The position numbers and the translations under genes are program-made. Below the pieces are notes generated by a model that saw only the letters and a list, made by a program, of their open reading frames with translations, had not been told where the DNA came from and did no database searches. Shown one piece after another: positions 1 to 64,000 of a stretch of DNA of 64,000 nt (within the stretch, counting starts at the first letter, position 1; the number at the start of each line of letters is the position of its first letter). Source of the stretch: Pelomonas sp. Root405 (GTDB taxonomy: Bacteria > Pseudomonadota > Gammaproteobacteria > Burkholderiales > Burkholderiaceae_C). The stretch spans positions 255,056-319,055 of the forward strand of contig NZ_LMDU01000014.1 of NCBI RefSeq assembly GCF_001425165.1. The letters run 5' to 3'.

Positions 1-19
1 TCGAAATCGGGAGGAGGTC

Positions 20-160
20 ATGAGAAAAGCTGTCGGAATGTCGAACGAAGCCGGCATCTTCCGCAGCCTGGCCGGGCCGCGCAGCGGCGTTGCGACAGAT
101 TGCCGGATGGCCACGACGAACGGTTGCGCCCCTCCCGCGCGGCGGTCGGCTACCTGCTGA
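20..160 (+). CDS. Possible 46-residue small ORF with a strong ribosome binding site
   Basis: An ATG at 20 follows a purine-rich GGGAGGAGG at 10-18, one of the best Shine-Dalgarno matches in the window. The reading frame runs 46 codons to a TGA at 158-160, 64 bases before the sensor kinase start. The product is basic, with two cysteines and no recognisable domain. It could be a leader peptide, the restarted end of a gene broken at the window edge, or chance. Only the start signal supports it. Confidence 0.2.
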   Translation: MRKAVGMSNEAGIFRSLAGPRSGVATDCRMATTNGCAPPARRSATC

Positions 161-224
161 TCGCACCCCGTGCTGCCCCGCAGACTCGGCTGACAATCGC
201 CCGACGTTGACACGCCGCAGGACG

Positions 225-2318
225 ATGCAAGCCCCTTTGAATACGCTCACCGCGCACGACGCCGCCCCCGCTTCGCCCGCCTTCCTGGCCGGTGGCGGCG
301 AAATGGGCGCGCTGATGCGGGCGCACGACTGGACCCATTCGCCGCTGGGCCCGCCGCAGGCCTGGCCGCAGCCGCTGCGCGCGATGGTGCGGTTGATCCT
401 GAACACCGGCCACCCGATGTACATCTGGTGGGGCCCCGAGGGCGCCTGCCTCTACAACGACGCTTACCGTGAGTGCATCGGCCCCGAGCGCCACCCGGGG
501 TCGCTGGGCCGGCCGGCGCGCGAGGTGTGGGACGAGATCTGGCCCATCATCGGCCCGCAGATCGAGCAGGTGCGCGAGGGCCGCGGCGCGACGTGGAACG
601 TGAACCACCTGGTGCCGATCACGCGCCACGGCCAGCGCGAGGACGTGTACTGGACCTACAGCTACAGCCCCATCGACGACGAGGACAGCCCGAACGGCAT
701 CGGCGGTGTGCTGGTGGTGTGCACCGAGACGACCGAGCAGGTGCTGGCCCACCAGCGCATTGCCGCCGAGCGCGACCAGCTCGGCCAGCTCTTCGAGCAG
801 GCGCCCACCTTCATGGCGCTGCTCAGCGGCCCCCAGCACAAGTTCGAGATCGCCAACCCCAGCTACCTGAAGCTGGTGGACCGCGAGGTGGTGGGCCAAA
901 CGCTGGCTGAGGCCATGCCCGACGCAGTGGCGCAGGGTTACGGCGGGCTGCTGGACCGCGTCTATGCGAGCGGTGAGGCCTACATCGCCACGGGCGCCAA
1001 GTTCATGTCGCAGAGCCGCCCGGGCGAGCCGGCGACCGAGCGCTTCGTCGACTTCGTCTACCAGCCGATCAAGGGCAAGGACGGGCGCGTGACGGGCATT
1101 TTCGTCGAGGGCGCCGACGTGACCGACCGTGAGCGGGCCGACGCTGCGCTGCGCGCCAACGAGGCGCGCTACCGCGAGCTGTCGCGCGCGCTGGCCGAGT
1201 CCAACCGCGCCAAGGACGAGTTCCTGGCGACGCTGGCACACGAGCTGCGAAACCCGCTGGCGGCCATCAGCAATGCGCTGGCGTTGCAACAGCACGGCCA
1301 GCACAGCGAGCACATCCTGGCGTCCAGCCGCGGCATCATCGAGCGCCAGGTGGTGCAGATGGTGCGGCTCATCGACGACCTGCTGGACCTGTCGCGCCTG
1401 ACGCGCGGCATCGTCGAGCTCAAGCGCGAGCCGCTGTCGTTGCTGGGTGTGGTGCGCCAGGCCGTGGAGGCCAGCCGCCCCGGCGTGGAACAGGCCGGTC
1501 ACCGGCTGCTGTCCACCTTGCCGGCGCAGGATTGCGTGGTGGAGGCCGACGAGACGCGGCTCATCCAGGTGCTGTCCAACCTGATCAACAACGCTGCCAA
1601 GTTCACGCCGCGAGGTGGCACGGTGGAGGTGGGCCTGAGCTGCGAAGACGGGGCAGCGGTGCTGACGGTGCGGGACGACGGCATCGGTATCCCGCCCGAG
1701 ATGCTGGACCGCGTGTTCGACATGTTCACGCAGGTGCAGCGTTCGCACGCGCATGTCGGCGGCGGGCTGGGCATCGGCCTGACCCTGGTGCGGCAACTGG
1801 TGGAGCGGCACGGCGGCAGCGTGGCGGTCCATAGCGCCGGCCCGAACCAGGGCAGCGAGTTCGTCGTGAGGCTGCCGCTGGGCGGGCAGGCGCTGGTTCT
1901 GCCTGATGCGGGCACGGCGGCGGCGGCGGTCCGGGTGGCGTCCGGCCTGCGCGTGCTGGTGGCCGACGACAACGCCGACGCGGCGGAGAGCCTGTCGCTG
2001 CTGCTGGCCATCAACGGCAATGAGGTGCGCACCGCCGTGAACGGGCGCGAGGCTTTCGAGATCGCGCAGGCGTTTCGGCCACAGGTCATGCTGCTGGACA
2101 TCGCCATGCCGGGCCTCGATGGCCACGAGGTGTGCCGCAAGGTGCGCCAGACGCCCTGGGGCCGCGACGCGCTGATGATCGCCACCAGCGGCTGGGGCCA
2201 AGCCGACGACCGCCGGCTGTCCGCCGAGGCGGGGTTCGACCATCACTTGGTCAAGCCGGTGGACTTTGCCGCGGTGGACGCGCTGCTGGTCGCCCGGGCT
2301 GCCAGTGCGCCGGGCTGA
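225..2318 (+). CDS. Hybrid PAS sensor histidine kinase with C-terminal receiver domain
   Basis: This is a 697-residue soluble-looking two-component sensor. In order it has a PAS-like region (about residues 50-190), a second PAS domain (about 195-310), a HisKA dimerisation domain with H-box AHELRNPL, an HATPase domain with the N-box LINNAAKF and glycine boxes DDGIGIP and GGGLGIGL, and a receiver domain with phospho-acceptor aspartate in LLDIAMPG and the lysine of LVKPV. No membrane segment is evident, so it probably senses a cytoplasmic signal through PAS. The ATG at 225 is preferred over upstream starts because residues before it look like untranslated leader; its ribosome site (AGGA) is close and weak. 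No response regulator gene is adjacent. The family is clear, the signal unknown. Confidence 0.9.
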   Translation: MQAPLNTLTAHDAAPASPAFLAGGGEMGALMRAHDWTHSPLGPPQAWPQPLRAMVRLILNTGHPMYIWWGPEGACLYNDAYRECIGPERHPGSLGRPAREVWDEIWPIIGPQIEQVREGRGATWNVNHLVPITRHGQREDVYWTYSYSPIDDEDSPNGIGGVLVVCTETTEQVLAHQRIAAERDQLGQLFEQAPTFMALLSGPQHKFEIANPSYLKLVDREVVGQTLAEAMPDAVAQGYGGLLDRVYASGEAYIATGAKFMSQSRPGEPATERFVDFVYQPIKGKDGRVTGIFVEGADVTDRERADAALRANEARYRELSRALAESNRAKDEFLATLAHELRNPLAAISNALALQQHGQHSEHILASSRGIIERQVVQMVRLIDDLLDLSRLTRGIVELKREPLSLLGVVRQAVEASRPGVEQAGHRLLSTLPAQDCVVEADETRLIQVLSNLINNAAKFTPRGGTVEVGLSCEDGAAVLTVRDDGIGIPPEMLDRVFDMFTQVQRSHAHVGGGLGIGLTLVRQLVERHGGSVAVHSAGPNQGSEFVVRLPLGGQALVLPDAGTAAAAVRVASGLRVLVADDNADAAESLSLLLAINGNEVRTAVNGREAFEIAQAFRPQVMLLDIAMPGLDGHEVCRKVRQTPWGRDALMIATSGWGQADDRRLSAEAGFDHHLVKPVDFAAVDALLVARAASAPG

Positions 2319-2321
2319 GCG

Positions 2322-2837
2322 CTACCAGCTCGCGTGGAACGAATTCGCGCCTAACTGGCTGTCAAAGTGGTGGTGCCCATGTAGACGGACCAGAAATCCG
2401 GCGCGCGCAGCGTCTTGAGATGGGCGAATCATGCCGTCCTGCCACAGCGCGCTGGCTCGCCCCGCACATAGTAGTCGGCCGGTTGCTGCGGGTTCTCGCT
2501 GGCGCCCCAGTCGGGGCGGAAAGCTCGCGCTGTGCTGATGTTGCTGATCCGGTCGCGCTGCTGGCGTGCACGGGGAAGCCCTGCACATCGTCAATGCGCG
2601 TGTTGAACATGTCAATTTGCGGAGCGGCGCCTGGCGCAGGCGCGGGCGATGGCCGGGGCGCCAAAGCCGGGGAAGGGGAAGCGGGCGGTTGGGCGCGGCC
2701 AGTGTCGTGCAGTGGGTGCAGGCACTGGCGCGGGAGCGCCGCGCCAGTGCAGGCGACGGGATGGGTGCGTGACTGCCGCCGGAGGAGCCGCAACCGCCGC
2801 CGCAGGCCGCCGGACTGATCAAGGCGGCAAGTAGCAC
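2322..2837 (-). pseudogene. Decayed reading frame(s) between sensor kinase and lipoprotein gene
   Basis: The 630 bases between 2319 and 2947 hold no intact gene. On the minus strand a GTG near 2837 opens a frame resembling a lipoprotein signal, with SPAAC followed by a Gly/Ser-rich stretch, like the start of the next gene (SSIAGC plus glycines). Further along, protein-like text appears in shifted frames: DWGASENPQQPADYYVRG (about 2443-2500) ends at a stop, and APDFWSVYMGTTTLTAS (about 2351-2403) follows in another frame. This looks like one lipoprotein gene broken by several frameshifts, possibly a decayed relative of its neighbour. The family is not recognised, and chance open frames at this GC content remain possible. 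Confidence 0.25.
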
Positions 2838-2947
2838 ACCAAGCTGCTGCCATCATGGGTGTCGTTCGCTGCGTCATCCGACATGGAGACACGCACCGGA
2901 TCCAAAGACAAGTGCAGCGCTCAGGTCGACCCCGGTCATTGAGCCGG

Positions 2948-5095
2948 CTACAGGGGCTGCGCGGGCATGGCTGTCGCCTCGCCGTCGAAGCTCAGCCCCT
3001 TGACATCGGGGCCGAAGGCGCGGACGGTCAGATGCTGCCTGTTGCTGAAATACAGCGGGTTGAGCATAAGCGTCAGCGTGAGTCCGCCTGTGCCGACGGA
3101 GTCGATGACCAGTTCACTCACGCCGACCTCCGAATTGCTCAGCAACAGGAAGTCGTTCAGCAGGGCGCCGACGTTGGTGACCGAGGGGTCGAGGCTGCGC
3201 CCGAACATCGTCACCTGACCAACGCCCTTGACGTCCACGAGCAGCAACGGCAGTTTGATGACGCCTTTGTAGCCCGGCGGCACCCACAGCCTCAGCTGGG
3301 CCATGCTGACCTGATGACCGGGTTCCGTCGACGGACGCGCCAGACCTGCGGAAGCGTCGAAATCGACATACCCGCCTGCGGGGACCTGCAGCTCGTTGCC
3401 CATGGGCTGCACCGTGGGCGTCATCACGGAGGACAACGGAAAGTTGTCGTCGGTGCTGCCGTAGAAGTCGGCGACAAGTTGGGAGTAAGCCGTATCCGGC
3501 AAGGGCAGCAGCGGCGTCGCCGGATTGCTGACCAAGCTGGTGTCCTGCTGCAGTTCGCTGACGCCGACGATGTTCGCTCCGCCCCGATCCGTGTAGTAGG
3601 TGGCGAGGTAGGGGTCGAACACCTGCCAACGGCCGTCGATCCTGACCTCGGGAACGACGTGACCGGTAAGCCCAATGACGCGAGCCTCGTACCCCATGGC
3701 CTTCCAGATGAAGTGAAGCGCGGTGGCCTGCGCCTCACAGTAGCTGGAACCGACGGAGCGCAGCCACAGGTCGGGCTGGTATTGGAAATTGCCGATGGCC
3801 ACAGGCACGGTGCGTTGCCGCTGGGCGATGACGTAGCGCCAGGCTTTGCGATACAGCGGTTCGCCGGTGTGGGCCACCGGCAGCGCAAGAATATGCTCCA
3901 GCACGCCACCGAGGTCGGCCATGTTCTGCCCGTTGAGGGTGAGGCCCACCCGTTTGTCCTCACCACCGCGGTTCGACAGCCGCAGCAGCGCGGTTGCGTC
4001 CACCGTGGGCGTGGCGCTCGCTTGAACCGCGCCGACGATTTGACCGGTCGAGGTGACGCCCAGCAGCATGGGCGTCGGCGGGGCCACAAGCGCCTGCGAT
4101 TTGGTTGTCGACGCCTGCAGCTTGTACTGGGCCATGACGAAGTTGGAGGCCAGGGACATTTCCTGCCCCTGCACGGCGGTGGTCTGCGGTAGCAGAACTG
4201 CCGTCTGATCGGGATACTCAAGCAGTTGGATGCGTCGGGCCAGCAATGCGAGCCCCTGGGTTCTGGCTTCGGAGATGGCCGCATCCAGCCGCGCGTTGTC
4301 AACGGCAGCAACTTTGGCTTCCGTCTGCACGCGCAGCGCCTGTTTTTCCTTCCAGCTGGCAGCAGAGACGGAGGACGCGTACTGACACAGCTGGGCGAGC
4401 AGCTCACCACGCTTGTCCAGCACCTTATTCCAACCGTTGAAGTCGACCTGCGGGCCGAGGCCGATCGCCCGAGCAGACTGCAGATAAGCCGAGACGGCGC
4501 TGAGCAGCCAGTCATGGTTATGGGCAGGCACGATCATGTCGGCATGCAGGGCGCCAGCCTGCTGGCCATCGGTCGGATCGAACTGCGCCAGGCAGTTTCC
4601 GGCCACCAGCGAGACGACGCGGTTCGCTGCCTCCTCCTCCGCCACACCGTGCTTGCGCAACTGGTCGTGCCAGGTGGTCAGCGCGGTGACCTGCAACCGG
4701 GAGGCCGTCAGTGATGCCGCGCGCAGCTGCGTCGAGTACAGCGGGGCCACCGTGGCCCCGGACGGCGTTCCGAGCGCTTGTAGCCGCGTTCCGGACAACG
4801 GACCGGTAAGGCTGAAGCTGCCGTCTGCTTGCGTCGGCGCCGATTTCTGAAGCTCGTTGCCGTCGGCGTCGTACTCAACGAAGACCAGACCCGCAACGGC
4901 GGGGTAGACGCTTGCCGTCACGATGGTCGGGCCCGGTGCTGCGTGTTCGGCGGCGGTCTGCAGGCCGGGGGCCGCCGCGCTGCCACCGCCCCCTCCGCAA
5001 CCGGCAATTGACGACGCGGCGACTCCCGCCACAGCCGCGCGGGCAAGCCCTAATTCAAAAGATAGTTTCGACTTTGAAACCATTTGTTGCAGCAT
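2948..5095 (-). CDS. Lipoprotein with transglutaminase-like (cysteine protease fold) domain
   Basis: The 715-residue protein begins with a basic, hydrophobic segment and a lipobox ending SSIAGC at about residue 33, then glycines and serines, so it is probably a lipid-anchored envelope protein. In the second half a transglutaminase-fold core is visible: the cysteine in GSSYCEAQA, the histidine in GLTGHVVPEV and the aspartate in RWQVFDPY, in the order expected for a Cys-His-Asp triad. The substrate is unknown; such domains act as proteases, amidases or cross-linkers. The ATG at 5095 has no clear ribosome site, and a second ATG lies four codons on (5083). The upstream 70 bases are markedly AT-rich compared with the surroundings. 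The gene is downstream of, and parallel to, the LysR gene. Confidence 0.7.
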   Translation of the reverse strand: MLQQMVSKSKLSFELGLARAAVAGVAASSIAGCGGGGGSAAAPGLQTAAEHAAPGPTIVTASVYPAVAGLVFVEYDADGNELQKSAPTQADGSFSLTGPLSGTRLQALGTPSGATVAPLYSTQLRAASLTASRLQVTALTTWHDQLRKHGVAEEEAANRVVSLVAGNCLAQFDPTDGQQAGALHADMIVPAHNHDWLLSAVSAYLQSARAIGLGPQVDFNGWNKVLDKRGELLAQLCQYASSVSAASWKEKQALRVQTEAKVAAVDNARLDAAISEARTQGLALLARRIQLLEYPDQTAVLLPQTTAVQGQEMSLASNFVMAQYKLQASTTKSQALVAPPTPMLLGVTSTGQIVGAVQASATPTVDATALLRLSNRGGEDKRVGLTLNGQNMADLGGVLEHILALPVAHTGEPLYRKAWRYVIAQRQRTVPVAIGNFQYQPDLWLRSVGSSYCEAQATALHFIWKAMGYEARVIGLTGHVVPEVRIDGRWQVFDPYLATYYTDRGGANIVGVSELQQDTSLVSNPATPLLPLPDTAYSQLVADFYGSTDDNFPLSSVMTPTVQPMGNELQVPAGGYVDFDASAGLARPSTEPGHQVSMAQLRLWVPPGYKGVIKLPLLLVDVKGVGQVTMFGRSLDPSVTNVGALLNDFLLLSNSEVGVSELVIDSVGTGGLTLTLMLNPLYFSNRQHLTVRAFGPDVKGLSFDGEATAMPAQPL

Positions 5096-5165
5096 GTTTA
5101 TATTAATCTGCGCCTGCTTTGATTTTAATTCATCTGAATAAAGTTACACGTCCGTGTGAGATTGG

Positions 5166-6083
5166 TTAAATCAACAAATTAGGGATTGTGCGCATCGAAA
5201 GAAAGCGCTGAATCAATGGGTCGGCCGAGTTTTGCCTCCATGCCGCAAACACCGCCGAGGATTCAATGGCTTCGGCCAGCGGCCTGAAGGTGGCGCCCTG
5301 TATGCCCGATCGCTGAAATGCCGCCGGAACGATGGACACCCCCATCCCCTGCGCCACCAGCGACACCACCGACAGCCAATGCCGACCCTCGTGCTGCAGC
5401 CGCGGGTAGAAGCCGTGCTGGCGGCAGATCTCGACGATGCGGGCGTGATAGTCGGGTGAGCCCTTGCGGGAAAACAGGATGAAGGGTTGATCACTCAGCA
5501 AGGCCAGCGGGATCTCCTTCAACTTCGCCGCCGGGTGGTTGGCCGGCAGGCAGGCGAGAAACGGTTCGCTGTAAAGCGGCTGCGAGATCAGCGTGGGCGG
5601 CAGGCGGTCGGTATGGACGAGGCCCAGATCGAGTTCTTCGCCTAGCAAGGCGTTGATCTGATCCTGGGAATTCAGCTCGACGACGACGACCTCGACCTTG
5701 GGGTGGCTGGCCTGGAATGCCTGCAGCCAGGCGGACAGGCCGTTGAACAGCGTGGAGCCGACAAAGCCGAGCCGCAGCCGCCCCACCTCGCCGGCCTGCA
5801 CCTCGCGGGCCAGGGCGCAGGCGTCTTCGGCGCGGTCGAGCAGGCCCTGCGCGCTGCTGCGGAAGGCGACGCCTGCGGGCGTGAGGCGCACGCCCTTGCT
5901 GTCGCGGTCGAACAAGCGGGCGCCGACGTTGGCTTCCAACTGCTGGATGGCCACCGACAGCGGCGGCTGCGAGATGGCCAGCCGCTGGGCCGCGCGGCCG
6001 AAGTGCAGTTCCTCGGCAAGCGCGATGAAGTAGCGCAGGTGGCGGAATTCCAGTGAACGGGTGGCGGCGGGCTCGATAGGCAT
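5166..6083 (-). CDS. LysR-family transcriptional regulator, divergent from gcdH
   Basis: The 305-residue protein has the LysR layout: an N-terminal winged helix-turn-helix (FRHLRYFIALAEELHFGRAA followed by LAISQPPLSVAIQQLE, about residues 10-65) and a periplasmic-binding-fold effector domain with a conserved LGFVGSTLF segment. The ATG at 6083 is chosen because the helix begins about ten residues later; the frame stays open upstream with non-ATG starts. It is transcribed away from glutaryl-CoA dehydrogenase with 113 bases between, the usual arrangement for a LysR controlling its neighbour. The effector, perhaps a glutarate or lysine catabolite, is inferred from position only. Confidence 0.88.
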   Translation of the reverse strand: MPIEPAATRSLEFRHLRYFIALAEELHFGRAAQRLAISQPPLSVAIQQLEANVGARLFDRDSKGVRLTPAGVAFRSSAQGLLDRAEDACALAREVQAGEVGRLRLGFVGSTLFNGLSAWLQAFQASHPKVEVVVVELNSQDQINALLGEELDLGLVHTDRLPPTLISQPLYSEPFLACLPANHPAAKLKEIPLALLSDQPFILFSRKGSPDYHARIVEICRQHGFYPRLQHEGRHWLSVVSLVAQGMGVSIVPAAFQRSGIQGATFRPLAEAIESSAVFAAWRQNSADPLIQRFLSMRTIPNLLI

Positions 6084-6196
6084 TGCGAATCGTCGAAGTC
6101 GTTTCTTGAATTGGACACGAATGGCCAACCGGGCGGAAACTTCGCCCCACTTGCGCCCGCCGACTGCCGGGCGCTTTCTGATTCAGGAGACCGCAC

Positions 6197-7375
6197 ATGG
6201 CCACCAAGGCAAGCTTCCACTGGGACGACCCGCTGCTGCTGAACGAGCAGCTTTCGGATGACGAGCGCATGGTGCGCGACGCGGCTGCCGCCTATTGCCA
6301 GGACCGCCTGCGGCCGCGCGTGCTGGAAGCCTTCCGCAACGAGAAGACCGATGCGGGCATCTTCCGCGAGATGGGCGAGCTGGGCCTGCTGGGCCCGACC
6401 ATCCCGGCCGAGTACGGCGGCGCCGGCCTGAATTACGTCAGCTACGGCCTGATCGCCCGCGAGGTGGAGCGCGTGGACTCGGGCTACCGCTCCATGATGA
6501 GCGTGCAGTCGTCGCTGGTGATGGTGCCCATCAACGAGTTCGGCAACGAGGCGACCAAGCGCAAATACCTGCCCAAGCTGGCCAGCGGCGAGTGGATCGG
6601 CTGCTTCGGCCTGACCGAGCCCAACCATGGCTCCGACCCCGGCTCCATGGTCACCCGCGCCCGCAAGGTCGACGGCGGCTACGAGCTGACCGGCAGCAAG
6701 ATGTGGATCACCAACAGCCCCATCGCCGACGTGTTCGTCGCCTGGGCCAAGGACGACGGTGGGCAGATCCGCGGCTTCGTGCTGGAGAAGGGCGCCAAGG
6801 GCCTGAGCGCCCCGGCCATCCACGGCAAGGTGGGCTTGCGCGCGTCCATCACCGGCGAGATCGTCATGGACGGCGTGTTCTGCCCCGAGGAGAACGCTTT
6901 CCCCGACGTGCGCGGCCTGAAGGGCCCGTTCACCTGCCTGAACAGCGCGCGCTACGGCATCGCCTGGGGTGCGCTCGGCGCGGCCGAGGACTGCTGGCAC
7001 ACGGCCCGCCGATACACGATGGACCGCAAGCAGTTCGGCAAACCTTTGGCGGCCAACCAGCTGGTGCAGAAGAAGCTGGCCGACATGCAGACCGAGATCA
7101 CGCTCGGACTGCAGGGTTGCCTGCGCCTGGGCCGCATGAAGGACGAGGGCACGGCGGCAGTCGAGATCACGTCCATCATGAAGCGCAACAGCTGCGGCAA
7201 GAGCCTGGACATCGCCCGCATGGCGCGCGACATGCTCGGCGGCAACGGCATCTCCGACGAGTTCGGCATCGCCCGCCATCTGGTCAATCTGGAAGTCGTG
7301 AACACCTACGAGGGCACGCATGACATCCATGCGCTGATCCTGGGCCGGGCGCAGACGGGCATCGCCGCCTTCTGA
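6197..7375 (+). CDS. gcdH: Glutaryl-CoA dehydrogenase
   Basis: This 392-residue FAD enzyme of the acyl-CoA dehydrogenase superfamily should oxidise and decarboxylate glutaryl-CoA to crotonyl-CoA in lysine and tryptophan breakdown, passing electrons to ETF. Diagnostic stretches are [29 protein letters not shown] (flavin/substrate loop), [20 protein letters not shown] and the C-terminal [18 protein letters not shown], whose glutamate is the catalytic base position of this subfamily. The length is typical. AGGAGA lies nine bases upstream of the ATG. The divergent LysR gene probably regulates it. Confidence 0.93.
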
Positions 7376-7403
7376 CGGGCATCTGTCTTGCCGCTGCGGC
7401 GGC

Positions 7404-7994
7404 ATGCGCCCGACGATCAAGCAATTGCGCGAGGCGGCCGCCGGCTGCCGTGACTGTCCGCTGTGGCAAGGCACCACGCAGACCGTCTTCGGCGAGGGGC
7501 CGCCCCAGTCACCGCTGATGCTGGTGGGCGAGCAGCCAGGCGACAAGGAAGACCTGGCTGGCCACCCCTTCGTCGGCCCGGCGGGACGGCTGCTGGACGA
7601 GGCGCTGCGCGAGCTGGGGCTGGACCGCGCAGACCTCTACGTGACCAACGCGGTCAAGCACTTCAAGTACGAGCTGCGCGGCAAGCGTCGCATGCACAAG
7701 ACGCCGGCGCAGAGCGAAGTGGCCGCCTGCAACCACTGGCTGGAAAGCGAGATCCAGGCCGTGCGGCCCCGTGCCATCGCCGCACTCGGCGCCACCGCCG
7801 CCCGCGCGCTGCTGGGGCGGCCGGTGGCCGTCACGCGCGAGCGCGGCCAGTGGCTGCAGCGTGAGGACGGCATCCCGGTGTTGATCACGCTGCACCCGTC
7901 GGCCCTGCTAAGGCTGCAGGGCGAGGAGCGAGCGGCCGCCTACGCCGCCTGGCTGGACGACCTGCGGCGCCTGCCGGGTGCTTCGCCGGGATGA
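7404..7994 (+). CDS. udgX: UdgX-type uracil-DNA glycosylase
   Basis: The 196-residue protein belongs to the family 4-like Fe-S uracil-DNA glycosylases. It has CRDC (C15, C18) and C109 as likely cluster ligands, the uracil pocket motif GEQPGD (residues 42-47), FVGPAGRLLDEAL, and LHPSALLR near the end. It carries the inserted KRRMH loop at residues 94-98 after TNAVKHFKYE, which marks UdgX. In characterised UdgX the histidine of this loop bonds covalently to the abasic site after uracil removal, so the enzyme stays attached to DNA. H98 is that position here, with Met replacing the usual Ile in KRRIH. The gene begins 28 bases after gcdH and may share its transcript. Confidence 0.85.
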   Translation: MRPTIKQLREAAAGCRDCPLWQGTTQTVFGEGPPQSPLMLVGEQPGDKEDLAGHPFVGPAGRLLDEALRELGLDRADLYVTNAVKHFKYELRGKRRMHKTPAQSEVAACNHWLESEIQAVRPRAIAALGATAARALLGRPVAVTRERGQWLQREDGIPVLITLHPSALLRLQGEERAAAYAAWLDDLRRLPGASPG

Positions 7995-8065
7995 ACACCG
8001 GATGACTTGCGGCATGGTCGACCGGTGCGAGGCATGCTGCTCCCCTTGCATGACCAGGACTGCCC

Positions 8066-8526
8066 ATGACCACACGCCGCCACGCCCTGCTTGCCGCCGC
8101 CACGCTGCCCGCCGCAGCGGGTGCGGCCACCAACCAGGCCTGGCCAAGTGCCGACGAGATCGCCCGCCGCGTCGCCGAGGTCACTGCCGTCGAGACGGCC
8201 TTCGCCAAGACCATGGCGGACCGTGACGCCGCTGCGTTCCGGCGTTATCTGGCGCCCGACACGATCTGGCTCAATGGCAGGACGCCGCAGCACGGGCCCG
8301 ACGCCGTGATGGCGGGCTGGGCCCGGTTCTTCGAAGGGCCCAAGGCCCCGTTTTCCTGGGCGCCCGACATCGTCGTCGTGCTACCCAGCGGCGACCTGGC
8401 CCAGAGCAGCGGGCCGTCACCAGCCCCGATGGCAAGGCGGTCGCGCGCTTCCAGTCGGTGTGGAGGCGCAAGCCGGCCGGCGGCTGGGAGATCGTTTTCG
8501 ACCAGGGCAGCGACGTCTGCAACTGA
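8066..8526 (+). pseudogene. Exported NTF2/SnoaL-like (DUF4440) protein gene with a single-base frameshift
   Basis: The ATG at 8066 opens a protein with a Tat-like leader (MTTRRHALLAAATLPAAA) and an NTF2-like domain (AVETAFAKTMADRDAAAFRRYLAPD, then the WAPDIVVVLPSGDLAQSSG segment). At about 8411-8416 the domain continues in another frame: VTSPDGKAVARFQSVWRRKP, then a tail ending FDQGSDVCN and a TGA at 8524-8526. Joining the two frames gives a normal domain of about 153 residues, so one base seems to be missing in the GGGCC run. Without repair the frame runs on antisense through the next gene. This is either a real recent mutation or a sequencing error. The function of the family is unspecific. 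Confidence 0.75.
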
Positions 8527-8530
8527 CCCG

Positions 8531-9328
8531 TCAGCGCGGCTGGGTGAGCTGGATCTCGAACAGCCGCGGCCACAGCTTGCCGGTGACGAACAGGCGCTTG
8601 GCCGCCGCGTCGTAGGCGATGCCGTTGAGCACGTCGTCATGGCCCGTTCGCTGTGCCGCCGGCAGCAGGCCGGTCAGGTCGATCCAGCCGAGCACGCGGC
8701 CGCTGCTGGGGTCGATGCGGGCAATGCGATCGGTCTGCCAGACATTGGCCCAGATCTGGCCGTCCACCCACTCCAGCTCGTTGAGCTGCGCCACCGGCCG
8801 GCCTGCGGCGGTCACGCGCAGGCGGCGCAGCTCCTTGAAGGTCAGCGGGTCCAGGAGGCGCAGCTCGGCCGTGCCGTCGCTCATGATCAGCTCACGCTCG
8901 CTGTTCGCCAGGCCCCAGCCCTCGCCGGCATAGCTGAACTTGCGCCAGAGCTTGAAGGTCTTGAGGTCGAGCACGAAGGCGGTCTGCTCCTGCCAGGACA
9001 GGGCGATGAGGCGGTCACCCCAGCGCGTGATGCCTTCGCCGAACACCTCCGGTGGCAGGTCGACGGCCTGCAACACGCGGCCCGTCGTGATCTCGACCCT
9101 GCGGATGGTGGAGCGCCCGCGCAGGCCGGTGCTTTCGTACAGATGCCCGGCGTGGAAGAACAGGCCCTGCGTGAAGGCGTCGGGGTCGTGCGGGTAGCTC
9201 TGCACGACCTTGAAGCCTTGGACGGGCAGCGCGACGGCCGCATGTGTGCGAGTGGCGACGGCACCGCCGCCGAGCAGGGCCAGCGCGGCCAGCAGCGTAC
9301 GTCGCCGAGGGTCGAATATCGGGTGCAT
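8531..9328 (-). CDS. Glutaminyl-peptide cyclotransferase (beta-propeller type)
   Basis: The 265-residue protein starts with an arginine-rich signal region (MHPIFDPRRRTLLAALALLGGGAVATRTHA) and so is probably exported. The mature part matches the plant/bacterial glutamine cyclotransferase family: FTQGLFFHAGHLYESTGLRG, ITRWGDRLIALSWQEQTAF, LNELEWVDGQIWANVWQTD and HDDVLNGIAYD. The enzyme converts N-terminal glutamine to pyroglutamate. The ATG at 9328 is chosen because it directly precedes the leader; the upstream open frame is composition noise. The gene converges on the frameshifted NTF2-like gene with four bases between. Confidence 0.85.
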   Translation of the reverse strand: MHPIFDPRRRTLLAALALLGGGAVATRTHAAVALPVQGFKVVQSYPHDPDAFTQGLFFHAGHLYESTGLRGRSTIRRVEITTGRVLQAVDLPPEVFGEGITRWGDRLIALSWQEQTAFVLDLKTFKLWRKFSYAGEGWGLANSERELIMSDGTAELRLLDPLTFKELRRLRVTAAGRPVAQLNELEWVDGQIWANVWQTDRIARIDPSSGRVLGWIDLTGLLPAAQRTGHDDVLNGIAYDAAAKRLFVTGKLWPRLFEIQLTQPR

Positions 9329-9363
9329 GCCGTCAGCGTAAATCAGGTCGTTGATGGCGCTGC

Positions 9364-10767
9364 TCAGGCACCGCCCAGCGACTTGAACAAGGCGGCCTGC
9401 CGCAACCACTGCTGCAGCCGCAGCCGGATGCGTCCCTGCTCGGCGTCCAGCACTGCGCTGCGGGTCTGCAACCAATCGGCGCGAGCGACGGCGCCCACTT
9501 CGTAGCGCAGGGCGGCAAGCCGCTCGTTCTCGGTCGCCTCGCGCAGCCGGCCGGCGTTGGCGTCAAGCTGCTGGGCGGCGCGCTCGGCTTCGATCCGCTG
9601 GGTCTCGATGTCGGCCAGCGCGCGCTGCAGCGTGTCGCGCAGCACCAGCGCCGACAGGTCGAGTTCGGTGCGGGCGCCGTCGCGCTGCAGGGCCAGGCGT
9701 TGCCAGTCGATCATCGGCACGACCAGGCTGGCCCCGAGCGAGGCCAGCGGCTGCGACAGCCAGTCGCGCGCATGGCTGCCGCCGGTGCTGAGGCCTGCTG
9801 AAAAGCTCAGGCTCGGGTAGCGCGCGGCCTCGCTGGCCCGCAGTCGCGCGAGCGATGCATCAACCCCCAGGCGGGCCCGCTGCACGTCGGGCCGACGCGC
9901 CAGTACCTCGGCCGGCTCTGCCAGCCGCCAGCGCGGCGGATCGGCGGCGGGCAGCACCGCTTCAGGCGACGGGCCAGGCAGCGGCTCGTCGAGCAGCAGG
10001 GCCAGGATCTGCCGCTGCAACTGCGCGTCGGCGGTGAGGTCGGCCAGGCGCGACTCGGCGGCCTGCAGGTTGACGGCGATCTTGTCGAGCTCGATGGGCA
10101 GCAGCTTGCCCTCGCGCACGCGCTGGCGGGTCAGGTCCAGCGTCTCACGGGTCAGCGCGAGCTGGGCTTCGGCCAGCGGCCGCTGCGCGCCGATGGCGGC
10201 CAGCGTCCAGTAAGCCTCGGCCACCTGGCTACGGATCAACAGGCGGGCGGCCTCGATGTCGGTACGCGCCGCCTCGGCATTGGCGCGCTGGGCGGCCGTC
10301 GTCTGCGCCAGGCGGTCCCACAGGTCCAGCTCATAGCCGACGCCGACGGAGGCGCCATAACTGCGACTCCAGCCGGTGGACGTCGTCACCGGCACGGTGA
10401 TGCCGCCGCCGATGTCGACATTGCGGGTGCTGCTCTGCGTTTCCACCGGTCGGCTCGCGTTGGTCGACAGGCTGGCGCTGGGCGTGAAGCGCAGCGCGCT
10501 CTGGTCGGCCAGCAACTGTGCCTGGCGCCAGCTGAGCGCGGCGCGGGCGATGTCGCGGTTGGCCTCCAGTGCGCGGTCCTGCAGCGCCGCCAGCTGCGGG
10601 TCGAGCAGGCCGGCCCAGTCGGGGCCGACGTCGCCGCCGGCGGCGCTCCAGCCCGAAGGCAAGGCAGCTTCAGGCGCCTGCGCAGTGGGGCCGTGCGCGC
10701 AGCCGGCGAGCAGCAGGGCGGCGAAGGCCATCGTGGTCAGCTTCATCTTGTTCACTCTCGTGCTCAT
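9364..10767 (-). CDS. Outer-membrane efflux lipoprotein, TolC/NodT family
   Basis: The 467-residue outer membrane channel begins with a lipoprotein signal (FAALLLAGCAHG) and has the repeated coiled-coil architecture of OEP proteins (RDIARAALSWRQAQLLADQSALRF and RPDVQRARLGVDASLARLRASEAARYPSLSFS are typical). It should form the exit duct for the MacA-MacB pump encoded just upstream. Its ATG at 10767 overlaps the macB stop as ATGA, which fixes the start and implies translational coupling. A second ATG at 10746 gives a tighter signal peptide. The C-terminal stretch ends QGRIRLRLQQWLRQAALFKSLGGA. Confidence 0.88.
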   Translation of the reverse strand: MSTRVNKMKLTTMAFAALLLAGCAHGPTAQAPEAALPSGWSAAGGDVGPDWAGLLDPQLAALQDRALEANRDIARAALSWRQAQLLADQSALRFTPSASLSTNASRPVETQSSTRNVDIGGGITVPVTTSTGWSRSYGASVGVGYELDLWDRLAQTTAAQRANAEAARTDIEAARLLIRSQVAEAYWTLAAIGAQRPLAEAQLALTRETLDLTRQRVREGKLLPIELDKIAVNLQAAESRLADLTADAQLQRQILALLLDEPLPGPSPEAVLPAADPPRWRLAEPAEVLARRPDVQRARLGVDASLARLRASEAARYPSLSFSAGLSTGGSHARDWLSQPLASLGASLVVPMIDWQRLALQRDGARTELDLSALVLRDTLQRALADIETQRIEAERAAQQLDANAGRLREATENERLAALRYEVGAVARADWLQTRSAVLDAEQGRIRLRLQQWLRQAALFKSLGGA

Positions 10768-12764
10768 TCGCGCGCCAGCGCATCCACGGGGCTCAATGCC
10801 GCCGCGCGCCGCGCGGGCAGGGTGCCGAACACCAGGCCGACCAGGCTGGACACCGCGAAGGCCACGCCCAGCGCCGCCCAGCTGACGACCACGACGACTT
10901 CCTTCTGCGCCGCGTTCAGCCCTTGCGCGGCGAGCCAGCTCAGGCCCACGCCCACCAGACCGCCCAGGCAGCACAGCACCACGGCTTCGATGAGGAACTG
11001 CAGCCGCACGTCGCCCTGGCGCGCGCCCACGGCCATGCGAATGCCGATCTCGCGGGTGCGCTCGGACACCGACACCAGCATGATGTTCATGACGCCCACG
11101 CCGCCGACCAGCAGCGAGATGGCACCGACGCCGGCGAAGACGGCCGCCATCGCGCTGGTGATCTGCTGGAACTTGCGGAACTCTTCTTCGGCGTTGAAGC
11201 TGCTGAAGTCCTCACGACCGTGCAAGGCCTTCAGACGGTGGATGACGTGCTCGCGCACCTGCTGCGGCGGCACGCTGGTGTCCAGTTGCACATCAAAGCT
11301 CCAGACCTCGGCGCGCGACTCCAGCTTGCGCCCGAACGTCGTGTTCGGCAGGTAGAGCTGGCTCTGGCCGCCGCTGAAGCTGATCGCGCCACCGTCTGCG
11401 GCGGCAATGCCGATGACGGTGAATGGCAGGGCAGCCGAGGGCGGCGCGGCCATCTGCCCGGCCGCCGGGCCACCGCCCAGCTGCAGCAGCACCACTTGGC
11501 CGATGGGCGACTGGCCCTTCTTGAACAGCGCGTCGCGCGCCTTCTCGTCCAGCACCAGCACCTGGCTGTGGGCCTCCAAGTCCATAGCGCCGAAGTAGCG
11601 CCCCTGCACGAGCTTGAGCTTGCGGCCCTTGAGCGTGTTGGCGTCGGCGGCCACGGCCTGCACCGTTGCGTCGCGGGAGCGGTGATGGGCGGTCAGCTGC
11701 ATCTGCCGGTTCAGCGTGATGCCGCGTACGCCGTCCAGCGCGCGCAGCGAGTCGATCTCGTTGGGCCGGAAGGGTTTGGCCTGCACGCCCGGCGGCAGCG
11801 AGGGGTTGCCGGCCCAGACCGGGATGCGGCCGGACATCATGCTGGCGACATTGCTCTCGATGGAGTCACGGGCTGCCGTCGTCAACGCGACGATGCTGAC
11901 CACCGAGGCGATGCCGATGCTGATGCCGAGCATGGACAACGCCGTGCGCAGCCGGTTGCTGCGCAGCGCCAGCAGCGCCGTGGCGACCGCTTCACGCCAT
12001 TGCACGAGCCAGCGGCCGGGCCAGGCGCTGCGCTTCACGGGCGGTGCGTCGCTGGTTGGTTCGGCGGGCGCGACATGCCCGGCCGGCGTGCCGTTGTCGG
12101 CGACGACCTTGCCGTCCTTCAGCTCGATGACGCGGCGGGCATGGGCCGCCACGGCGGCATCGTGTGTGACGAGGATGATGGTGTGACCGCGCTCATTGAG
12201 CTCGCGCAGCAGACGCAGCATCTCGGCGCCCGAGGCGGAGTCGAGCGCGCCGGTGGGCTCGTCGGCCAGGATGATCTGGCCGCCATTCATCAGCGCCCGC
12301 GCGATGGACACGCGCTGCTGTTGTCCACCTGAGAGTTCGTTGGGGCGGTGATGCAGGCGGTCGCCCAGCCCAAGGCGTTCGAGCAATGCGCGCGCCCGCT
12401 CGCCGCGCGCGCCGGTGCCCACGCCGGCATAGACGGCCGGCAGGGCGGCGTTGGCGCGCGCGTCCAGGTGGGGAAGCAGGTGGTAGCGCTGGAAGATGAA
12501 GCCGAAGCGCTCGCGGCGCAGTGCGGCCAGCTCGTCGGCGCCGAGCGTGCTCGCGTCCTTGCCGTCGATGACGAAGCTGCCGTGGGTGGGGTTGTCCAGG
12601 CAGCCGAGCACGTTCATCAGCGTGCTCTTGCCAGAGCCCGACTGGCCCATGATGGCCACGAACTCGCCGGCCTCGATGGCCAGCGTCACGCCGTCAAGCG
12701 CGGGGACGTCGATCTCGCCGAGTTGGTAGTGGCGGGCGACGTTGTTGAGTTCGATCAGAGGCAT
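10764..12764 (-). CDS. macB: MacB-type ABC transporter, fused ATPase and permease
   Basis: The 666-residue protein has an N-terminal ABC ATPase with Walker A GQSGSGKST, signature LSGGQQQRVSIARAL and Walker B IILADEPTGALD, then a membrane part with one helix (ALSMLGISIGIASVVSIVAL), a large periplasmic domain and three C-terminal helices including the FtsX segment VAGVGAISLLVGG-like text at about residue 540. This is the type VII tripartite pump layout. Known members export macrolides, peptides or lipoprotein-like substrates; the substrate here cannot be read. The genes run macA, macB, tolC-like on the minus strand. Confidence 0.9.
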   Translation of the reverse strand: MPLIELNNVARHYQLGEIDVPALDGVTLAIEAGEFVAIMGQSGSGKSTLMNVLGCLDNPTHGSFVIDGKDASTLGADELAALRRERFGFIFQRYHLLPHLDARANAALPAVYAGVGTGARGERARALLERLGLGDRLHHRPNELSGGQQQRVSIARALMNGGQIILADEPTGALDSASGAEMLRLLRELNERGHTIILVTHDAAVAAHARRVIELKDGKVVADNGTPAGHVAPAEPTSDAPPVKRSAWPGRWLVQWREAVATALLALRSNRLRTALSMLGISIGIASVVSIVALTTAARDSIESNVASMMSGRIPVWAGNPSLPPGVQAKPFRPNEIDSLRALDGVRGITLNRQMQLTAHHRSRDATVQAVAADANTLKGRKLKLVQGRYFGAMDLEAHSQVLVLDEKARDALFKKGQSPIGQVVLLQLGGGPAAGQMAAPPSAALPFTVIGIAAADGGAISFSGGQSQLYLPNTTFGRKLESRAEVWSFDVQLDTSVPPQQVREHVIHRLKALHGREDFSSFNAEEEFRKFQQITSAMAAVFAGVGAISLLVGGVGVMNIMLVSVSERTREIGIRMAVGARQGDVRLQFLIEAVVLCCLGGLVGVGLSWLAAQGLNAAQKEVVVVVSWAALGVAFAVSSLVGLVFGTLPARRAAALSPVDALARE

Positions 12765-12859
12765 GGGGAGGCCTCTGTGAACGTTGGCTTGCCGCCCAGG
12801 ACCAGCGGGGATTTGGCTTCGCCGAAACCTTCGGTTTTCGCCCCCGCGGGCGAGTCACT

Positions 12860-12877
12860 TTCTTGGGCGCCCAAGAA
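12860..12877. repeat. Perfect 18-bp palindrome in the macA-macB gap
   Basis: TTCTTGGGCGCCCAAGAA is a perfect palindrome. With one mismatch the symmetry extends to 12857-12880 (ACTTTC...GAAGGT). A smaller inverted repeat (CGAAACC / GGTTTTCG) lies at about 12820-12840. It fills most of the 121 bases between macA and macB and could form an RNA hairpin that alters macB expression. Similar intergenic palindromes occur in dispersed families in related genomes; membership is inferred. Confidence 0.5.
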
Positions 12878-12885
12878 GGTAACCA

Positions 12886-14025
12886 TTAGCTGCTCGCCGC
12901 CGACGCCGCCGCATCCACCGCACTTGGCGGCGCCAGCAACACCTTCTCGCCCGCCTTCAAGCCGTCAACCACCTGAACCCTCGCTCCATCCTGCAGCCCC
13001 ACTTTCACCTGCCGCGGCGCCTGCTTGTTGGCAGCGTCCAGCACCGTCACCGTGAAGCGCCCATCCTTGCCCCGCTCGCCCAGGGCCACGATGGGCATGG
13101 TCGGCACCTGCTTGACGGCACCGGTCTCGATGTCTACCTGCACCGTCATGTCGCTGAACAACGCGCGGTCGCGGTTGTCGACGTCGAAGAGCACGTTGTA
13201 GAAGACGGCATTGCCGGCGCGCTCGGGCACCGGCTGGATGACGCGCAGCTTGCCCTCGTAGCGCTTGCCCTCGCCCGACAGCGTGGTGAAGCGGGCCACC
13301 TGGCCCACCTTGACGGCCTGCACGTCGGCTTCGGGCACTTTGGTGCGCACGGTGATCGTGTCCAGGTCGGCCAACGTCAGGATGATGGGCGTGATCTGCA
13401 CCGAGATGACCGTCTGACCAACCTGCACCGGCAGGTTGACGACGGTGCCGTCCATGGGCGCGGTGATGCGCGTGTAGGAAAGGTTGACCTTGCGCTTGTC
13501 CAGGTCGGCCTGCAGCCGCGCGAGGTTGGCGGCCTGGCCGCGCAGGTCGGCTTCGATCTTGGCCAGCTCGGTCTCGGCCTTCTCGGCCTCGTTGGCCGCA
13601 GTGGCTTGGCCGGCCAGCAGGCGCTGCTGGCGCTTGAGCTCGCGGCGGGCCGACTCGGCGTCGATGCGGCGGCTGTCGATGGCGGCGCCGGCCTGGGCGA
13701 CGGCGGCTTCGGCCTGGGCCACGTCGCTGCGGGCCAGTTCGGGGTCGAGGCTGACGAGCAGCTGGCCTTTGCTGACCTTGTCGCCCAACTGGATGTGCAG
13801 GGTCTGGATCTGGCCGCTGACCTGGGCGCCGACATCGACGCGGGTCTTGGCCTGCAGCACGCCGGCGGCCTGCACGGTCTGGGACACATCGGCGAGTGCG
13901 ACGACGCCGGTGGGAGGGGCAGGGGGTGCGGGCGGGGTGCGGGTGAACCACCAGGCGGCGCCACCGGCGGCGAGCAGGGCGACGACGATCAGGCGCACGC
14001 GCCAGCGTTTGAGAAAAGCTTTCAT
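12886..14025 (-). CDS. macA: MacA-type periplasmic adaptor (membrane fusion protein)
   Basis: The 379-residue protein has an N-terminal membrane anchor (LIVVALLAAGGAAWWF), a lipoyl half-motif VDVGAQVSGQIQTLHIQLGD, a long coiled-coil hairpin (about residues 90-180, rich in Ala/Glu/Arg), the returning lipoyl half ITAPMDGTVVNLPVQVGQ and a beta-barrel/membrane-proximal domain. This is the RND/MacA adaptor fold that links MacB to the outer membrane channel. The ATG at 14025 has GGGAGGGA immediately upstream, which decides the start over an ATG six codons earlier. It is the first gene of the efflux operon. Confidence 0.9.
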   Translation of the reverse strand: MKAFLKRWRVRLIVVALLAAGGAAWWFTRTPPAPPAPPTGVVALADVSQTVQAAGVLQAKTRVDVGAQVSGQIQTLHIQLGDKVSKGQLLVSLDPELARSDVAQAEAAVAQAGAAIDSRRIDAESARRELKRQQRLLAGQATAANEAEKAETELAKIEADLRGQAANLARLQADLDKRKVNLSYTRITAPMDGTVVNLPVQVGQTVISVQITPIILTLADLDTITVRTKVPEADVQAVKVGQVARFTTLSGEGKRYEGKLRVIQPVPERAGNAVFYNVLFDVDNRDRALFSDMTVQVDIETGAVKQVPTMPIVALGERGKDGRFTVTVLDAANKQAPRQVKVGLQDGARVQVVDGLKAGEKVLLAPPSAVDAAASAASS

Positions 14026-14205
14026 GTCCCTCCCAGGACTCATGGGGTCTGTTCGCCCCTTCGGTTCGCGTCGGCGCGATGGGTCGATGGCGTTGCTAGC
14101 GTATCAGTCGCACGGTAGCCGGGCCGGCCGCCGTCGACTCATCGTCTTGGGTGAAGCGCGACTTGGCGAAAGTCACGCACGACGCTGGGGTCAGGGCTTG
14201 CCCGC

Positions 14206-16116
14206 TCAACGGCTGTGCGAGGTCAGCCGCGCCAGCGGCGACGCCATGCTGACGCCGGGCGCCGCCGTGCTGGCACCGCGTCCGGCCTTGCCGTCGTCGT
14301 CCTCGCTGGCGCCGGCGGTCAGCGCGGCGATGCTGTCGGGGTTGCGGCGCATGGCCACGCCGACGGCCAGGATGTCGATGACCAGCAGATGCAGGATGCG
14401 GCTCACCATGGGCAGGTGCGTGGCGATGTCCTCGATGTGGTCGACGATCAGCGTCAGGTCGGCCTTCTTGGCCAGCGGGCTCTGGCTGGCCGTGATGGCG
14501 ATGACCTTGGCGCCGCGCTCCTGCGCTTTATCGACCACCTGCAACAGCTCGGGCAGGCGGCCGCCGCTGCTGATGACGACGGCCACGTCGCCCTCGCGCA
14601 GCACGTCCGCGGCCAGCAGTTGCAGGCGCGGATCGGTGTAGGCGCCGCAAGGCATGCCGAAGCGCAGGAACTTGAACTGCGCGTCCTGGGCGACGACGCC
14701 GTAATGGCCGAGCGCGAAGAACTCGATGCGGTGTGCCGACAGCAGCATGTCGATGGCGCGGTCGATGGTGTCGCGGTTCAGGTGGCTGCGCACCTGCAGG
14801 ATGGCGCTGGCCGTGTTGCCCAGCACCTTGGCGCCCAGCTCCAGCATGGAGTCGTTGGTGTTGACCTGCGTGTGCGTGACGGGCACCGTGCCCGTCAGGC
14901 CCGAGGCCAGGCGCAGCTTGAAGTCCGACAGGCCCTCGCAGCCCAGCGAGCGGCAGAAGCGGATGACGGTCGGCTGGCTGACGCCGGCGGCGCGGGCGAT
15001 CTCGGCGATGGGATCGTTCAGCACCGAACGCGGCTGGGCCAGCACCAGGTCGGCCACGCGCAGCTCGGCCGGCGACAACTCGCTGCGCGCGCGCCGGATC
15101 TGGCCCAGGATGGCCGAGCCGGGCGAGGCCTGCAGGTTGCGCAGCTGGTTCTCGAGGATGGCCGACGCGCCTTTGAAGGTGGCGTGCTCGGCGGTGATGA
15201 CGAAGGTCGGAATGGCCGACACGTATTCGCGGAAACGCCCCTTGTCCTCGAAGCGTTCGCGGAACGGGCTGCGGTCGAAATACTCGCCCAGGCGCGGCAC
15301 GATGCCGCCGCCGATATAGATGCCGCCCAGCGATCCGAGCGTCACTGCCAGGTTGGCGGCGGCCGTGCCGAGCAGGCCGCAGAAGATTTCCAGCGTCTCC
15401 AGGCAGAGGGCGTCGCCGTCCTCCAGCGCGCGCTGGGTGATGGCGGGTGCCTGCAGCGGGTCCACGCTCACCCCGTTGCGGTCGGCCAGGGCGCGGTAGA
15501 TCAGCTCCAGGCCGGGGCCGGAGATCAGGCGTTCATAAGACACATGGTCCAGCGTCTTCCACGCGAACTTGAGGATGTCCATCTCGCGCTCGTCGCGCGG
15601 GCCGAAGTTGACATGGCCGCCCTCCGTACCGAGGGCGATCCAGCCTTCACCCGCCGGAATCAGCCCCGACACGCCCAGGCCGGTGCCCGCACCCAGCAGG
15701 CCGATGACGCTGGGCCGCCGTGCCTGGCCGCCCCCGACCTGGTGCACGTCGGCCTCCGCCAGCCGCGGCAGCGCCATGGCGAGCGCGGTGAAGTCGTTGA
15801 CGACGACGAGGGTGTCCAGCCCCAGCCGCTGGCGCATCTCGTCGATGGAGAACTGCCAGTGGTAGTTGGTCATGCGCACCCGGTCGCCTTCCACCGGATT
15901 GGCAATGGCGATGGCCGCGTGCGCGATCTGCTGCGTGCCACCGTCTTGCCAATTCAGCGACTCCAGATAGGCACGCACGGCGGCATGGAAGTCGGCATGG
16001 TCAGCACAGCGCAGCGAGGCCAGCTGCGTGAACTCGCCCGCGCCGGTTTCGAGCGTGAAACGGGCATAGGTGCCGCCGATATCGGCGAGCAGACGGGGGC
16101 TGTCGAAACGTGGCAT
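14206..16116 (-). CDS. glk: Bifunctional glucokinase / RpiR (HexR-type) transcriptional regulator
   Basis: The 636-residue fusion has two enzymatically unrelated halves. Residues 1-330 are a bacterial glucokinase (ROK-unrelated Glk family): phosphate motif LLADIGGTYARF, catalytic VVNDFTALAMALP, GAGTGLGVSGLIP, ALGTEGGHVNFGPRDERE and IYIGGGIVPRLGEYF. From about 340 an RpiR helix-turn-helix follows (LSPAELRVADLVL, IAEIARAAGVSQPTVIRFCRSLG), then a SIS sugar-phosphate domain (about 455-600; AVVISSGGRLPELLQVV, KVIAITAS). This fusion is known from Burkholderiales. The regulator half probably senses a phosphorylated sugar made downstream of the kinase half. Candidate operators lie in its upstream region, shared with a second glucokinase. 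Confidence 0.93.
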   Translation of the reverse strand: MPRFDSPRLLADIGGTYARFTLETGAGEFTQLASLRCADHADFHAAVRAYLESLNWQDGGTQQIAHAAIAIANPVEGDRVRMTNYHWQFSIDEMRQRLGLDTLVVVNDFTALAMALPRLAEADVHQVGGGQARRPSVIGLLGAGTGLGVSGLIPAGEGWIALGTEGGHVNFGPRDEREMDILKFAWKTLDHVSYERLISGPGLELIYRALADRNGVSVDPLQAPAITQRALEDGDALCLETLEIFCGLLGTAAANLAVTLGSLGGIYIGGGIVPRLGEYFDRSPFRERFEDKGRFREYVSAIPTFVITAEHATFKGASAILENQLRNLQASPGSAILGQIRRARSELSPAELRVADLVLAQPRSVLNDPIAEIARAAGVSQPTVIRFCRSLGCEGLSDFKLRLASGLTGTVPVTHTQVNTNDSMLELGAKVLGNTASAILQVRSHLNRDTIDRAIDMLLSAHRIEFFALGHYGVVAQDAQFKFLRFGMPCGAYTDPRLQLLAADVLREGDVAVVISSGGRLPELLQVVDKAQERGAKVIAITASQSPLAKKADLTLIVDHIEDIATHLPMVSRILHLLVIDILAVGVAMRRNPDSIAALTAGASEDDDGKAGRGASTAAPGVSMASPLARLTSHSR

Positions 16117-16220
16117 GGGGCTGGCTGAACCTGAGAATGAACGGTCGATTATCAGCAGATGCGTTGGCGGGTCAGCCGGCGCGCCTCGCAGGCGATCTTC
16201 GTGATGGCGCTGAAAAGCGC

Positions 16221-16235
16221 TGTAGCTGCACTACG
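16221..16235. promoter_or_regulatory. Candidate HexR-like operator, glucokinase divergent region (site 1)
   Basis: TGTAGCTGCACTACG has GTAG/CTAC arms around a five-base centre and lies 105 bases upstream of the glk-rpiR start. It belongs to the set of related palindromes described for the alpha-glucan genes. It is one of the weaker members. The rest of the 343-base gap holds no gene I can support. Confidence 0.35.
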
Positions 16236-16342
16236 GCTCACACACCGCGGTTTCCATGCGGCGATCACTGGGTCAATGAACGCTGAAACCGTTTTCGCCC
16301 TAGTGGAACGAAACCCAGGGTGCATTTGTATTGTCGATTTCA

Positions 16343-16357
16343 TGTAGTTTTGCTACC
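16343..16357. promoter_or_regulatory. Candidate HexR-like operator, glucokinase divergent region (site 2)
   Basis: TGTAGTTTTGCTACC matches TGTAGT-N3-GCTAC in 11 of 12 defined positions and lies 103 bases upstream of the second glucokinase. Its centre TTTTG is shared with the site before the pullulanase at 51604. Confidence 0.5.
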
Positions 16358-16459
16358 GTCCGCCGCGCCGCCAATTTCACCTTCAGAACCCGTGTTTGCC
16401 CCTGTCCGCCTCCTGAATATCCACAGCTTGTCGTGCCCCCTCGATTCCGGAGCCCGGGC

Positions 16460-17452
16460 ATGAGCGCGGTCTATCCCTGGCTGGTGGCAGACATCGGCGG
16501 CACGAATGCCCGTTTCGGCATCGTGGCCGGCCCAGGCGCCGCGGTGGAAGACGTGCGGGTGTTGTCGGTGGCGGGCCATGCGGGCTTGGCAGCGGCGGTG
16601 CGAACCTATGTGGACGGTCAAGCGCCCGGCAGCGCCGCGCCCAGGAGTGCCGCCCTTGCGCTCGCCACGGCGATCACTGATGACCGGATCGAGTTGACCA
16701 ACGGTGCCTGGGGCTTCTCGCGCGCTCAGACCCAGGCCGAACTGGGTTTGCAGACGCTGATCTGCTTGAACGACTTTGAAGCCCAGGCGCTGTCGTTGCC
16801 GCGCCTCAAGTCGCACCAGTTGCGTTCATGGGGCGCGCCGCCGCCGCCGGTTGACAGCGTCGCCACCGGCACCGTGATGGCCGTCATCGGCCCGGGGACG
16901 GGCCTGGGTGTCGGTGGCGTGGTGCGTGCGCCGGGCCGCTGGCTGGCGCTGCCGGGCGAAGGCGGTCACGTCACACTGGCGCCAGCCGACGATTTCGAGA
17001 GCGCCGTGTTGAGCCACGCGCGCCGCGAGTTCCCGCATGTGTCGGCCGAACGCTTCCTGTCGGGCATCGGCCTGCCGGTGCTGTGCCGCTCGGTGGCGGC
17101 TGCGCTGGGTGAAGGTGAAGATGTCAGCGCGCTGCCGACCGAACAGATCGTCGCGCGCGGCCTGAGCGGCGAGTCCCCGGCCTGCGTGCGCACGCTGGAT
17201 GTCTTCTGCGCCATGCTCGGCGGCTTTGCCGGGAGCGTTGCCCTAACGCTGGGTTCGCGCGGTGGCGTCTTCATCGGCGGCGGCATCGTGCCGCGTCTGG
17301 GCGAGCGCTTCTTCCAGTCTGAGTTCCGGGCTCGCTTCGAGGCCAAGGGCCGCTTCCAGTCCTATCTGGAGGGCATCCCGACCGCTCTCATCACCGACAC
17401 GCTCGCCGCGCTGTCGGGCGCCGCCCTGGCGCTGGAGCAGGCCGACGCCTGA
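16460..17452 (+). CDS. Second glucokinase (stand-alone)
   Basis: The 330-residue protein is a Glk-family glucokinase that phosphorylates glucose with ATP. It shows LVADIGGTNARFGIV, LICLNDFEAQALSLP, VIGPGTGLGVGGVV, LPGEGGHVTLAPADD and FIGGGIVPRLGERFF. It resembles the kinase half of the divergent fusion but is clearly diverged and has no regulator domain. The ATG at 16460 with GGAG about eight bases upstream is chosen; the frame is open further upstream but that region is intergenic. It stands next to the alpha-glucan genes, so it probably handles glucose released from imported maltodextrins. Confidence 0.9.
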   Translation: MSAVYPWLVADIGGTNARFGIVAGPGAAVEDVRVLSVAGHAGLAAAVRTYVDGQAPGSAAPRSAALALATAITDDRIELTNGAWGFSRAQTQAELGLQTLICLNDFEAQALSLPRLKSHQLRSWGAPPPPVDSVATGTVMAVIGPGTGLGVGGVVRAPGRWLALPGEGGHVTLAPADDFESAVLSHARREFPHVSAERFLSGIGLPVLCRSVAAALGEGEDVSALPTEQIVARGLSGESPACVRTLDVFCAMLGGFAGSVALTLGSRGGVFIGGGIVPRLGERFFQSEFRARFEAKGRFQSYLEGIPTALITDTLAALSGAALALEQADA

Positions 17453-17454
17453 CC

Positions 17455-17495
17455 GCCCGCGCGCAGGTCTGCGCGCGCGGCTCTTCTCTTCCTTC
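17455..17495 (+). terminator. Possible Rho-independent terminator after the second glucokinase
   Basis: Just past the stop, CGCGCGCAG and CTGCGCGCG (17458-17477) form a nine-base GC stem with a very tight loop, followed by a T/C-rich stretch. The tail lacks an uninterrupted T run, so termination may be partial. Confidence 0.35.
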
Positions 17496-17620
17496 ACGAG
17501 ATTCTTCTGTGCTGGCGTTGCTTCGGCTGCGCAAGCACGGGCGCTGGCGTGCGCCCGGTCGCGCGTACTGTCGATGCAGCCCCGACGGTCAACCACCTGT
17601 TGTTAACCCTAGATTGAGGC

Positions 17621-17635
17621 TGTAGTTGAGCTACA
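17621..17635. promoter_or_regulatory. Candidate HexR-like operator before the TonB receptor gene
   Basis: TGTAGTTGAGCTACA has perfect five-base arms and sits in the 435-base leader between the glucokinase and the TonB receptor, 253 bases before the receptor start. A degenerate relative, TCTAGTTTTGATACA, lies at 17774-17788. No coding region is seen in this leader. Confidence 0.55.
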
Positions 17636-17887
17636 AGATTCGTCTTGGGTTCAAGTTCAGTCCACGAGATGTCAGTCGCAATCCCCTGTTCCATGCTGGT
17701 ATACCCTTGGTTTCAGGGTGAAATCAGGTCGCTTATGCGCAACGTCTAGGGTTTACGCAGGTGCGGAAAAAAATCTAGTTTTGATACAAACGCGGTGGAG
17801 ACACAAGGTTCTCGCCCAACAAGAAGCAAGCCGGCCGCCGGCTCGCATTCGGGCAAGCCGTTTTGCAATGAACTAGAGGAGACATCC

Positions 17888-20665
17888 ATGACCAAGAGCC
17901 AAGACAAGCGCGGATCGGGCACCGCCGCGTTCTTCCGCATCAGTCCGGTCGCCGTCGGCTGCACGCTGCTGATCGCCACCACCTGCGCAAGCGCTCAGCA
18001 GACCGCTGCCCCCCAGACGCTGGACACCGTGGTTGTCACGGGTATCCGCAAGGGCATCGAAGACGCCATCGTCACCAAGAAGAATTCGAACTCCATCATC
18101 GAGTCGATCTCCGCCGAAGACATCGGCAAGCTGCCGGACACCAGCATTGCGGAATCGATTGCCCGCCTGCCTGGCATCGCTGCGCAGCGCACGCGTGGCC
18201 GCGCCTCCCAGATCAGCATTCGCGGCATGGCGCCCGACTACGCCGCCACGCTGCTGAACGGTCGCGAGCAGGTCACCACGGGTGACAGCCGCGGCGTCGA
18301 GTTCGACCAGTTCCCCGGCGAACTGATCAGCAAGGTCGACATCTACAAGTCGCCTGACGCAGCGCTGGTCGGGCATGGCCTGTCTGGCACATTCAACATG
18401 CAGACGGCACGGCCGCTTGCATTCAAGCAGCGCGCTGCGGCCGTCAACTATCGCCAACAGAAGCTGGGCGTCGGCACGATCAGCGAGGGCGATGGCTCTC
18501 GTGCCAGCGTGTCCTACATCGACAACTTCGCTGACCGCACGATCGGCATTGCACTGGGCTTTGCGCGCCTCGACGAAACGACCGGCCAGACCGAGCGTTT
18601 CGACTCCTGGGGCGGTGGCACGACCACCTTCAATGGCCAGACGGTCAACGTGCCGTACAACGGTTTTGGGTTGTTCGCCGACCAGACCAAGCAAACGCGC
18701 GACGGCGCAATGGCAGTGCTTCAGTTCAAGCCCAACGCCAATTTCGAGAGCGCGGTCGACGTCTACTACTCGAAGTTCGATCAGGTCAAAAGCACCAAAG
18801 GCTTCCAAGCGCCGCTGAACGACTCGTGGCTGGACCCGGCAGGCAACGGCTACGACAAGCCGGGCACGCTGACCAGCGCCACGCTGAGCGGCAGCAATGT
18901 CACGCAGGGCACGTTCAACAACGTCCGCGCCGTCATCCGCAACGATGCTGAGGACCTGAAGGACCGCCTCAGCTCGGTAGGCTGGAACAACAAGCTGAAG
19001 TTCGCCGAAGACTGGATGGTCGAAGCCGACCTGAACCGTTCGACGGCCAAGCGCCGTGGCCAGATCCTCGAAACCACCGCCGGCACAGCGCAATCGGCGC
19101 TGAACACGGCGCAACTCGACACGATGCAGTTCACCGATGGTCGCAGCTTCACGCCGGGCCTGAACTACACCGACCGCAATATCGTCAAGCTGACCGACGT
19201 GCAAGGTTGGGGTGGTGGCGTCAACTCGCCGCAGGCGGGCTACTCCAAGCTGCCCAACGTCAATGACGAGCTGAACTCCGGCAAGGTCGTGCTGCACAGG
19301 GCGCTGAAGGACAACGCGTGGTTCTCCGGCTACCAGTTCGGCGCCAACTACACCGAGCGTGAGAAGACGCGCGCTTACATCGAGGGTCGACTGATCATCG
19401 CCGGCGGCACCAGCGGGCTTGCTTCAGCCGCGATGCCTGGCTCTGACACGCTGACGCTCAGCGGCGTCAGCTTCGCGACGTTTGATCCCACGAATGCCAT
19501 CGGCTCCGTCTACCAGATCGCCCCCAAGCTGCATCCGGACATCTACAACAAGGACTGGAAGGTTCAGGAAAAGCTGACCACCGCTTTTGCCAAAGCCGAC
19601 ATCGACACTGAACTGCTGGGCATGCCCGTGCGCGGCAACCTCGGTCTGCAGATCGTCGGTACCAAGCAGAACTCAACCGGCTTCAATGTGGACCGCGGCA
19701 ATTGCCCCAGCGACCAGAACTGCCCGGCGCTGGAGAGCAAGGGCGGCACGCGCTACACCGACGTGCTGCCGAGCCTGAACTTGAACTTCGAGCTCAGCGC
19801 TGACCAGATCGTTCGCCTGGGTGTGTCGCGCGTGATGGCTCGCGCCAACCTCAACGAGATGCGTGCGAGCCTGGGCCTGAGCGTCAGCACCTTCAACGAG
19901 AACGGCGTGCAGCGCGAGATCTATACCGGTGACGCGGGCAACCCCGCGCTGGAACCGACGCGCGCCAACGCCTTTGACATCGCCTACGAGAAGTACTTCG
20001 GTACCAAGGCCTATGTCGGCGTCGCGGGCTTCTACAAGGATTTGCGTACCTATGTGCTGCGCCAGTCGGTGCCGTTCGACTTCTCCTCCTACATCACGCC
20101 TTCCACCAAGAAGCTGCCAAGCAACATCGGTGCACTGACGATGCCGCTCAACGGCAACGGCGGCAAGCTGCAAGGTGTCGAGCTGTCAGCCTCGCTGCCG
20201 TTCAGCATGCTGTGGCGGCCGCTGGATGGCTTCGGCATGCAGGCCAACTACAGCTACACCGACAGCTCGGTCAAGCTGCTGCTCGGCGGCGTGACGGTGG
20301 ATGGCATCAGCTCCGTCGACATCCCGCTGCCCGGCCTGTCCAAGAACGTCAGCAACCTGACGCTCTACTACGACAAGTACGGCTTCTCGGCCCGCGTGGC
20401 CGCTCGCAAGCGCAGCGACTTCATCGGCGAAGTCAGCAGCTTCACGGGCGACAAGCAGTTCACCTGGGTCAAGGGCGACACCGTCACCGACGTGCAGCTC
20501 GGCTACGAAATGCAGAGCGGCATGTTCAAGGGTCTTTCGCTGGTGTTCCAGATCAACAACGTCACCGACGAGCCGTTCATCCGTTACGCCAACAATCCGA
20601 ACGACATCCGCGAGAACACCAAGTACGGCAAGACCTACCTGTTCGGTCTGAATTACAAGCTGTAA
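17888..20665 (+). CDS. TonB-dependent receptor, Xanthomonas/Caulobacter carbohydrate type
   Basis: The 925-residue outer membrane receptor has a signal peptide ending CASAQQ, a short TonB-box-like stretch (LDTVVVTGI), and a plug domain with IGKLPDTSIAESIARLPGIA and ISIRGMAPDYAATLLNGREQVTTG. A beta-barrel follows, ending in YLFGLNYKL with a terminal-residue pattern suited to BAM insertion. These features define the receptor family exemplified by Caulobacter MalA and Xanthomonas sugar receptors. With GH13 enzymes around it, it very probably imports maltodextrins across the outer membrane. The ATG at 17888 has AGAGGAGA six to seven bases upstream. It is first in a plus-strand cluster. Confidence 0.92.
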   Translation: MTKSQDKRGSGTAAFFRISPVAVGCTLLIATTCASAQQTAAPQTLDTVVVTGIRKGIEDAIVTKKNSNSIIESISAEDIGKLPDTSIAESIARLPGIAAQRTRGRASQISIRGMAPDYAATLLNGREQVTTGDSRGVEFDQFPGELISKVDIYKSPDAALVGHGLSGTFNMQTARPLAFKQRAAAVNYRQQKLGVGTISEGDGSRASVSYIDNFADRTIGIALGFARLDETTGQTERFDSWGGGTTTFNGQTVNVPYNGFGLFADQTKQTRDGAMAVLQFKPNANFESAVDVYYSKFDQVKSTKGFQAPLNDSWLDPAGNGYDKPGTLTSATLSGSNVTQGTFNNVRAVIRNDAEDLKDRLSSVGWNNKLKFAEDWMVEADLNRSTAKRRGQILETTAGTAQSALNTAQLDTMQFTDGRSFTPGLNYTDRNIVKLTDVQGWGGGVNSPQAGYSKLPNVNDELNSGKVVLHRALKDNAWFSGYQFGANYTEREKTRAYIEGRLIIAGGTSGLASAAMPGSDTLTLSGVSFATFDPTNAIGSVYQIAPKLHPDIYNKDWKVQEKLTTAFAKADIDTELLGMPVRGNLGLQIVGTKQNSTGFNVDRGNCPSDQNCPALESKGGTRYTDVLPSLNLNFELSADQIVRLGVSRVMARANLNEMRASLGLSVSTFNENGVQREIYTGDAGNPALEPTRANAFDIAYEKYFGTKAYVGVAGFYKDLRTYVLRQSVPFDFSSYITPSTKKLPSNIGALTMPLNGNGGKLQGVELSASLPFSMLWRPLDGFGMQANYSYTDSSVKLLLGGVTVDGISSVDIPLPGLSKNVSNLTLYYDKYGFSARVAARKRSDFIGEVSSFTGDKQFTWVKGDTVTDVQLGYEMQSGMFKGLSLVFQINNVTDEPFIRYANNPNDIRENTKYGKTYLFGLNYKL

Positions 20666-20680
20666 TCCGGTCGACCCTTT

Positions 20681-20714
20681 GGCCCTCGCCAGCGTAAGGT
20701 GGCGGGGGCCTTTT
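20681..20714 (+). terminator. Rho-independent terminator after the TonB receptor gene
   Basis: GGCCCTCGCCA (20681-20691) pairs with TGGCGGGGGCC (20700-20710) with one G-T-type mismatch, an eight-base loop and a TTTT tail. It ends 22 bases before the halogenase start, so it may end most receptor transcripts while letting some pass into the downstream genes. Confidence 0.75.
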
Positions 20715-20735
20715 CATTTGCGAAGCGCTGTTCCC

Positions 20736-22250
20736 ATGCATCAGATAGATCGCATCGTCATCGTCGGTGGTGGCACTGCCGGCTGGATGACCGCCACTGC
20801 TCTGGCCACGGTGTTGCGTGGCCGGTACCAGATCCGTGTCGTCGAGTCCGACGAGATCGGCACGGTCGGCGTCGGCGAGGCGACCATCCCGATGATCCAG
20901 CGCTTCAACCGGCTGCTCGGCATCGACGAGAACGAGTTCCTGCGTGAGACCTGCGGCAGCTTCAAGCTCGGGATCGAGTTCGTGAACTGGGGCCGTTTGG
21001 GCGACCGCTACATGCACGGTTTTGGCCGCCTCGGCCAGGACCTGTGGACGGTACCGTTCGACCAGTACTGGCAGCGCATGCACACGCTCGGCCGGGCGCA
21101 GCCACTGGAGCAGTACTGCATCGCGCGCATGGCGGCGCTGGCCAACAAGTTCATGCCGCCGCGCACCGACCTCGGCAACTCGCCACTGGCCGAGATTGCC
21201 TATGCCTACCACTTCGACGCCAGCCTCTATGCGCGCTACCTGCGCCGCTTGAGCGAGCAGCGCGGCGTGCAGCGCATCGAGGGCAAGATCACCCATGCCA
21301 CGCGCCGCGGCGAAGGCGCTCAGGCCGGGCACATCGACGCCGTGATGCTGGAAAGCGGCGAGCGCGTCGAGGGCGACCTGTTCATCGACTGCTCAGGCTT
21401 CCGTGGCCTGCTGATCGAGCAGACGCTTGGCACCGGCTTCGAGGACTGGACCCACTGGCTGCCTTGTGACCGTGCGCTGGCTGTGCCTTGTGAATCGGTC
21501 GCACCGCTGACCCCCTACACCCGCTCCACCGCCCACCGCGCCGGCTGGCAATGGCGCATCCCGTTGCAGCACCGCATCGGCAACGGCCATGTCTATTGCA
21601 GTCAGCACATCAGCGACGACGAGGCCGCCGCCACGCTGATGGCCAACCTCGATGGCAAACCCCTGGCCGACCCGCGCCCCATCCGCTTCAAGACCGGCAT
21701 GCGCCGCCTTGCCTGGAACGAAAACGTCATCGCCATCGGCCTGGCCAGCGGTTTCCTGGAGCCGCTGGAGTCCACCTCCATCCACCTGATCCAGTCGGCC
21801 ATCCAGCAGCTGATCGACTTCTTCCCGGACCGTGGTTTTGACGCGACCGACATCGCGGAATTCAACCGCCACAGCCGCTTCCACTACGAGCGCATCCGCG
21901 ACTTCGTCATCCTGCACTACCACCTGAACCAACGCGACGACTCCGCGTTCTGGCAGGCCTGTGCGCACATGGCGATCCCCGACACGCTCAAGGAGAAGAT
22001 CGATCTCTACCGCAGCCACGGCCGCGTCATCCGCCGCGACAACGAACTCTTTAGCGAGGTGGGGTGGGTCCAGGTCATGGAAGGCCAGAACCTCAAACCG
22101 CTGCGTCACCATCCGCTGGCCGAGCTGCAGACCGAGCAGGACACGCACGACTACCTCGAAGGCGTCCGTGAGGTGATTGCCAAATGCGTGGAGGTCATGC
22201 CCGACCACGCTGCCTATATCGCGCAGCACTGCGCGGCCAAGCCCATGTGA
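20736..22250 (+). CDS. Flavin-dependent tryptophan halogenase family protein
   Basis: The 504-residue protein has the FADH2-dependent halogenase hallmarks: nucleotide motif VGGGTAGWM (residues 10-18), active-site lysine K77 in GSFKLGIEF, the WQWRIP motif at 271-276, and E345 in EPLESTSIHL at the position of the PrnA catalytic glutamate. It is soluble, without signal peptide. Related genes are common beside TonB receptors in carbohydrate loci of Xanthomonas and Caulobacter relatives. A few have shown halogenation of free indoles in vitro; the natural substrate is unknown. A separate flavin reductase would be needed and none is visible here. Confidence 0.9.
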   Translation: MHQIDRIVIVGGGTAGWMTATALATVLRGRYQIRVVESDEIGTVGVGEATIPMIQRFNRLLGIDENEFLRETCGSFKLGIEFVNWGRLGDRYMHGFGRLGQDLWTVPFDQYWQRMHTLGRAQPLEQYCIARMAALANKFMPPRTDLGNSPLAEIAYAYHFDASLYARYLRRLSEQRGVQRIEGKITHATRRGEGAQAGHIDAVMLESGERVEGDLFIDCSGFRGLLIEQTLGTGFEDWTHWLPCDRALAVPCESVAPLTPYTRSTAHRAGWQWRIPLQHRIGNGHVYCSQHISDDEAAATLMANLDGKPLADPRPIRFKTGMRRLAWNENVIAIGLASGFLEPLESTSIHLIQSAIQQLIDFFPDRGFDATDIAEFNRHSRFHYERIRDFVILHYHLNQRDDSAFWQACAHMAIPDTLKEKIDLYRSHGRVIRRDNELFSEVGWVQVMEGQNLKPLRHHPLAELQTEQDTHDYLEGVREVIAKCVEVMPDHAAYIAQHCAAKPM

Positions 22251-22278
22251 GCCTGGCCTTGCCGACCGAGAATCCACC

Positions 22279-23595
22279 ATGCCTAACCGCCGGACCGTGC
22301 TGACCGCTGCGACCTCGCTCGCCCTGCCCATGATGAACACCGCCACCGCTGCCACTGCCACCGCAAGTGCGGCTGACATGCCCCATCTCCCCTGGTCCCG
22401 CCAGGCCGTCATCTACCAAGTCAACGTGCGCCAGTATTCGCAGGCCGGCACCTTCAAGGCCGTGCAGGCCGACCTGCCACGGCTCAAGGCGCTGGGCGTC
22501 GACATCCTGTGGCTGATGCCGGTGCAGCCCATCGGCAAGCTCAACCGCAAGGGCACGCTGGGCAGCTATTACTCGATCAGCGACTACACGGCCGTGAACC
22601 CCGAGTTCGGCACGCTGGCCGATGCCAAGGCCTTCGTCGCGGCGGCACACAAGCTCGGCCTCAAGGTCATCCTCGACTGGGTGGCCAACCACACCGCCTG
22701 GGACCACGCCTGGGCGACGGCGCACAAGGATTGGTACAAGCTCAATGCCAAGGGCGAGATCTACCCGGTCACCTTCAACGAAGGCCAGCCCGGCGAGGAG
22801 CACTGGACCGACGTGGTCGCGCTGGACTACAAAAGCCAGGCCCTGCGCGACGCGATGATCGACGCGATGGCCTTCTGGGTGCGCGAGGTCGGCCTGGACG
22901 GCTTCCGCTGCGACGTGGCGAGCCTGGTGCCGACCGACTTCTGGGTCCGTGCACGTAAGGCGCTCGACGCCATCAAGCCGATGTTCATGCTGGCCGAGTC
23001 CGACGCCATCGAACTGCACACGAGCGGCGCCTTCGACATGACCTATTCCTGGGATTTGGCAGACCAGGTGTTCAAGAAGATCGGCAAGGGCGAGGCGGGA
23101 GCGCCATTGCTGAAGGCCTGGCTGGCCAAGGAACAAGGCCCGGGCAATGGCTACCCGGCCCACGCCTATCGCATGCGCTTCACGAGCAACCATGACTTCA
23201 ACTCCTGGCACGGCACCGACGCTGATCTCTACGGCGACGCCTACCCGGCGCTGGCGGTGCTGACCTTCACGCTGCCCGGCATGCCGCTGATCTACAACGG
23301 CCAGGAGTCCCGCCTGACCAAAAAGCTGGAATTCTTCGAGAAGGACCCGATTGCCTGGAAGAGCCATGAGCTGACGGGCTTCTACCAGCGGCTCATCGCG
23401 TTGAAGCACAAGCATCCGGCCTTGGCGGCCGGGCAGTACGGCGCGCCCGTCAAGCTGCTGGACGCGCCCGCCGACGTGGTCGCCTTCGAGCGCCGGCTCG
23501 GCAACGACGTCGTGCGCGTCGCCGTCAACCTGTCCAGGACCGAGCAGGCCTGGGGTGCCAGCAAGCTCGGGCCCTGGGGTTGGAGCCTGTCTTGA
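22279..23595 (+). CDS. Secreted GH13 alpha-amylase family glycosidase
   Basis: The 438-residue enzyme has an arginine-containing leader (MPNRRTVLTAATSLALPMMN) suggesting export by Sec or Tat. The GH13 barrel shows D212 (DGFRCDVA, nucleophile), E240 (MLAESD, acid/base) and D306 (TSNHDFN, stabiliser), with WVANHT as conserved region I. The C-terminal sheet domain is short. It should cleave alpha-1,4 glucan or maltodextrins in the periplasm. It follows the halogenase by 28 bases. Confidence 0.9.
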   Translation: MPNRRTVLTAATSLALPMMNTATAATATASAADMPHLPWSRQAVIYQVNVRQYSQAGTFKAVQADLPRLKALGVDILWLMPVQPIGKLNRKGTLGSYYSISDYTAVNPEFGTLADAKAFVAAAHKLGLKVILDWVANHTAWDHAWATAHKDWYKLNAKGEIYPVTFNEGQPGEEHWTDVVALDYKSQALRDAMIDAMAFWVREVGLDGFRCDVASLVPTDFWVRARKALDAIKPMFMLAESDAIELHTSGAFDMTYSWDLADQVFKKIGKGEAGAPLLKAWLAKEQGPGNGYPAHAYRMRFTSNHDFNSWHGTDADLYGDAYPALAVLTFTLPGMPLIYNGQESRLTKKLEFFEKDPIAWKSHELTGFYQRLIALKHKHPALAAGQYGAPVKLLDAPADVVAFERRLGNDVVRVAVNLSRTEQAWGASKLGPWGWSLS

Positions 23596-24326
23596 GAATC
23601 CTCATCACCGGCCTGAACGGCACGCTCGCCCCGCGCCTGGCCGAAGCCGCGCGCGCGGCGGGGCACGAAGTGATTGGCTGGGACCGCAAGGCGGTGGACA
23701 TCGACGACGAGAAGCTGTCGGCCGCCTGGCTGTCCGCGCAGTCCGTGGATGCCATTGCCCACCTCGGCATGTCCTCGGCGCGCTTCGCTGGCTGGCTGGC
23801 CTCGCGCTGCCCGAACTTCCTGTTCACCAGCACCGTCATGGTGTTCGACCACGAGCCCGACGGCCCGCACGACGTGGCCGACACGCGCAACTCCACCAAT
23901 GACTACGGCCTCTACAAGGCCGAGTGCGAAGACGCCGTGCTGCTGGCCTGCGAGCGCCCCGTCATCGCCCGCATCGGCTGGCAGATCGACGAGACGCGGC
24001 CCGGCAACAACATGCTGCTGACGCTGGACGAGTGGCAGCAACGCGATGGCTGCGTGAAGGCCAGCAGCGCCTGGACGCCCGCCTGCTCCTTCATGGCCGA
24101 CACGGCCGTGGCCCTGTTGGGTCTCATCGAGCGGCCCTTGGCCGGCGTGCACCACCTGGACAGCAATGCCGACGAGGCCTGGCGCTTCGACGAGCTGGCC
24201 CGTGCGCTGGCGCGGAAGTTCGGCCGCGACTGGCGCGTCGAGGCGCACCAGGACTATCGCCACGACCAGCGCCTCGTCGGCGGGCCGACCGGGCTGCCGC
24301 CACTGTCGGCGCGTCTGTCGCGTTAG
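23592..24326 (+). CDS. RmlD-like NAD(P)-dependent sugar-nucleotide reductase/epimerase
   Basis: The 244-residue short-chain reductase has a Rossmann start RILITGLNGTLAPRLAEAA, an extended-SDR active site (TSTVMVF and the YGLYK tyrosine/lysine pair) and the ARIGWQ substrate region of the dTDP-4-dehydrorhamnose reductase family. The start is probably TTG at 23592, which overlaps the amylase stop as TTGA; another TTG lies at 23580. The overlap implies coupling to the amylase. Its substrate in a glucan locus is unclear; no other dTDP-rhamnose genes are present. Confidence 0.75.
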   Translation: MRILITGLNGTLAPRLAEAARAAGHEVIGWDRKAVDIDDEKLSAAWLSAQSVDAIAHLGMSSARFAGWLASRCPNFLFTSTVMVFDHEPDGPHDVADTRNSTNDYGLYKAECEDAVLLACERPVIARIGWQIDETRPGNNMLLTLDEWQQRDGCVKASSAWTPACSFMADTAVALLGLIERPLAGVHHLDSNADEAWRFDELARALARKFGRDWRVEAHQDYRHDQRLVGGPTGLPPLSARLSR

Positions 24327-24357
24327 CCGCTGGTTCCAGCGGCCCGACAATCCGGGC

Positions 24358-25197
24358 ATGAAAGCACCCCCACGCCTGCAGGCACTGATTGACGAAGGCC
24401 TGATCGACACGGTCGTGCGGCAGCTCAAGAGCGGCAAGGAAGCCGATGTCTACGTGGTGCGCTGCGGCGACGACACCTGCGCCGCCAAGGTCTACAAGGA
24501 AGCCAACAAGCGGGGCTTCCGCCAGGCGGTGGACTACACCGAGAACCGCAAGGTGCGCAACAGCCGCCAGGGGCGCGCCATGGCCAAGCGCACGACCTAT
24601 GGCCGCCAGCAGCAGGAGGCTGCGTGGCAGAGCGCCGAGGTGGACGCGCTGTACCGGCTGGCCGCGGCCGGCGTGCGCGTGCCGCAGCCTGGCAACTTCC
24701 ACGACGGCGTGCTGCTGATGGAGCTGGTGGCCGATGAACACGGCGACGCCGCACCGCGCCTGAACGACCTGAGCTTCACCGCCACCGAGGCGCTGCAGCA
24801 CCATGCGACGCTGATTGACGAGGTGGTGCGCATGCTGTGCGCGGGCGTCATCCACGGCGATCTGTCGGAGTTCAATGTACTGCTGGCGGCCGACGGGCCG
24901 GTCATCATCGACCTGCCGCAGGCGGTGGACGCCGCCGGCAACAACCACGCGCCGCGCATGCTGATCCGCGATGTCAACAACCTGCGCAACTTCTTCGGCC
25001 AGTACGCGCCGGCCCTGCTGGGCACGCAATATGGCCCCGAGATCTGGGCCATCTACGCCACCGGCCGGCTGGTGCCGGGCATGCCGTTGACCGGGCGCTA
25101 CGAGCGCAAGGCCGGCGAGGTGGATTTGTCCAGCGTGCTGCGCGAGATCGAGGATGCGCGGCTGGAAGAAGCGGAGCGGGTGCTGCGCATGAGCTGA
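24358..25197 (+). CDS. RIO-type serine kinase
   Basis: The 279-residue atypical kinase has the RIO P-loop substitute SGKEADVY (25-32), ATP lysine K44, catalytic loop HGDLSEFN with D168 and N173, and metal-binding D185 in IIDLPQAV. Archaeal and eukaryotic relatives work in ribosome maturation; bacterial ones are little studied. The ATG at 24358 is used because the RIO domain begins directly after it. It is the last plus-strand gene of the receptor cluster, 31 bases after the RmlD-like gene, and abuts a convergent gene. Confidence 0.85.
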   Translation: MKAPPRLQALIDEGLIDTVVRQLKSGKEADVYVVRCGDDTCAAKVYKEANKRGFRQAVDYTENRKVRNSRQGRAMAKRTTYGRQQQEAAWQSAEVDALYRLAAAGVRVPQPGNFHDGVLLMELVADEHGDAAPRLNDLSFTATEALQHHATLIDEVVRMLCAGVIHGDLSEFNVLLAADGPVIIDLPQAVDAAGNNHAPRMLIRDVNNLRNFFGQYAPALLGTQYGPEIWAIYATGRLVPGMPLTGRYERKAGEVDLSSVLREIEDARLEEAERVLRMS

Positions 25198-26079
25198 TCA
25201 GGCAGGCTCGCCGGGTTGCAGCCACAGCTCGCGCCGCTGCAGCGGCGTCTGCGGCGGCAGCAGCGGGTTCTGCAACCTGATGACGCGTTCGCGGCTGACC
25301 GCATGCGTCTTGATCAGCGCGCCGAAATGGGCCTGGTGCAGCTGCTGCAGCGAGCCTTCGGCCACCGCCTTCTCCAGCCCGGCGCGCAGCAACTCGGCCA
25401 GCTCCGGCCGGCGCGGCGAAACAAACAGATAGGCTGCCGCCGGGTAGTGCAGCATCAGATTGGGCACCACGGTGAGGTCGGGGTGGCGATTGCTGGCCAG
25501 CTCGGCGTCCACCTCGAACACCGCCCGCGGAAAGTAGTCGAAGCGGGCCGAGGACAGCATGCGGAACAAGGCGTCATAGCCGCTGGCGGTGCTGACCTGC
25601 AGGCCGTTGGCGCGCAGGATGGCGGTGTCGGGCCAGTCGTGGCCCTGGCCGGCGACGCGTTGCTTCAGGTCGTCCAGGCCGCGCAGCCGGGCCCAGCGCG
25701 GCAGGTCGGCCCGGCGCACCAGCAGCACGCGCCAGCCCATCAGGCCGCGGTCGATGGGGATGCGAACCGGCAGCAGGCCCGACGACTCTCGCTCATGGTC
25801 AGTCATCGTCCACATCAGGTCGATGGGGCTGCTGCCGCGCGCCAGTTCCGTCAGGCTGCGGCCCTGGTACATCTCCAAGTTCATCAGTTGGACATCGCCA
25901 CTGACGCCGGCCCGGTCCAGCGCCAGCATCACGAGGCGGCGCACATAGGGCAGCTGTGGGTCGGCGGTGCTCATGTGCCGCGGCAGCCAGACGCGCACGG
26001 ACTCGGCACGCGCAAGCGGCGCGGCAAGCGCCCCGAGCAGCAGGGCCCGCCTGGGGATGTCGAACAGGTGAGGAATCAT
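25198..26079 (-). CDS. Periplasmic solute-binding-like protein (copy 1)
   Basis: The 293-residue protein has a signal peptide (RRALLLGALAAPLARAE) and the two-lobe pattern of family 3 solute-binding proteins (WPDTAILRANGLQVSTASGYDALFRML is the central part). It is a close paralogue of the next gene: both share GLLPVRIPIDRGLMGWR and nearly identical C-termini (TPLQRRELWLQPGE). No ABC permease or ATPase is beside the pair, so they may be ligand-binding enzymes, sensors or orphan binding proteins. Confidence 0.7.
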   Translation of the reverse strand: MIPHLFDIPRRALLLGALAAPLARAESVRVWLPRHMSTADPQLPYVRRLVMLALDRAGVSGDVQLMNLEMYQGRSLTELARGSSPIDLMWTMTDHERESSGLLPVRIPIDRGLMGWRVLLVRRADLPRWARLRGLDDLKQRVAGQGHDWPDTAILRANGLQVSTASGYDALFRMLSSARFDYFPRAVFEVDAELASNRHPDLTVVPNLMLHYPAAAYLFVSPRRPELAELLRAGLEKAVAEGSLQQLHQAHFGALIKTHAVSRERVIRLQNPLLPPQTPLQRRELWLQPGEPA

Positions 26080-26136
26080 GGCGACCCATCATGCCAGCCT
26101 CATAAATGGGCGGGCCAATGAGTTTCACCTGCCGCG

Positions 26137-27027
26137 CTAGGCTGTCTCGCCGGGTTGCAACCACAGCTCGCGGCGCTGCAGCGGCGTCTCGCGAGGCAGC
26201 AGCGGGTTGCTGAGCTTGAGCACGCGCCCGGGCGCGATCGGGTGGGCCTTCAGCGCGGCGCCATAGCGCTCGCGATGCAGGCGCTGGAAGCTGCCCTCCG
26301 CCACGGCCACCTCCAGCCCCGCCTTCAAAGCGGCGGCCAGCTCGGGCCGGTGCGGGCTGACGAACAGGTAGGCCGCCGCCGGGTAGTGCAGCATCAGGCC
26401 CGGCGCGATGGCCAGCTCCGGATGGCGGCCGCCGGCCATCTCGGCATCGATCTCCAGGATGGAGCGCGGGAAGTAGTCGACCCGGCCGGCCGCGAGCATG
26501 CGGAACAGCGCCTGATAGCCGCTGCTGGTACCGACCTGAAGCCCGTTGGCGCGCAGGATGGTGGTGTCCGGCCAGTCATGTCCCTGGCCTGCCAGGCGGC
26601 CGCGCAGGTCTTGCAGGCTGCGCACGCGGGCCCACTGCGCCAGCTCGCCGCGGCGCACCAGCAGCAATCGCCAGCCCATCAATCCGCGGTCGATGGGGAT
26701 GCGAACCGGCAGCAGCCCGGACGATTCGCGCTCACGGTCCGTCACGGTCCACATCAGGTCGATGGGGCTGTTGCCCGTGGCCAGCTCGACGAGCGTTCGG
26801 CCCTGCGCCATGTCGAGGGCGACGGGGCGGATCTCCAGCTTGCTGCCGGCGCGCGCCAGCGCCAGCTCGACGAGGCGGCGCACATAGTCCAGCTGCGGGT
26901 CCGGCATGCTGATGTGGCGCGGCAGGCGCACTGGCTCACCGGACTGGGCATGCAGCGTGCGGCCGGCCAGCAGCAGTGGCAGGGCCAGCAGCGGCCGGCG
27001 GCGCAGCGTAGTCTCGGTGGGCAGCAT
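26137..27027 (-). CDS. Periplasmic solute-binding-like protein (copy 2)
   Basis: The 296-residue paralogue of the preceding protein has its own leader (RRRPLLALPLLLAGRTLHAQ). It keeps the same order of segments: PVRLPRHISMPDPQLDYVRRLVELAL, SPIDLMWTVTDRERESSGLLP, and the C-terminal NPLLPRETPLQRRELWLQP. Identity is high by eye along the whole length, indicating tandem duplication. It is the upstream member on the minus strand, 57 bases before copy 1. Confidence 0.7.
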   Translation of the reverse strand: MLPTETTLRRRPLLALPLLLAGRTLHAQSGEPVRLPRHISMPDPQLDYVRRLVELALARAGSKLEIRPVALDMAQGRTLVELATGNSPIDLMWTVTDRERESSGLLPVRIPIDRGLMGWRLLLVRRGELAQWARVRSLQDLRGRLAGQGHDWPDTTILRANGLQVGTSSGYQALFRMLAAGRVDYFPRSILEIDAEMAGGRHPELAIAPGLMLHYPAAAYLFVSPHRPELAAALKAGLEVAVAEGSFQRLHRERYGAALKAHPIAPGRVLKLSNPLLPRETPLQRRELWLQPGETA

Positions 27028-27095
27028 GAAGCCGAATCATGCGACAGCGCGACGGGCGGTGCGTCGCGGCCTCGCAATCCCGCATTTGACGGGCG

Positions 27096-28175
27096 TCAGA
27101 GCTGGTGCTGCCGGGCTTCGAGTTCGCGTTGGCAAAGGCGCTGAAGCAGGGCGGCGTCGCTCAACGCGGCGTCGGCCGGCGAGAGCGCACCGCAGGCGCG
27201 CAGCTCCGCCGCATGCTCCCGCAGCGCGCGTTGCAGCCACAGAGCGCGCCTGAGCGTGCGCGGCGTGCAGGAGCGGCCGCGCAGGTCGTCGTCGAGATCG
27301 CTGCTGTGGGCCTGCCAGGCGGCGGCCAGGTAGAGCCCGCCGGGGGCATCGGCCAGTTCTTGGCGCCAGTGGGCGGCCAAGCCGCGGTAGTGGCCCAGCA
27401 CGCAGGATGTCGCGCCACGGCCGGCCAGGCGGTCGGCCAGTGCCTCATAGGCCTGCGCGGCCAGCTGCTTGAAGGCGATGAAATGGGACAGGGCATCGTC
27501 GTCGTCGTCGCCGGCGTCGAGCAGGGCACCGAACAGGTGGCGGCCTTCGATGCGTTCGGCGGGATGATGCTGCGGGTGGTCCAGGCCGTGGCCGGCGCTG
27601 TTGAGCTGCGTCAGCGGGTCGAAGCGGTAGCAGTAGCCGAAGTCGTAAAGCCAGAGGCGCTCGCCGTCGTCCAGCAGGTTGCCGGCGCTGTAGTCCCACT
27701 CAAAGAAGCCCTGCTCGATCAACGCGCAGCCGCTTTCCAGCAGCGTGCGGGCCTGACGCTCGTTCAACACGCCGGGGTGGCGGCCGGCGATCCAGGGCGA
27801 CACGACGAGGCCGTTGCGCAGGGAGCCGTAAACCGGCGACGCGACGCCGGGCAGCTTCAACGGTGCCAGTTCGGCGTGGCGCTGCAGTTCATTGAGGAAC
27901 GACGTCTCACCGTCCGGATTGCGCACGAGGCACTCCGTACGGGCACGCTTGACAGCCCAGCGGCGGCCCGCGTGGTGCAGGCACAGCACCTCGGCGGTCA
28001 AGCCGCCATCGTGGACGGCCTCGACGCCGGGGCTGCCGGCGTGCAGCGCCTTCAAAGCTGCGACAGGCAAGGGCAGGGCGGCCGCGTTGCCAAAGGCGAA
28101 CTCCGCGCCGCTGGCGATGAAGGCCAGGTTGGCCCGCTGGCGCGCCTCGTCCAGCGTCAGATCAGGCCCGTCCAT
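27096..28175 (-). CDS. Atypical protein-kinase-fold protein, unknown substrate
   Basis: The 359-residue protein is not a named family I recognise, but the kinase-fold landmarks are visible in order: lysine K76 in RRWAVKRAR, a catalytic-loop-like FFEWDYSAGNLL with D161 and N166, and DFG at 178-180 in WLYDFGYCY. The helical C-terminal part resembles small-molecule phosphotransferases more than Ser/Thr kinases. The start (ATG 28175) overlaps the end of the aldo/keto reductase gene by 19 bases, so it is probably the terminal gene of the malKEFG operon. A role in phosphorylating a sugar or lipid is inference only. Confidence 0.6.
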   Translation of the reverse strand: MDGPDLTLDEARQRANLAFIASGAEFAFGNAAALPLPVAALKALHAGSPGVEAVHDGGLTAEVLCLHHAGRRWAVKRARTECLVRNPDGETSFLNELQRHAELAPLKLPGVASPVYGSLRNGLVVSPWIAGRHPGVLNERQARTLLESGCALIEQGFFEWDYSAGNLLDDGERLWLYDFGYCYRFDPLTQLNSAGHGLDHPQHHPAERIEGRHLFGALLDAGDDDDDALSHFIAFKQLAAQAYEALADRLAGRGATSCVLGHYRGLAAHWRQELADAPGGLYLAAAWQAHSSDLDDDLRGRSCTPRTLRRALWLQRALREHAAELRACGALSPADAALSDAALLQRLCQRELEARQHQL

Positions 28176-29035
28176 GCATCGCCATGGCGGTCGAAGGCCG
28201 CGCGGATGGCCACCACCAGTTCTCCGGGCAACGGCCCGCGCTCGACCGCTTCGAGGTTGCGTTGCAGGTTGGCCGGTTTGGCGGTGCCGACGATGGCACT
28301 GGCCACGCCCGTGTGGAAGGCTGCGAAACGCAAGGCCACGTCGGCCCAGTCTTCCTGCGCGATCAGGCCCATGGCGCGGAAGCGGTCCCAGTACTGGCCT
28401 TCGGCGGAGTCAACGGGCCGCTTTGCATGGCGCCACACCGCGCCGGCCAGCGGGCGCTTGGCGATGACGCCGATGCCGGCGTGGTCGGCGCGGGCTGCGC
28501 GGTGCTGCAGATGCGCCTGGTCGCACAGGCTGACCGAGGTTTGCAGGCTGCCGAAGGCGCCGCTGGCAATCGCAAAGTCGATCTCGGCGTTGTCACCCGA
28601 GTAGGCGGCGACGCGCAGCTTGCCGGCGGTGCGGCAGTCGTTCAACGCCCGCACGACGTCGCCTTGTTCGAGCACGTGCAGCGGGCAGGAGTGGAGGTGG
28701 ACGATGTCGAGCCAGTCGGTCTTCATCAACCGCAACGCGCGCTCGACGCCCTGCACGATGCAGTCATACGTCCAGTCCGGCACGCCTTCGACGCCATAGC
28801 CGACCTTGGTGGACAGGATGAACTCCGTGCGGCGCGCGCTGAGATGGCGGCCGATGCGCTCCTCGCTCAGGCCGTAGCCGCGCGCGGTGTCGATGAGGTT
28901 GATGCCGACATCCAGCACATGGTTGAGCAGCGCGCCGGCCTCAGCTTCGGTCGTGCGCTCGTCGTTGATGTGCATGGCGCCGAAGCCGAGCGCAGACACC
29001 TGCAGGCCGGTGTGGCCGAGGGGATTCAGGATCAT
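28157..29035 (-). CDS. Aldo/keto reductase
   Basis: The 292-residue NADPH-dependent oxidoreductase shows the AKR tetrad D49, Y54 (LIDTARGYGLSEERIG), K77 (STKVGYG) and H115 (VHLHSC), with the family start PLGHTGLQVSALGFGAM and C-terminal AIVGTAKPANLQRNL. It reduces aldehydes or sugars of unknown identity. Its ATG overlaps the stop of the GH13 gene as ATGA. The same frame is open for 2 kb upstream but only because it runs antisense-free through the amylase gene; the AKR fold starts at 29035. Confidence 0.87.
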   Translation of the reverse strand: MILNPLGHTGLQVSALGFGAMHINDERTTEAEAGALLNHVLDVGINLIDTARGYGLSEERIGRHLSARRTEFILSTKVGYGVEGVPDWTYDCIVQGVERALRLMKTDWLDIVHLHSCPLHVLEQGDVVRALNDCRTAGKLRVAAYSGDNAEIDFAIASGAFGSLQTSVSLCDQAHLQHRAARADHAGIGVIAKRPLAGAVWRHAKRPVDSAEGQYWDRFRAMGLIAQEDWADVALRFAAFHTGVASAIVGTAKPANLQRNLEAVERGPLPGELVVAIRAAFDRHGDAWTGLI

Positions 29036-31416
29036 GGATTGACGAGCACCCGGCCGAACAGCGGCGGCACGGTCAGTTGGATGCCGTGGTTCTTGACGGT
29101 GACGTCTTCGCCCCCCAGCGCGTCGCGCAGACGGCCCGATTCGAAAGGCACGACGACGCTCACGGTCTGGGGTGCGGTGCTGTTGTTGGTGGCCGTGATG
29201 GCCCAGGTCTTGCCGTCCTGGCGGGCCAGCACGACGACGTGCTTGTCCGCGTGCAGCGGCGCACTCAGCGAGCCGTGGCGCAGCACGGGCAGGTCGTGCC
29301 GCAGTTTCGTGAGCCGCTTGAAGTCGGCCAGCAGTGCCTCGTCCGGCTTGCCGCCTTCGTCGGCCCAGGGATAGGGCGCGCGGTTGAAGGGGTCGTCGCC
29401 GCCGCCGAGGCCCACTTCGTCGCCGTAATAGATGGTGGGCGAGCCGGGATAGGTCATCTGGAAGAAGACGGCCAGGCGCAGACGTTGCTTGGCAAGCTTC
29501 AGCGCCACAGCGTTGCCGTCGTCTTGATAGCCGAAGTGGTGCAGCGCGCGCGCCTGGTCGTGCGTGGACAGCAGGTTCATCAGCGCATACAGCGCCTGCT
29601 TGGGATAGGCCTCGCGCATCAGCTCCAGGTTGGCATAGGCCTCGCGCGCGGGCTTGCCGGCGGCGTAGTCCAGCACGGCGTTGCGGAAGATGTAGTTCAT
29701 CGTCGAGTCGAACATGTCTCCCAGCAAGTACTTGCTCGCGTCGAACCAGGTCTCGGCCACCGTCAGCGCGTCGGGATTCTTTTTCTTGACCGCCGCTCGC
29801 CATTCGCGCCAGAAGTCGTCGGGCACCCAGGGCGCCACGTCCATGCGCCAGCCGGCGGCGCCGCGGTCCAGCCAGTAGTTGGTCACCGAGTCGGGGTCGC
29901 GGTAGGCGTAGGCGCGCCAGGACGGGTCGTCCTTGTCCAACTCCGGCAGGTCCTTGACGCCCACCCAACCCTGGAACTGCTTGTCCGGGTCGGTCTCTTC
30001 GGGCTTGAACTTGAACCAGCTCGCATACGGCGACGCCGGGTTGATCTTGCCGCCGTCGAAGGCGCCGCCCGCAGGGAAATTGCCGAAGCGGTTGAAGTAG
30101 GGCGAGTCGCTGCCGACGTGGTTCAGCGACGTGTCGGGGATGACGCGGATGCCGCGCTTCGCCGCTTCGGCGCACAAGCGCACGAAGTCGTCGTTCGTGC
30201 CGAAGGCCGGGTCGATCTGCTTGTAGTCGGCGGCGTCGTACTTGTGGTTGCTGGGCGCGCGGAACACCGGCGTCAGGTAGAGGGCGTTGGCGCCCAGGCC
30301 CTTGATGTAGTCCAGCTTCTCGATGAGGCCGGCCAGGTCGCCGCCGAAGAAGTCGTTGTTGAAGAGCTTGTCGGAGCCATCGCCCGTGCCGGGCTTGAAG
30401 GGCTTCTCGTTCCACCGGGCGTGGCGCTCGACGTCGCGATCCTGGTAGCGGTCCTGCGGCCGGCCGCCACCGGGGCGCGGGTCGTTGGCCTTGTCGCCGT
30501 TGCGAAAGCGCTCGGGGAAGACGTAGTAGTAGACGATGTCCTGGGCCCAGGCCGGCACCTCGAAACCGGGCGCGTGGATGGTCTGGCGGTAGCGGCGCAC
30601 GCGGTTCAGGTTGGCCGGCAGGCGTTCGACCGAGGCGGGGCCCATCGAGCCCTTTTCGCGGGTCCAGTAGATGGCGTCCTTGTTGTTCTGCAGCGCGTAC
30701 TTGCCCTGGTCGGTTTCGATCTCGAACCAGTAGCCGTAGATGCCGGTCGCGGTGAAGCTGTAGCTCGCGGTGAAGCCGGTGCCCATGCCGCGCGACTGTG
30801 GCGTCATGTCGATGCGCGCGACCGGCTCGTAGGCCAGCTGTTCCTGGTTGCCCGTCATCTGGCGGCGCTCGATGACAAGGGTGGCGCGCTTGAGGCCGGG
30901 CACCTGGTTGCCGACGGTGAAGCGCATCTCCGTGCCGGCCGGCTGGGCGCCGAAGGGCGTCTTGAACTCGGCATTGCGCGAGTCGAAGTGCGTCGTCAGC
31001 GCGGCACGGTCGGTGATGGGCTTGGGCGGCGTGGGCTTGAAGGTCCTGGGGCCGACGTCGAGCCGCGGCGTGCCGTCGGCGGCGAAGCTCAGGCGCAAGG
31101 TGTGCTTGCCGTTGAAGTCCCGCCGGATGTTGCCGGGCCCACCGCGTGCCGGGTCGCCTTTGGCATCGCCGCCGAGGGTGAGGGCGGGCGTCCACTCCTC
31201 GTCGGCGAGCTTGAACTCCTGCCGGCCCTTGGCCTTGAGGTTCAGGAAGTAGGCGGTGCAGCGGTACTCGAACGCCTGCTCGTCCTGGGCGGCCCAGTTG
31301 TTGAGGCCACCGCGCAGATAGAGCGTGGCGTCGCCGAGCGGCGCGGGCTTGCAGGGCGCAGCAAGGGCAGGGGCGAGCGAAAGCAGCGCTGAGCACAGCG
31401 CAATCATCTTGAACAT
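29032..31416 (-). CDS. Secreted multidomain GH13 alpha-amylase/neopullulanase
   Basis: The 794-residue exported enzyme has a signal peptide (MFKMIALCSALLSLAPALAAP) and about 250 residues of N-terminal beta domains, the first reminiscent of starch/glycogen-binding modules (LYLRGGLNNWA). The GH13 barrel follows: SLNHVG, D526 (GWRMDVAPW), E555 (TVAETW), D620 (LSTHDQAR). The C-terminal sheet domain ends at the gene end. It starts five bases after malG stops, so it is part of the maltodextrin transport operon and probably generates import substrates in the periplasm. Confidence 0.9.
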   Translation of the reverse strand: MFKMIALCSALLSLAPALAAPCKPAPLGDATLYLRGGLNNWAAQDEQAFEYRCTAYFLNLKAKGRQEFKLADEEWTPALTLGGDAKGDPARGGPGNIRRDFNGKHTLRLSFAADGTPRLDVGPRTFKPTPPKPITDRAALTTHFDSRNAEFKTPFGAQPAGTEMRFTVGNQVPGLKRATLVIERRQMTGNQEQLAYEPVARIDMTPQSRGMGTGFTASYSFTATGIYGYWFEIETDQGKYALQNNKDAIYWTREKGSMGPASVERLPANLNRVRRYRQTIHAPGFEVPAWAQDIVYYYVFPERFRNGDKANDPRPGGGRPQDRYQDRDVERHARWNEKPFKPGTGDGSDKLFNNDFFGGDLAGLIEKLDYIKGLGANALYLTPVFRAPSNHKYDAADYKQIDPAFGTNDDFVRLCAEAAKRGIRVIPDTSLNHVGSDSPYFNRFGNFPAGGAFDGGKINPASPYASWFKFKPEETDPDKQFQGWVGVKDLPELDKDDPSWRAYAYRDPDSVTNYWLDRGAAGWRMDVAPWVPDDFWREWRAAVKKKNPDALTVAETWFDASKYLLGDMFDSTMNYIFRNAVLDYAAGKPAREAYANLELMREAYPKQALYALMNLLSTHDQARALHHFGYQDDGNAVALKLAKQRLRLAVFFQMTYPGSPTIYYGDEVGLGGGDDPFNRAPYPWADEGGKPDEALLADFKRLTKLRHDLPVLRHGSLSAPLHADKHVVVLARQDGKTWAITATNNSTAPQTVSVVVPFESGRLRDALGGEDVTVKNHGIQLTVPPLFGRVLVNP

Positions 31417-31421
31417 GGGAA

Positions 31422-32312
31422 TCAGCCTTTCACGCCGCCCGCGGTGAGACCGGACACGATCCAGCGCTGGGCCAGCAGGAAGACCAGCGTGATCGGCAGG
31501 CCCGACAGCACGGCCGCCGCCGCGAAGTCGCCCCATAGGAAACGCTGGTCATGCAGGAAGTATTTGGAGCCCACCGCGAGCGTCAGGTTGCCCTCTTCAC
31601 GCAGCAGGATGGACGCCACCGGGTACTCGATGATGGTGCCGATGAAGGCCAGCACGAAGACCACCATCAGGATGGGAATGGCCATGGGCAGCAGCACGCG
31701 CGAGAAGGCCTGCCAGTGCGTCGCGCCGTCGACCTTGGCGTTTTCCTCGATCTCGACGGGGATGGTCTCGAAGTAGCCCTTGATCGTCCACACGTGCGTG
31801 GCGATGCCGCCGAGGTAGGCCAGCACCAGGCCGGCATGCGTCTCGATGCCGAGGGCCGGCACATAGGTGCCGATGGTCTCGAAGATGGCGTAGATGGCCA
31901 CCAGCGCCAGCACCGGGGGGAACATCTGCAGCAGCAGCATGCCGTTGAGCACCGGCTTGTCGAAGCGGAACTTCATGCGCGCAAACGCATAGGCCGCGCT
32001 GGTGGAGATGGCGACGATGAGGAAGGCCGAGATGGTGGCGATCTTGATCGAGTTCCACAGCCAGGTCAGCACAGGGAAGGGCGGCTGCACGAGGCTGCCG
32101 TCCGGCGCTTGATACGGGATGCCAAGCGCCAGCTTCCAATGCTCCAGGCTGATCTCGGTCGGGATCAGGCTGCCGGTGGCGAAGTTGCCGGGCCGCAGCG
32201 AGATGGACACGACCGCGAGCAGCGGGAAGATGGTGATGGCGATGAAGATCCACATCACCGCGTGACCGGCGAAGGTGCGCCAGCGGGCTTGTTTGCCGAG
32301 GACGATGGCCAT
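31422..32312 (-). CDS. malG: Maltose/maltodextrin ABC transporter permease MalG
   Basis: The 296-residue inner membrane protein has six predicted helices (first [20 protein letters not shown]) and the EAA loop [20 protein letters not shown] that docks on MalK. The periplasmic insertion [19 protein letters not shown] and the C-terminal [15 protein letters not shown] match MalG, whose tail reaches the MalK/MalF interface. It is separated from malF by 104 bases holding a long inverted repeat, unlike the ATGA joints elsewhere in the operon. Confidence 0.93.
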
Positions 32313-32330
32313 TCAGAACTCCGAATACTT

Positions 32331-32402
32331 AACCACAGCGGCACAGAGACACAGAGGCCATGCAGAGAAGGCTTTTCTCTGTGTCTCCGTGCCTCTGTGG
32401 TT
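32331..32402. repeat. Long inverted repeat in the malF-malG gap
   Basis: AACCACAGCGGCACAGAG plus ACACAGAG (32331-32357) is the reverse complement, with one mismatch, of 32376-32402 (CTCTGTGTCTCCGTGCC, then TCTGTGGTT). The loop is about 20 bases. This CACAGAGACACAGAG element is a well-known widespread intergenic repeat in many proteobacteria. Transcribed, it would give a hairpin of about 26 pairs between two cistrons of one operon. Confidence 0.85.
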
Positions 32403-32416
32403 GCATTTCCTGCATT

Positions 32417-33997
32417 TCATTTCTGCGCCTTGGCGGACATGCGAAGGTTGACTAGCGACAAGGCCGCCACCAGGAAGAAGATCAGCGTCGAGATCGCCGC
32501 AGCCAGGCCGAAGTCCGAGCCCGAGTCCTTGAAGGCGATGCGGTAGGTGTAGCTGACGAGGATGTCGGTCTGGCCCGCCGGCAGCTTGGTGGACAGGAAG
32601 TCCGGCCGGCCATCGGTCAACAGGGCGATCAGGACGAAGTTGTTGAAGTTGAACGCGAAGGCGCTCACCAGCAGCGGCGCGAGTGGCTTGATGATGAGCG
32701 GCGCGGTGATCTTGAAGAAGTTGGTGAACGGGCTGGCGCCGGCCAGGGCCGAGGCCTCGTACAGGTCCGCCGGAATTGCCTTCAGCAGCCCTGAGCACAG
32801 GATCATGATGTAGGGGTAGCCCAGCCACACATTGACGATGAGCAGCATCGTCTTGGCGAGATAGGGGTCCGCGAACCACGCCGGCTTGACGCCGAACAGC
32901 GCGTCCAGGATGGCGTTGATCTCGCCGAAGTTCTGGTTGAACAGGCCCTTGAAGACGAGGATGGAGATGAAACCCGGCACCGCATACGGCAGGAACAGCA
33001 GCGTGCGGTAGGTGGTGCGGTACTTCATGCCCTCCCAGTTCAGCAGCACGGCGAACAGCATGCCGATGGCGGTGGCGAAGGCGACGGTCAGTGCCGAGAA
33101 CACCACGGTCCACGTGAAGATGGACAGGAAGGGCCCGCGGAACTCGGCGTCGAACAGCATGCGCGTGTAGTTCGCCATGCCGATGAAGGCCTTGAAGCCG
33201 GGCTGCAGCACTTCGCCGGACGCGGATTCGAAGAAGCCGGTCTCGCGGTTGGGCTGGAAGACGGCGCCGTCGGCGTTGCGGGTCAGGCTGTCGTCGGCAT
33301 TCGCTGTCCACTGCGGCTTGACGGGACCGAACTCGCGCAGGCCGAGGTAGTGCAGCTCGGTCTTGTCGGGCGCCACGAGCACGAGCTTGGCCAGCGCGTC
33401 GCGGTGCTGGATCAGCTCGGGCAAGGGCAGGGCGGCATCTGGCGGTGTGCTCGCAGCGTCCGCTGCCACGATGTCCACGCGCAAAGGCTTGCCGGCGCGC
33501 AGTGCCAGCGGTGGCGACACCCACTGCGGATGGGCTTCGCCTTCGGTTTTCAGCACCAGTCGGTACTCGGCGCCGCTGGCATGCAGGCTGTAGGCCAGCA
33601 CGCGCTCTTCCACCGCGTCCCGCTGTTCCAGCAGGTACTCGCGCACGCGGCTCTCGCTGAGCAGGTGGATGCTGGAATAGTTCGTCAGGCCGATCTGCGC
33701 CGTATAGACGAGCGGAAAGGCGATGAAGACCAGCATGCCGGCCACGCCGGGGAAGAGGTAGCGCCAGGCAAAGCCGCCGCGGCTCAGATAGACATAGAAG
33801 CCCGCCGTGAACAGCAGCAGCACGCCCGCGGCCCAGGTGGCCTGGCCGGTCGTGTAGATCAGGAAGACGAGATACAGCGCGCCGAGCATGCCGGCAATGG
33901 CGAGCGGCCAGTGCAGCCACCTGGCCAGCTTCTCGGTCGGCGAGGGCGGCAGCGTCGTGTAGGCGCCTTGGCCGAGGGATGAGGACAAGGCAGTCAT
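32417..33997 (-). CDS. malF: Maltose/maltodextrin ABC transporter permease MalF
   Basis: The 526-residue membrane protein matches MalF in layout: two or three N-terminal helices (PLAIAGMLGALYLVFLIY, LLLFTAGFYVYLS), a large periplasmic P2-like loop (about residues 115-290) ahead of the channel helices, and an EAA loop (DLYEASALAGASPFTNFFKITAPLI). The end is a permease helix VFF-type stretch, then LSLVNLRMSAKAQK. The start overlaps the malE stop as ATGA. Confidence 0.92.
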   Translation of the reverse strand: MTALSSSLGQGAYTTLPPSPTEKLARWLHWPLAIAGMLGALYLVFLIYTTGQATWAAGVLLLFTAGFYVYLSRGGFAWRYLFPGVAGMLVFIAFPLVYTAQIGLTNYSSIHLLSESRVREYLLEQRDAVEERVLAYSLHASGAEYRLVLKTEGEAHPQWVSPPLALRAGKPLRVDIVAADAASTPPDAALPLPELIQHRDALAKLVLVAPDKTELHYLGLREFGPVKPQWTANADDSLTRNADGAVFQPNRETGFFESASGEVLQPGFKAFIGMANYTRMLFDAEFRGPFLSIFTWTVVFSALTVAFATAIGMLFAVLLNWEGMKYRTTYRTLLFLPYAVPGFISILVFKGLFNQNFGEINAILDALFGVKPAWFADPYLAKTMLLIVNVWLGYPYIMILCSGLLKAIPADLYEASALAGASPFTNFFKITAPLIIKPLAPLLVSAFAFNFNNFVLIALLTDGRPDFLSTKLPAGQTDILVSYTYRIAFKDSGSDFGLAAAISTLIFFLVAALSLVNLRMSAKAQK

Positions 33998-35159
33998 TTG
34001 TTCAGCAGCATCCGTGCGGCGGCGCCGTCAAGCGCGTCCTTCGGTGATTGCAGTCCGTTGGTGATGGCTTCCAGCGCCGCGTCCATCGCGGTCCAGAAGC
34101 GGCCGACCTCGGGGATGTTGGGAATGGGTGCGCCGTTGCGCGCATTGGTCATACTGGCCGCGATCAGCGGGTTGACCGACAGCTCGGCATAGAAGGCCTT
34201 GTTAGCCGGCACGCCGATGGGCACGTCGGCGTCCAGCACCTTCAGCGCCTCGGGGCGCATCAGGTGGTTCTCGATGAACTCCTTGGCGATGTCCTTGTTC
34301 TTCGACGGCGCTGAGATCATGCAACCGAGCACGCCGACAAAGCTCTTGCTCGGCTTGCCGGCGACGACCGCCGGGATGGGGGCGACGCCGATGTCGATCT
34401 TGGCGCTCCGGGCGTTGTCCCAGGCCCAGGGGCCGGAGATCATCATGGCCACCTCGCCCCGGGCAAAGGCGGATTCCATCTCGGAGTAGCGCGCGCCCTT
34501 GGGCATGTGCCCGCCCTTGATGAGGCGTTCGATCATCAGCGCGCCGGCCAGTGCGCCTTCGTTGTTGACCTTGACCTGGGTCGAGTCGAAATCGCCCTGC
34601 GCGTCACGTTCGAAGATCTTGCCGCCTGCACCGGCCAGCATGGGCCAGGTGAAGAAGCTCTTGTTGTAATCCCACAGCACGGCGCTCTTGCCGTCGGCCT
34701 TGAGCTCCTTGTCGATGGCGATGACCTCGTCCCAGGTCTCGGGCGGCTTCGGCACCAGGGCCTTGTTGTAGATCAGCCCTGTCGTCTCGATGGCTATCGG
34801 GTAACCCCAGATGCGGCCGCGGTAGCTCAGCGCCGTCCAGGCCTGGTCCTCGGACTCGGCCTTCAGCTTGGCCGAAGGGCGCAGCGGCGTCAGCAGGCCG
34901 GCCTTGGCCCATTCGCCGATGCGGTCATGCGGCCAGCAGAAGATGTCCGGGCCCTTGCCGGCACCGGCGGCCTGCTGGAACTTGTCGGTGGCGTCAACCG
35001 GGTGCTCGACGACGACCTTGACGCCCGAGGCCTTCTCGAAGGCGTCGCCGACCTTCTGCAGGCCGTTGTAGGCCTTGTCGCCATTGATCCAGACGAGCAG
35101 CTTGGGCGATGCAGCCAGCGCAGGCGCTGCCATCAGCGCGGCCACCAGGGGCAGCCACT

Positions 35160-35163
<4 letters not shown>
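33994..35163 (-). CDS. malE: Maltodextrin-binding protein MalE
   Basis: The 389-residue periplasmic protein has a signal peptide (MKWLPLVAALMAAPALAAS) and follows E. coli MalE closely by eye: KLLVWINGDKAYNGLQKVGDAF, VVVEHPVDATDKF, GPDIFCWPHDRIGEWAKAGLL, MMISGPWAWDNA and PSKSFVGVLGCMIS. Aromatic sugar-stacking positions around WAWDN are kept. It binds maltose and maltodextrins and delivers them to MalFGK. Its ATG overlaps the malK stop (ATGA). Confidence 0.94.
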
Positions 35164-36284
<1,121 letters not shown>

Positions 36285-36333
36285 TTCTAACCTTTCAGTC
36301 GCCGGGCGTCCCCTTGCGGAACTACGCCGGCTT

Positions 36334-36348
36334 GTCTCATCATGAGAC
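36334..36348. promoter_or_regulatory. Perfect palindrome upstream of malK
   Basis: GTCTCATCATGAGAC has seven-base arms about a single central base and lies 50 bases before the malK start. It has a different sequence from the TGTAGT family, so it may bind a second regulator. The 300-base divergent region contains no gene. Confidence 0.45.
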
Positions 36349-36486
36349 GGCTAAATTTCTGTTGTTTGGCCGCCTTTGTAGACAATATACAGCTGACATT
36401 CGCCAGGAACAACAGCAACTACCCGACTGATTCTTCAGGAAAGCCTTGAAAATCAATGGTTTGCAAAACGATACGGGTTTCCCCGA

Positions 36487-36501
36487 TGTAGTCAAACTAC
36501 A
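36487..36501. promoter_or_regulatory. Candidate HexR-like operator before glgP (best match)
   Basis: TGTAGTCAAACTACA has perfect six-base arms around CAA, the most symmetrical member of the set. It lies 84 bases upstream of glgP, in the malK-glgP divergent region, and could affect both directions. Confidence 0.6.
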
Positions 36502-36584
36502 CAACAGGTCGGAGCTGCCCGATACTTAGTCCAACGCTGACCTTCGAGTAGCATTCTTGCCCCCGTCGCAGGGGGCCGGCACTG

Positions 36585-39104
<2,520 letters not shown>

Positions 39105-39108
39105 ACTG

Positions 39109-41295
39109 ATGCTGAACGACGCCGACGTTGATGCCTTGCTGGCAGGCCGCCACGCCGACCCCTTTGCTCGGCTGGGCCTGCATGCGGACGACAACGGCCG
39201 GCTCTGGGTGCGCGTGCTGCTGCCGGGTGCCGACTCGGTCGCGCTGCTGGATGCCGGCAACCACAAGCGCATCGTCGAGCTGGAGCGCCGCCGCGACAGC
39301 CTGTGGGAAGCGCAGGTGCCGCGGCGCAAGCACCGCTTCGACTACCGGCTGGCGGTGCGCTGGACCGGGGGCGGGGAGGGCGCTGCAGAGGGCATTTACG
39401 CCGACCCCTACAACTTCTACCCGCAGCTCAGCGACGCGGAACTGCAGGCGCTGGCCGAGGGCCGCAACACCCGGCCCTACCTGAGCCTGGGTGCGCATGT
39501 CGTGCAGTACGGCGACGTCAGCGGTGTGCGCTTCGCGACCTGGGCGCCGAATGCCAGGCGTGTCAGCGTCGTCGGCAACTTCAACAACTGGGACGGCCGC
39601 CGCCACCCGATGCGGCTGCGGCACACGGCGGGCGTGTGGGAGATCTTCGTTCCCCACGCCACCCTGGGCGACCTCTACAAGTTCGAGATCGTCTCCGGCG
39701 GGGGCACGCTGCTGCCGCTGAAGGCCGACCCCTATGCGCGCCGCGCCCAGCTGCGGCCCGACACGGCCAGCATCGTCGCGGCCCTGCCTGAGGTCACGCC
39801 GCTGCCGCGCCAGCGCGAGCGCGCCAACCGGCGCGAGTCGCCCATCAGCGTCTACGAGGTGCATGCGGCCTCGTGGCGCCGCGGTGCGGGCGAATTCCCC
39901 ACGTGGGATGAGCTTGCCGAGCAGCTGCCGGCCTATGTCGCCGACATGGGCTTCACGCATCTGCAGCTGATGCCCATCACCGAATACCCCTTCGATGGTT
40001 CCTGGGGCTACCAGACGCTGGGCCTTTACGCGCCCAGCGCCCGCTTTGGCCCGCCGGAGGGTTTTGCGCGTTTCGTCAAGGCCTGCCACGACCAGGGCCT
40101 GGGCCTGCTGCTGGACTGGGTGCCGGCCCACTTCCCGACCGACCCCCACGGCATGGCCGAGTTCGACGGCACGCGCATCTACGAGTATGCGGACCCCAAG
40201 GAAGGCTTCCACCGCGACTGGAACACGCTGATCTACAACTTCGGCCGCACCGAGGTGCGCCAGTTCCTGGTCGGCAGCGCGCTGTACTGGATCGAGCGCT
40301 GGGGCGTCGACGGCCTGCGCGTGGACGCCGTGGCCAGCATGCTCTACCGCGACTACTCGCGGCCGGCGGGCGAATGGATTCCGAACGCTCGCGGCGGCCG
40401 GGAGAACCTCGAGGCCATTTCCATGCTGCGCGAGATGAACGAGCATGTCGGCGAAGTCGAAGGCGCCATCAGCGTGGCCGAGGAAAGCACCAGCTTTCCC
40501 GGCGTCTCGGCGCCCACCTATGCGGGCGGCCTGGGCTTTCACTACAAGTGGAACATGGGCTGGATGAACGACACCTTGCGCTACATGGCCGAGGACCCGA
40601 TCAACCGCCGCTGGCATCACGACAAGATGACCTTCGGCCTGATCTATGCGTTCAGCGAAAACTTCGTGCTGCCCATCTCGCATGACGAGGTCGTGCACGG
40701 CAAGGGCTCAATGCTCAGCAAGATGCCGGGCGACGACTGGCAGAAGTTCGCCAACCTGCGCGCCTACTACGGCTTCATGTGGGGCCACCCGGGCAAGAAG
40801 CTGCTCTTCATGGGCCAGGAGTTCGCTCAGCGCAACGAGTGGAACCACGCCGAGCCGCTGCCCTGGGCGCTGCTGGAGGACGACCGCCACGCCGGCGTGC
40901 AGCGCCTCGTTCGCGACCTCAACAAGCTCTACCGCGACCACTCCGCACTGCACCGGCTGGACTGCGAGGCCGGCGGCTTCGAGTGGATCAGCGCCCACGA
41001 CGCCGAGCACTCCATCTACGCCTGGGTGCGCCGCGACGGCACGGGCCGCATGGTCATCGTCGTCGTCAACATGACGCCGGTGCCACGCGAGGGCTACTCG
41101 CTCGGCGTGCCGGACGGCGTGACCGCCTGGCGCGAGGCGCTGAACACCGATTCCGCCTACTACGGCGGCAGCAACATGGGCAATGGCGTCGCAGCCGCTG
41201 GGCTGCCAGTGCAGGCGCAGCCGGCGCACGGCAAGCGGCTGTCGATCACGATCAATCTGCCGCCGCTGGCGACCTTGTTCTTCGTGCCGATTTGA
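39109..41295 (+). CDS. glgB: 1,4-alpha-glucan branching enzyme
   Basis: The 728-residue GH13 branching enzyme has an N-terminal CBM48 (ATWAPNARRVSVVGNFNNWDGR) and the catalytic barrel with D406 (DGLRVDAVASM), E458 (ISVAEES) and D526 (LPISHDEVVHGKGS). The HDEVVHGK stretch is diagnostic of GlgB. It starts four bases after glgP. A branching enzyme beside a phosphorylase points to intracellular glycogen cycling, yet no glgA or glgC is in the window. Confidence 0.94.
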   Translation: MLNDADVDALLAGRHADPFARLGLHADDNGRLWVRVLLPGADSVALLDAGNHKRIVELERRRDSLWEAQVPRRKHRFDYRLAVRWTGGGEGAAEGIYADPYNFYPQLSDAELQALAEGRNTRPYLSLGAHVVQYGDVSGVRFATWAPNARRVSVVGNFNNWDGRRHPMRLRHTAGVWEIFVPHATLGDLYKFEIVSGGGTLLPLKADPYARRAQLRPDTASIVAALPEVTPLPRQRERANRRESPISVYEVHAASWRRGAGEFPTWDELAEQLPAYVADMGFTHLQLMPITEYPFDGSWGYQTLGLYAPSARFGPPEGFARFVKACHDQGLGLLLDWVPAHFPTDPHGMAEFDGTRIYEYADPKEGFHRDWNTLIYNFGRTEVRQFLVGSALYWIERWGVDGLRVDAVASMLYRDYSRPAGEWIPNARGGRENLEAISMLREMNEHVGEVEGAISVAEESTSFPGVSAPTYAGGLGFHYKWNMGWMNDTLRYMAEDPINRRWHHDKMTFGLIYAFSENFVLPISHDEVVHGKGSMLSKMPGDDWQKFANLRAYYGFMWGHPGKKLLFMGQEFAQRNEWNHAEPLPWALLEDDRHAGVQRLVRDLNKLYRDHSALHRLDCEAGGFEWISAHDAEHSIYAWVRRDGTGRMVIVVVNMTPVPREGYSLGVPDGVTAWREALNTDSAYYGGSNMGNGVAAAGLPVQAQPAHGKRLSITINLPPLATLFFVPI

Positions 41296-41348
41296 GATGA
41301 AGCCTTTGCATGCTTTGGCTGGGGTTGCGTGGGGAGCGCAGGGCGGCG

Positions 41349-41523
41349 GGGTACCCCCAAAGCTCCATGTCCCCCGCCCGCTACGCGGCCTCCTCCTTTA
41401 CTTGCGCTTTGGGGGCACCCCACCACCCTGCTTGGTCGCGATGACCCGCAGCAGCTTGCCGCGGGATGTGGGTGGGGGCGGACACGAAGGTAAAGGAGGA
41501 GGCCGCGCAGCGGCCGGGGGACA
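41349..41523. repeat. Compound inverted repeat filling the glgB-glgX gap
   Basis: Two pairs of inverted arms are visible in this 290-base gap. GGGTACCCCCAAAGC (about 41349-41363) pairs with GCGCTTTGGGGGCACCCC (41404-41420). ATGTCCCCCGCCCGCTACGC and the following CTCCTCCTTTA (41367-41400) pair with the region 41488-41523 (TAAAGGAGGAGGCCGCGC ...GGGGGACA). The unit resembles a dispersed Burkholderiales-type intergenic element. No gene is present in the gap. Confidence 0.65.
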
Positions 41524-41585
41524 CGAAGTGGACGCGCCCGCCCGCAGCCCGCGGCCCTTCCGGTTTCCCGCGTCGGCGTTCTGAC

Positions 41586-43658
41586 ATGGCCCATCTTCCC
41601 GACATCGAACCCGGCTGGCACGAGCCCCTGGGTTCTTTCGCCCGAGACGGCGGCGTGAACTTTGCCGTCATGAGCGAGCACGCGACGCGCATCGAGCTCT
41701 GCGTCTTCGACGGCGAAGGCCAGCGCGAGCTGCGCCGCTACACGCTGGACGGCCCGCATGACGGCGTCTTCCACGGCTTCCTGCCCGGCGTCGGCCCCGG
41801 CCTGGTCTACGGCCTGCGCGCGCATGGTCCCTATGTGCCCGAGCAGGGGCACCGCTTCAACCCGCACAAGCTGCTGCTGGACCCCTGGGCGCGCGAGATC
41901 GTCGGTCACTTCGGCTGGCGCGCCGAGCACCATGGCTATGAGCTGGGCCACCCGGACGGCCCGCGCTCGCTGGACACGCGCGACAACGCCACGCAGGCGT
42001 TGAAGGCGCGCGTGGCACCGCCGCCGGTAGTACACGCGCGCGCCCACCAGCCGCGCCGCGCGCCGGCCGACGTCGTGCTGTATGAGGTCCACGTCAAGGG
42101 CTTCTCCAAGCTGCTGCCCGGCGTGCCCGAGGACCTGCGCGGCACCTATGCCGGCTTGGCGCACCCGGCCGCCGTGGCTCATTTCAAGCGCCTGGGGGTG
42201 ACGACGCTGTCGCTGCTGCCGGTGCAGTACTGCATCGACGAGCCCCACCTCGCCGAGCGCGGCCTGCACAACTACTGGGGCTACAACACGCTGGGCTTTT
42301 TCTGCCCGGACCCGCGCTGGGCGAATGCGGCCCACCGGCAAGACCCGACCGCCGTGACGGCCGAGTTCCGCCAGATGGTCGAGGCCCTGCATGCCGCCGG
42401 CCTGGAGGTGGTGCTGGACGTCGTCTACAACCACACGCCCGAGGGCAACGAGTTCGGCCCGACGCTGAGCTTTCGCGGCCTGGACAACACCACGTGGTAT
42501 CGGCTGGTGCCCGACGACAAGACCCGCAACGAGAACCTCACCGGCTGCGGCAACACCGTCAACTGCGCCCACCCGCGCGTGACGCAGTTCGTACTGGATT
42601 CGCTGCGCTATTGGGTGGCCGAGATGGGCGTCGACGGCTTCCGCTTCGACCTCGCACCGGTGCTGGGTCGTGGTGCGCACGGCTTCGAGACCAACGCCGC
42701 CTTCTTCACCGCGCTGCGCCAGGACCCTGTGCTGGCCGGCGTCCATCTGATCGCCGAGCCGTGGGACGCCGCCTATGACGGCTACCAGGTCGGCCGCTTT
42801 CCGGGCCGCTTCCTGGAATGGAACGACAAGTTCCGCGACGCCGTACGCGGCTACTGGTTGGGCGTGGGCACGGGTCGCGGCGAGTTCGCGCGGCGCTTCA
42901 TGGCGTCCAGCGACGTCTTCCACCACGGCCAGCGCCTGCCGACCGCCTCGGTCAACTTCGTCGCCGTGCACGACGGCTTCACCCTGGCCGACCTGACCAG
43001 CTACAGCACCAAACACAACCACGCCAACGGTGAAGACAACCGCGACGGCCGCGATGGCGAGTTGGCCGCCAACTTCGGTGTCGAGGGTCCAACCGACGAC
43101 GCGGCCATCAACGCCACGCGCGAGCGCGTGCGCCGCGCATTGCTCGCGACGCTGCTGCTGGCCCAGGGCACGCCGATGCTGTGCGCCGGCGATGAGATCG
43201 CCAACAGCCAGGGCGGCAACAACAACGCCTATTGCCAGGACAACCCGACGACCTGGCTGAACTGGGACAGTGCGGACGGCCGCATGACGGAGCTGGTGGC
43301 CGAATTGCTGGCCTTGCGCGCGGTCGAGCCGCTGCTGCGCCACCCGCGCTGGTTCGCCGCCGGCCCCGGTGAAGCGAGCATCGCCTGGTATGCGCCGAGC
43401 GGCCACGAGATGAGCCCGCACGACTGGCACGACGCCGGCCAGCGCGCGTTCGGGGCCCAGCTTCGTGAAGCCGATGCCGCTGCGCCGCGGCTGATGATCG
43501 TCTTCAACCCCGACCCGGCGCCCTTGCCCTTCCTGCTCTGCAACGGGCCGTGGCAGCTGGTGCTCGACAGCAGCGGCGAATCGGCCGCGCCCCTCGTTCT
43601 TCCCGGCCAGCCACTCCACGTGCCAGCCCGATCTCTTCTTGTCTTGAGACATCAATGA
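41586..43658 (+). CDS. glgX: Glycogen debranching enzyme
   Basis: The 690-residue GH13 enzyme cleaves alpha-1,6 branches of limit dextrins. An N-terminal CBM48 (GVNFAVMSEHATRIELCVFD) precedes a barrel with YNHTPEGNEFGPTLSFRGLDN, D355 (DGFRFDLAPVL), E391 (LIAEPWD) and D463 (VHDGF), all typical of GlgX/isoamylase. The ATG at 41586 is set by the start of CBM48 homology and follows a repeat-filled gap. Its stop overlaps the malQ start as ATGA. Confidence 0.93.
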   Translation: MAHLPDIEPGWHEPLGSFARDGGVNFAVMSEHATRIELCVFDGEGQRELRRYTLDGPHDGVFHGFLPGVGPGLVYGLRAHGPYVPEQGHRFNPHKLLLDPWAREIVGHFGWRAEHHGYELGHPDGPRSLDTRDNATQALKARVAPPPVVHARAHQPRRAPADVVLYEVHVKGFSKLLPGVPEDLRGTYAGLAHPAAVAHFKRLGVTTLSLLPVQYCIDEPHLAERGLHNYWGYNTLGFFCPDPRWANAAHRQDPTAVTAEFRQMVEALHAAGLEVVLDVVYNHTPEGNEFGPTLSFRGLDNTTWYRLVPDDKTRNENLTGCGNTVNCAHPRVTQFVLDSLRYWVAEMGVDGFRFDLAPVLGRGAHGFETNAAFFTALRQDPVLAGVHLIAEPWDAAYDGYQVGRFPGRFLEWNDKFRDAVRGYWLGVGTGRGEFARRFMASSDVFHHGQRLPTASVNFVAVHDGFTLADLTSYSTKHNHANGEDNRDGRDGELAANFGVEGPTDDAAINATRERVRRALLATLLLAQGTPMLCAGDEIANSQGGNNNAYCQDNPTTWLNWDSADGRMTELVAELLALRAVEPLLRHPRWFAAGPGEASIAWYAPSGHEMSPHDWHDAGQRAFGAQLREADAAAPRLMIVFNPDPAPLPFLLCNGPWQLVLDSSGESAAPLVLPGQPLHVPARSLLVLRHQ

Positions 43659-45166
43659 ATCTCGACCAACGCTCCTCCGGTGTGCTGCTGCACATCACCT
43701 CGCTGCCCGGCCCGCATGGCATGGGCGACTTCGGCCCCGATGCCTACCGCTTCGTCGACTGGCTGCAGTCCGCCGGCCAGAGCATCTGGCAGCTGCTGCC
43801 GACGACGCCCATCGGCCCCGGCGACAGCCCCTATCAAGGCGTGTCGGCCTTTGCCGGCAGCCAGTGGATGGTGGCACTGGAGCCGCTGATCGCGAAAGGC
43901 TGGCTGAAGCAGCCGGACGTGCCGGCCTTCAGCGGCGAGCTGATCAACTACGGCGCCGTCACGCCCTGGCGCGAGCAGCAGCTACGTGCCGCAGCAAAGG
44001 GCTTCTTCGCGGATGCGGCGGACGCGGACCGCATTGCTTTCGCCAAGTGGTGCCTGGAAGCGCAGAGCTGGCTGGACGACTACGTGCTCTTCATGGCCAT
44101 CCGCTCGCCGTTGAACGGCCAGCCGTGGTGGGAGTGGAGCGACGGTCTGAAGAAGCGCGACCCCGCCGCGATGGCCACGGCGCGCAAGGAATACGCTGAC
44201 GAGATCGCCTTCTGGCAGTTCGTGCAATGGCAGTTCGATGTGCAGATCCAGGCGCTGAAGGCCTATGCCAACGAGCGCGGCGTGAACATCATGGGTGACC
44301 TGCCCATCTTCGTCGCCCACGATAGCGCCGATTGCTGGTCGCGCCCCGACCTGTACGAGTTGGATGAGAACTTTCAGACCACGGTCGTTGCCGGCGTGCC
44401 GCCCGATGACCTGGGCCCGCTCGGCCAGCGCTGGGGCAACCCGCTCTACCGCTGGGACAAGATGGCCGAGGAAGACTACGCCTGGTGGACGGCACGCATC
44501 CAGCGCGCGCTGAGCCAGGCCGACGTCTTCCGCATCGACCACTTCCGTGGTTTTGCCGGCTACTACGAGATCCCCGCCAGCAGCCCCGATGCCAAGCAGG
44601 GCCAGTGGCTGACCGGCCCCGGCATGGCGCTGTTCGATGCCATCAAGAAGGCCCTGGGCCCGCTGCCCATCGTGGCTGAGGACCTGGGCTTCATCACCGA
44701 CGACGTGCATGAACTGCGCGACGGCTGCGGCTTCCCCGGCATGAAGATCCTGCAATTCGCCTTCGGTGCCGAGGGCGACCACGAGTTCCTTCCGCACATG
44801 TGGCCGCGGACCTCGGTGGCCTACACCGGCACGCACGACAACGACACCGTGCGCGGCTGGTGGGACCAGGCCGGCCCTCGCGAGCGCCAGTTCGCCGGCT
44901 CGTATCTGGCGTGCAGCGAGCATGACGTGCACTGGGCCATGATCCGCGCCTGCGCCAACTCGGTGGCCAACATGGCGGTCTACCCGCTGCAGGACGTGCT
45001 CGGCCTGGGCAGCGCCCACCGCATGAACGTGCCCGGCGTGCTGGGCGGCAACTGGGGCTGGCGCTTCCATTGGGGCATGCTGGGTGCCGAGCCGGCGCGG
45101 GTGCTGGGGCTGATCACCGCCGCGTCGGGGCGCGGCTCGTTCGAGCTGTTGAAGCTGCCAGCGTAG
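43655..45166 (+). CDS. malQ: 4-alpha-glucanotransferase
   Basis: The 503-residue GH77 disproportionating enzyme transfers maltosyl units between maltodextrins and releases glucose. It has the family start SSGVLLHITSLPGPHGMGD, D295 (FRIDHFRGF), E342 (IVAEDLG) and D395 (TGTHDNDTV), the GH77 triad. The length is that of short plant/bacterial amylomaltases. The ATG overlaps the glgX stop (ATGA). Together with GlgP and the glucokinases it completes maltodextrin catabolism. Confidence 0.94.
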   Translation: MNLDQRSSGVLLHITSLPGPHGMGDFGPDAYRFVDWLQSAGQSIWQLLPTTPIGPGDSPYQGVSAFAGSQWMVALEPLIAKGWLKQPDVPAFSGELINYGAVTPWREQQLRAAAKGFFADAADADRIAFAKWCLEAQSWLDDYVLFMAIRSPLNGQPWWEWSDGLKKRDPAAMATARKEYADEIAFWQFVQWQFDVQIQALKAYANERGVNIMGDLPIFVAHDSADCWSRPDLYELDENFQTTVVAGVPPDDLGPLGQRWGNPLYRWDKMAEEDYAWWTARIQRALSQADVFRIDHFRGFAGYYEIPASSPDAKQGQWLTGPGMALFDAIKKALGPLPIVAEDLGFITDDVHELRDGCGFPGMKILQFAFGAEGDHEFLPHMWPRTSVAYTGTHDNDTVRGWWDQAGPRERQFAGSYLACSEHDVHWAMIRACANSVANMAVYPLQDVLGLGSAHRMNVPGVLGGNWGWRFHWGMLGAEPARVLGLITAASGRGSFELLKLPA

Positions 45167-45195
45167 ACTGCTGCCAGTGGCTTCTGGAGCGCCGA

Positions 45196-45426
45196 ATGTC
45201 TGACCTCGTTGCCGAACTGTCTGCCCAGGCGCACGCGCTTCCTCCGGAACAGCGTGCGCGCCTCGCCGAAGAACTGCTGGCCAGTCTCGATCCTCGGGAT
45301 ACCGAAGTCGAGGCGGCGTGGGATGAAGAGCTTCGTCGTCGAATCGATGAGGTCGAAAGCGGTACCGTTCAACTTGTTCCTGCCGACAAGGCATTTGCCC
45401 AGGTCAGACGCGCACTCGGTCGGTGA
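45196..45426 (+). CDS. Addiction module antitoxin (CHP02574-like)
   Basis: The 76-residue acidic helical protein LPPEQRARLAEELLASLDPRDTEVEAAWDEELRRRIDEVESG is typical of the small addiction-module antitoxins found with ParE/RelE toxins. Its stop overlaps the toxin start as GTGA. It lies 29 bases after malQ with a weak ribosome site (GGAG about 10 bases upstream). Confidence 0.85.
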   Translation: MSDLVAELSAQAHALPPEQRARLAEELLASLDPRDTEVEAAWDEELRRRIDEVESGTVQLVPADKAFAQVRRALGR

Positions 45427-45716
45427 AACCGGCAGTCTTTCACCCTGAAGCACTGGCGGAGCTTCAAGAGCAAGCTGTCTTCTACGAGGAGCGCAGTGCC
45501 GGCTTGGGTGAAAGGTTCGCGGTCCAGGTCGAGGCGGCTGTCAGCCTCGCGGTGTCCATGCCGGGCATCGGCAGTCCGTATCGGCATGGCACTCGAAGAG
45601 TCCTTCCCAAGGACTTTCCGCATTCGGTCGTGTACCGCGAAATGGCCGACTCGTTGGTCATCTTGGCCGTGGCGCCCTTCAAGCGCAAGCCGGCCTATTG
45701 GCGCCATAGGAAATAA
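45423..45716 (+). CDS. ParE/RelE-family toxin
   Basis: The 97-residue basic protein starts at GTG 45423 and has the ParE/RelE pattern: HPEALAELQEQAVFYEERS helix, FPHSVVYREMADSLVILAV strand and a C-terminal KRKPAYWRHR. ParE members poison gyrase while RelE members cut mRNA; the choice cannot be made here. It is translationally coupled to its antitoxin. The 200 bases after it hold a small repeat only. Confidence 0.85.
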   Translation: MKPAVFHPEALAELQEQAVFYEERSAGLGERFAVQVEAAVSLAVSMPGIGSPYRHGTRRVLPKDFPHSVVYREMADSLVILAVAPFKRKPAYWRHRK

Positions 45717-45811
45717 GCCCCTCTGTACGCGTCGCGGAAGTCGGACCTTGCCAGCAGTCCTCGTTCGGCATGAACCGCGGTGACGTGTCGTTTGGCGCAA
45801 GGCGCTATGCC

Positions 45812-45850
45812 GATGTTGGGCTTTGGCTCATCCCAACCTGCGGGCTACGG
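45812..45850. repeat. Short dispersed-repeat-like inverted element after the toxin
   Basis: TGTTGGGCTTTGGCTCATCC followed by CAACCTGCGGGCTACGG forms a GTTGGG/CCCAAC stem. On the minus strand it reads like the common GTAGGTTGGG...GCCCAACA intergenic repeat of many bacteria. It sits between the toxin and the convergent amylase gene. Confidence 0.5.
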
Positions 45851-45916
45851 CATCCGTTGACAGCATGGCCGCTACCGTCGCCAAAGATGTACAAGTCCCT
45901 CGAAGTGATGCCGTGT

Positions 45917-47746
45917 TCAGCGATCAATCTGCAGGATCAACGGGCTGCGCGCGGGCACCGTCAGGCTGTGACCCAACGTTTGCACCTTGCCGCTCAACAC
46001 GTCGCTAGCGCGCTGACCTACGCCGATGCGCTCGGAGAAGCGGGCCATGGGCAGTTTCACTGCCCTGGCCGACTTGTTCAGTGCGACCATGACCGTGCGG
46101 CCTGCGTCGTAGCGGAAGAACACATAGCAGCCCTCCATTGGCGCGTACTGCATCAGCGCGCCGTCGTGGATGACGCCAGCACCCTTGCGCCAGGTGAACA
46201 GCCGGCGCACCCAGTCCTGCATGTCACGCTGCTCGGCGCTCAGGCCCGCACCGGTGAACGCGTTGACCGCATCGCCCGCCCAGCCGCCCGGCATGTCGGC
46301 ACGCACGCGGCCGTCGTCGCGCTCGACGGGGCTTTGCATCAGGATCTCGCTGCCGTAGAAGACCTGCGGGATGCGCCGCGTCGTGGCGAGGTAGGCCAGC
46401 GCGAGCTTGGTCAGGCCGACGTCGTCTTTCAGCAGCGAGAACAGCCGCGGCGTGTCGTGGTTGCCTTCAAAGAGGACCAGTTGGGCCGGGTCGGGGTAGA
46501 CGAAGTCATGGGCGAGGCCCTCGTAGAGCCGGGTCAGCCCCGTGAACGGGCCGTCGTCCTCGGTCAGCGCGGCCAGCAGATGGCTCTGCAGCGGGAAGTC
46601 CATCATGCTCGGCGTGTGCGACACATAGCTGTCGTGGTTGCGCTTGCCGCGCTGCCAGTAGGCGACGACGGCCGGATGCGGGCTCCATTCCTCGCCGACG
46701 ATGCTCAGCCGCGGGTACTCCTGCATGACGCGGGCCGACCAACGGCTCAGGAAGTCGCGGTCGGAGTAGGAGTAGGTGTCGGTGCGGATGCCTGACAGCC
46801 CAAAGCGCTCGACCCACCACAGCGTCTTCTGGATCAGGTACGTGGCCAGTTCAGGCCGGCGCTGGTTCAGGTCCGGCATGCCGGGCACGAACCAGCCGTC
46901 GGTGAAGCGCTTGCGGTCGCTGGCCGATGCATAAGGGTCCTGCAGCGTCATGCGGGCGTGATGGGTCTCGGTGTACTCGGGCCAGACATTGACCCAGTCC
47001 GGCGCCGGCAGATCCTTCATCCACCAATGGCCGCTGCCGATGTGGTTGAGCACGACGTCGTGGATGACGCCCAGGCCCGTGGCCCGAGCTTCGGCCACGA
47101 AGGCGCCGAAGTCGTCATTGCTGCCAAAGCGCGGATCGATCCTGTAGAAGTCCGTCGCCGCATAGCCGTGGTAGCTGTACTTGGCGCTGTTGTTCTCGAC
47201 CAGCGGTGTGGGCCAGACCTGCGTGAAACCCAGGCCCGCGATGTAGCCGAGGTGCTGGCGCATGCCGGCCAGGTCACCGCCATGGCGGCCGCCGTGGTCG
47301 GCGCGGTTGACGCCTTCCTTCATGCCGGCCTGCTGGCCACTGCCCGCCTTTGCGAAGCGGTCGGGCACGACGAGGTAGATCGCGTCCTTGGGGCCGAAGC
47401 CCTGGCGCTCGGCCGAGCCGGGCGTGCGCGCCAGCAGCGGGTAGCGCACGGCCTTGCCAGCCAAGTCGAACACCAGTTCTCCAGGCTTGGCGGTGGGGCC
47501 GATGTCGAGGTCGACGAACAGGTAGTTGCCGCTGGCCGCACGGTGGCTGCCTTTCAGCGTCACGCCGGGGTAGGGCGCCAGCGTGGCCTTGGCATCGGCG
47601 ATGCCGGGGCCGTGCAGCATCAGCTGCAGCGAGGTGTCGCGCATGCCGACCCACCAGTTCGGCGGTTCGACGCGGTGGGGCGGCTCGGCAGCCAGGGCGG
47701 GCAGGCTCATCAGCAGGGCAGTTGCAAGGGTTATCAGGGTCTTCAT
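45917..47746 (-). CDS. Secreted SusA-like neopullulanase/cyclomaltodextrinase (copy 1)
   Basis: The 609-residue exported GH13 enzyme has a signal peptide (MKTLITLATALLMSLPALA) and an N-terminal beta domain beginning RVEPPNWWVGMRD, the hallmark of SusA/cyclomaltodextrinase. The barrel has DVVLNHIGSGHWW, D323 (GIRTDTYSYSD), E352 (IVGEEW) and D431 (EGNHDT). GGAGGCGCC precedes the ATG. It is closely paralogous to the next gene, 23 bases away on the same strand. Expected role: hydrolysis of maltodextrins, pullulan or cyclodextrins in the periplasm. Confidence 0.92.
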   Translation of the reverse strand: MKTLITLATALLMSLPALAAEPPHRVEPPNWWVGMRDTSLQLMLHGPGIADAKATLAPYPGVTLKGSHRAASGNYLFVDLDIGPTAKPGELVFDLAGKAVRYPLLARTPGSAERQGFGPKDAIYLVVPDRFAKAGSGQQAGMKEGVNRADHGGRHGGDLAGMRQHLGYIAGLGFTQVWPTPLVENNSAKYSYHGYAATDFYRIDPRFGSNDDFGAFVAEARATGLGVIHDVVLNHIGSGHWWMKDLPAPDWVNVWPEYTETHHARMTLQDPYASASDRKRFTDGWFVPGMPDLNQRRPELATYLIQKTLWWVERFGLSGIRTDTYSYSDRDFLSRWSARVMQEYPRLSIVGEEWSPHPAVVAYWQRGKRNHDSYVSHTPSMMDFPLQSHLLAALTEDDGPFTGLTRLYEGLAHDFVYPDPAQLVLFEGNHDTPRLFSLLKDDVGLTKLALAYLATTRRIPQVFYGSEILMQSPVERDDGRVRADMPGGWAGDAVNAFTGAGLSAEQRDMQDWVRRLFTWRKGAGVIHDGALMQYAPMEGCYVFFRYDAGRTVMVALNKSARAVKLPMARFSERIGVGQRASDVLSGKVQTLGHSLTVPARSPLILQIDR

Positions 47747-47769
47747 GCGGCGCCTCCTTGGCGGCCGGG

Positions 47770-49644
47770 TCAGGGCTCGGTCACTTCGAGCACGAGGGCC
47801 GAGCGGACGGGCAGCGCCAGCGCGCGGCCCAGCTCGTGACGCGTGCCACTGATGACGTCGCGGCCAGCGGCGCGCGGCGACAGCATGTCGCTGAAGCGGC
47901 CGGTGTCGAGCGTGGTGGTGGCGGTGTTCTTGTTCATCACCACCATGACCTTCTGCGTGGCCGTGTAGCGGAAATAGACGTACACGCCGTCCAGCGGGTT
48001 GTAGTGCATGAGCTTGCCGCTGTGGATCGCGGGTGAACTCTTGCGCCAGGTCAGCAGCTTGCGCAGATAGGCCTGGGCGTCGCGCTGCGCATCGGTCAGG
48101 CCGCGGCCCGAGACGGCGTCGACTGCATCGCCGGCCCAGCCGCCGGGGAAGTCGGCGCGGGTGGCGCCGTCGGCCCGCTCGATGGGGCTCTTCATCAGGA
48201 TCTCGCTGCCGTAGAAGAACTGCGGCGTGCGTGCCGTCGTCGCGATGAAGGTGACGGCCATGCGGTTCAGCGCGGCGTCCTCCCCCAGCGCGGAGTAGAT
48301 GCGGTTGGTGTCGTGGTTGCCCTCGAACAGCACCATGCGGGTCGGCTCGGGGTAGAGCGCGTCGTTGGTCATCGCGTCGTAGATCTTGCCCCAGCCGGTG
48401 CCATAGCCCTTGCCTTCGGGCTCGACCAGCGCGTCGCGCAGCCAGTAGTGCAGCGGGAAGTCCATCATGCTGGGCATGTGCGACACATAGCCGTCGTGCT
48501 TCGGGTGGCCGGCCAGCCAGTAGGCCACCATCAGCGGGTTGTTGCTCATCTCCTCGCCGACCAGCGTCAGCCGCGGGTACTCGCGCATCACCGCCGCCGA
48601 CCAGCGCGACAGGAAGGCCTTGTCCGAGTACGGGTAGGTGTCCACGCGCAAGCCCGACAGGCCGGCGTCCTCGACCCACCAGATCGCGTTCTGGATCAGG
48701 TAGCGCGCCATGCGCGGATTGCGCTGGTTCAGGTCCGGCATCGTCGGCACGAACCAGCCGCCCGCGAAGCGTTCGCGGTCGCTCGGCGCCGTGTAGGGGT
48801 CGAGTTGCGTCACGTGGCGGTGGTTGGTTTCGGTGTACTGCGCATGCTGGTTGACCCAGTCGCGCGAGGGCAGGTCCGCCATCCACCAGTGGCCCGAGCC
48901 GATGTGGTTGGGCACGATGTCGTGGATGACGCCGATGCCCTTGGCGCGCGCCTGGGCGACCAACGCGCGGTAGTCGTCGTTGCTGCCGAAACGCGGGTCG
49001 ATCTTGTAGAGGTCGGTCGGCGAGTAGCCGTGGTACGAATAGCTGGGTTGCTTGTTCTCGACGAGCGGCGTCGGCCAGAGCTGCGTGAACCCGAGGCCGG
49101 CGATGTAGTCCAGCTTGTCGGCGATGCCCTTGATGTCGCCGCCGTGGCGGCCGTCGACATGGGCCCGGTCCACCGGGTCGCCCAGGCCGCCGGCGTTGTC
49201 GTTGCCGGGGTCGCCGTTGGCGAAGCGGTCGGGCACGACCAGGTAGATGGCGTCCCGACTGTCGAAGCCCTGGCGCTGTGCCGAACCTGGTGCGCGGGCG
49301 CGCAGCGTGTAGGCATGGCTGGCGACGACCTTGCCGTCGCTGCCGATGAAGTCGAGGTTCAGCGTGCCGGGCTTTGCGGTGGCGGCGATGTCGAGTTCGA
49401 CGAACAGGTAGTTGTCGCTGTCCAGCCGTTGGCTACCCTTGAGGCGCACGCCGGGCAGCGCGTTGCGCAGGCTGGCGCCCGCCTTGGCAATGCCGGGTGC
49501 ATGCACCATCAAATCGAGCCGGCTCTCGCGCATGCCGGCCCACCAGTGCGGCGGCTCGATGCGGTCGATGGCGGTGGCGGCCCACGCAGAGGTGGTCGAG
49601 ATCAGCAGCGCAGCCAGCAGGCCGCGGGTCAGGCGTCGGTTCAT
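47770..49644 (-). CDS. Secreted SusA-like neopullulanase/cyclomaltodextrinase (copy 2)
   Basis: The 624-residue paralogue has the same order of parts: signal peptide (RGLLAALLISTTSAWA), RIEPPHWWAGMRES, SYSYHGYSPTDLYKIDPRFG, D335 (GLRVDTYPYSD), E364 (LVGEEMS) and D445 (EGNHDTN). Differences from copy 1 concentrate in surface loops and the C-terminal domain, suggesting different chain-length preferences. The start lies two bases after the preceding amylase stop. Confidence 0.92.
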   Translation of the reverse strand: MNRRLTRGLLAALLISTTSAWAATAIDRIEPPHWWAGMRESRLDLMVHAPGIAKAGASLRNALPGVRLKGSQRLDSDNYLFVELDIAATAKPGTLNLDFIGSDGKVVASHAYTLRARAPGSAQRQGFDSRDAIYLVVPDRFANGDPGNDNAGGLGDPVDRAHVDGRHGGDIKGIADKLDYIAGLGFTQLWPTPLVENKQPSYSYHGYSPTDLYKIDPRFGSNDDYRALVAQARAKGIGVIHDIVPNHIGSGHWWMADLPSRDWVNQHAQYTETNHRHVTQLDPYTAPSDRERFAGGWFVPTMPDLNQRNPRMARYLIQNAIWWVEDAGLSGLRVDTYPYSDKAFLSRWSAAVMREYPRLTLVGEEMSNNPLMVAYWLAGHPKHDGYVSHMPSMMDFPLHYWLRDALVEPEGKGYGTGWGKIYDAMTNDALYPEPTRMVLFEGNHDTNRIYSALGEDAALNRMAVTFIATTARTPQFFYGSEILMKSPIERADGATRADFPGGWAGDAVDAVSGRGLTDAQRDAQAYLRKLLTWRKSSPAIHSGKLMHYNPLDGVYVYFRYTATQKVMVVMNKNTATTTLDTGRFSDMLSPRAAGRDVISGTRHELGRALALPVRSALVLEVTEP

Positions 49645-49646
49645 CG

Positions 49647-51266
49647 TCAGTTCAGGGTGTAGACGCGTACCGACAGCGCCGGCAGCGTGATGCGGAGTTG
49701 CCCTTGGGCATCGGCCTTCGGTGTGGCGGCACCGCGCGGATAGGCCGTCGCGGCGCGCGCGCCGGCCACGGTGATGGACGCCGGCTGGTCGCCGTAGTTG
49801 ATGGCAACCAGGCTGCGCTGCTTGCCGTGCACGCGCTGGAAGCTCCAGACCGGGCCTTCGACCTTGTCGGCTTCGTAGCGGCCCAGCGTCAGCGCCGGGG
49901 ATGCGCGGCGCAGGGCGATCAGCTCGCGGTAGAAGTTGAACAGCGAGCCGGCATCGCGCTGCTGGTTTTCGGCGTTATGCAGGCTGCGGTTCAGCGAAAG
50001 CGGGCGGAAGGGCTGTGTGTTCGTTGAGAACCCGCCAGCAGGCGTCCAGCTCATCGGCGAGCGCAGCGGTGCATCGTCTTCGGCGCCCCTGCCGTCGATG
50101 CCGGCCTGGCCGATCTCTTCGCCGTAGTAGACGAAGGGCGTGCCCGGCAGCAGCAGATAGCTGGCCGCCGCCAGCCGGTAGCGCGCCTCGTCGCCGCGGA
50201 GCTGGTCCCACAGGCGCTGGCCGGTGAAGATGTCGTGGTTGTGCAGGAAGGTCGCCATCGTCGGCGCCATCGTGCGGTAGTAGTCGGCCACCTTCTGCAG
50301 GGCGGCCGCGTCGCCCTTGGCCGCTTTGACGATCTCGTAGTTCTGGTTGAACGCGAAGGCGCCACCGCACAGGCCGGGATCGCCGTAAGCGATGGGTTCG
50401 GCCGTCGCCTCGCAGACGACATAGCGGCTCGGGTAGCTCTTGATCAGGTCCTGGAAGCGCTTGGTCAGCGCGCGGCTTTCGGGCTGGTCGTTCCAGTCCT
50501 GGGCGTTGTTCTCGATCAGGTGGGGCACAGCGTCCAGCCGGTAGCCGTCCAGGCCGCGGTTGAGCCAGAAGCGCATGGAGTCCTCGTGGTACTGCACCAC
50601 GGCTGGGTTGCGCATGTTGAAGTCGGGCATGTGAGGCCCGAAGGTGCCGAAGAAGATGTCCGGCGAGCCCGGTGTGATGGGCGGCATGTCCTTCAACAAG
50701 CCGGTCCAGGTCCAGGGCTGCTTGGCGGCGTCGTACCAGGGGTACTTGCCCCAGATGTCCCAACCCGGGCCGGGGTCGGTGTTCCAGACGAACCAGCTGC
50801 GCCAGGGGCTGGCGCGGTCGGCCACGGCTTGCTGGAAGGGCGGGAACTGGTACGACGCATGGTTGATGACGTAGTCCATGACGATGCCGATGCCGCGCTT
50901 GTGCGCCTCGCGGATCAGCTCGTCGAAGTCCGCCAGCGTGCCGTACTGCGGCTCGATGGCGCGGAAGTCGGTCGTCGCATAGCCGTGGTCGTGGTCGGAG
51001 CTGGCGGTGATGGGCATCAGCCAGATACCGCTGATGCCGAGCGTCTTCAGGTAGTCGAGCCGGCTTGTCAGGCCACGCAGGTCGCCGACGCCGTCGCCAT
51101 CGCTGTCCCGATAACCGCGCACGAAGATTTCCATGAAGACGCCGTGCTGCCAGTGGGCGGGCAGGCCACTGGCGCGCGGCTGGGCCGGCACGGCGCGCGT
51201 GTCGATCTGGGCGTGGGCCGCGCACGCTGCAGCCAGCGCAAGGGAAGAAAGAAGTTGCTTGGACAT
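49647..51266 (-). CDS. Secreted GH13 alpha-amylase
   Basis: The 539-residue exported enzyme has a signal peptide (MSKQLLSSLALAAACAAHAQ), region I DYVINHA, D245 (DGYRLDAVPH), E286 (VVCEAT) and D345 (LHNHDIF). The beginning FMEIFVRGYRDSDGDGVGDL and the SSDHDHGYATTDF region resemble alpha-amylases and oligo-glucosidases of the trehalose synthase group. The ATG at 51266 is chosen because it starts a clean signal peptide; it lies four bases after the stop of an orphan domain remnant. First intact gene of a three-gene GH13 unit. Confidence 0.9.
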   Translation of the reverse strand: MSKQLLSSLALAAACAAHAQIDTRAVPAQPRASGLPAHWQHGVFMEIFVRGYRDSDGDGVGDLRGLTSRLDYLKTLGISGIWLMPITASSDHDHGYATTDFRAIEPQYGTLADFDELIREAHKRGIGIVMDYVINHASYQFPPFQQAVADRASPWRSWFVWNTDPGPGWDIWGKYPWYDAAKQPWTWTGLLKDMPPITPGSPDIFFGTFGPHMPDFNMRNPAVVQYHEDSMRFWLNRGLDGYRLDAVPHLIENNAQDWNDQPESRALTKRFQDLIKSYPSRYVVCEATAEPIAYGDPGLCGGAFAFNQNYEIVKAAKGDAAALQKVADYYRTMAPTMATFLHNHDIFTGQRLWDQLRGDEARYRLAAASYLLLPGTPFVYYGEEIGQAGIDGRGAEDDAPLRSPMSWTPAGGFSTNTQPFRPLSLNRSLHNAENQQRDAGSLFNFYRELIALRRASPALTLGRYEADKVEGPVWSFQRVHGKQRSLVAINYGDQPASITVAGARAATAYPRGAATPKADAQGQLRITLPALSVRVYTLN

Positions 51267-51270
51267 GGCT

Positions 51271-51528
51271 TCAACGCGGATGCGTGTAGACGCACAAGGA
51301 TTGCGCGGGAACGGTGACGCGGGCGTGGCCGGCCGCGTCACTCGATGGGTTGATGGCGCCCGCGGGGTAGGCGGCTTGCAGCGCTGAGCTGGCCGGCAGG
51401 TCAGCCGGGTTGACCTCGGCCGAGGTGTTGCCAAATTTGATGATGGCCGGCTGGGTGGCCGTGCGGCGGTGGAAGCTCAGCAGTGCGCCGCTGGCGCTGG
51501 CGAAAGTCCTGATAACCAAGTGATTCAT
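51271..51528 (-). pseudogene. Orphan GH13 C-terminal (domain C) fragment
   Basis: An 85-codon frame from ATG 51528 to TGA 51271 encodes only a GH13 C-terminal sheet domain. GALLSFHRRTATQPAIIKFG and AAYPAGAINP...VTVPAQSLCVYT align with the end of the adjacent amylase (WSFQRVHGKQRSLVAINYGD; TAYPRGAATP...ITLPALSVRVYT). No catalytic domain remains and there is no ribosome site before its ATG. The best reading is the 3' remnant of a deleted amylase gene that once headed this unit, now its leader. Expression as a small domain is possible. Confidence 0.7.
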
Positions 51529-51542
51529 GTAATCAAACTACT
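51528..51542. promoter_or_regulatory. Candidate HexR-like operator before the minus-strand GH13 unit
   Basis: TGTAATCAAACTACT shares TCAAACTAC with the glgP site and overlaps the ATG of the orphan domain fragment. It is the expected position of the promoter for the minus-strand amylase unit. Confidence 0.45.
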
Positions 51543-51603
51543 TTGATGTTCGCCGCGAGCATAGCGACTTCACCTATGCGCGTGCTATGGGGATTTCGAT
51601 GAA

Positions 51604-51618
51604 AGTAGTTTTGCTACT
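51604..51618. promoter_or_regulatory. Candidate HexR-like operator before the pullulanase
   Basis: AGTAGTTTTGCTACT has perfect five-base arms and lies 26 bases upstream of the pullulanase ATG, close enough to block transcription or the start of the message. Confidence 0.55.
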
Positions 51619-51644
51619 ATTTCGCAAACACATCAGGAGACCTC

Positions 51645-54356
51645 ATGTCCGTCCGCACACCGCTCGTGCCGATGCTGGTTTTGGCGTTGGTGGCCGCCAC
51701 GGCGCAGGCCAGCGATCTCGACGCCTGCAATGCCGCCGTGCCCATTCCGGCGATCACGTCGACGACCATGGCCGAGGCCAAGGCCTATTGGCTTGATGCA
51801 CGCACCGTTCAATGGCCCGGGCTGAAGCTGCAGCAGGGAGAGCGGCTGCGTCTGCATCACGCCAAGGCGGCAAGGCTGCGCGCCTTGACAGGCGAGGCGG
51901 TCACCGGCGCTGACGGCGCCATCGATCTGACACCGAGCGCCACGCCTTTGCCGGCGCGGTTCCGCTTCATCGGCGACGGGCCGCGTTTCGCGGTGTCGGG
52001 CATCGATGTCGCGGCGTTGTTGCGTGAGCAGGCGCTGCTGGTGCATGAGGGCGCCGATGGCCGCGTCATCACGTCCACCGGCTTGCAGATACCCGGCGCG
52101 CTGGACGACCTCTATGCCGCGGCGGAGGCCGTCGACCACCTCGGCGCCCAGCCCGGCAAGTCGAGCACGCGCTTCGCCGTCTGGGCGCCCACAGCGCAAC
52201 GCCTGCTGCTGTGCCGCTACACGGGTGCAGAGGCGCCGGCCATCGCCGCGGACGCGATGCGCTTCGACGCTGCCACCGGCGTCTGGCGAATGGAGCTGCC
52301 CGGCGACTTGAGCGGCCAGGCCTATCGGTATCTCGTGGATGTCGTCACGCCGACGCATGGCCTCGTGCGCAACCTCGTCACCGACCCGTACTCCGTCGCG
52401 TTGACGGCCGATTCGCAGCGCAGCGTGGTTGCCGATCTGTCGTCGCCGGCGCTCAAGCCGCGCGGCTGGGATGCCGCCAAGCGCCCGGACCGCGTCAAGG
52501 CCGCGACCGACCAGGTCATCTACGAACTGCATGTGCGCGATTTCTCCATCGGCGACGCCACCGTGCGCCCCGCCTGGCGGGGCAAGTACCTGGCTTTCAC
52601 CGAAAGCGCGTCCAACGGCATGAAGCACCTCAAGGCGCTGTCCCGGGCCGGCATGACGGACGTGCACCTCCTGCCCGTCTTCGACTTGGCCAGCGTGCCC
52701 GAACGCGGCTGCAAGACGCCCGCCGTGCCGAAAGCGCCGCCCGACAGCGAGGCCCAACAGGCCGCCGTCATGGCGGTGGCCGCCGATGACTGCTTCAACT
52801 GGGGCTACGACCCCTGGCACTTCAACGCGCCCGAGGGCAGTTTCAGCAGCGCCGCGAACGACCCGTTCAAGCGCATCGTCGAGTTCCGCCAGATGGTCAT
52901 GGCGCTGCACCAGGCCGGGCTGCGCGTCGGCATGGACATGGTCTACAACCACACGACCGCGGCGGGCCAGCATCCGAAATCGGTGCTGGACCGCCTCGTG
53001 CCGGGCTACTACCAACGGCTGAACGCCAAGGGAGAGGTTGAGCGCTCGACCTGTTGCGACAACACGGCCACCGAGCACCGCATGATGGCCAAACTGATGA
53101 TCGATTCAGCGGCGCTGTGGGTGCGCGAATACAAGATCGACTCGATGCGCTTCGACCTGATGGGCCACCAGCCGCGCGAGGCGATGGAGCGGCTGCAAAA
53201 GCGTGTCGACGCCGAAGCGGGCCGGCCCGTGCAACTGCTGGGCGAGGGCTGGAACTTCGGCGAGGTGGCCAACGGCGCGCGGTTCGTGCAGGCGTCGCAG
53301 CTGTCGCTCAACGGCAGCGGCATCGGCTCCTTCAGCGACCGCGGCCGCGATGCGGCGCGGGGCGGCAGCGCCGGCGAGAGCGGTGACGACAGCCTGCGCC
53401 GCCAGGGCTGGCTCAACGGCATGGTCTACGCGCCCAACGCGATGGCTGCATCGAAGCCTGAGGAACTGCTCACCGCCGCCGACATGATCCGCGTCGGCCT
53501 GGCGGGCTCGCTGCGCGGCTTCGAGCTGACGACCTGGCGCGGCGAAAAGAAGCGCCTCGATGCCATGGCCTACGGCGACCAGCCGGCTGGTTTTGCCAGC
53601 GAGCCCAACGAGGTCGTCAACTACGTCGAGAACCACGACAACCAGACGCTGTTCGACATCAACGCGTTGAAGCTGCCACAGGCGACGAGCCGTGAGGACC
53701 GCGCGCGCGTGCAGATGCTGGGCGCGGCCCTCGTCGCCTTCAGCCAAGGCATCGCCTACTTCCATGCCGGCCAGGACATCCTGCGCAGCAAGAGCATGGA
53801 CCGCAACAGCTACGACTCGGGCGACTGGTTCAACCGCCTGGACTGGACCTACCGCACCAACCACTTCGGCACCGGCCTGCCGCCGAAGCAGGACAACTTC
53901 GGCAAGGATGGCCGTGACTGGGAGCTGGCCAAGGAGCGGCTGGCCCGAACTGCCGACATTGCCCCAGGCCCGGCCGAGATCGCCTGGGCGCGCGACGTCT
54001 TCCGCGACCTGCTGAAGATCCGCGCCAGCACGCCGCTGCTGCGCCTGCCCAGCGCTGCCGAGGTCCATAAGCGGGTCAGCTTTCCCGGCAGCGGCGCCGG
54101 CCAGAACCCGGTGCTGATCGCGACGCGCGTCGACGGCGCTGGCCTGCCCGGCGCCGGGTTCAAGGCGGTGATGACCCTGATCAACGCCGCGCCCACGGCC
54201 CAGACGCTGACGCTGCCCGGGGAAGCCGGCGCGCGCTGGGTGCTGCACCCGGTGCAGCGCCAGGGCGCCGATGCCCGCCTGCGCAGCGAGGCGCGGGCGC
54301 GGCAGGGCCGCTTTGAGGTGCCGGCCCGCAGCGCCGCCGTCTTCGTGATGCAGTGA
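51645..54356 (+). CDS. pulA: Secreted pullulanase-type alpha-1,6-glucosidase (1)
   Basis: The 903-residue exported enzyme has a signal peptide (LVPMLVLALVAATAQAS), beta domains with CBM48-like STRFAVWAPTAQRLLLCRY (175-193), then the pullulanase barrel: [36 protein letters not shown]504 (DSMRFDLMGH), E534 ([10 protein letters not shown]), D665 (YVENHDNQTLFD). This set fits the GH13_13/14 pullulanases that debranch starch and pullulan. AGGAGA precedes the ATG. It lacks the N-terminal CBM41 seen in the second pullulanase at the right edge. Confidence 0.93.
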   Translation: MSVRTPLVPMLVLALVAATAQASDLDACNAAVPIPAITSTTMAEAKAYWLDARTVQWPGLKLQQGERLRLHHAKAARLRALTGEAVTGADGAIDLTPSATPLPARFRFIGDGPRFAVSGIDVAALLREQALLVHEGADGRVITSTGLQIPGALDDLYAAAEAVDHLGAQPGKSSTRFAVWAPTAQRLLLCRYTGAEAPAIAADAMRFDAATGVWRMELPGDLSGQAYRYLVDVVTPTHGLVRNLVTDPYSVALTADSQRSVVADLSSPALKPRGWDAAKRPDRVKAATDQVIYELHVRDFSIGDATVRPAWRGKYLAFTESASNGMKHLKALSRAGMTDVHLLPVFDLASVPERGCKTPAVPKAPPDSEAQQAAVMAVAADDCFNWGYDPWHFNAPEGSFSSAANDPFKRIVEFRQMVMALHQAGLRVGMDMVYNHTTAAGQHPKSVLDRLVPGYYQRLNAKGEVERSTCCDNTATEHRMMAKLMIDSAALWVREYKIDSMRFDLMGHQPREAMERLQKRVDAEAGRPVQLLGEGWNFGEVANGARFVQASQLSLNGSGIGSFSDRGRDAARGGSAGESGDDSLRRQGWLNGMVYAPNAMAASKPEELLTAADMIRVGLAGSLRGFELTTWRGEKKRLDAMAYGDQPAGFASEPNEVVNYVENHDNQTLFDINALKLPQATSREDRARVQMLGAALVAFSQGIAYFHAGQDILRSKSMDRNSYDSGDWFNRLDWTYRTNHFGTGLPPKQDNFGKDGRDWELAKERLARTADIAPGPAEIAWARDVFRDLLKIRASTPLLRLPSAAEVHKRVSFPGSGAGQNPVLIATRVDGAGLPGAGFKAVMTLINAAPTAQTLTLPGEAGARWVLHPVQRQGADARLRSEARARQGRFEVPARSAAVFVMQ

Positions 54357-54454
54357 ATCGACGCCGGCATGTCCGGATCGGGGTCGGCACGTCGTAAGGA
54401 GAAGGGCAGGGCGCGTGGTGCCTTGCTCACCGCCCACGATGAAAGGTCGATGCC

Positions 54455-55510
54455 ATGCGCCGTCTCGCCCCCCTTGCTGCCTGTGTTGCCCTGGCCCTGA
54501 GCGGCAGCGCCCAGGCGCTGCGCTTCAACCTCACGTACACGCCTGACGTCACCGCGCAGGCCCGGGCCGGCTTCGAGTTGGCGGCGGCGCGCTGGTCGTC
54601 GCTGATCAGCACCGACCTCACGATCAGCCTCAACATGAGTTCGGGCCTGGCGCTGGAGCCCGGCGTGCTGGGCAAGGCCGACACGCTTTACGTCGGCATG
54701 TTCTATGACGAATTCCGCAACCGCCTGACGGCGCAAGCCAACAGCGCCGCGGATGCCATCGCGGTGGCCAGCCTGCCCACCGGCTTCTCGTACAGCCGTC
54801 TGGTCAACCGCAGCAGCGACAACCCGGCCGGCGCCGGCTCGCTGACGCCCTATGTGGACAGCGGCAACATCGGGGTGCGGCTGGCGGCGCCGAATGCGCG
54901 CGGCCTCGGGCAGCAGTTCCCGCTCAGCACGGCGCTCGGCTGCCCCGCCGGTTGCGATGCGCGCATCCGCCTCAGCGGCAGCGTCGCCTTCGACCTCGAC
55001 CCGAGCGACGGCATCACGGCCGGCCAGTACGACTTCGTCGGCGTGGCCATGCACGAGATCGGCCATGCGCTGGGCTTCTTCAGCGGCGTTGACACGGTGG
55101 ACCGCCTGGCGGCCACGGCGCCATCCGGCCAGTACAACTACGTCAATTCGCTGGACTTCTTCCGCTACTCGGCCCGGAGCGCGGCGGCGGGCGTCATCGA
55201 CTTCACGGTGGGCACGCAGCCCAAGTATTTCTCCATCGACGGCGGCGTCAGCTTCGGGCCCGAGTTCTCGCAAGGCGCGACCTTCGGCGACGGCAACCAG
55301 GCCAGTCACTGGAAACTGGAAGACGGCGCCGGCCTGATGCGCCCGATGTTCGAAACCGGCGTGGCCTACGCCCCGGTGACGGCTGACCTGCTGGCCATGG
55401 ACGTCATCGGCTGGACGATGGCGCCTGTGCCCGAGCCGGCCAGCGCGGCGCTGCTGGCCCTCGGGCTTGCCGGCTTGGCTGCACGCGCCCGCCGCACAGC
55501 GCTGGCCTGA
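54455..55510 (+). CDS. PEP-CTERM sorted zinc metalloprotease
   Basis: The 351-residue exported protein has a signal peptide (LAPLAACVALALSGSAQA), a zinc site HEIGHALGFFSGVD beginning at H200 with a metzincin-like pattern, and a C-terminal VPEPAS signal plus hydrophobic helix and arginines. PEP-CTERM tails are processed by exosortase for surface or matrix display, so this is a surface protease of the NF038122-like family. It begins 98 bases after the pullulanase; the gap holds no clear terminator. Confidence 0.88.
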   Translation: MRRLAPLAACVALALSGSAQALRFNLTYTPDVTAQARAGFELAAARWSSLISTDLTISLNMSSGLALEPGVLGKADTLYVGMFYDEFRNRLTAQANSAADAIAVASLPTGFSYSRLVNRSSDNPAGAGSLTPYVDSGNIGVRLAAPNARGLGQQFPLSTALGCPAGCDARIRLSGSVAFDLDPSDGITAGQYDFVGVAMHEIGHALGFFSGVDTVDRLAATAPSGQYNYVNSLDFFRYSARSAAAGVIDFTVGTQPKYFSIDGGVSFGPEFSQGATFGDGNQASHWKLEDGAGLMRPMFETGVAYAPVTADLLAMDVIGWTMAPVPEPASAALLALGLAGLAARARRTALA

Positions 55511-55515
55511 CGTTC

Positions 55516-55776
55516 ATGAACGCCGCCGACCTGATCGGCCTGCTCGCCGGTGGCTGCGTGCTGCTGACGTTCTCGGTTCGTTCCCTGCGCGCGCTGCGCG
55601 CCTTCGCCATTGCCAGCAACCTGCTCTTCATCGCCTATGGGGCGTCTGCAGAACTGCTGCCCATCCTGGTGCTGCATGGCCTGCTGCTGCCGCTGAACCT
55701 GCTGCGCCTGTACGAGCAGTGCAAGCCGGCTGACCGCGAGCCTGCCGCGCCGCGCCTAGGCGCCCAACAGCGCTGA
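55516..55776 (+). CDS. Small membrane protein, YgjV-like
   Basis: The 86-residue protein consists mostly of two to three hydrophobic segments (IGLLAGGCVLLTFSV, LRAFAIASNLLFIAYG, ILVLHGLLLPLNLLRLY) and an ending rich in charged residues. The LLAGGCVLLTF...SNLLFIAYG pattern recalls small YgjV/PQ-loop-related proteins. Function unknown. It starts five bases after the metalloprotease stop and its last 21 bases overlap the convergent kinase gene. Confidence 0.55.
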   Translation: MNAADLIGLLAGGCVLLTFSVRSLRALRAFAIASNLLFIAYGASAELLPILVLHGLLLPLNLLRLYEQCKPADREPAAPRLGAQQR

Positions 55777-58578
55777 CAGGCGCTGTGCCTGCTTCAGCCG
55801 CGGACTGTCGGCGTGCTGGCCGCCCAGTGCGGCCTTCATGGCCTTCAGCGCGGCGGCGGCCGCGGCGGGTCGGCCGGCGGCATGCAGCACCTCCGCGCGG
55901 ATGGCATCCGCGTCGGCCTGCTCGGCCCGTGAAGGCAGCTTCAGGTCGGTCGCCTCCTTGTCGCTCGCTTCCTGCAGCGCGAGCGCCTGCGCGTGATCCC
56001 CCAGGCGGCTCTGTGCCAGCGCCGACAACATCAGCGCCTGGCCGTATGTGGCGTTGCGTTTGGCCTGCTGGGCCTGCATCGCGCCGGCCAATTCCACCAG
56101 GCCGGCCAGCGCCTGGCGCGCATCGCCCACGGCCAGCCGCGCTTCGGCCAGCGCCATGCCCGATGCGAAGGTGCTGAGAACCCAGCGGCTCGCCACCGGC
56201 CGCGCGTTCAGCGCCTGCGCCAGTCGTTGTGCCGCTTCGGCGGGTTGGCCGCTGGCGGTCAGCAGCCGCGCAGCGCCCAGCTGATGCAAGGCCGCATCGG
56301 CCGGCAACGCGGGCGTCATGTCGCGCGTTGCGAGCGGTGTCGCTGCTTGAAGGTCGCCGTGCTTCAGCGCGGTGTCGAGCTGCTGGGCCGCCAGCGTGGC
56401 CCGGGCGATGGCGGTGTCCGGCCCGGGTTGGGCTTCGACTTCGGCGCTCTTGCGGATCAGCATTTCGTTGGCCTCGGGGTAGCGCCCCTGCGCAGCGACC
56501 GCGGCGGCCAGCCGTGCCGACGCGATGACGGTGTCGCGGTCGACCTTGCCGAAGATCTCGCCATAGCGCTTGACCGTCTCGGCCAGCGCCCGCTCGGCCT
56601 CAGCGGCGCGGCCGACATTCATCAGCGCGGTGCCGAGGAACAGGAAGCTGCCACCCTTCTCGGACGACTGCGCTTCTGGGTAGGTCATGTACTCCTCGTG
56701 CGCCGCGCTCATCAGCTGCAGCGCCTGGGGATCGTCGAAGCCGAGGTAGAAGCGCGCCAGCGTCGAGCGCGTGGCCCAGCGGATGCTGCCGTCCTTGAAC
56801 TCGGGAATGCGCTGCACGGCGGCCGTCAGCCAGCGCTGCGCGTCTTCCCGCCGGTCCATGCGCATCAGCGCCCGACCGAGGTCGGCCATTACCGCCACAC
56901 GGTTGTTCACGGCGCCCGGAGAGTCCGGCACGGTGGCCAGCGCTTCTTCCAGCACCGCCGCCGCTTCGGGCGTGCGCTGCAGGTTGCCGAGCGCGCGTGC
57001 GATGCCCATGTGGGCGCGCAGCACGCGCCAGTCGTCCGACTTCGTCTCCTTCAGCAGCGCGAGATAGCGTCGCGTCACGATCAGCGAGCCTTCGTAGTCG
57101 CCAAAGAACGGCAGCTGCGAGCCCACGGCCTCCAGCAGGCCGAGTCGCTGCTCAGGCCGGTCCTTGAAGCGGACCTCGTACTCGTCGAGCTTGGTGCGCA
57201 TCATCCTGGCGGCGGCGGTGGGCGTCTGCAGCTGCTGGGCGCCGGCGCTGGCCACTTCCGCCAGCGTGTCCATCATCAACATCTTGACGGCGCCTTCGCG
57301 GTCGACCGCGCCCTCGGCCGACTGCTCGCTGAGCCGGGCCACGCGCGTCTGCCACAGCGCCGTGGCCAGGCCCACGCTCAGCGCGACGATGACGGCGGTG
57401 AGGGCAGCCACGCCCACCCGGTGACGGCTGATGAAGCGGCGCACGAGGTAGCTGCGGCTCTCGGGCCGCGCGAGCACCGGGCGGCCGTCCAGGTGGCGCT
57501 CGATGTCGTCGGCCAGCGCCACCATCGTCGGGTAGCGGTCGGTGGGCGCCTTCTTCAGCGCCTTGTTGAGGATGGCGTCGAGGTCGCCGCGCAGCTGCTT
57601 CTTCAGCGACTGGGTGGCCGCCATGTCGCTGGCGCGCGGCGCGTCGGCCTGCATGATGGCTTCCTCACGCTCGGCGGCGCTGCCGCGCTTGAGCCGGTAG
57701 GGCGGCTGGCCGGCCAGCAGCTCGTAGGCCACCACCGCCAGGCTGTAGACGTCGCTCGCGGTGCCGATGGGGTCACCGCGGATCTGCTCGGGGCTGGCGT
57801 AGTCCAGCGACAGTGCGCGGCCCGCCATGCGCGTCAGCGCCGTCTCCTCGGTGCGGTCGCCTTCCATCAGCTTGGCGATGCCGAAGTCCAGCAGCCGCAC
57901 CTGGCCCTGGGCGGTGACGAGGATGTTGCCCGGCTTGAGGTCGCGGTGGATGACCAACTGCGCATGCGCGTGCGCCACGGCGCTGCACACCTGCAGCAGC
58001 AGCCTGAGCCGCTGAGCAACGCTGGCGCCTTCGGCTTCGCAGTGCTCGTCGATGGGGCGGCCCTGCACGTACTCCATCGCGAGGTAGGGGCGGCCGTGGT
58101 CGTCGGTGCCGGCGTCGTAGAGGCGGGCAATGTGCGGGTGGGTGAGCGAGGCCAGGATGTCGCGCTCGCGCTTCAGGCGCTCGGCCAGCGAGCCGTCCCA
58201 GGCCATGCGGGGCAGCTTCAGCGCGACCTGGCGTTTGAGCTCGCCGTCGGCCCGTTCCGCCAGCCACACGGTGCCCATGCCGCCGTGGCCCAACTCGGAG
58301 ATCAGCCGGTACGGCCCGACGCGCGTGCCGGCTGTGGCGGTGTCCGACGGCGCGGCGCGCGCCAGGTGCGGCAGCGGGGGCATCTGCTTGAGGAAGTCGT
58401 CGGTCTCGACACCGCCGCGCGCGGCCAGCAGGCGCCGCAGCGTGTCCTTGAAGCGAGCGCGCTCGTCGCTCAGTGCGTCCACCCAGGCCGCGCGTTCGGT
58501 GGGCGGCAGGGTCAGCAGCTCGTCGAGCAGCGCATTGATGGCTGGCCAGTCCGCGGCGATGGTGTCGAGCCGCTTCAT
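55756..58578 (-). CDS. Membrane Ser/Thr protein kinase with TPR-like extracytoplasmic region
   Basis: The 940-residue receptor-like kinase has an N-terminal helical region, a Hanks-type kinase domain (about 90-365) with GHGGMGTVW, K121 (VALK), D213 (HRDLKPGN), D231 (DFG) and the APE-equivalent SPEQIRGD. A transmembrane helix follows (VGVAALTAVIVALSVGLATALW, about 395-416) and a C-terminal region of helical TPR-like repeats. The gene lies seven bases after the ECF sigma gene, an ECF/kinase pairing known from Xanthomonas and Planctomycetes in which the kinase controls the sigma factor. Confidence 0.9.
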   Translation of the reverse strand: MKRLDTIAADWPAINALLDELLTLPPTERAAWVDALSDERARFKDTLRRLLAARGGVETDDFLKQMPPLPHLARAAPSDTATAGTRVGPYRLISELGHGGMGTVWLAERADGELKRQVALKLPRMAWDGSLAERLKRERDILASLTHPHIARLYDAGTDDHGRPYLAMEYVQGRPIDEHCEAEGASVAQRLRLLLQVCSAVAHAHAQLVIHRDLKPGNILVTAQGQVRLLDFGIAKLMEGDRTEETALTRMAGRALSLDYASPEQIRGDPIGTASDVYSLAVVAYELLAGQPPYRLKRGSAAEREEAIMQADAPRASDMAATQSLKKQLRGDLDAILNKALKKAPTDRYPTMVALADDIERHLDGRPVLARPESRSYLVRRFISRHRVGVAALTAVIVALSVGLATALWQTRVARLSEQSAEGAVDREGAVKMLMMDTLAEVASAGAQQLQTPTAAARMMRTKLDEYEVRFKDRPEQRLGLLEAVGSQLPFFGDYEGSLIVTRRYLALLKETKSDDWRVLRAHMGIARALGNLQRTPEAAAVLEEALATVPDSPGAVNNRVAVMADLGRALMRMDRREDAQRWLTAAVQRIPEFKDGSIRWATRSTLARFYLGFDDPQALQLMSAAHEEYMTYPEAQSSEKGGSFLFLGTALMNVGRAAEAERALAETVKRYGEIFGKVDRDTVIASARLAAAVAAQGRYPEANEMLIRKSAEVEAQPGPDTAIARATLAAQQLDTALKHGDLQAATPLATRDMTPALPADAALHQLGAARLLTASGQPAEAAQRLAQALNARPVASRWVLSTFASGMALAEARLAVGDARQALAGLVELAGAMQAQQAKRNATYGQALMLSALAQSRLGDHAQALALQEASDKEATDLKLPSRAEQADADAIRAEVLHAAGRPAAAAAALKAMKAALGGQHADSPRLKQAQRLSALLGA

Positions 58579-58585
58579 GGCGGCC

Positions 58586-59140
58586 TCAGCTGCGCAGCGC
58601 GGTGGCCAGCAGCATGCGGGCTTTCTCCCAGTCGCGGCGGATGGTGCGGTCGGTGACGCCGAGCGCCTGGCTGATCTCCAGGTCGTTCATGCCGCCGAAG
58701 TAGCGCATTTCCACCACCTGCGCCAACCGCGGGTCCAGCGTCGCCAGGTCGTTCAGCGCGCCGTGCACGTCCAGGATTTCTTCCTCTGACAGCGCCACCT
58801 CGTCCCCCACTGCCGTGCTGAGCGTTACATGGGCAGCGCCCCCGCCGCGGCGGTCGGCCTGGTTGGCGCGCACCGCGTCCACCACCACCGAGCGCATCAC
58901 GGTGGCCGAGTAGGACAGGAAGTGCGCCCGGTCGACCGGATTGACGCGCGCCATCTGCACGAACTTCATGTAGCACTCGTTGACGAGCGCGGTCGTCTGC
59001 AGCTGGTGGCTGCGCTCGTGGCCGCTGAGGCGCGCATGCGCGATGCGGCGCAGGTCCGGGTAGAGGATCTCGAACAAGGCGTCGAGCGCGGCGCGGTCGC
59101 CGTCGCGTGCGCGAGCGATCAAAAGCGTGACATCTCCCAT
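58586..59140 (-). CDS. ECF-family sigma factor
   Basis: The 184-residue sigma factor has region 2 (LFEILYPDLRRIAHARL, FLSYSATVMRSVVVDAVRA) and region 4 helix-turn-helix (VVEMRYFGGMNDLEISQALGVTDRTIRRDWEKAR). It matches the TIGR02999 type that pairs with Ser/Thr kinases. No anti-sigma gene is next to it; the adjacent kinase is the likely control. GGGAG precedes the ATG at six bases. Confidence 0.92.
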   Translation of the reverse strand: MGDVTLLIARARDGDRAALDALFEILYPDLRRIAHARLSGHERSHQLQTTALVNECYMKFVQMARVNPVDRAHFLSYSATVMRSVVVDAVRANQADRRGGGAAHVTLSTAVGDEVALSEEEILDVHGALNDLATLDPRLAQVVEMRYFGGMNDLEISQALGVTDRTIRRDWEKARMLLATALRS

Positions 59141-59206
59141 GGCACTCCCACCCCTGCCTGAATGGCAGGCGGCATGGTAGTGGTGCGGTGGCCGGCACGG
59201 GCAGCC

Positions 59207-59860
59207 CTAGGAGCGTGGTGAATCGGCACGCTGCGGCACGGCGCGCGCGAGCGGTGCCATGCGCGTGACCCACAGCGCGAACAGCCCGAGCGCCGCGCCG
59301 GCCGGCACGTCCAGCACATGGTGCTGGTAGGTCGTCAGCACGGACGCGGCAATCAGCAGGAACCAGCCCTGCAGCGCCAGACCGGCCCAGCCGCGCAGCA
59401 GCGGCGCAAAGCGTGCCCACAGCACCACCAGCACGCCGATGTGCAGGGAGGGCGCCCGGTTGTAGGGCAGGTCGCAGGCATTGAGCAGGTCGAACAGCAG
59501 GCCGGTGAGGCCGTGGGTCTCCGGCCGCTCGAAGGTGAAGCGCAGCGGAAAGGCGGCGTAGCAGAGCACCGACACGACCAGCACCACCAGCAGCCGCGCC
59601 ACATGCTGGCGCAGGCGCGGCCCGTCGCCGTCAACGAAGAAGGACATCAGGAAGAAGCCGCAGATCGACAGGTAGGGCACGATGCTCCAGCCGATGAAGG
59701 GAATGCCCTGCTCCCAGGCGAAGACGCCGGTGCCGACGTCGGCGCGCAGGCTGGTCAGCTGGTTGGCGAGCGCGTAGAGCGTGATGTAGGCGAGCGACGT
59801 GGCGGCCAGCCACTGCAGGGGCTGCCAGCGCAGCGCGGGTGAACGGGCGACGTGAGACAT
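59207..59860 (-). CDS. PAP2-like membrane phosphatase
   Basis: The 217-residue protein has about five to six hydrophobic segments and the two PAP2 signatures in Aur1-type form: RAPSLHIGVLVV (instead of PSGH) and the HHVLDVPAG histidine/aspartate. It probably dephosphorylates or transfers phospholipid head groups. The ATG at 59860 is chosen since the domain starts immediately after; the open frame upstream is arginine-rich noise. Confidence 0.75.
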   Translation of the reverse strand: MSHVARSPALRWQPLQWLAATSLAYITLYALANQLTSLRADVGTGVFAWEQGIPFIGWSIVPYLSICGFFLMSFFVDGDGPRLRQHVARLLVVLVVSVLCYAAFPLRFTFERPETHGLTGLLFDLLNACDLPYNRAPSLHIGVLVVLWARFAPLLRGWAGLALQGWFLLIAASVLTTYQHHVLDVPAGAALGLFALWVTRMAPLARAVPQRADSPRS

Positions 59861-60033
59861 GCGGGGACTCCGGCGCGGGTGCCACACGACCCGCTTGCCC
59901 CAGATACGCACTGGCAGGCACCGGCCGGACATGGCGGTGCAGCGGCCGTGTCCCCTGAATGTGGCTGTCCGGAAAGCCTGCCGCAGCACGTACAGGCAGA
60001 CAGGAGGGCACCGCCCGCCGATGGAGTTGCCCC

Positions 60034-60366
60034 ATGTTCGAAGCTGATCAAAGCTGGCTGATTTCTGCCTTCACGCTATCCAACGCGGTGCGCGCGTTGT
60101 TCTACCTGCCGCAGGTCGTGGCGGTGGCGCGCAGCGTGGACGGCGCCCGCGACATCGCCTTGTCCACCTGGTGGATGTGGGCGCTCAACAATGCGCTGGG
60201 CGGCGCCTACACGGGCGTGGTGATGGGGCACGCCGGCCTGGCACTCTCGTTCTGGGCATCGTCCGGCGCTTGCTTGGTCACCATCGCGCTGGCGATGCGC
60301 GCCCGGCGCCGGCTGCAGCGTGGCGAGGTGGCGCCGGTGGCCCACCTCGCCCGCAGCCGCGCCTGA
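60034..60366 (+). CDS. Small PQ-loop-like membrane protein
   Basis: The 110-residue protein has three hydrophobic helices. The YLPQVVAVARSVDGARDIAL segment followed by STWWMWALNNALGGAYTGVV carries a PQ dipeptide at the helix start and a tryptophan-rich second helix, as in SemiSWEET/PQ-loop proteins. A role in small-solute transport is inference. GGAG lies nine bases before the ATG. It converges on the PEP-CTERM gene with no gap. Confidence 0.6.
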   Translation: MFEADQSWLISAFTLSNAVRALFYLPQVVAVARSVDGARDIALSTWWMWALNNALGGAYTGVVMGHAGLALSFWASSGACLVTIALAMRARRRLQRGEVAPVAHLARSRA

Positions 60367-60933
60367 TCAAGCAGCGCTGCGCAGGCGGCGGGCGCCGATG
60401 AGGCTCAGACCCAGCACGGCCAGCACGGCACTGGCCGGCTCGGGCACGGCGCTGACGTCGAAGGTCAAGCTGCCGCTGGTCCACTGGCCTTCGGCGACAT
60501 TGAGGCCGAAGTCCTTGAAGCCTTCGCTGAACTCGATGCGCAGCTCGCCGTCGGCGCCTGCGGCGATACCCAGGCCGGTCAGGTCCACTGAGCCGGCATA
60601 GCTGCCGCTGCCGCTGAAACCGTCGACCACGTCGGGGGCGAAGGTGAAGGCCGGTCCGCTGGCGCTGCCGAAGCTGAGCTGCATCTCGGACAGGCTGCTG
60701 GGCGCGAAGGCATTGAGCGTGACGGCCCAGTCGAGCGAATTCAGCACGGTGCCTGCGCCGATGTCGACGAGCCAGACGGTGTTGCCGGCCTCGCCTTGCA
60801 GGTTGATGCTCTGCGCACCGCTGATGTCGACCACGACGGTGGCGGCGCTGGCGGCGAAGCCCGCCAAACCAGCAAAGGCAAGGGCGGCCGCAGCGGCCAG
60901 GCGGTGGAGTTGCTTCATGGCAATGACTTTCAT
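60367..60933 (-). CDS. PEP-CTERM sorted exported protein
   Basis: The 188-residue protein has a signal peptide (RLAAAAALAFAGLAGFAASA), a beta-rich middle of low complexity, and a C-terminal VPEPASAVLAVLGLSLIG-type sorting signal with basic end. The domain is unrecognised. The ATG at 60933 overlaps the pullulanase stop as ATGA (another ATG at 60918 gives a shorter leader), so it is translated together with that pullulanase. Confidence 0.75.
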   Translation of the reverse strand: MKVIAMKQLHRLAAAAALAFAGLAGFAASAATVVVDISGAQSINLQGEAGNTVWLVDIGAGTVLNSLDWAVTLNAFAPSSLSEMQLSFGSASGPAFTFAPDVVDGFSGSGSYAGSVDLTGLGIAAGADGELRIEFSEGFKDFGLNVAEGQWTSGSLTFDVSAVPEPASAVLAVLGLSLIGARRLRSAA

Positions 60934-63900
60934 GGGGCGACGAAGACGACGGCGGTGCGGGCCGGCACGTTGAAGGCCCCGGTCGCGCCGTTGAAGCTGG
61001 CCTGGGCGGCGCGCTTGTCACCAGCGGTCGGCGCCGTGTGCACCGGGTGCAGCGCCAGCGTGTGGCCGGCCAGGGCGGGGAGGGTCAGCTGTTTGTCGGT
61101 CTTGTCGACGTTGATCAGGTAGACCAGCTCGCTGAAGTTGGCGCCGGGATAGCCGACGCCGTTGAGGCGACCGACCAGCACGGTGGGCTCCTGGGCCGAG
61201 CCGGTGTTCAGGAAGCTCAATCGCGCCTTGATGTCGTCGGCCGTGCGCAGGCGCAGCAGCGTCGTGCTCTTGCGGATCTTGAGCAGGTCGCGGAAGGCGT
61301 CGCGCGTCCAGGCGATGTCGTTGGCATGGGGCTTGATCAACGTATTGGCCAGCAGCGGGCGGGCCCGGTTCCAGTTGTCGGCGTTGTCGCGTGCGGGCGG
61401 CAAGCCGACGCCGAAGTTGTTGTCGCTGAAGGTCCAGTCCAAGCGGTTGAACCAGTCGCCGCTGTCGTAGCTGTTCTTGTCCAGCGACTTGCTGCGCAGC
61501 GCCTCGCCGCCGGCGTGGAAATAGGCCACGCCCTGGCTGAAGGCATTGATCGCATTGGCCAGGATCTGCACGCGGGCGCGGTCTTCCTTGCTGGTGCCGG
61601 TGGGCAGGCGGAAGGCGTTGTTGTCGAACAGCGTCAGGTTGTCGTGGTTCTCGACGTAGTTGACGACCTCGCCCGGCTCCAGGACCCAGCCGGCCGGGAT
61701 GCCGCCGACGTCGATCTGGTCCAGTCGCAGGTTGGCATCCCAACTCGTCTGCATCTCGAAGCTGCGGATCGAGCCGGCCAGCGACGCCTTGATGCGGTCG
61801 GCAAACCACATCAGCTCGCCGCGGCTCTGGCTGCCGTTGGCGCCGTTTGGGTCGTAGAAGAAGCCGTTGACATAGCCTTGGTTGGCGACGAGCGCGCTGC
61901 CCGAGTCGCAGCAGCCACCGCCGCGCACCGCGTCGCGAATCAGCGGGTTGAAGCTGCCGATGCCGGAGCCGTTGAGCGACAGCATTTCGGCCTGCACGAA
62001 GCGGACGCCATTGGCCACCTCGCCGAAGTTCCAGCCCTCGCCGACGATCTGCACGGTGCGGCCGGCGGCGGCCTCGACGCGGACCTTCAGCGCCTCGATG
62101 ACCGAACGCGGGTGGTGGCCCATGATGTCGAAGCGCAGTGAGCTGATGCGGTAGTCACGCACCCAGGTGACGGCCGAGTCGATCATCAGCTTGGCCATCA
62201 TCAGGTTCTCTGACGCGGTGTTCTCGCAGCAGGTCGAGCGCTCGATGCCGCCGGTGGCGTTGTAGCGGAAGTAGTAGCCGGGCACGACCTTGTCGAGCAC
62301 CGAGGTGGCGTTCTGGCCGGACGAGGTGGTGTGGTTGTAGACGACATCCATGCCGACGCGCAGGCCAGCCGCGTTCAGGCCCTGCACCATCTGGCGGAAC
62401 TCGACGACGCGGGCCAGCGGGTTGGCGGCCGTGCTGGCATAGGCGCCATCGGGCGTCGTGAAGTGGTGCGGGTCATAGCCCCAGTTGAAGCAGTCCGTGC
62501 CGGCCGTGGCGGCCACGGCCGCCTGTTGCGACTCGGCATCCGGCGCGCCGCTGGGGGCGGGCGTGGTGCAGCTCTTCTCGTTGACGCTGGCGATGTCGAA
62601 CACCGGCAGCAGGTGCACGTCGGTCAGGCCGGCGGCGGCAAGCGCCGTGAGGTGCTTCATGCCGTTGGAGTTGGGCTCGGCGAATGCCAGGTATTTGCCG
62701 CGGCGGGCGGCGGGCACGGTGGCGTCGTTGATCGAGAAGTCGCGGACATGCAGCTCGTAGATGCTCAGGTCCGACGGTGCGGCCACCGTGGCGGGCGGCG
62801 CGCTCTGGTCCCAGCCATTGGGCTTGGTCGCCTGCGACTGCAGGTCCATGACGACGCTCTGCTGGCCGCCCATGGTCAGGCCCAGCGAATAGGGGTCGGT
62901 GACCAAGTTCTTGACCAGGCCGACGCCACGCACGAAGACCTGCACTTGATAGCGGTAGGTCGCGCCTTGCAGATGGCCTTGCTTGGTCAGGCTCCACACG
63001 CCGGTAGCGGCGTCGCGCGTCATCGGCTCGGTGGTCGTGCGGGTCAGCGGCGAGTTGCCCAGAGCCGTGGTCAGCACCAGCGAGACGTTCTGAGCCGTCG
63101 GCGCCCAGAGCTTGAAGCTGGTGCTGCCGTTCTTGGCTGCGGCGCCCAGGTCGGGCACGTTGTTGGCGGTGGCGTAGAGGTCGTCCAGCGCACCGGCGAT
63201 CTGCGCGGTCGTGGCGTTCTGGACCTTGCCGTTGGCGTCTTCCTGCACGAGCACAAGCTGCTGCTGATGCAGGGCGGGCAGGCGGGCGATGTCGGCCGCG
63301 CGCACGCTGAAGACGGCGCCGCCGGCGACGTACTTGAAGCGCAGCGCATCGGCGGGTGGCACGCTGCCGGTGAAGGCGTCGAGCGTGATGTAGCCGTCGG
63401 CGCCCTGCACGGGCGCATCGGCGGCGACGCTGATCTGACCGGTGGCCGAGTGGTACAGGCGCACGCCGGTGACGGCGGCCATGCGCGGCCACTTGACCAG
63501 ACTCTTGTTCAGCCACACGGCGCGGGCGTCGGTGCTGGAGACCTGGCGCAGGTCGGGCGGTGCGGTGTAGACGGTGGCGTCGCGTTCGACCAGCCAGATG
63601 TGGCCGACCTGGTTCTGGATCGTCAGCGCCGAGAACTCGACGCGGATGTTGTTGTCGCGGCCGTCCTTGTCGTTCTCGTTGGGCGGCATGCCGTGAATGA
63701 TGAATTCCAGGCCCTTGCGGTTGACGTCGCCTTGCGGGTTCAGCACGGGGATGTCGAACACCACTTCGCCGTTGGCGGTGGCATGGCCCGGCATGGCGCT
63801 CAGCGGCACCGGCTGGCCCCAGTTGTCGATCTGCATGCCGGCCGGCAGCGCGGCCACGTCGAGGCCGCTGCCGTTCCACAGATGCAGGCCCCAGGCGCTG

Positions 63901-64000
63901 TAGGCGCCGTCGAAGCGCTTGTAGTGCACGCGCACGGTCGTGATGTCGGGCGCCGGCAGCAGCAGCGGGTTGCTGGTGTAGTTGGTGCTGTCGCCCTCCA
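60930..64000 (-). CDS. pulA: Secreted pullulanase-type alpha-1,6-glucosidase (2), 5' end beyond window
   Basis: The frame stays open through 64000, so over 1,000 residues are visible and the signal peptide lies outside. The visible start has a CBM41-like module ([29 protein letters not shown]), then beta domains, CBM48-like [18 protein letters not shown], and the pullulanase barrel: [39 protein letters not shown] and [12 protein letters not shown]. The barrel parallels the first pullulanase, so the two are diverged paralogues differing at the N-terminus. Its stop overlaps a PEP-CTERM gene. Confidence 0.92.

What the first reader, a model, noticed from the sequence alone, without database searches (positions are those of the whole stretch)
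16221..51618. Candidate HexR-like regulon spread over the alpha-glucan genes
Six 15-base palindromes share TGTAGT-N3-RCTACA: 16221, 16343, 17621, 36487 (perfect), 51528, 51604, plus a degenerate one at 17774. All lie in intergenic regions before glucokinases, TonB receptor, glgP and GH13 units. They resemble the known HexR site TGTAAT-N3-ATTACA and lack the central CG of LacI sites. The RpiR/HexR-type domain fused to glucokinase at 14206 is the only fitting regulator in view. This would couple alpha-glucan uptake to a sugar phosphate made by its own kinase half.
Basis: partly seen in the sequence, partly recalled or inferred. Interest (0 to 1): 0.72.

Follow-up and report, generated by a model that had tools for sequence, protein, structure and literature searches.

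The report
Starch genes under kinase-fused regulator
A set of matching DNA switches in front of a bacterium's starch-eating genes is most likely worked by a protein that joins a glucose-phosphorylating enzyme to a gene regulator, and this regulator seems to have lost the part that senses its relatives' usual signal, so what it senses is open.

Summary
The sites are real and conserved. Of 80 relatives' loci, 74 carry the motif upstream of the fusion gene; the best of 59 permuted motifs reaches 13. In seven chosen relatives' genomes, 18 of 19 exact sites lie in this alpha-glucan locus.

The motif equals the published 15-bp site TGTAGT-N3-ACTACA of the HexR paralogue RccR (PMC5489143). Sites of this frame also precede zwf in 14 of 14 chosen Burkholderiales stretches with glk-hexR by zwf, 8 of them within one mismatch of TGTAGT-N3-ACTACA. 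The Glk-RpiR fusion shares that HexR's recognition helix. Own zwf and edd carry another site type; a second HexR with intact KDPG pocket follows zwf.

The proposed signal is not supported: three KDPG contacts of RccR (Ser139, His148, His164; PMC10810197) are replaced in 81 of 81 fusions.

Best reading: a HexR-derived repressor fused to glucokinase, moved from zwf to starch genes, with a changed effector. Binding and repression are inferred. New variant of a known kind.

The parts
14206..16116 (-). fusion protein: glucokinase (aa 9-323), RpiR-type HTH (336-406), SIS domain (457-584), conserved C-terminal tail PLARLTSHSR; proposed regulator
   Evidence: Pfam PF02685, PF01418, PF01380; NCBIfam PRK14101 825.4 bits, under its cut-off of 920; tail
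16221..16235 (-). operator CGTAGTGCAGCTACA, 105 bp upstream of the fusion start
   Evidence: conserved in relatives
16343..16357 (+). operator TGTAGTTTTGCTACC, before glk2; may overlap an extended -10 (inference)
   Evidence: GGTAGCAAAACTACA at this place in many relatives
16460..17452 (+). second, free-standing glucokinase (glk2) with canonical DIGGTN loop
17621..17635 (+). operator TGTAGTTGAGCTACA before the TonB receptor gene (exact)
17774..17788 (+). imperfect but conserved operator-like site TCTAGTTTTGATACA, may overlap the TonB-receptor promoter (inference)
   Evidence: 50 of 54 relatives' loci
17888..20665 (+). TonB-dependent receptor, TIGR01782 (start chosen by eye)
29032..36284 (-). 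malK, malE, malF, malG and a GH13 enzyme; leftward unit behind site 36487 (one operon is an inference)
36487..36501 (.). perfect operator TGTAGTCAAACTACA between divergent malK and glgP; overlaps a -35-like TTGACT of the malK side
36585..45166 (+). glgP, glgB, a GH13/CBM48 protein, malQ (GH77); rightward unit behind site 36487 (one operon is an inference)
47770..51434 (-). two GH13 enzymes (cyclomaltodextrinase type and alpha-amylase type)
51528..51542 (-). weak operator AGTAGTTTGATTACA before the leftward GH13 genes
51604..51618 (+). operator AGTAGTTTTGCTACT, about 27 bp before the pullulanase start; may overlap an extended -10 (inference)
51645..54356 (+). pullulanase-type GH13
60930..64000 (-). 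second pullulanase-type gene; runs past the window end to about L020:1567; operator TGAAGTAAAACTACA at G000:C14:319601-319615, outside the window

Best explanation
The sites are operators of the Glk-RpiR fusion. It descends from the HexR gene that in other Burkholderiales lies next to glk behind zwf; glk and hexR fused, and in this lineage the gene came to the alpha-glucan locus while keeping its DNA specificity (GTAGY-N3-RCTAC). It most likely represses its own gene, glk2, the TonB receptor, malKEFG, glgP-glgB-malQ, the GH13 genes and two pullulanases by sitting on or near their promoters, and lets go when alpha-glucan-derived sugar is present. Zwf and edd carry a different site type (GTAAY), and zwf has its own HexR paralogue behind it. 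The effector has changed: the KDPG pocket is rebuilt, so the signal is another ligand of the SIS domain or the state of the fused glucokinase. Shown by comparison: sites, conservation, target set, ancestry, pocket change. Inferred: binding by the fusion, repression, the signal.
For: Sites: 74 of 80 relatives' loci have one (2 mismatches or fewer) within 450 bp upstream of the fusion; best of 59 permuted half-sites 13, coding control 0 of 80. Of 208 sites with 1 mismatch or fewer in these 80 loci, 198 lie within 450 bp upstream of a fusion, glk2, TonB, GH13, pullulanase or Trp-halogenase homologue. Whole genomes: 18 of 19 exact sites of seven chosen relatives are in the locus (two of the 18, in G002 and G008, are placed only by sequence and spacing). 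Regulator: in 14 chosen stretches with unfused glk-hexR behind zwf, 28 sites of the form TGTARY-N3-RYTACA (1 mismatch or fewer) lie within 450 bp upstream of zwf, in 14 of 14, against 2 in the rest of the 77 kb; 8 of 14 have one within 1 mismatch of TGTAGT-N3-ACTACA. G142 and G030, with the fusion behind zwf, have TGTAGTTTAACTACA and TGTAGTAATGCTACA. Recognition helix VSQPTVIRFCR in 96 of 98 fusion rows and 14 of 15 unfused zwf-operon rows, VSKPTVVRFCR in 23 of 23 second-HexR rows. Pseudomonas RccR binds the 15-bp site by SPR and footprint, weakened by KDPG (PMC5489143, passages). glgP site in 7 of 11 genomes with a fusion, 0 of 18 testable without. Pocket.
Against: No binding or expression data. 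Four fusion genomes show no glgP site: G195 (4 bp upstream held), G212 (431 bp held), G179 (a 59% glgP) and G225 (distant fusion, 44%); G212 has none before its fusion either (L223). Fusion, locus type and site all follow descent, so co-occurrence is confounded. Four of 80 fusion loci (L054, L055, L084, L091) have no site with 1 mismatch or fewer in the DNA held. The zwf sites of relatives are a mix: L263 has only TGTAAT-N3-ATTACA and L254 only TGTAAC types, so the same regulator class also takes GTAAY sites. The promoter-like match of the fusion gene lies 46 bp from site 16221, not under it, and no promoter-like match was found at 51528/51604. The motif is not over-represented genome-wide. 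RccR S139A, H148A and H164A lost DNA binding (PMC10810197), and the fusion has other residues at all three.
Confidence: 0.7

Rival explanations
1. The fusion binds the sites and still senses a sugar phosphate (KDPG or glucose 6-phosphate) in its SIS domain, with a different but working pocket.
For: Arg485 (RccR R152) and Ser516 (RccR S183) are invariant in 81 of 81 fusions, and the SIS domain is as conserved as the kinase half (mean pairwise identity 0.78 against 0.75), so a ligand site may remain. RccR senses KDPG (PMC10810197, PMC5489143, passages).
Against: The residues at Ser139, His148, His164 and Ser188 are replaced in 81 of 81, and the stretch holding Lys270 and Arg277 is replaced by a linker and a new tail. 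In RccR, R152A, K270A and R277A lost detectable KDPG binding, and S183A, S185A and S188A bound it weakly, Kd 16-29 uM (PMC10810197, passages).
Confidence: 0.2
2. The second HexR, encoded behind zwf, binds the alpha-glucan sites with its intact KDPG pocket, and the fusion is mainly an enzyme.
For: It keeps nine of nine KDPG residues, and unfused HexR promoters elsewhere mix GTAGY and GTAAY sites.
Against: Own zwf has TGTAACTTAGTTTCG, a form kept in 18 of 20 genus genomes, not TGTAGT; recognition helix VSKPTVV against VSQPTVI; the sites flank the fusion gene and not the second hexR.
Confidence: 0.09
3. An unrelated regulator (LacI, AraC or other) encoded elsewhere binds the sites; the fusion is a neighbour only.
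For: 13 LacI-type HTH matches in the genome, and alpha-glucan genes are often LacI targets (established knowledge, recalled).
Against: None of the 13 is in the window. LacI sites usually have a CG centre (recalled); here the centre is a variable N3. Sites of the same frame precede zwf in relatives with glk-hexR by zwf, and the motif is the published RccR site (PMC5489143).
Confidence: 0.07
4. The sites act as activator sites, the fusion switching genes on (an alternative to repression, with the same regulator).
For: KDPG strengthens RccR binding at its 28-bp sites (PMC5489143, passages); the main TonB site lies about 220-375 bp upstream of the receptor start; the 16221 site lies upstream of the promoter-like match.
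Against: Sites 16343, 17774 and 51604 share TTTTG-N-TAC, which resembles an extended -10, and 36487 overlaps a -35-like hexamer; but several relatives have TTTTAGTAC, without the TG.
Confidence: 0.15

Closest known systems
RccR of Pseudomonas (RpiR family, KDPG sensor; PDB 8K3B)
   Same: 15-bp site TGTAGT-N3-ACTACA; HTH plus SIS; with 8JU9 the best PDB match of the fusion's regulator half, 221 bits
   Different: RccR is not fused, controls aceE, aceA, glcB, pckA and itself, and binds KDPG through residues most of which the fusion has replaced (PMC5489143, PMC10810197, passages)
HexR encoded with glk behind zwf (Neisseria L149, other Burkholderiales)
   Same: operators of the same 15-bp frame before zwf, near-identical recognition helix, glk as neighbour
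   Different: unfused; Ser139/His148/His164 kept in 38 of 39 unfused rows; sites lie before zwf, alpha-glucan genes not seen nearby in the stretches held
PRK14101 / NF010701 bifunctional transcriptional regulator/glucokinase (Burkholderia type)
   Same: same domain order; fused rows lie on one side of a branch, 100/99
   Different: score 825.4 under the cut-off 920; zwf-linked members exist (G030, G142); pocket and P-loop differ
LacI-type MalR/MalI regulators of maltodextrin genes
   Same: regulon content (recalled)
   Different: no LacI gene in the window; site without a CG centre

Membership tests
HexR / RpiR family | RpiR HTH followed by SIS domain | tested here: met
   PF01418 67.4 bits, PF01380 58.2 bits
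HexR (NCBIfam NF008451 and NF010701) | score above the curated cut-off | tested here: not met
   239.5 against 296 and 825.4 against 920
HexR | controls zwf / Entner-Doudoroff genes | tested here: not met
   by sites only: own zwf has TGTAACTTAGTTTCG and own edd AGTAATATGGTTACC; no TGTAGT-type site with 1 mismatch or fewer near either
HexR / RccR | KDPG-binding residues of RccR | tested here: not met
   residues at Ser139, His148, His164, Ser188 replaced in 81 of 81 fusions, Arg152 and Ser183 kept; nine of nine kept in the zwf-linked HexR
RccR | 15-bp operator TGTAGT-N3-ACTACA | tested here: met
   by sequence only: against PMC5489143
RccR | control of aceE, aceA, glcB, pckA and a 28-bp site | not tested
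   the 28-bp form was not searched; of 19 sites with 1 mismatch outside the locus, 11 were examined and lie in open frames of 200 codons or more
Glucokinase (PF02685) | NDF, EGGH and ERxxSG motifs (roles in glucose binding recalled) | tested here: met
   81 of 81, 81 of 81, 79 of 81
Glucokinase (PF02685) | Asn of the DIGGTN phosphate loop (role recalled) | tested here: not met
   Asn in 0 of 81; Tyr or Phe in 80, Glu in 1
LacI operators | palindrome with central CG (recalled) | tested here: not met
   15-bp frame with a variable centre
HexR-type repressor | DNA binding and release by ligand | not testable with these tools
   needs purified protein

The most novel reading that the evidence does not exclude
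The glucokinase half has become the sensor. The fused enzyme keeps its glucose-binding motifs but has an aromatic residue in place of the phosphate-loop Asn, and the attached HexR has lost its own sugar-phosphate pocket, with a conserved new tail (PLARLTSHSR) where the pocket-closing stretch was. Glucose (or glucose plus nucleotide) bound to a weak or dead kinase would then release the repressor, while the adjacent glk2 does the catalysis: a metabolic enzyme turned into the signal input of a transcription factor.
Probability: 0.27. Interest if true: 0.82.

Novelty: new variant of a known kind. Interest (0 to 1): 0.62.

Why it matters
If true, a central-metabolism regulator kept its DNA code but changed both its gene set and its signal after fusing to the enzyme encoded next door. 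Two paralogues in one genome, with operators that differ mainly at one inner position and with different recognition helix and pocket, make the split directly testable. Roseateles saccharophilus DSM 654 (L036), recalled to be the organism in which the Entner-Doudoroff pathway was found, carries the same fusion and sites, so a classic sugar user could be re-examined. I found no paper on this fusion or on HexR control of starch genes in searches (listings; passages of PMC5343134 and PMC5507952 read). One search was swamped by starch papers, and only open-licence papers are held, so this is weak evidence of absence.

Tried and rejected
Loose pattern counts genome-wide were below their reversed control and carry no weight. 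Helical phasing of paired sites: no signal (25 distinct spacings, R 0.18, 47% of null draws as high), so no looping claim. AlphaFold2 of the fusion from 14 sequences was poor (mean pLDDT 57.8, pTM 0.37) and was not used; no fold search was run. Promoter- and terminator-like scans gave little. An Entner-Doudoroff link through the TGTAGT motif in the own genome was looked for and not found. The 17774 site was first taken as noise and then found conserved.
Full report
What is there. The window is G000:C14:255056-319055 of an unnamed 5.81 Mb genome. Its fusion protein is 96% identical to that of Pelomonas sp. Root1217, so it is a Roseateles/Pelomonas-type member of the Burkholderiales. The window holds an alpha-glucan locus: TonB receptor, malKEFG, glgP, glgB, malQ, several GH13 enzymes and two pullulanases. 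Two fit the stated consensus exactly. The core GTAGY-N3-RCTAC occurs five times in 64 kb, each time at a reported site.

More than chance. Shuffles of the window give 1.24 matches against 24. In the 80 loci kept from 208 relatives of the fusion, 74 have a site with 2 mismatches or fewer in the 450 bp before the fusion; 59 permuted half-sites give at most 13 loci, median 1, and the coding control gives 0. Of 208 sites with 1 mismatch or fewer in these loci, 198 are within 450 bp upstream of a target homologue, 6 are inside the TonB gene and 4 are elsewhere (its four motif-fetched loci left out). In seven chosen relatives' genomes there are 19 exact TGTAGY-N3-RCTACA sites (reversed control 34) and 18 belong to this locus: 15 of the 16 fetched ones are flanked by fusion/glk2, glk2/TonB or malK/glgP, one more lies by the fusion by coordinates (G201), and two are placed by sequence and spacing alone (G002, G008). 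The odd one (G196, L241) lies in a 736-codon open frame. In the own genome both exact sites are in the locus. A site outside the window, at C14:319601, stands about 35 bp before the second pullulanase. Against this, counts genome-wide are lower than for the reversed pattern, so position and not number carries the argument.

The regulator. Only two RpiR-type HTH matches exist in the genome: the fusion, and one behind zwf. The site is the 15-bp site bound by Pseudomonas RccR, TGTAGTAAAACTACA and TGTAGTTTTACTACT before aceE, weakened by KDPG (PMC5489143, passages). I took 14 Burkholderiales stretches where glk and unfused hexR lie behind zwf: 28 sites of the wider form TGTARY-N3-RYTACA (1 mismatch or fewer) lie within 450 bp upstream of zwf, at least one in each, and 2 in the rest of the 77 kb. 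Eight of the 14 have one within 1 mismatch of TGTAGT-N3-ACTACA; L263 has only the TGTAAT form and L254 only TGTAAC forms. G142 and G030, where the fusion itself lies behind zwf, have TGTAGTTTAACTACA and TGTAGTAATGCTACA. The five other fused stretches fetched (G079 twice, G148, G081, G225) show no zwf but matches to GH13, ABC-transporter or TonB proteins of the window, some of them weak or generic. A tree of 59 regulator halves puts the fused ones on one side of a branch (100/99; midpoint root, long branches flagged). So the fusion looks like a former zwf-operon HexR. The recognition helix is the same in fused and unfused zwf-operon proteins and differs in the second HexR. The zwf promoter of the genus carries TGTAACTWAGTTTCG in 18 of 20 genomes, the own included; the own edd has AGTAATATGGTTACC.

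Co-occurrence. Among 30 family genomes with a glgP match, a site before glgP is found in 7 of 11 with a fusion and in 0 of 18 testable ones without (G210 has no upstream DNA). The four exceptions are G195 and G212 (4 and 431 bp of upstream DNA held), G179 (another glgP type) and G225 (a distant fusion). G212 has no site before its fusion either. Descent confounds this test.

The signal. In the RccR-KDPG structure nine residues touch KDPG (PMC10810197, passages). The second HexR keeps nine of nine. The fusion has Tyr for Ser139 (81 of 81), Phe/Tyr/Leu for His148 (72/7/2), Arg or Lys for His164 (79/2), Leu/Val/Ile/Met for Ser188 (61/12/6/2), Ser/Gly/Thr at Ser185 (51/29/1), and keeps Arg152 and Ser183. 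None of 98 fused rows keeps Ser139, His148 and His164 together; 38 of 39 unfused rows do, the exception, L144, having Asn at 148 (L224 moved). As the fused branch may have one origin these are not independent events, but other fused lineages show other changes (Cys-Gln-Gln, Ser-Tyr-Tyr, Ala-His-His and so on). The stretch with Lys270 and Arg277 is replaced by a variable linker and a tail: 68 of 81 end in PLxxLT(S/A)HSR, 12 more are close by eye, and L083 is cut by its contig end. The SIS domain stays constrained, so I read this as a changed input, not a dead domain. The kinase half keeps its glucose-binding motifs but has Tyr or Phe for the Asn of DIGGTN in 80 of 81 (the roles of these residues are recalled).

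Mechanism. Site 36487 overlaps a -35-like hexamer of the malK side. Sites 16343, 17774 and 51604 share TTTTG-N-TAC, like an extended -10; the imperfect 17774 site is kept in 50 of 54 loci, though several have TTTTAGTAC without the TG. The promoter-like match of the fusion gene lies 46 bp from site 16221 and not under it. On balance this fits repression by covering promoters, with auto-control. It is inference.

Verdict. It works like HexR/RccR at the DNA, but the KDPG-pocket and Entner-Doudoroff features are not met, so I do not file it as HexR proper.

Noticed in passing
14209-14238 (C-terminus of the fusion) and L028-L107: Conserved C-terminal tail: 68 of 81 fusions end in PLxxLT(S/A)HSR, 12 more are close; several other fused lineages also have an SH pair near their end (L153, L155, L156, L159, L225).
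   Followed up: partly
16060-16083 (phosphate loop of the fusion): DIGGTN loop of glucokinase changed to an aromatic residue at the Asn in 80 of 81 fusions; free-standing glk2 keeps Asn.
   Followed up: partly
L185:1243-1257: Own edd has AGTAATATGGTTACC about 50 bp before its likely start, the zwf-like site type; one genome only.
   Followed up: partly
L188, L189, L191, L192: Four relatives have two operators 87-89 bp apart before glgP, where the window has one.
   Followed up: no
L045, L084, L091: Fusion gene directly downstream of a pullulanase gene, perhaps one operon; L045 has a site before that pullulanase, L084 and L091 have none with 1 mismatch or fewer.
   Followed up: partly
20679-22250: Tryptophan-halogenase-like protein next to the TonB receptor; role in glycan uptake unknown.
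   Followed up: no
55756-58578: Serine/threonine protein kinase with TPR repeats at the edge of the locus.
   Followed up: no
24166-25197: RIO1-type kinase inside the interval of the finding.
   Followed up: no
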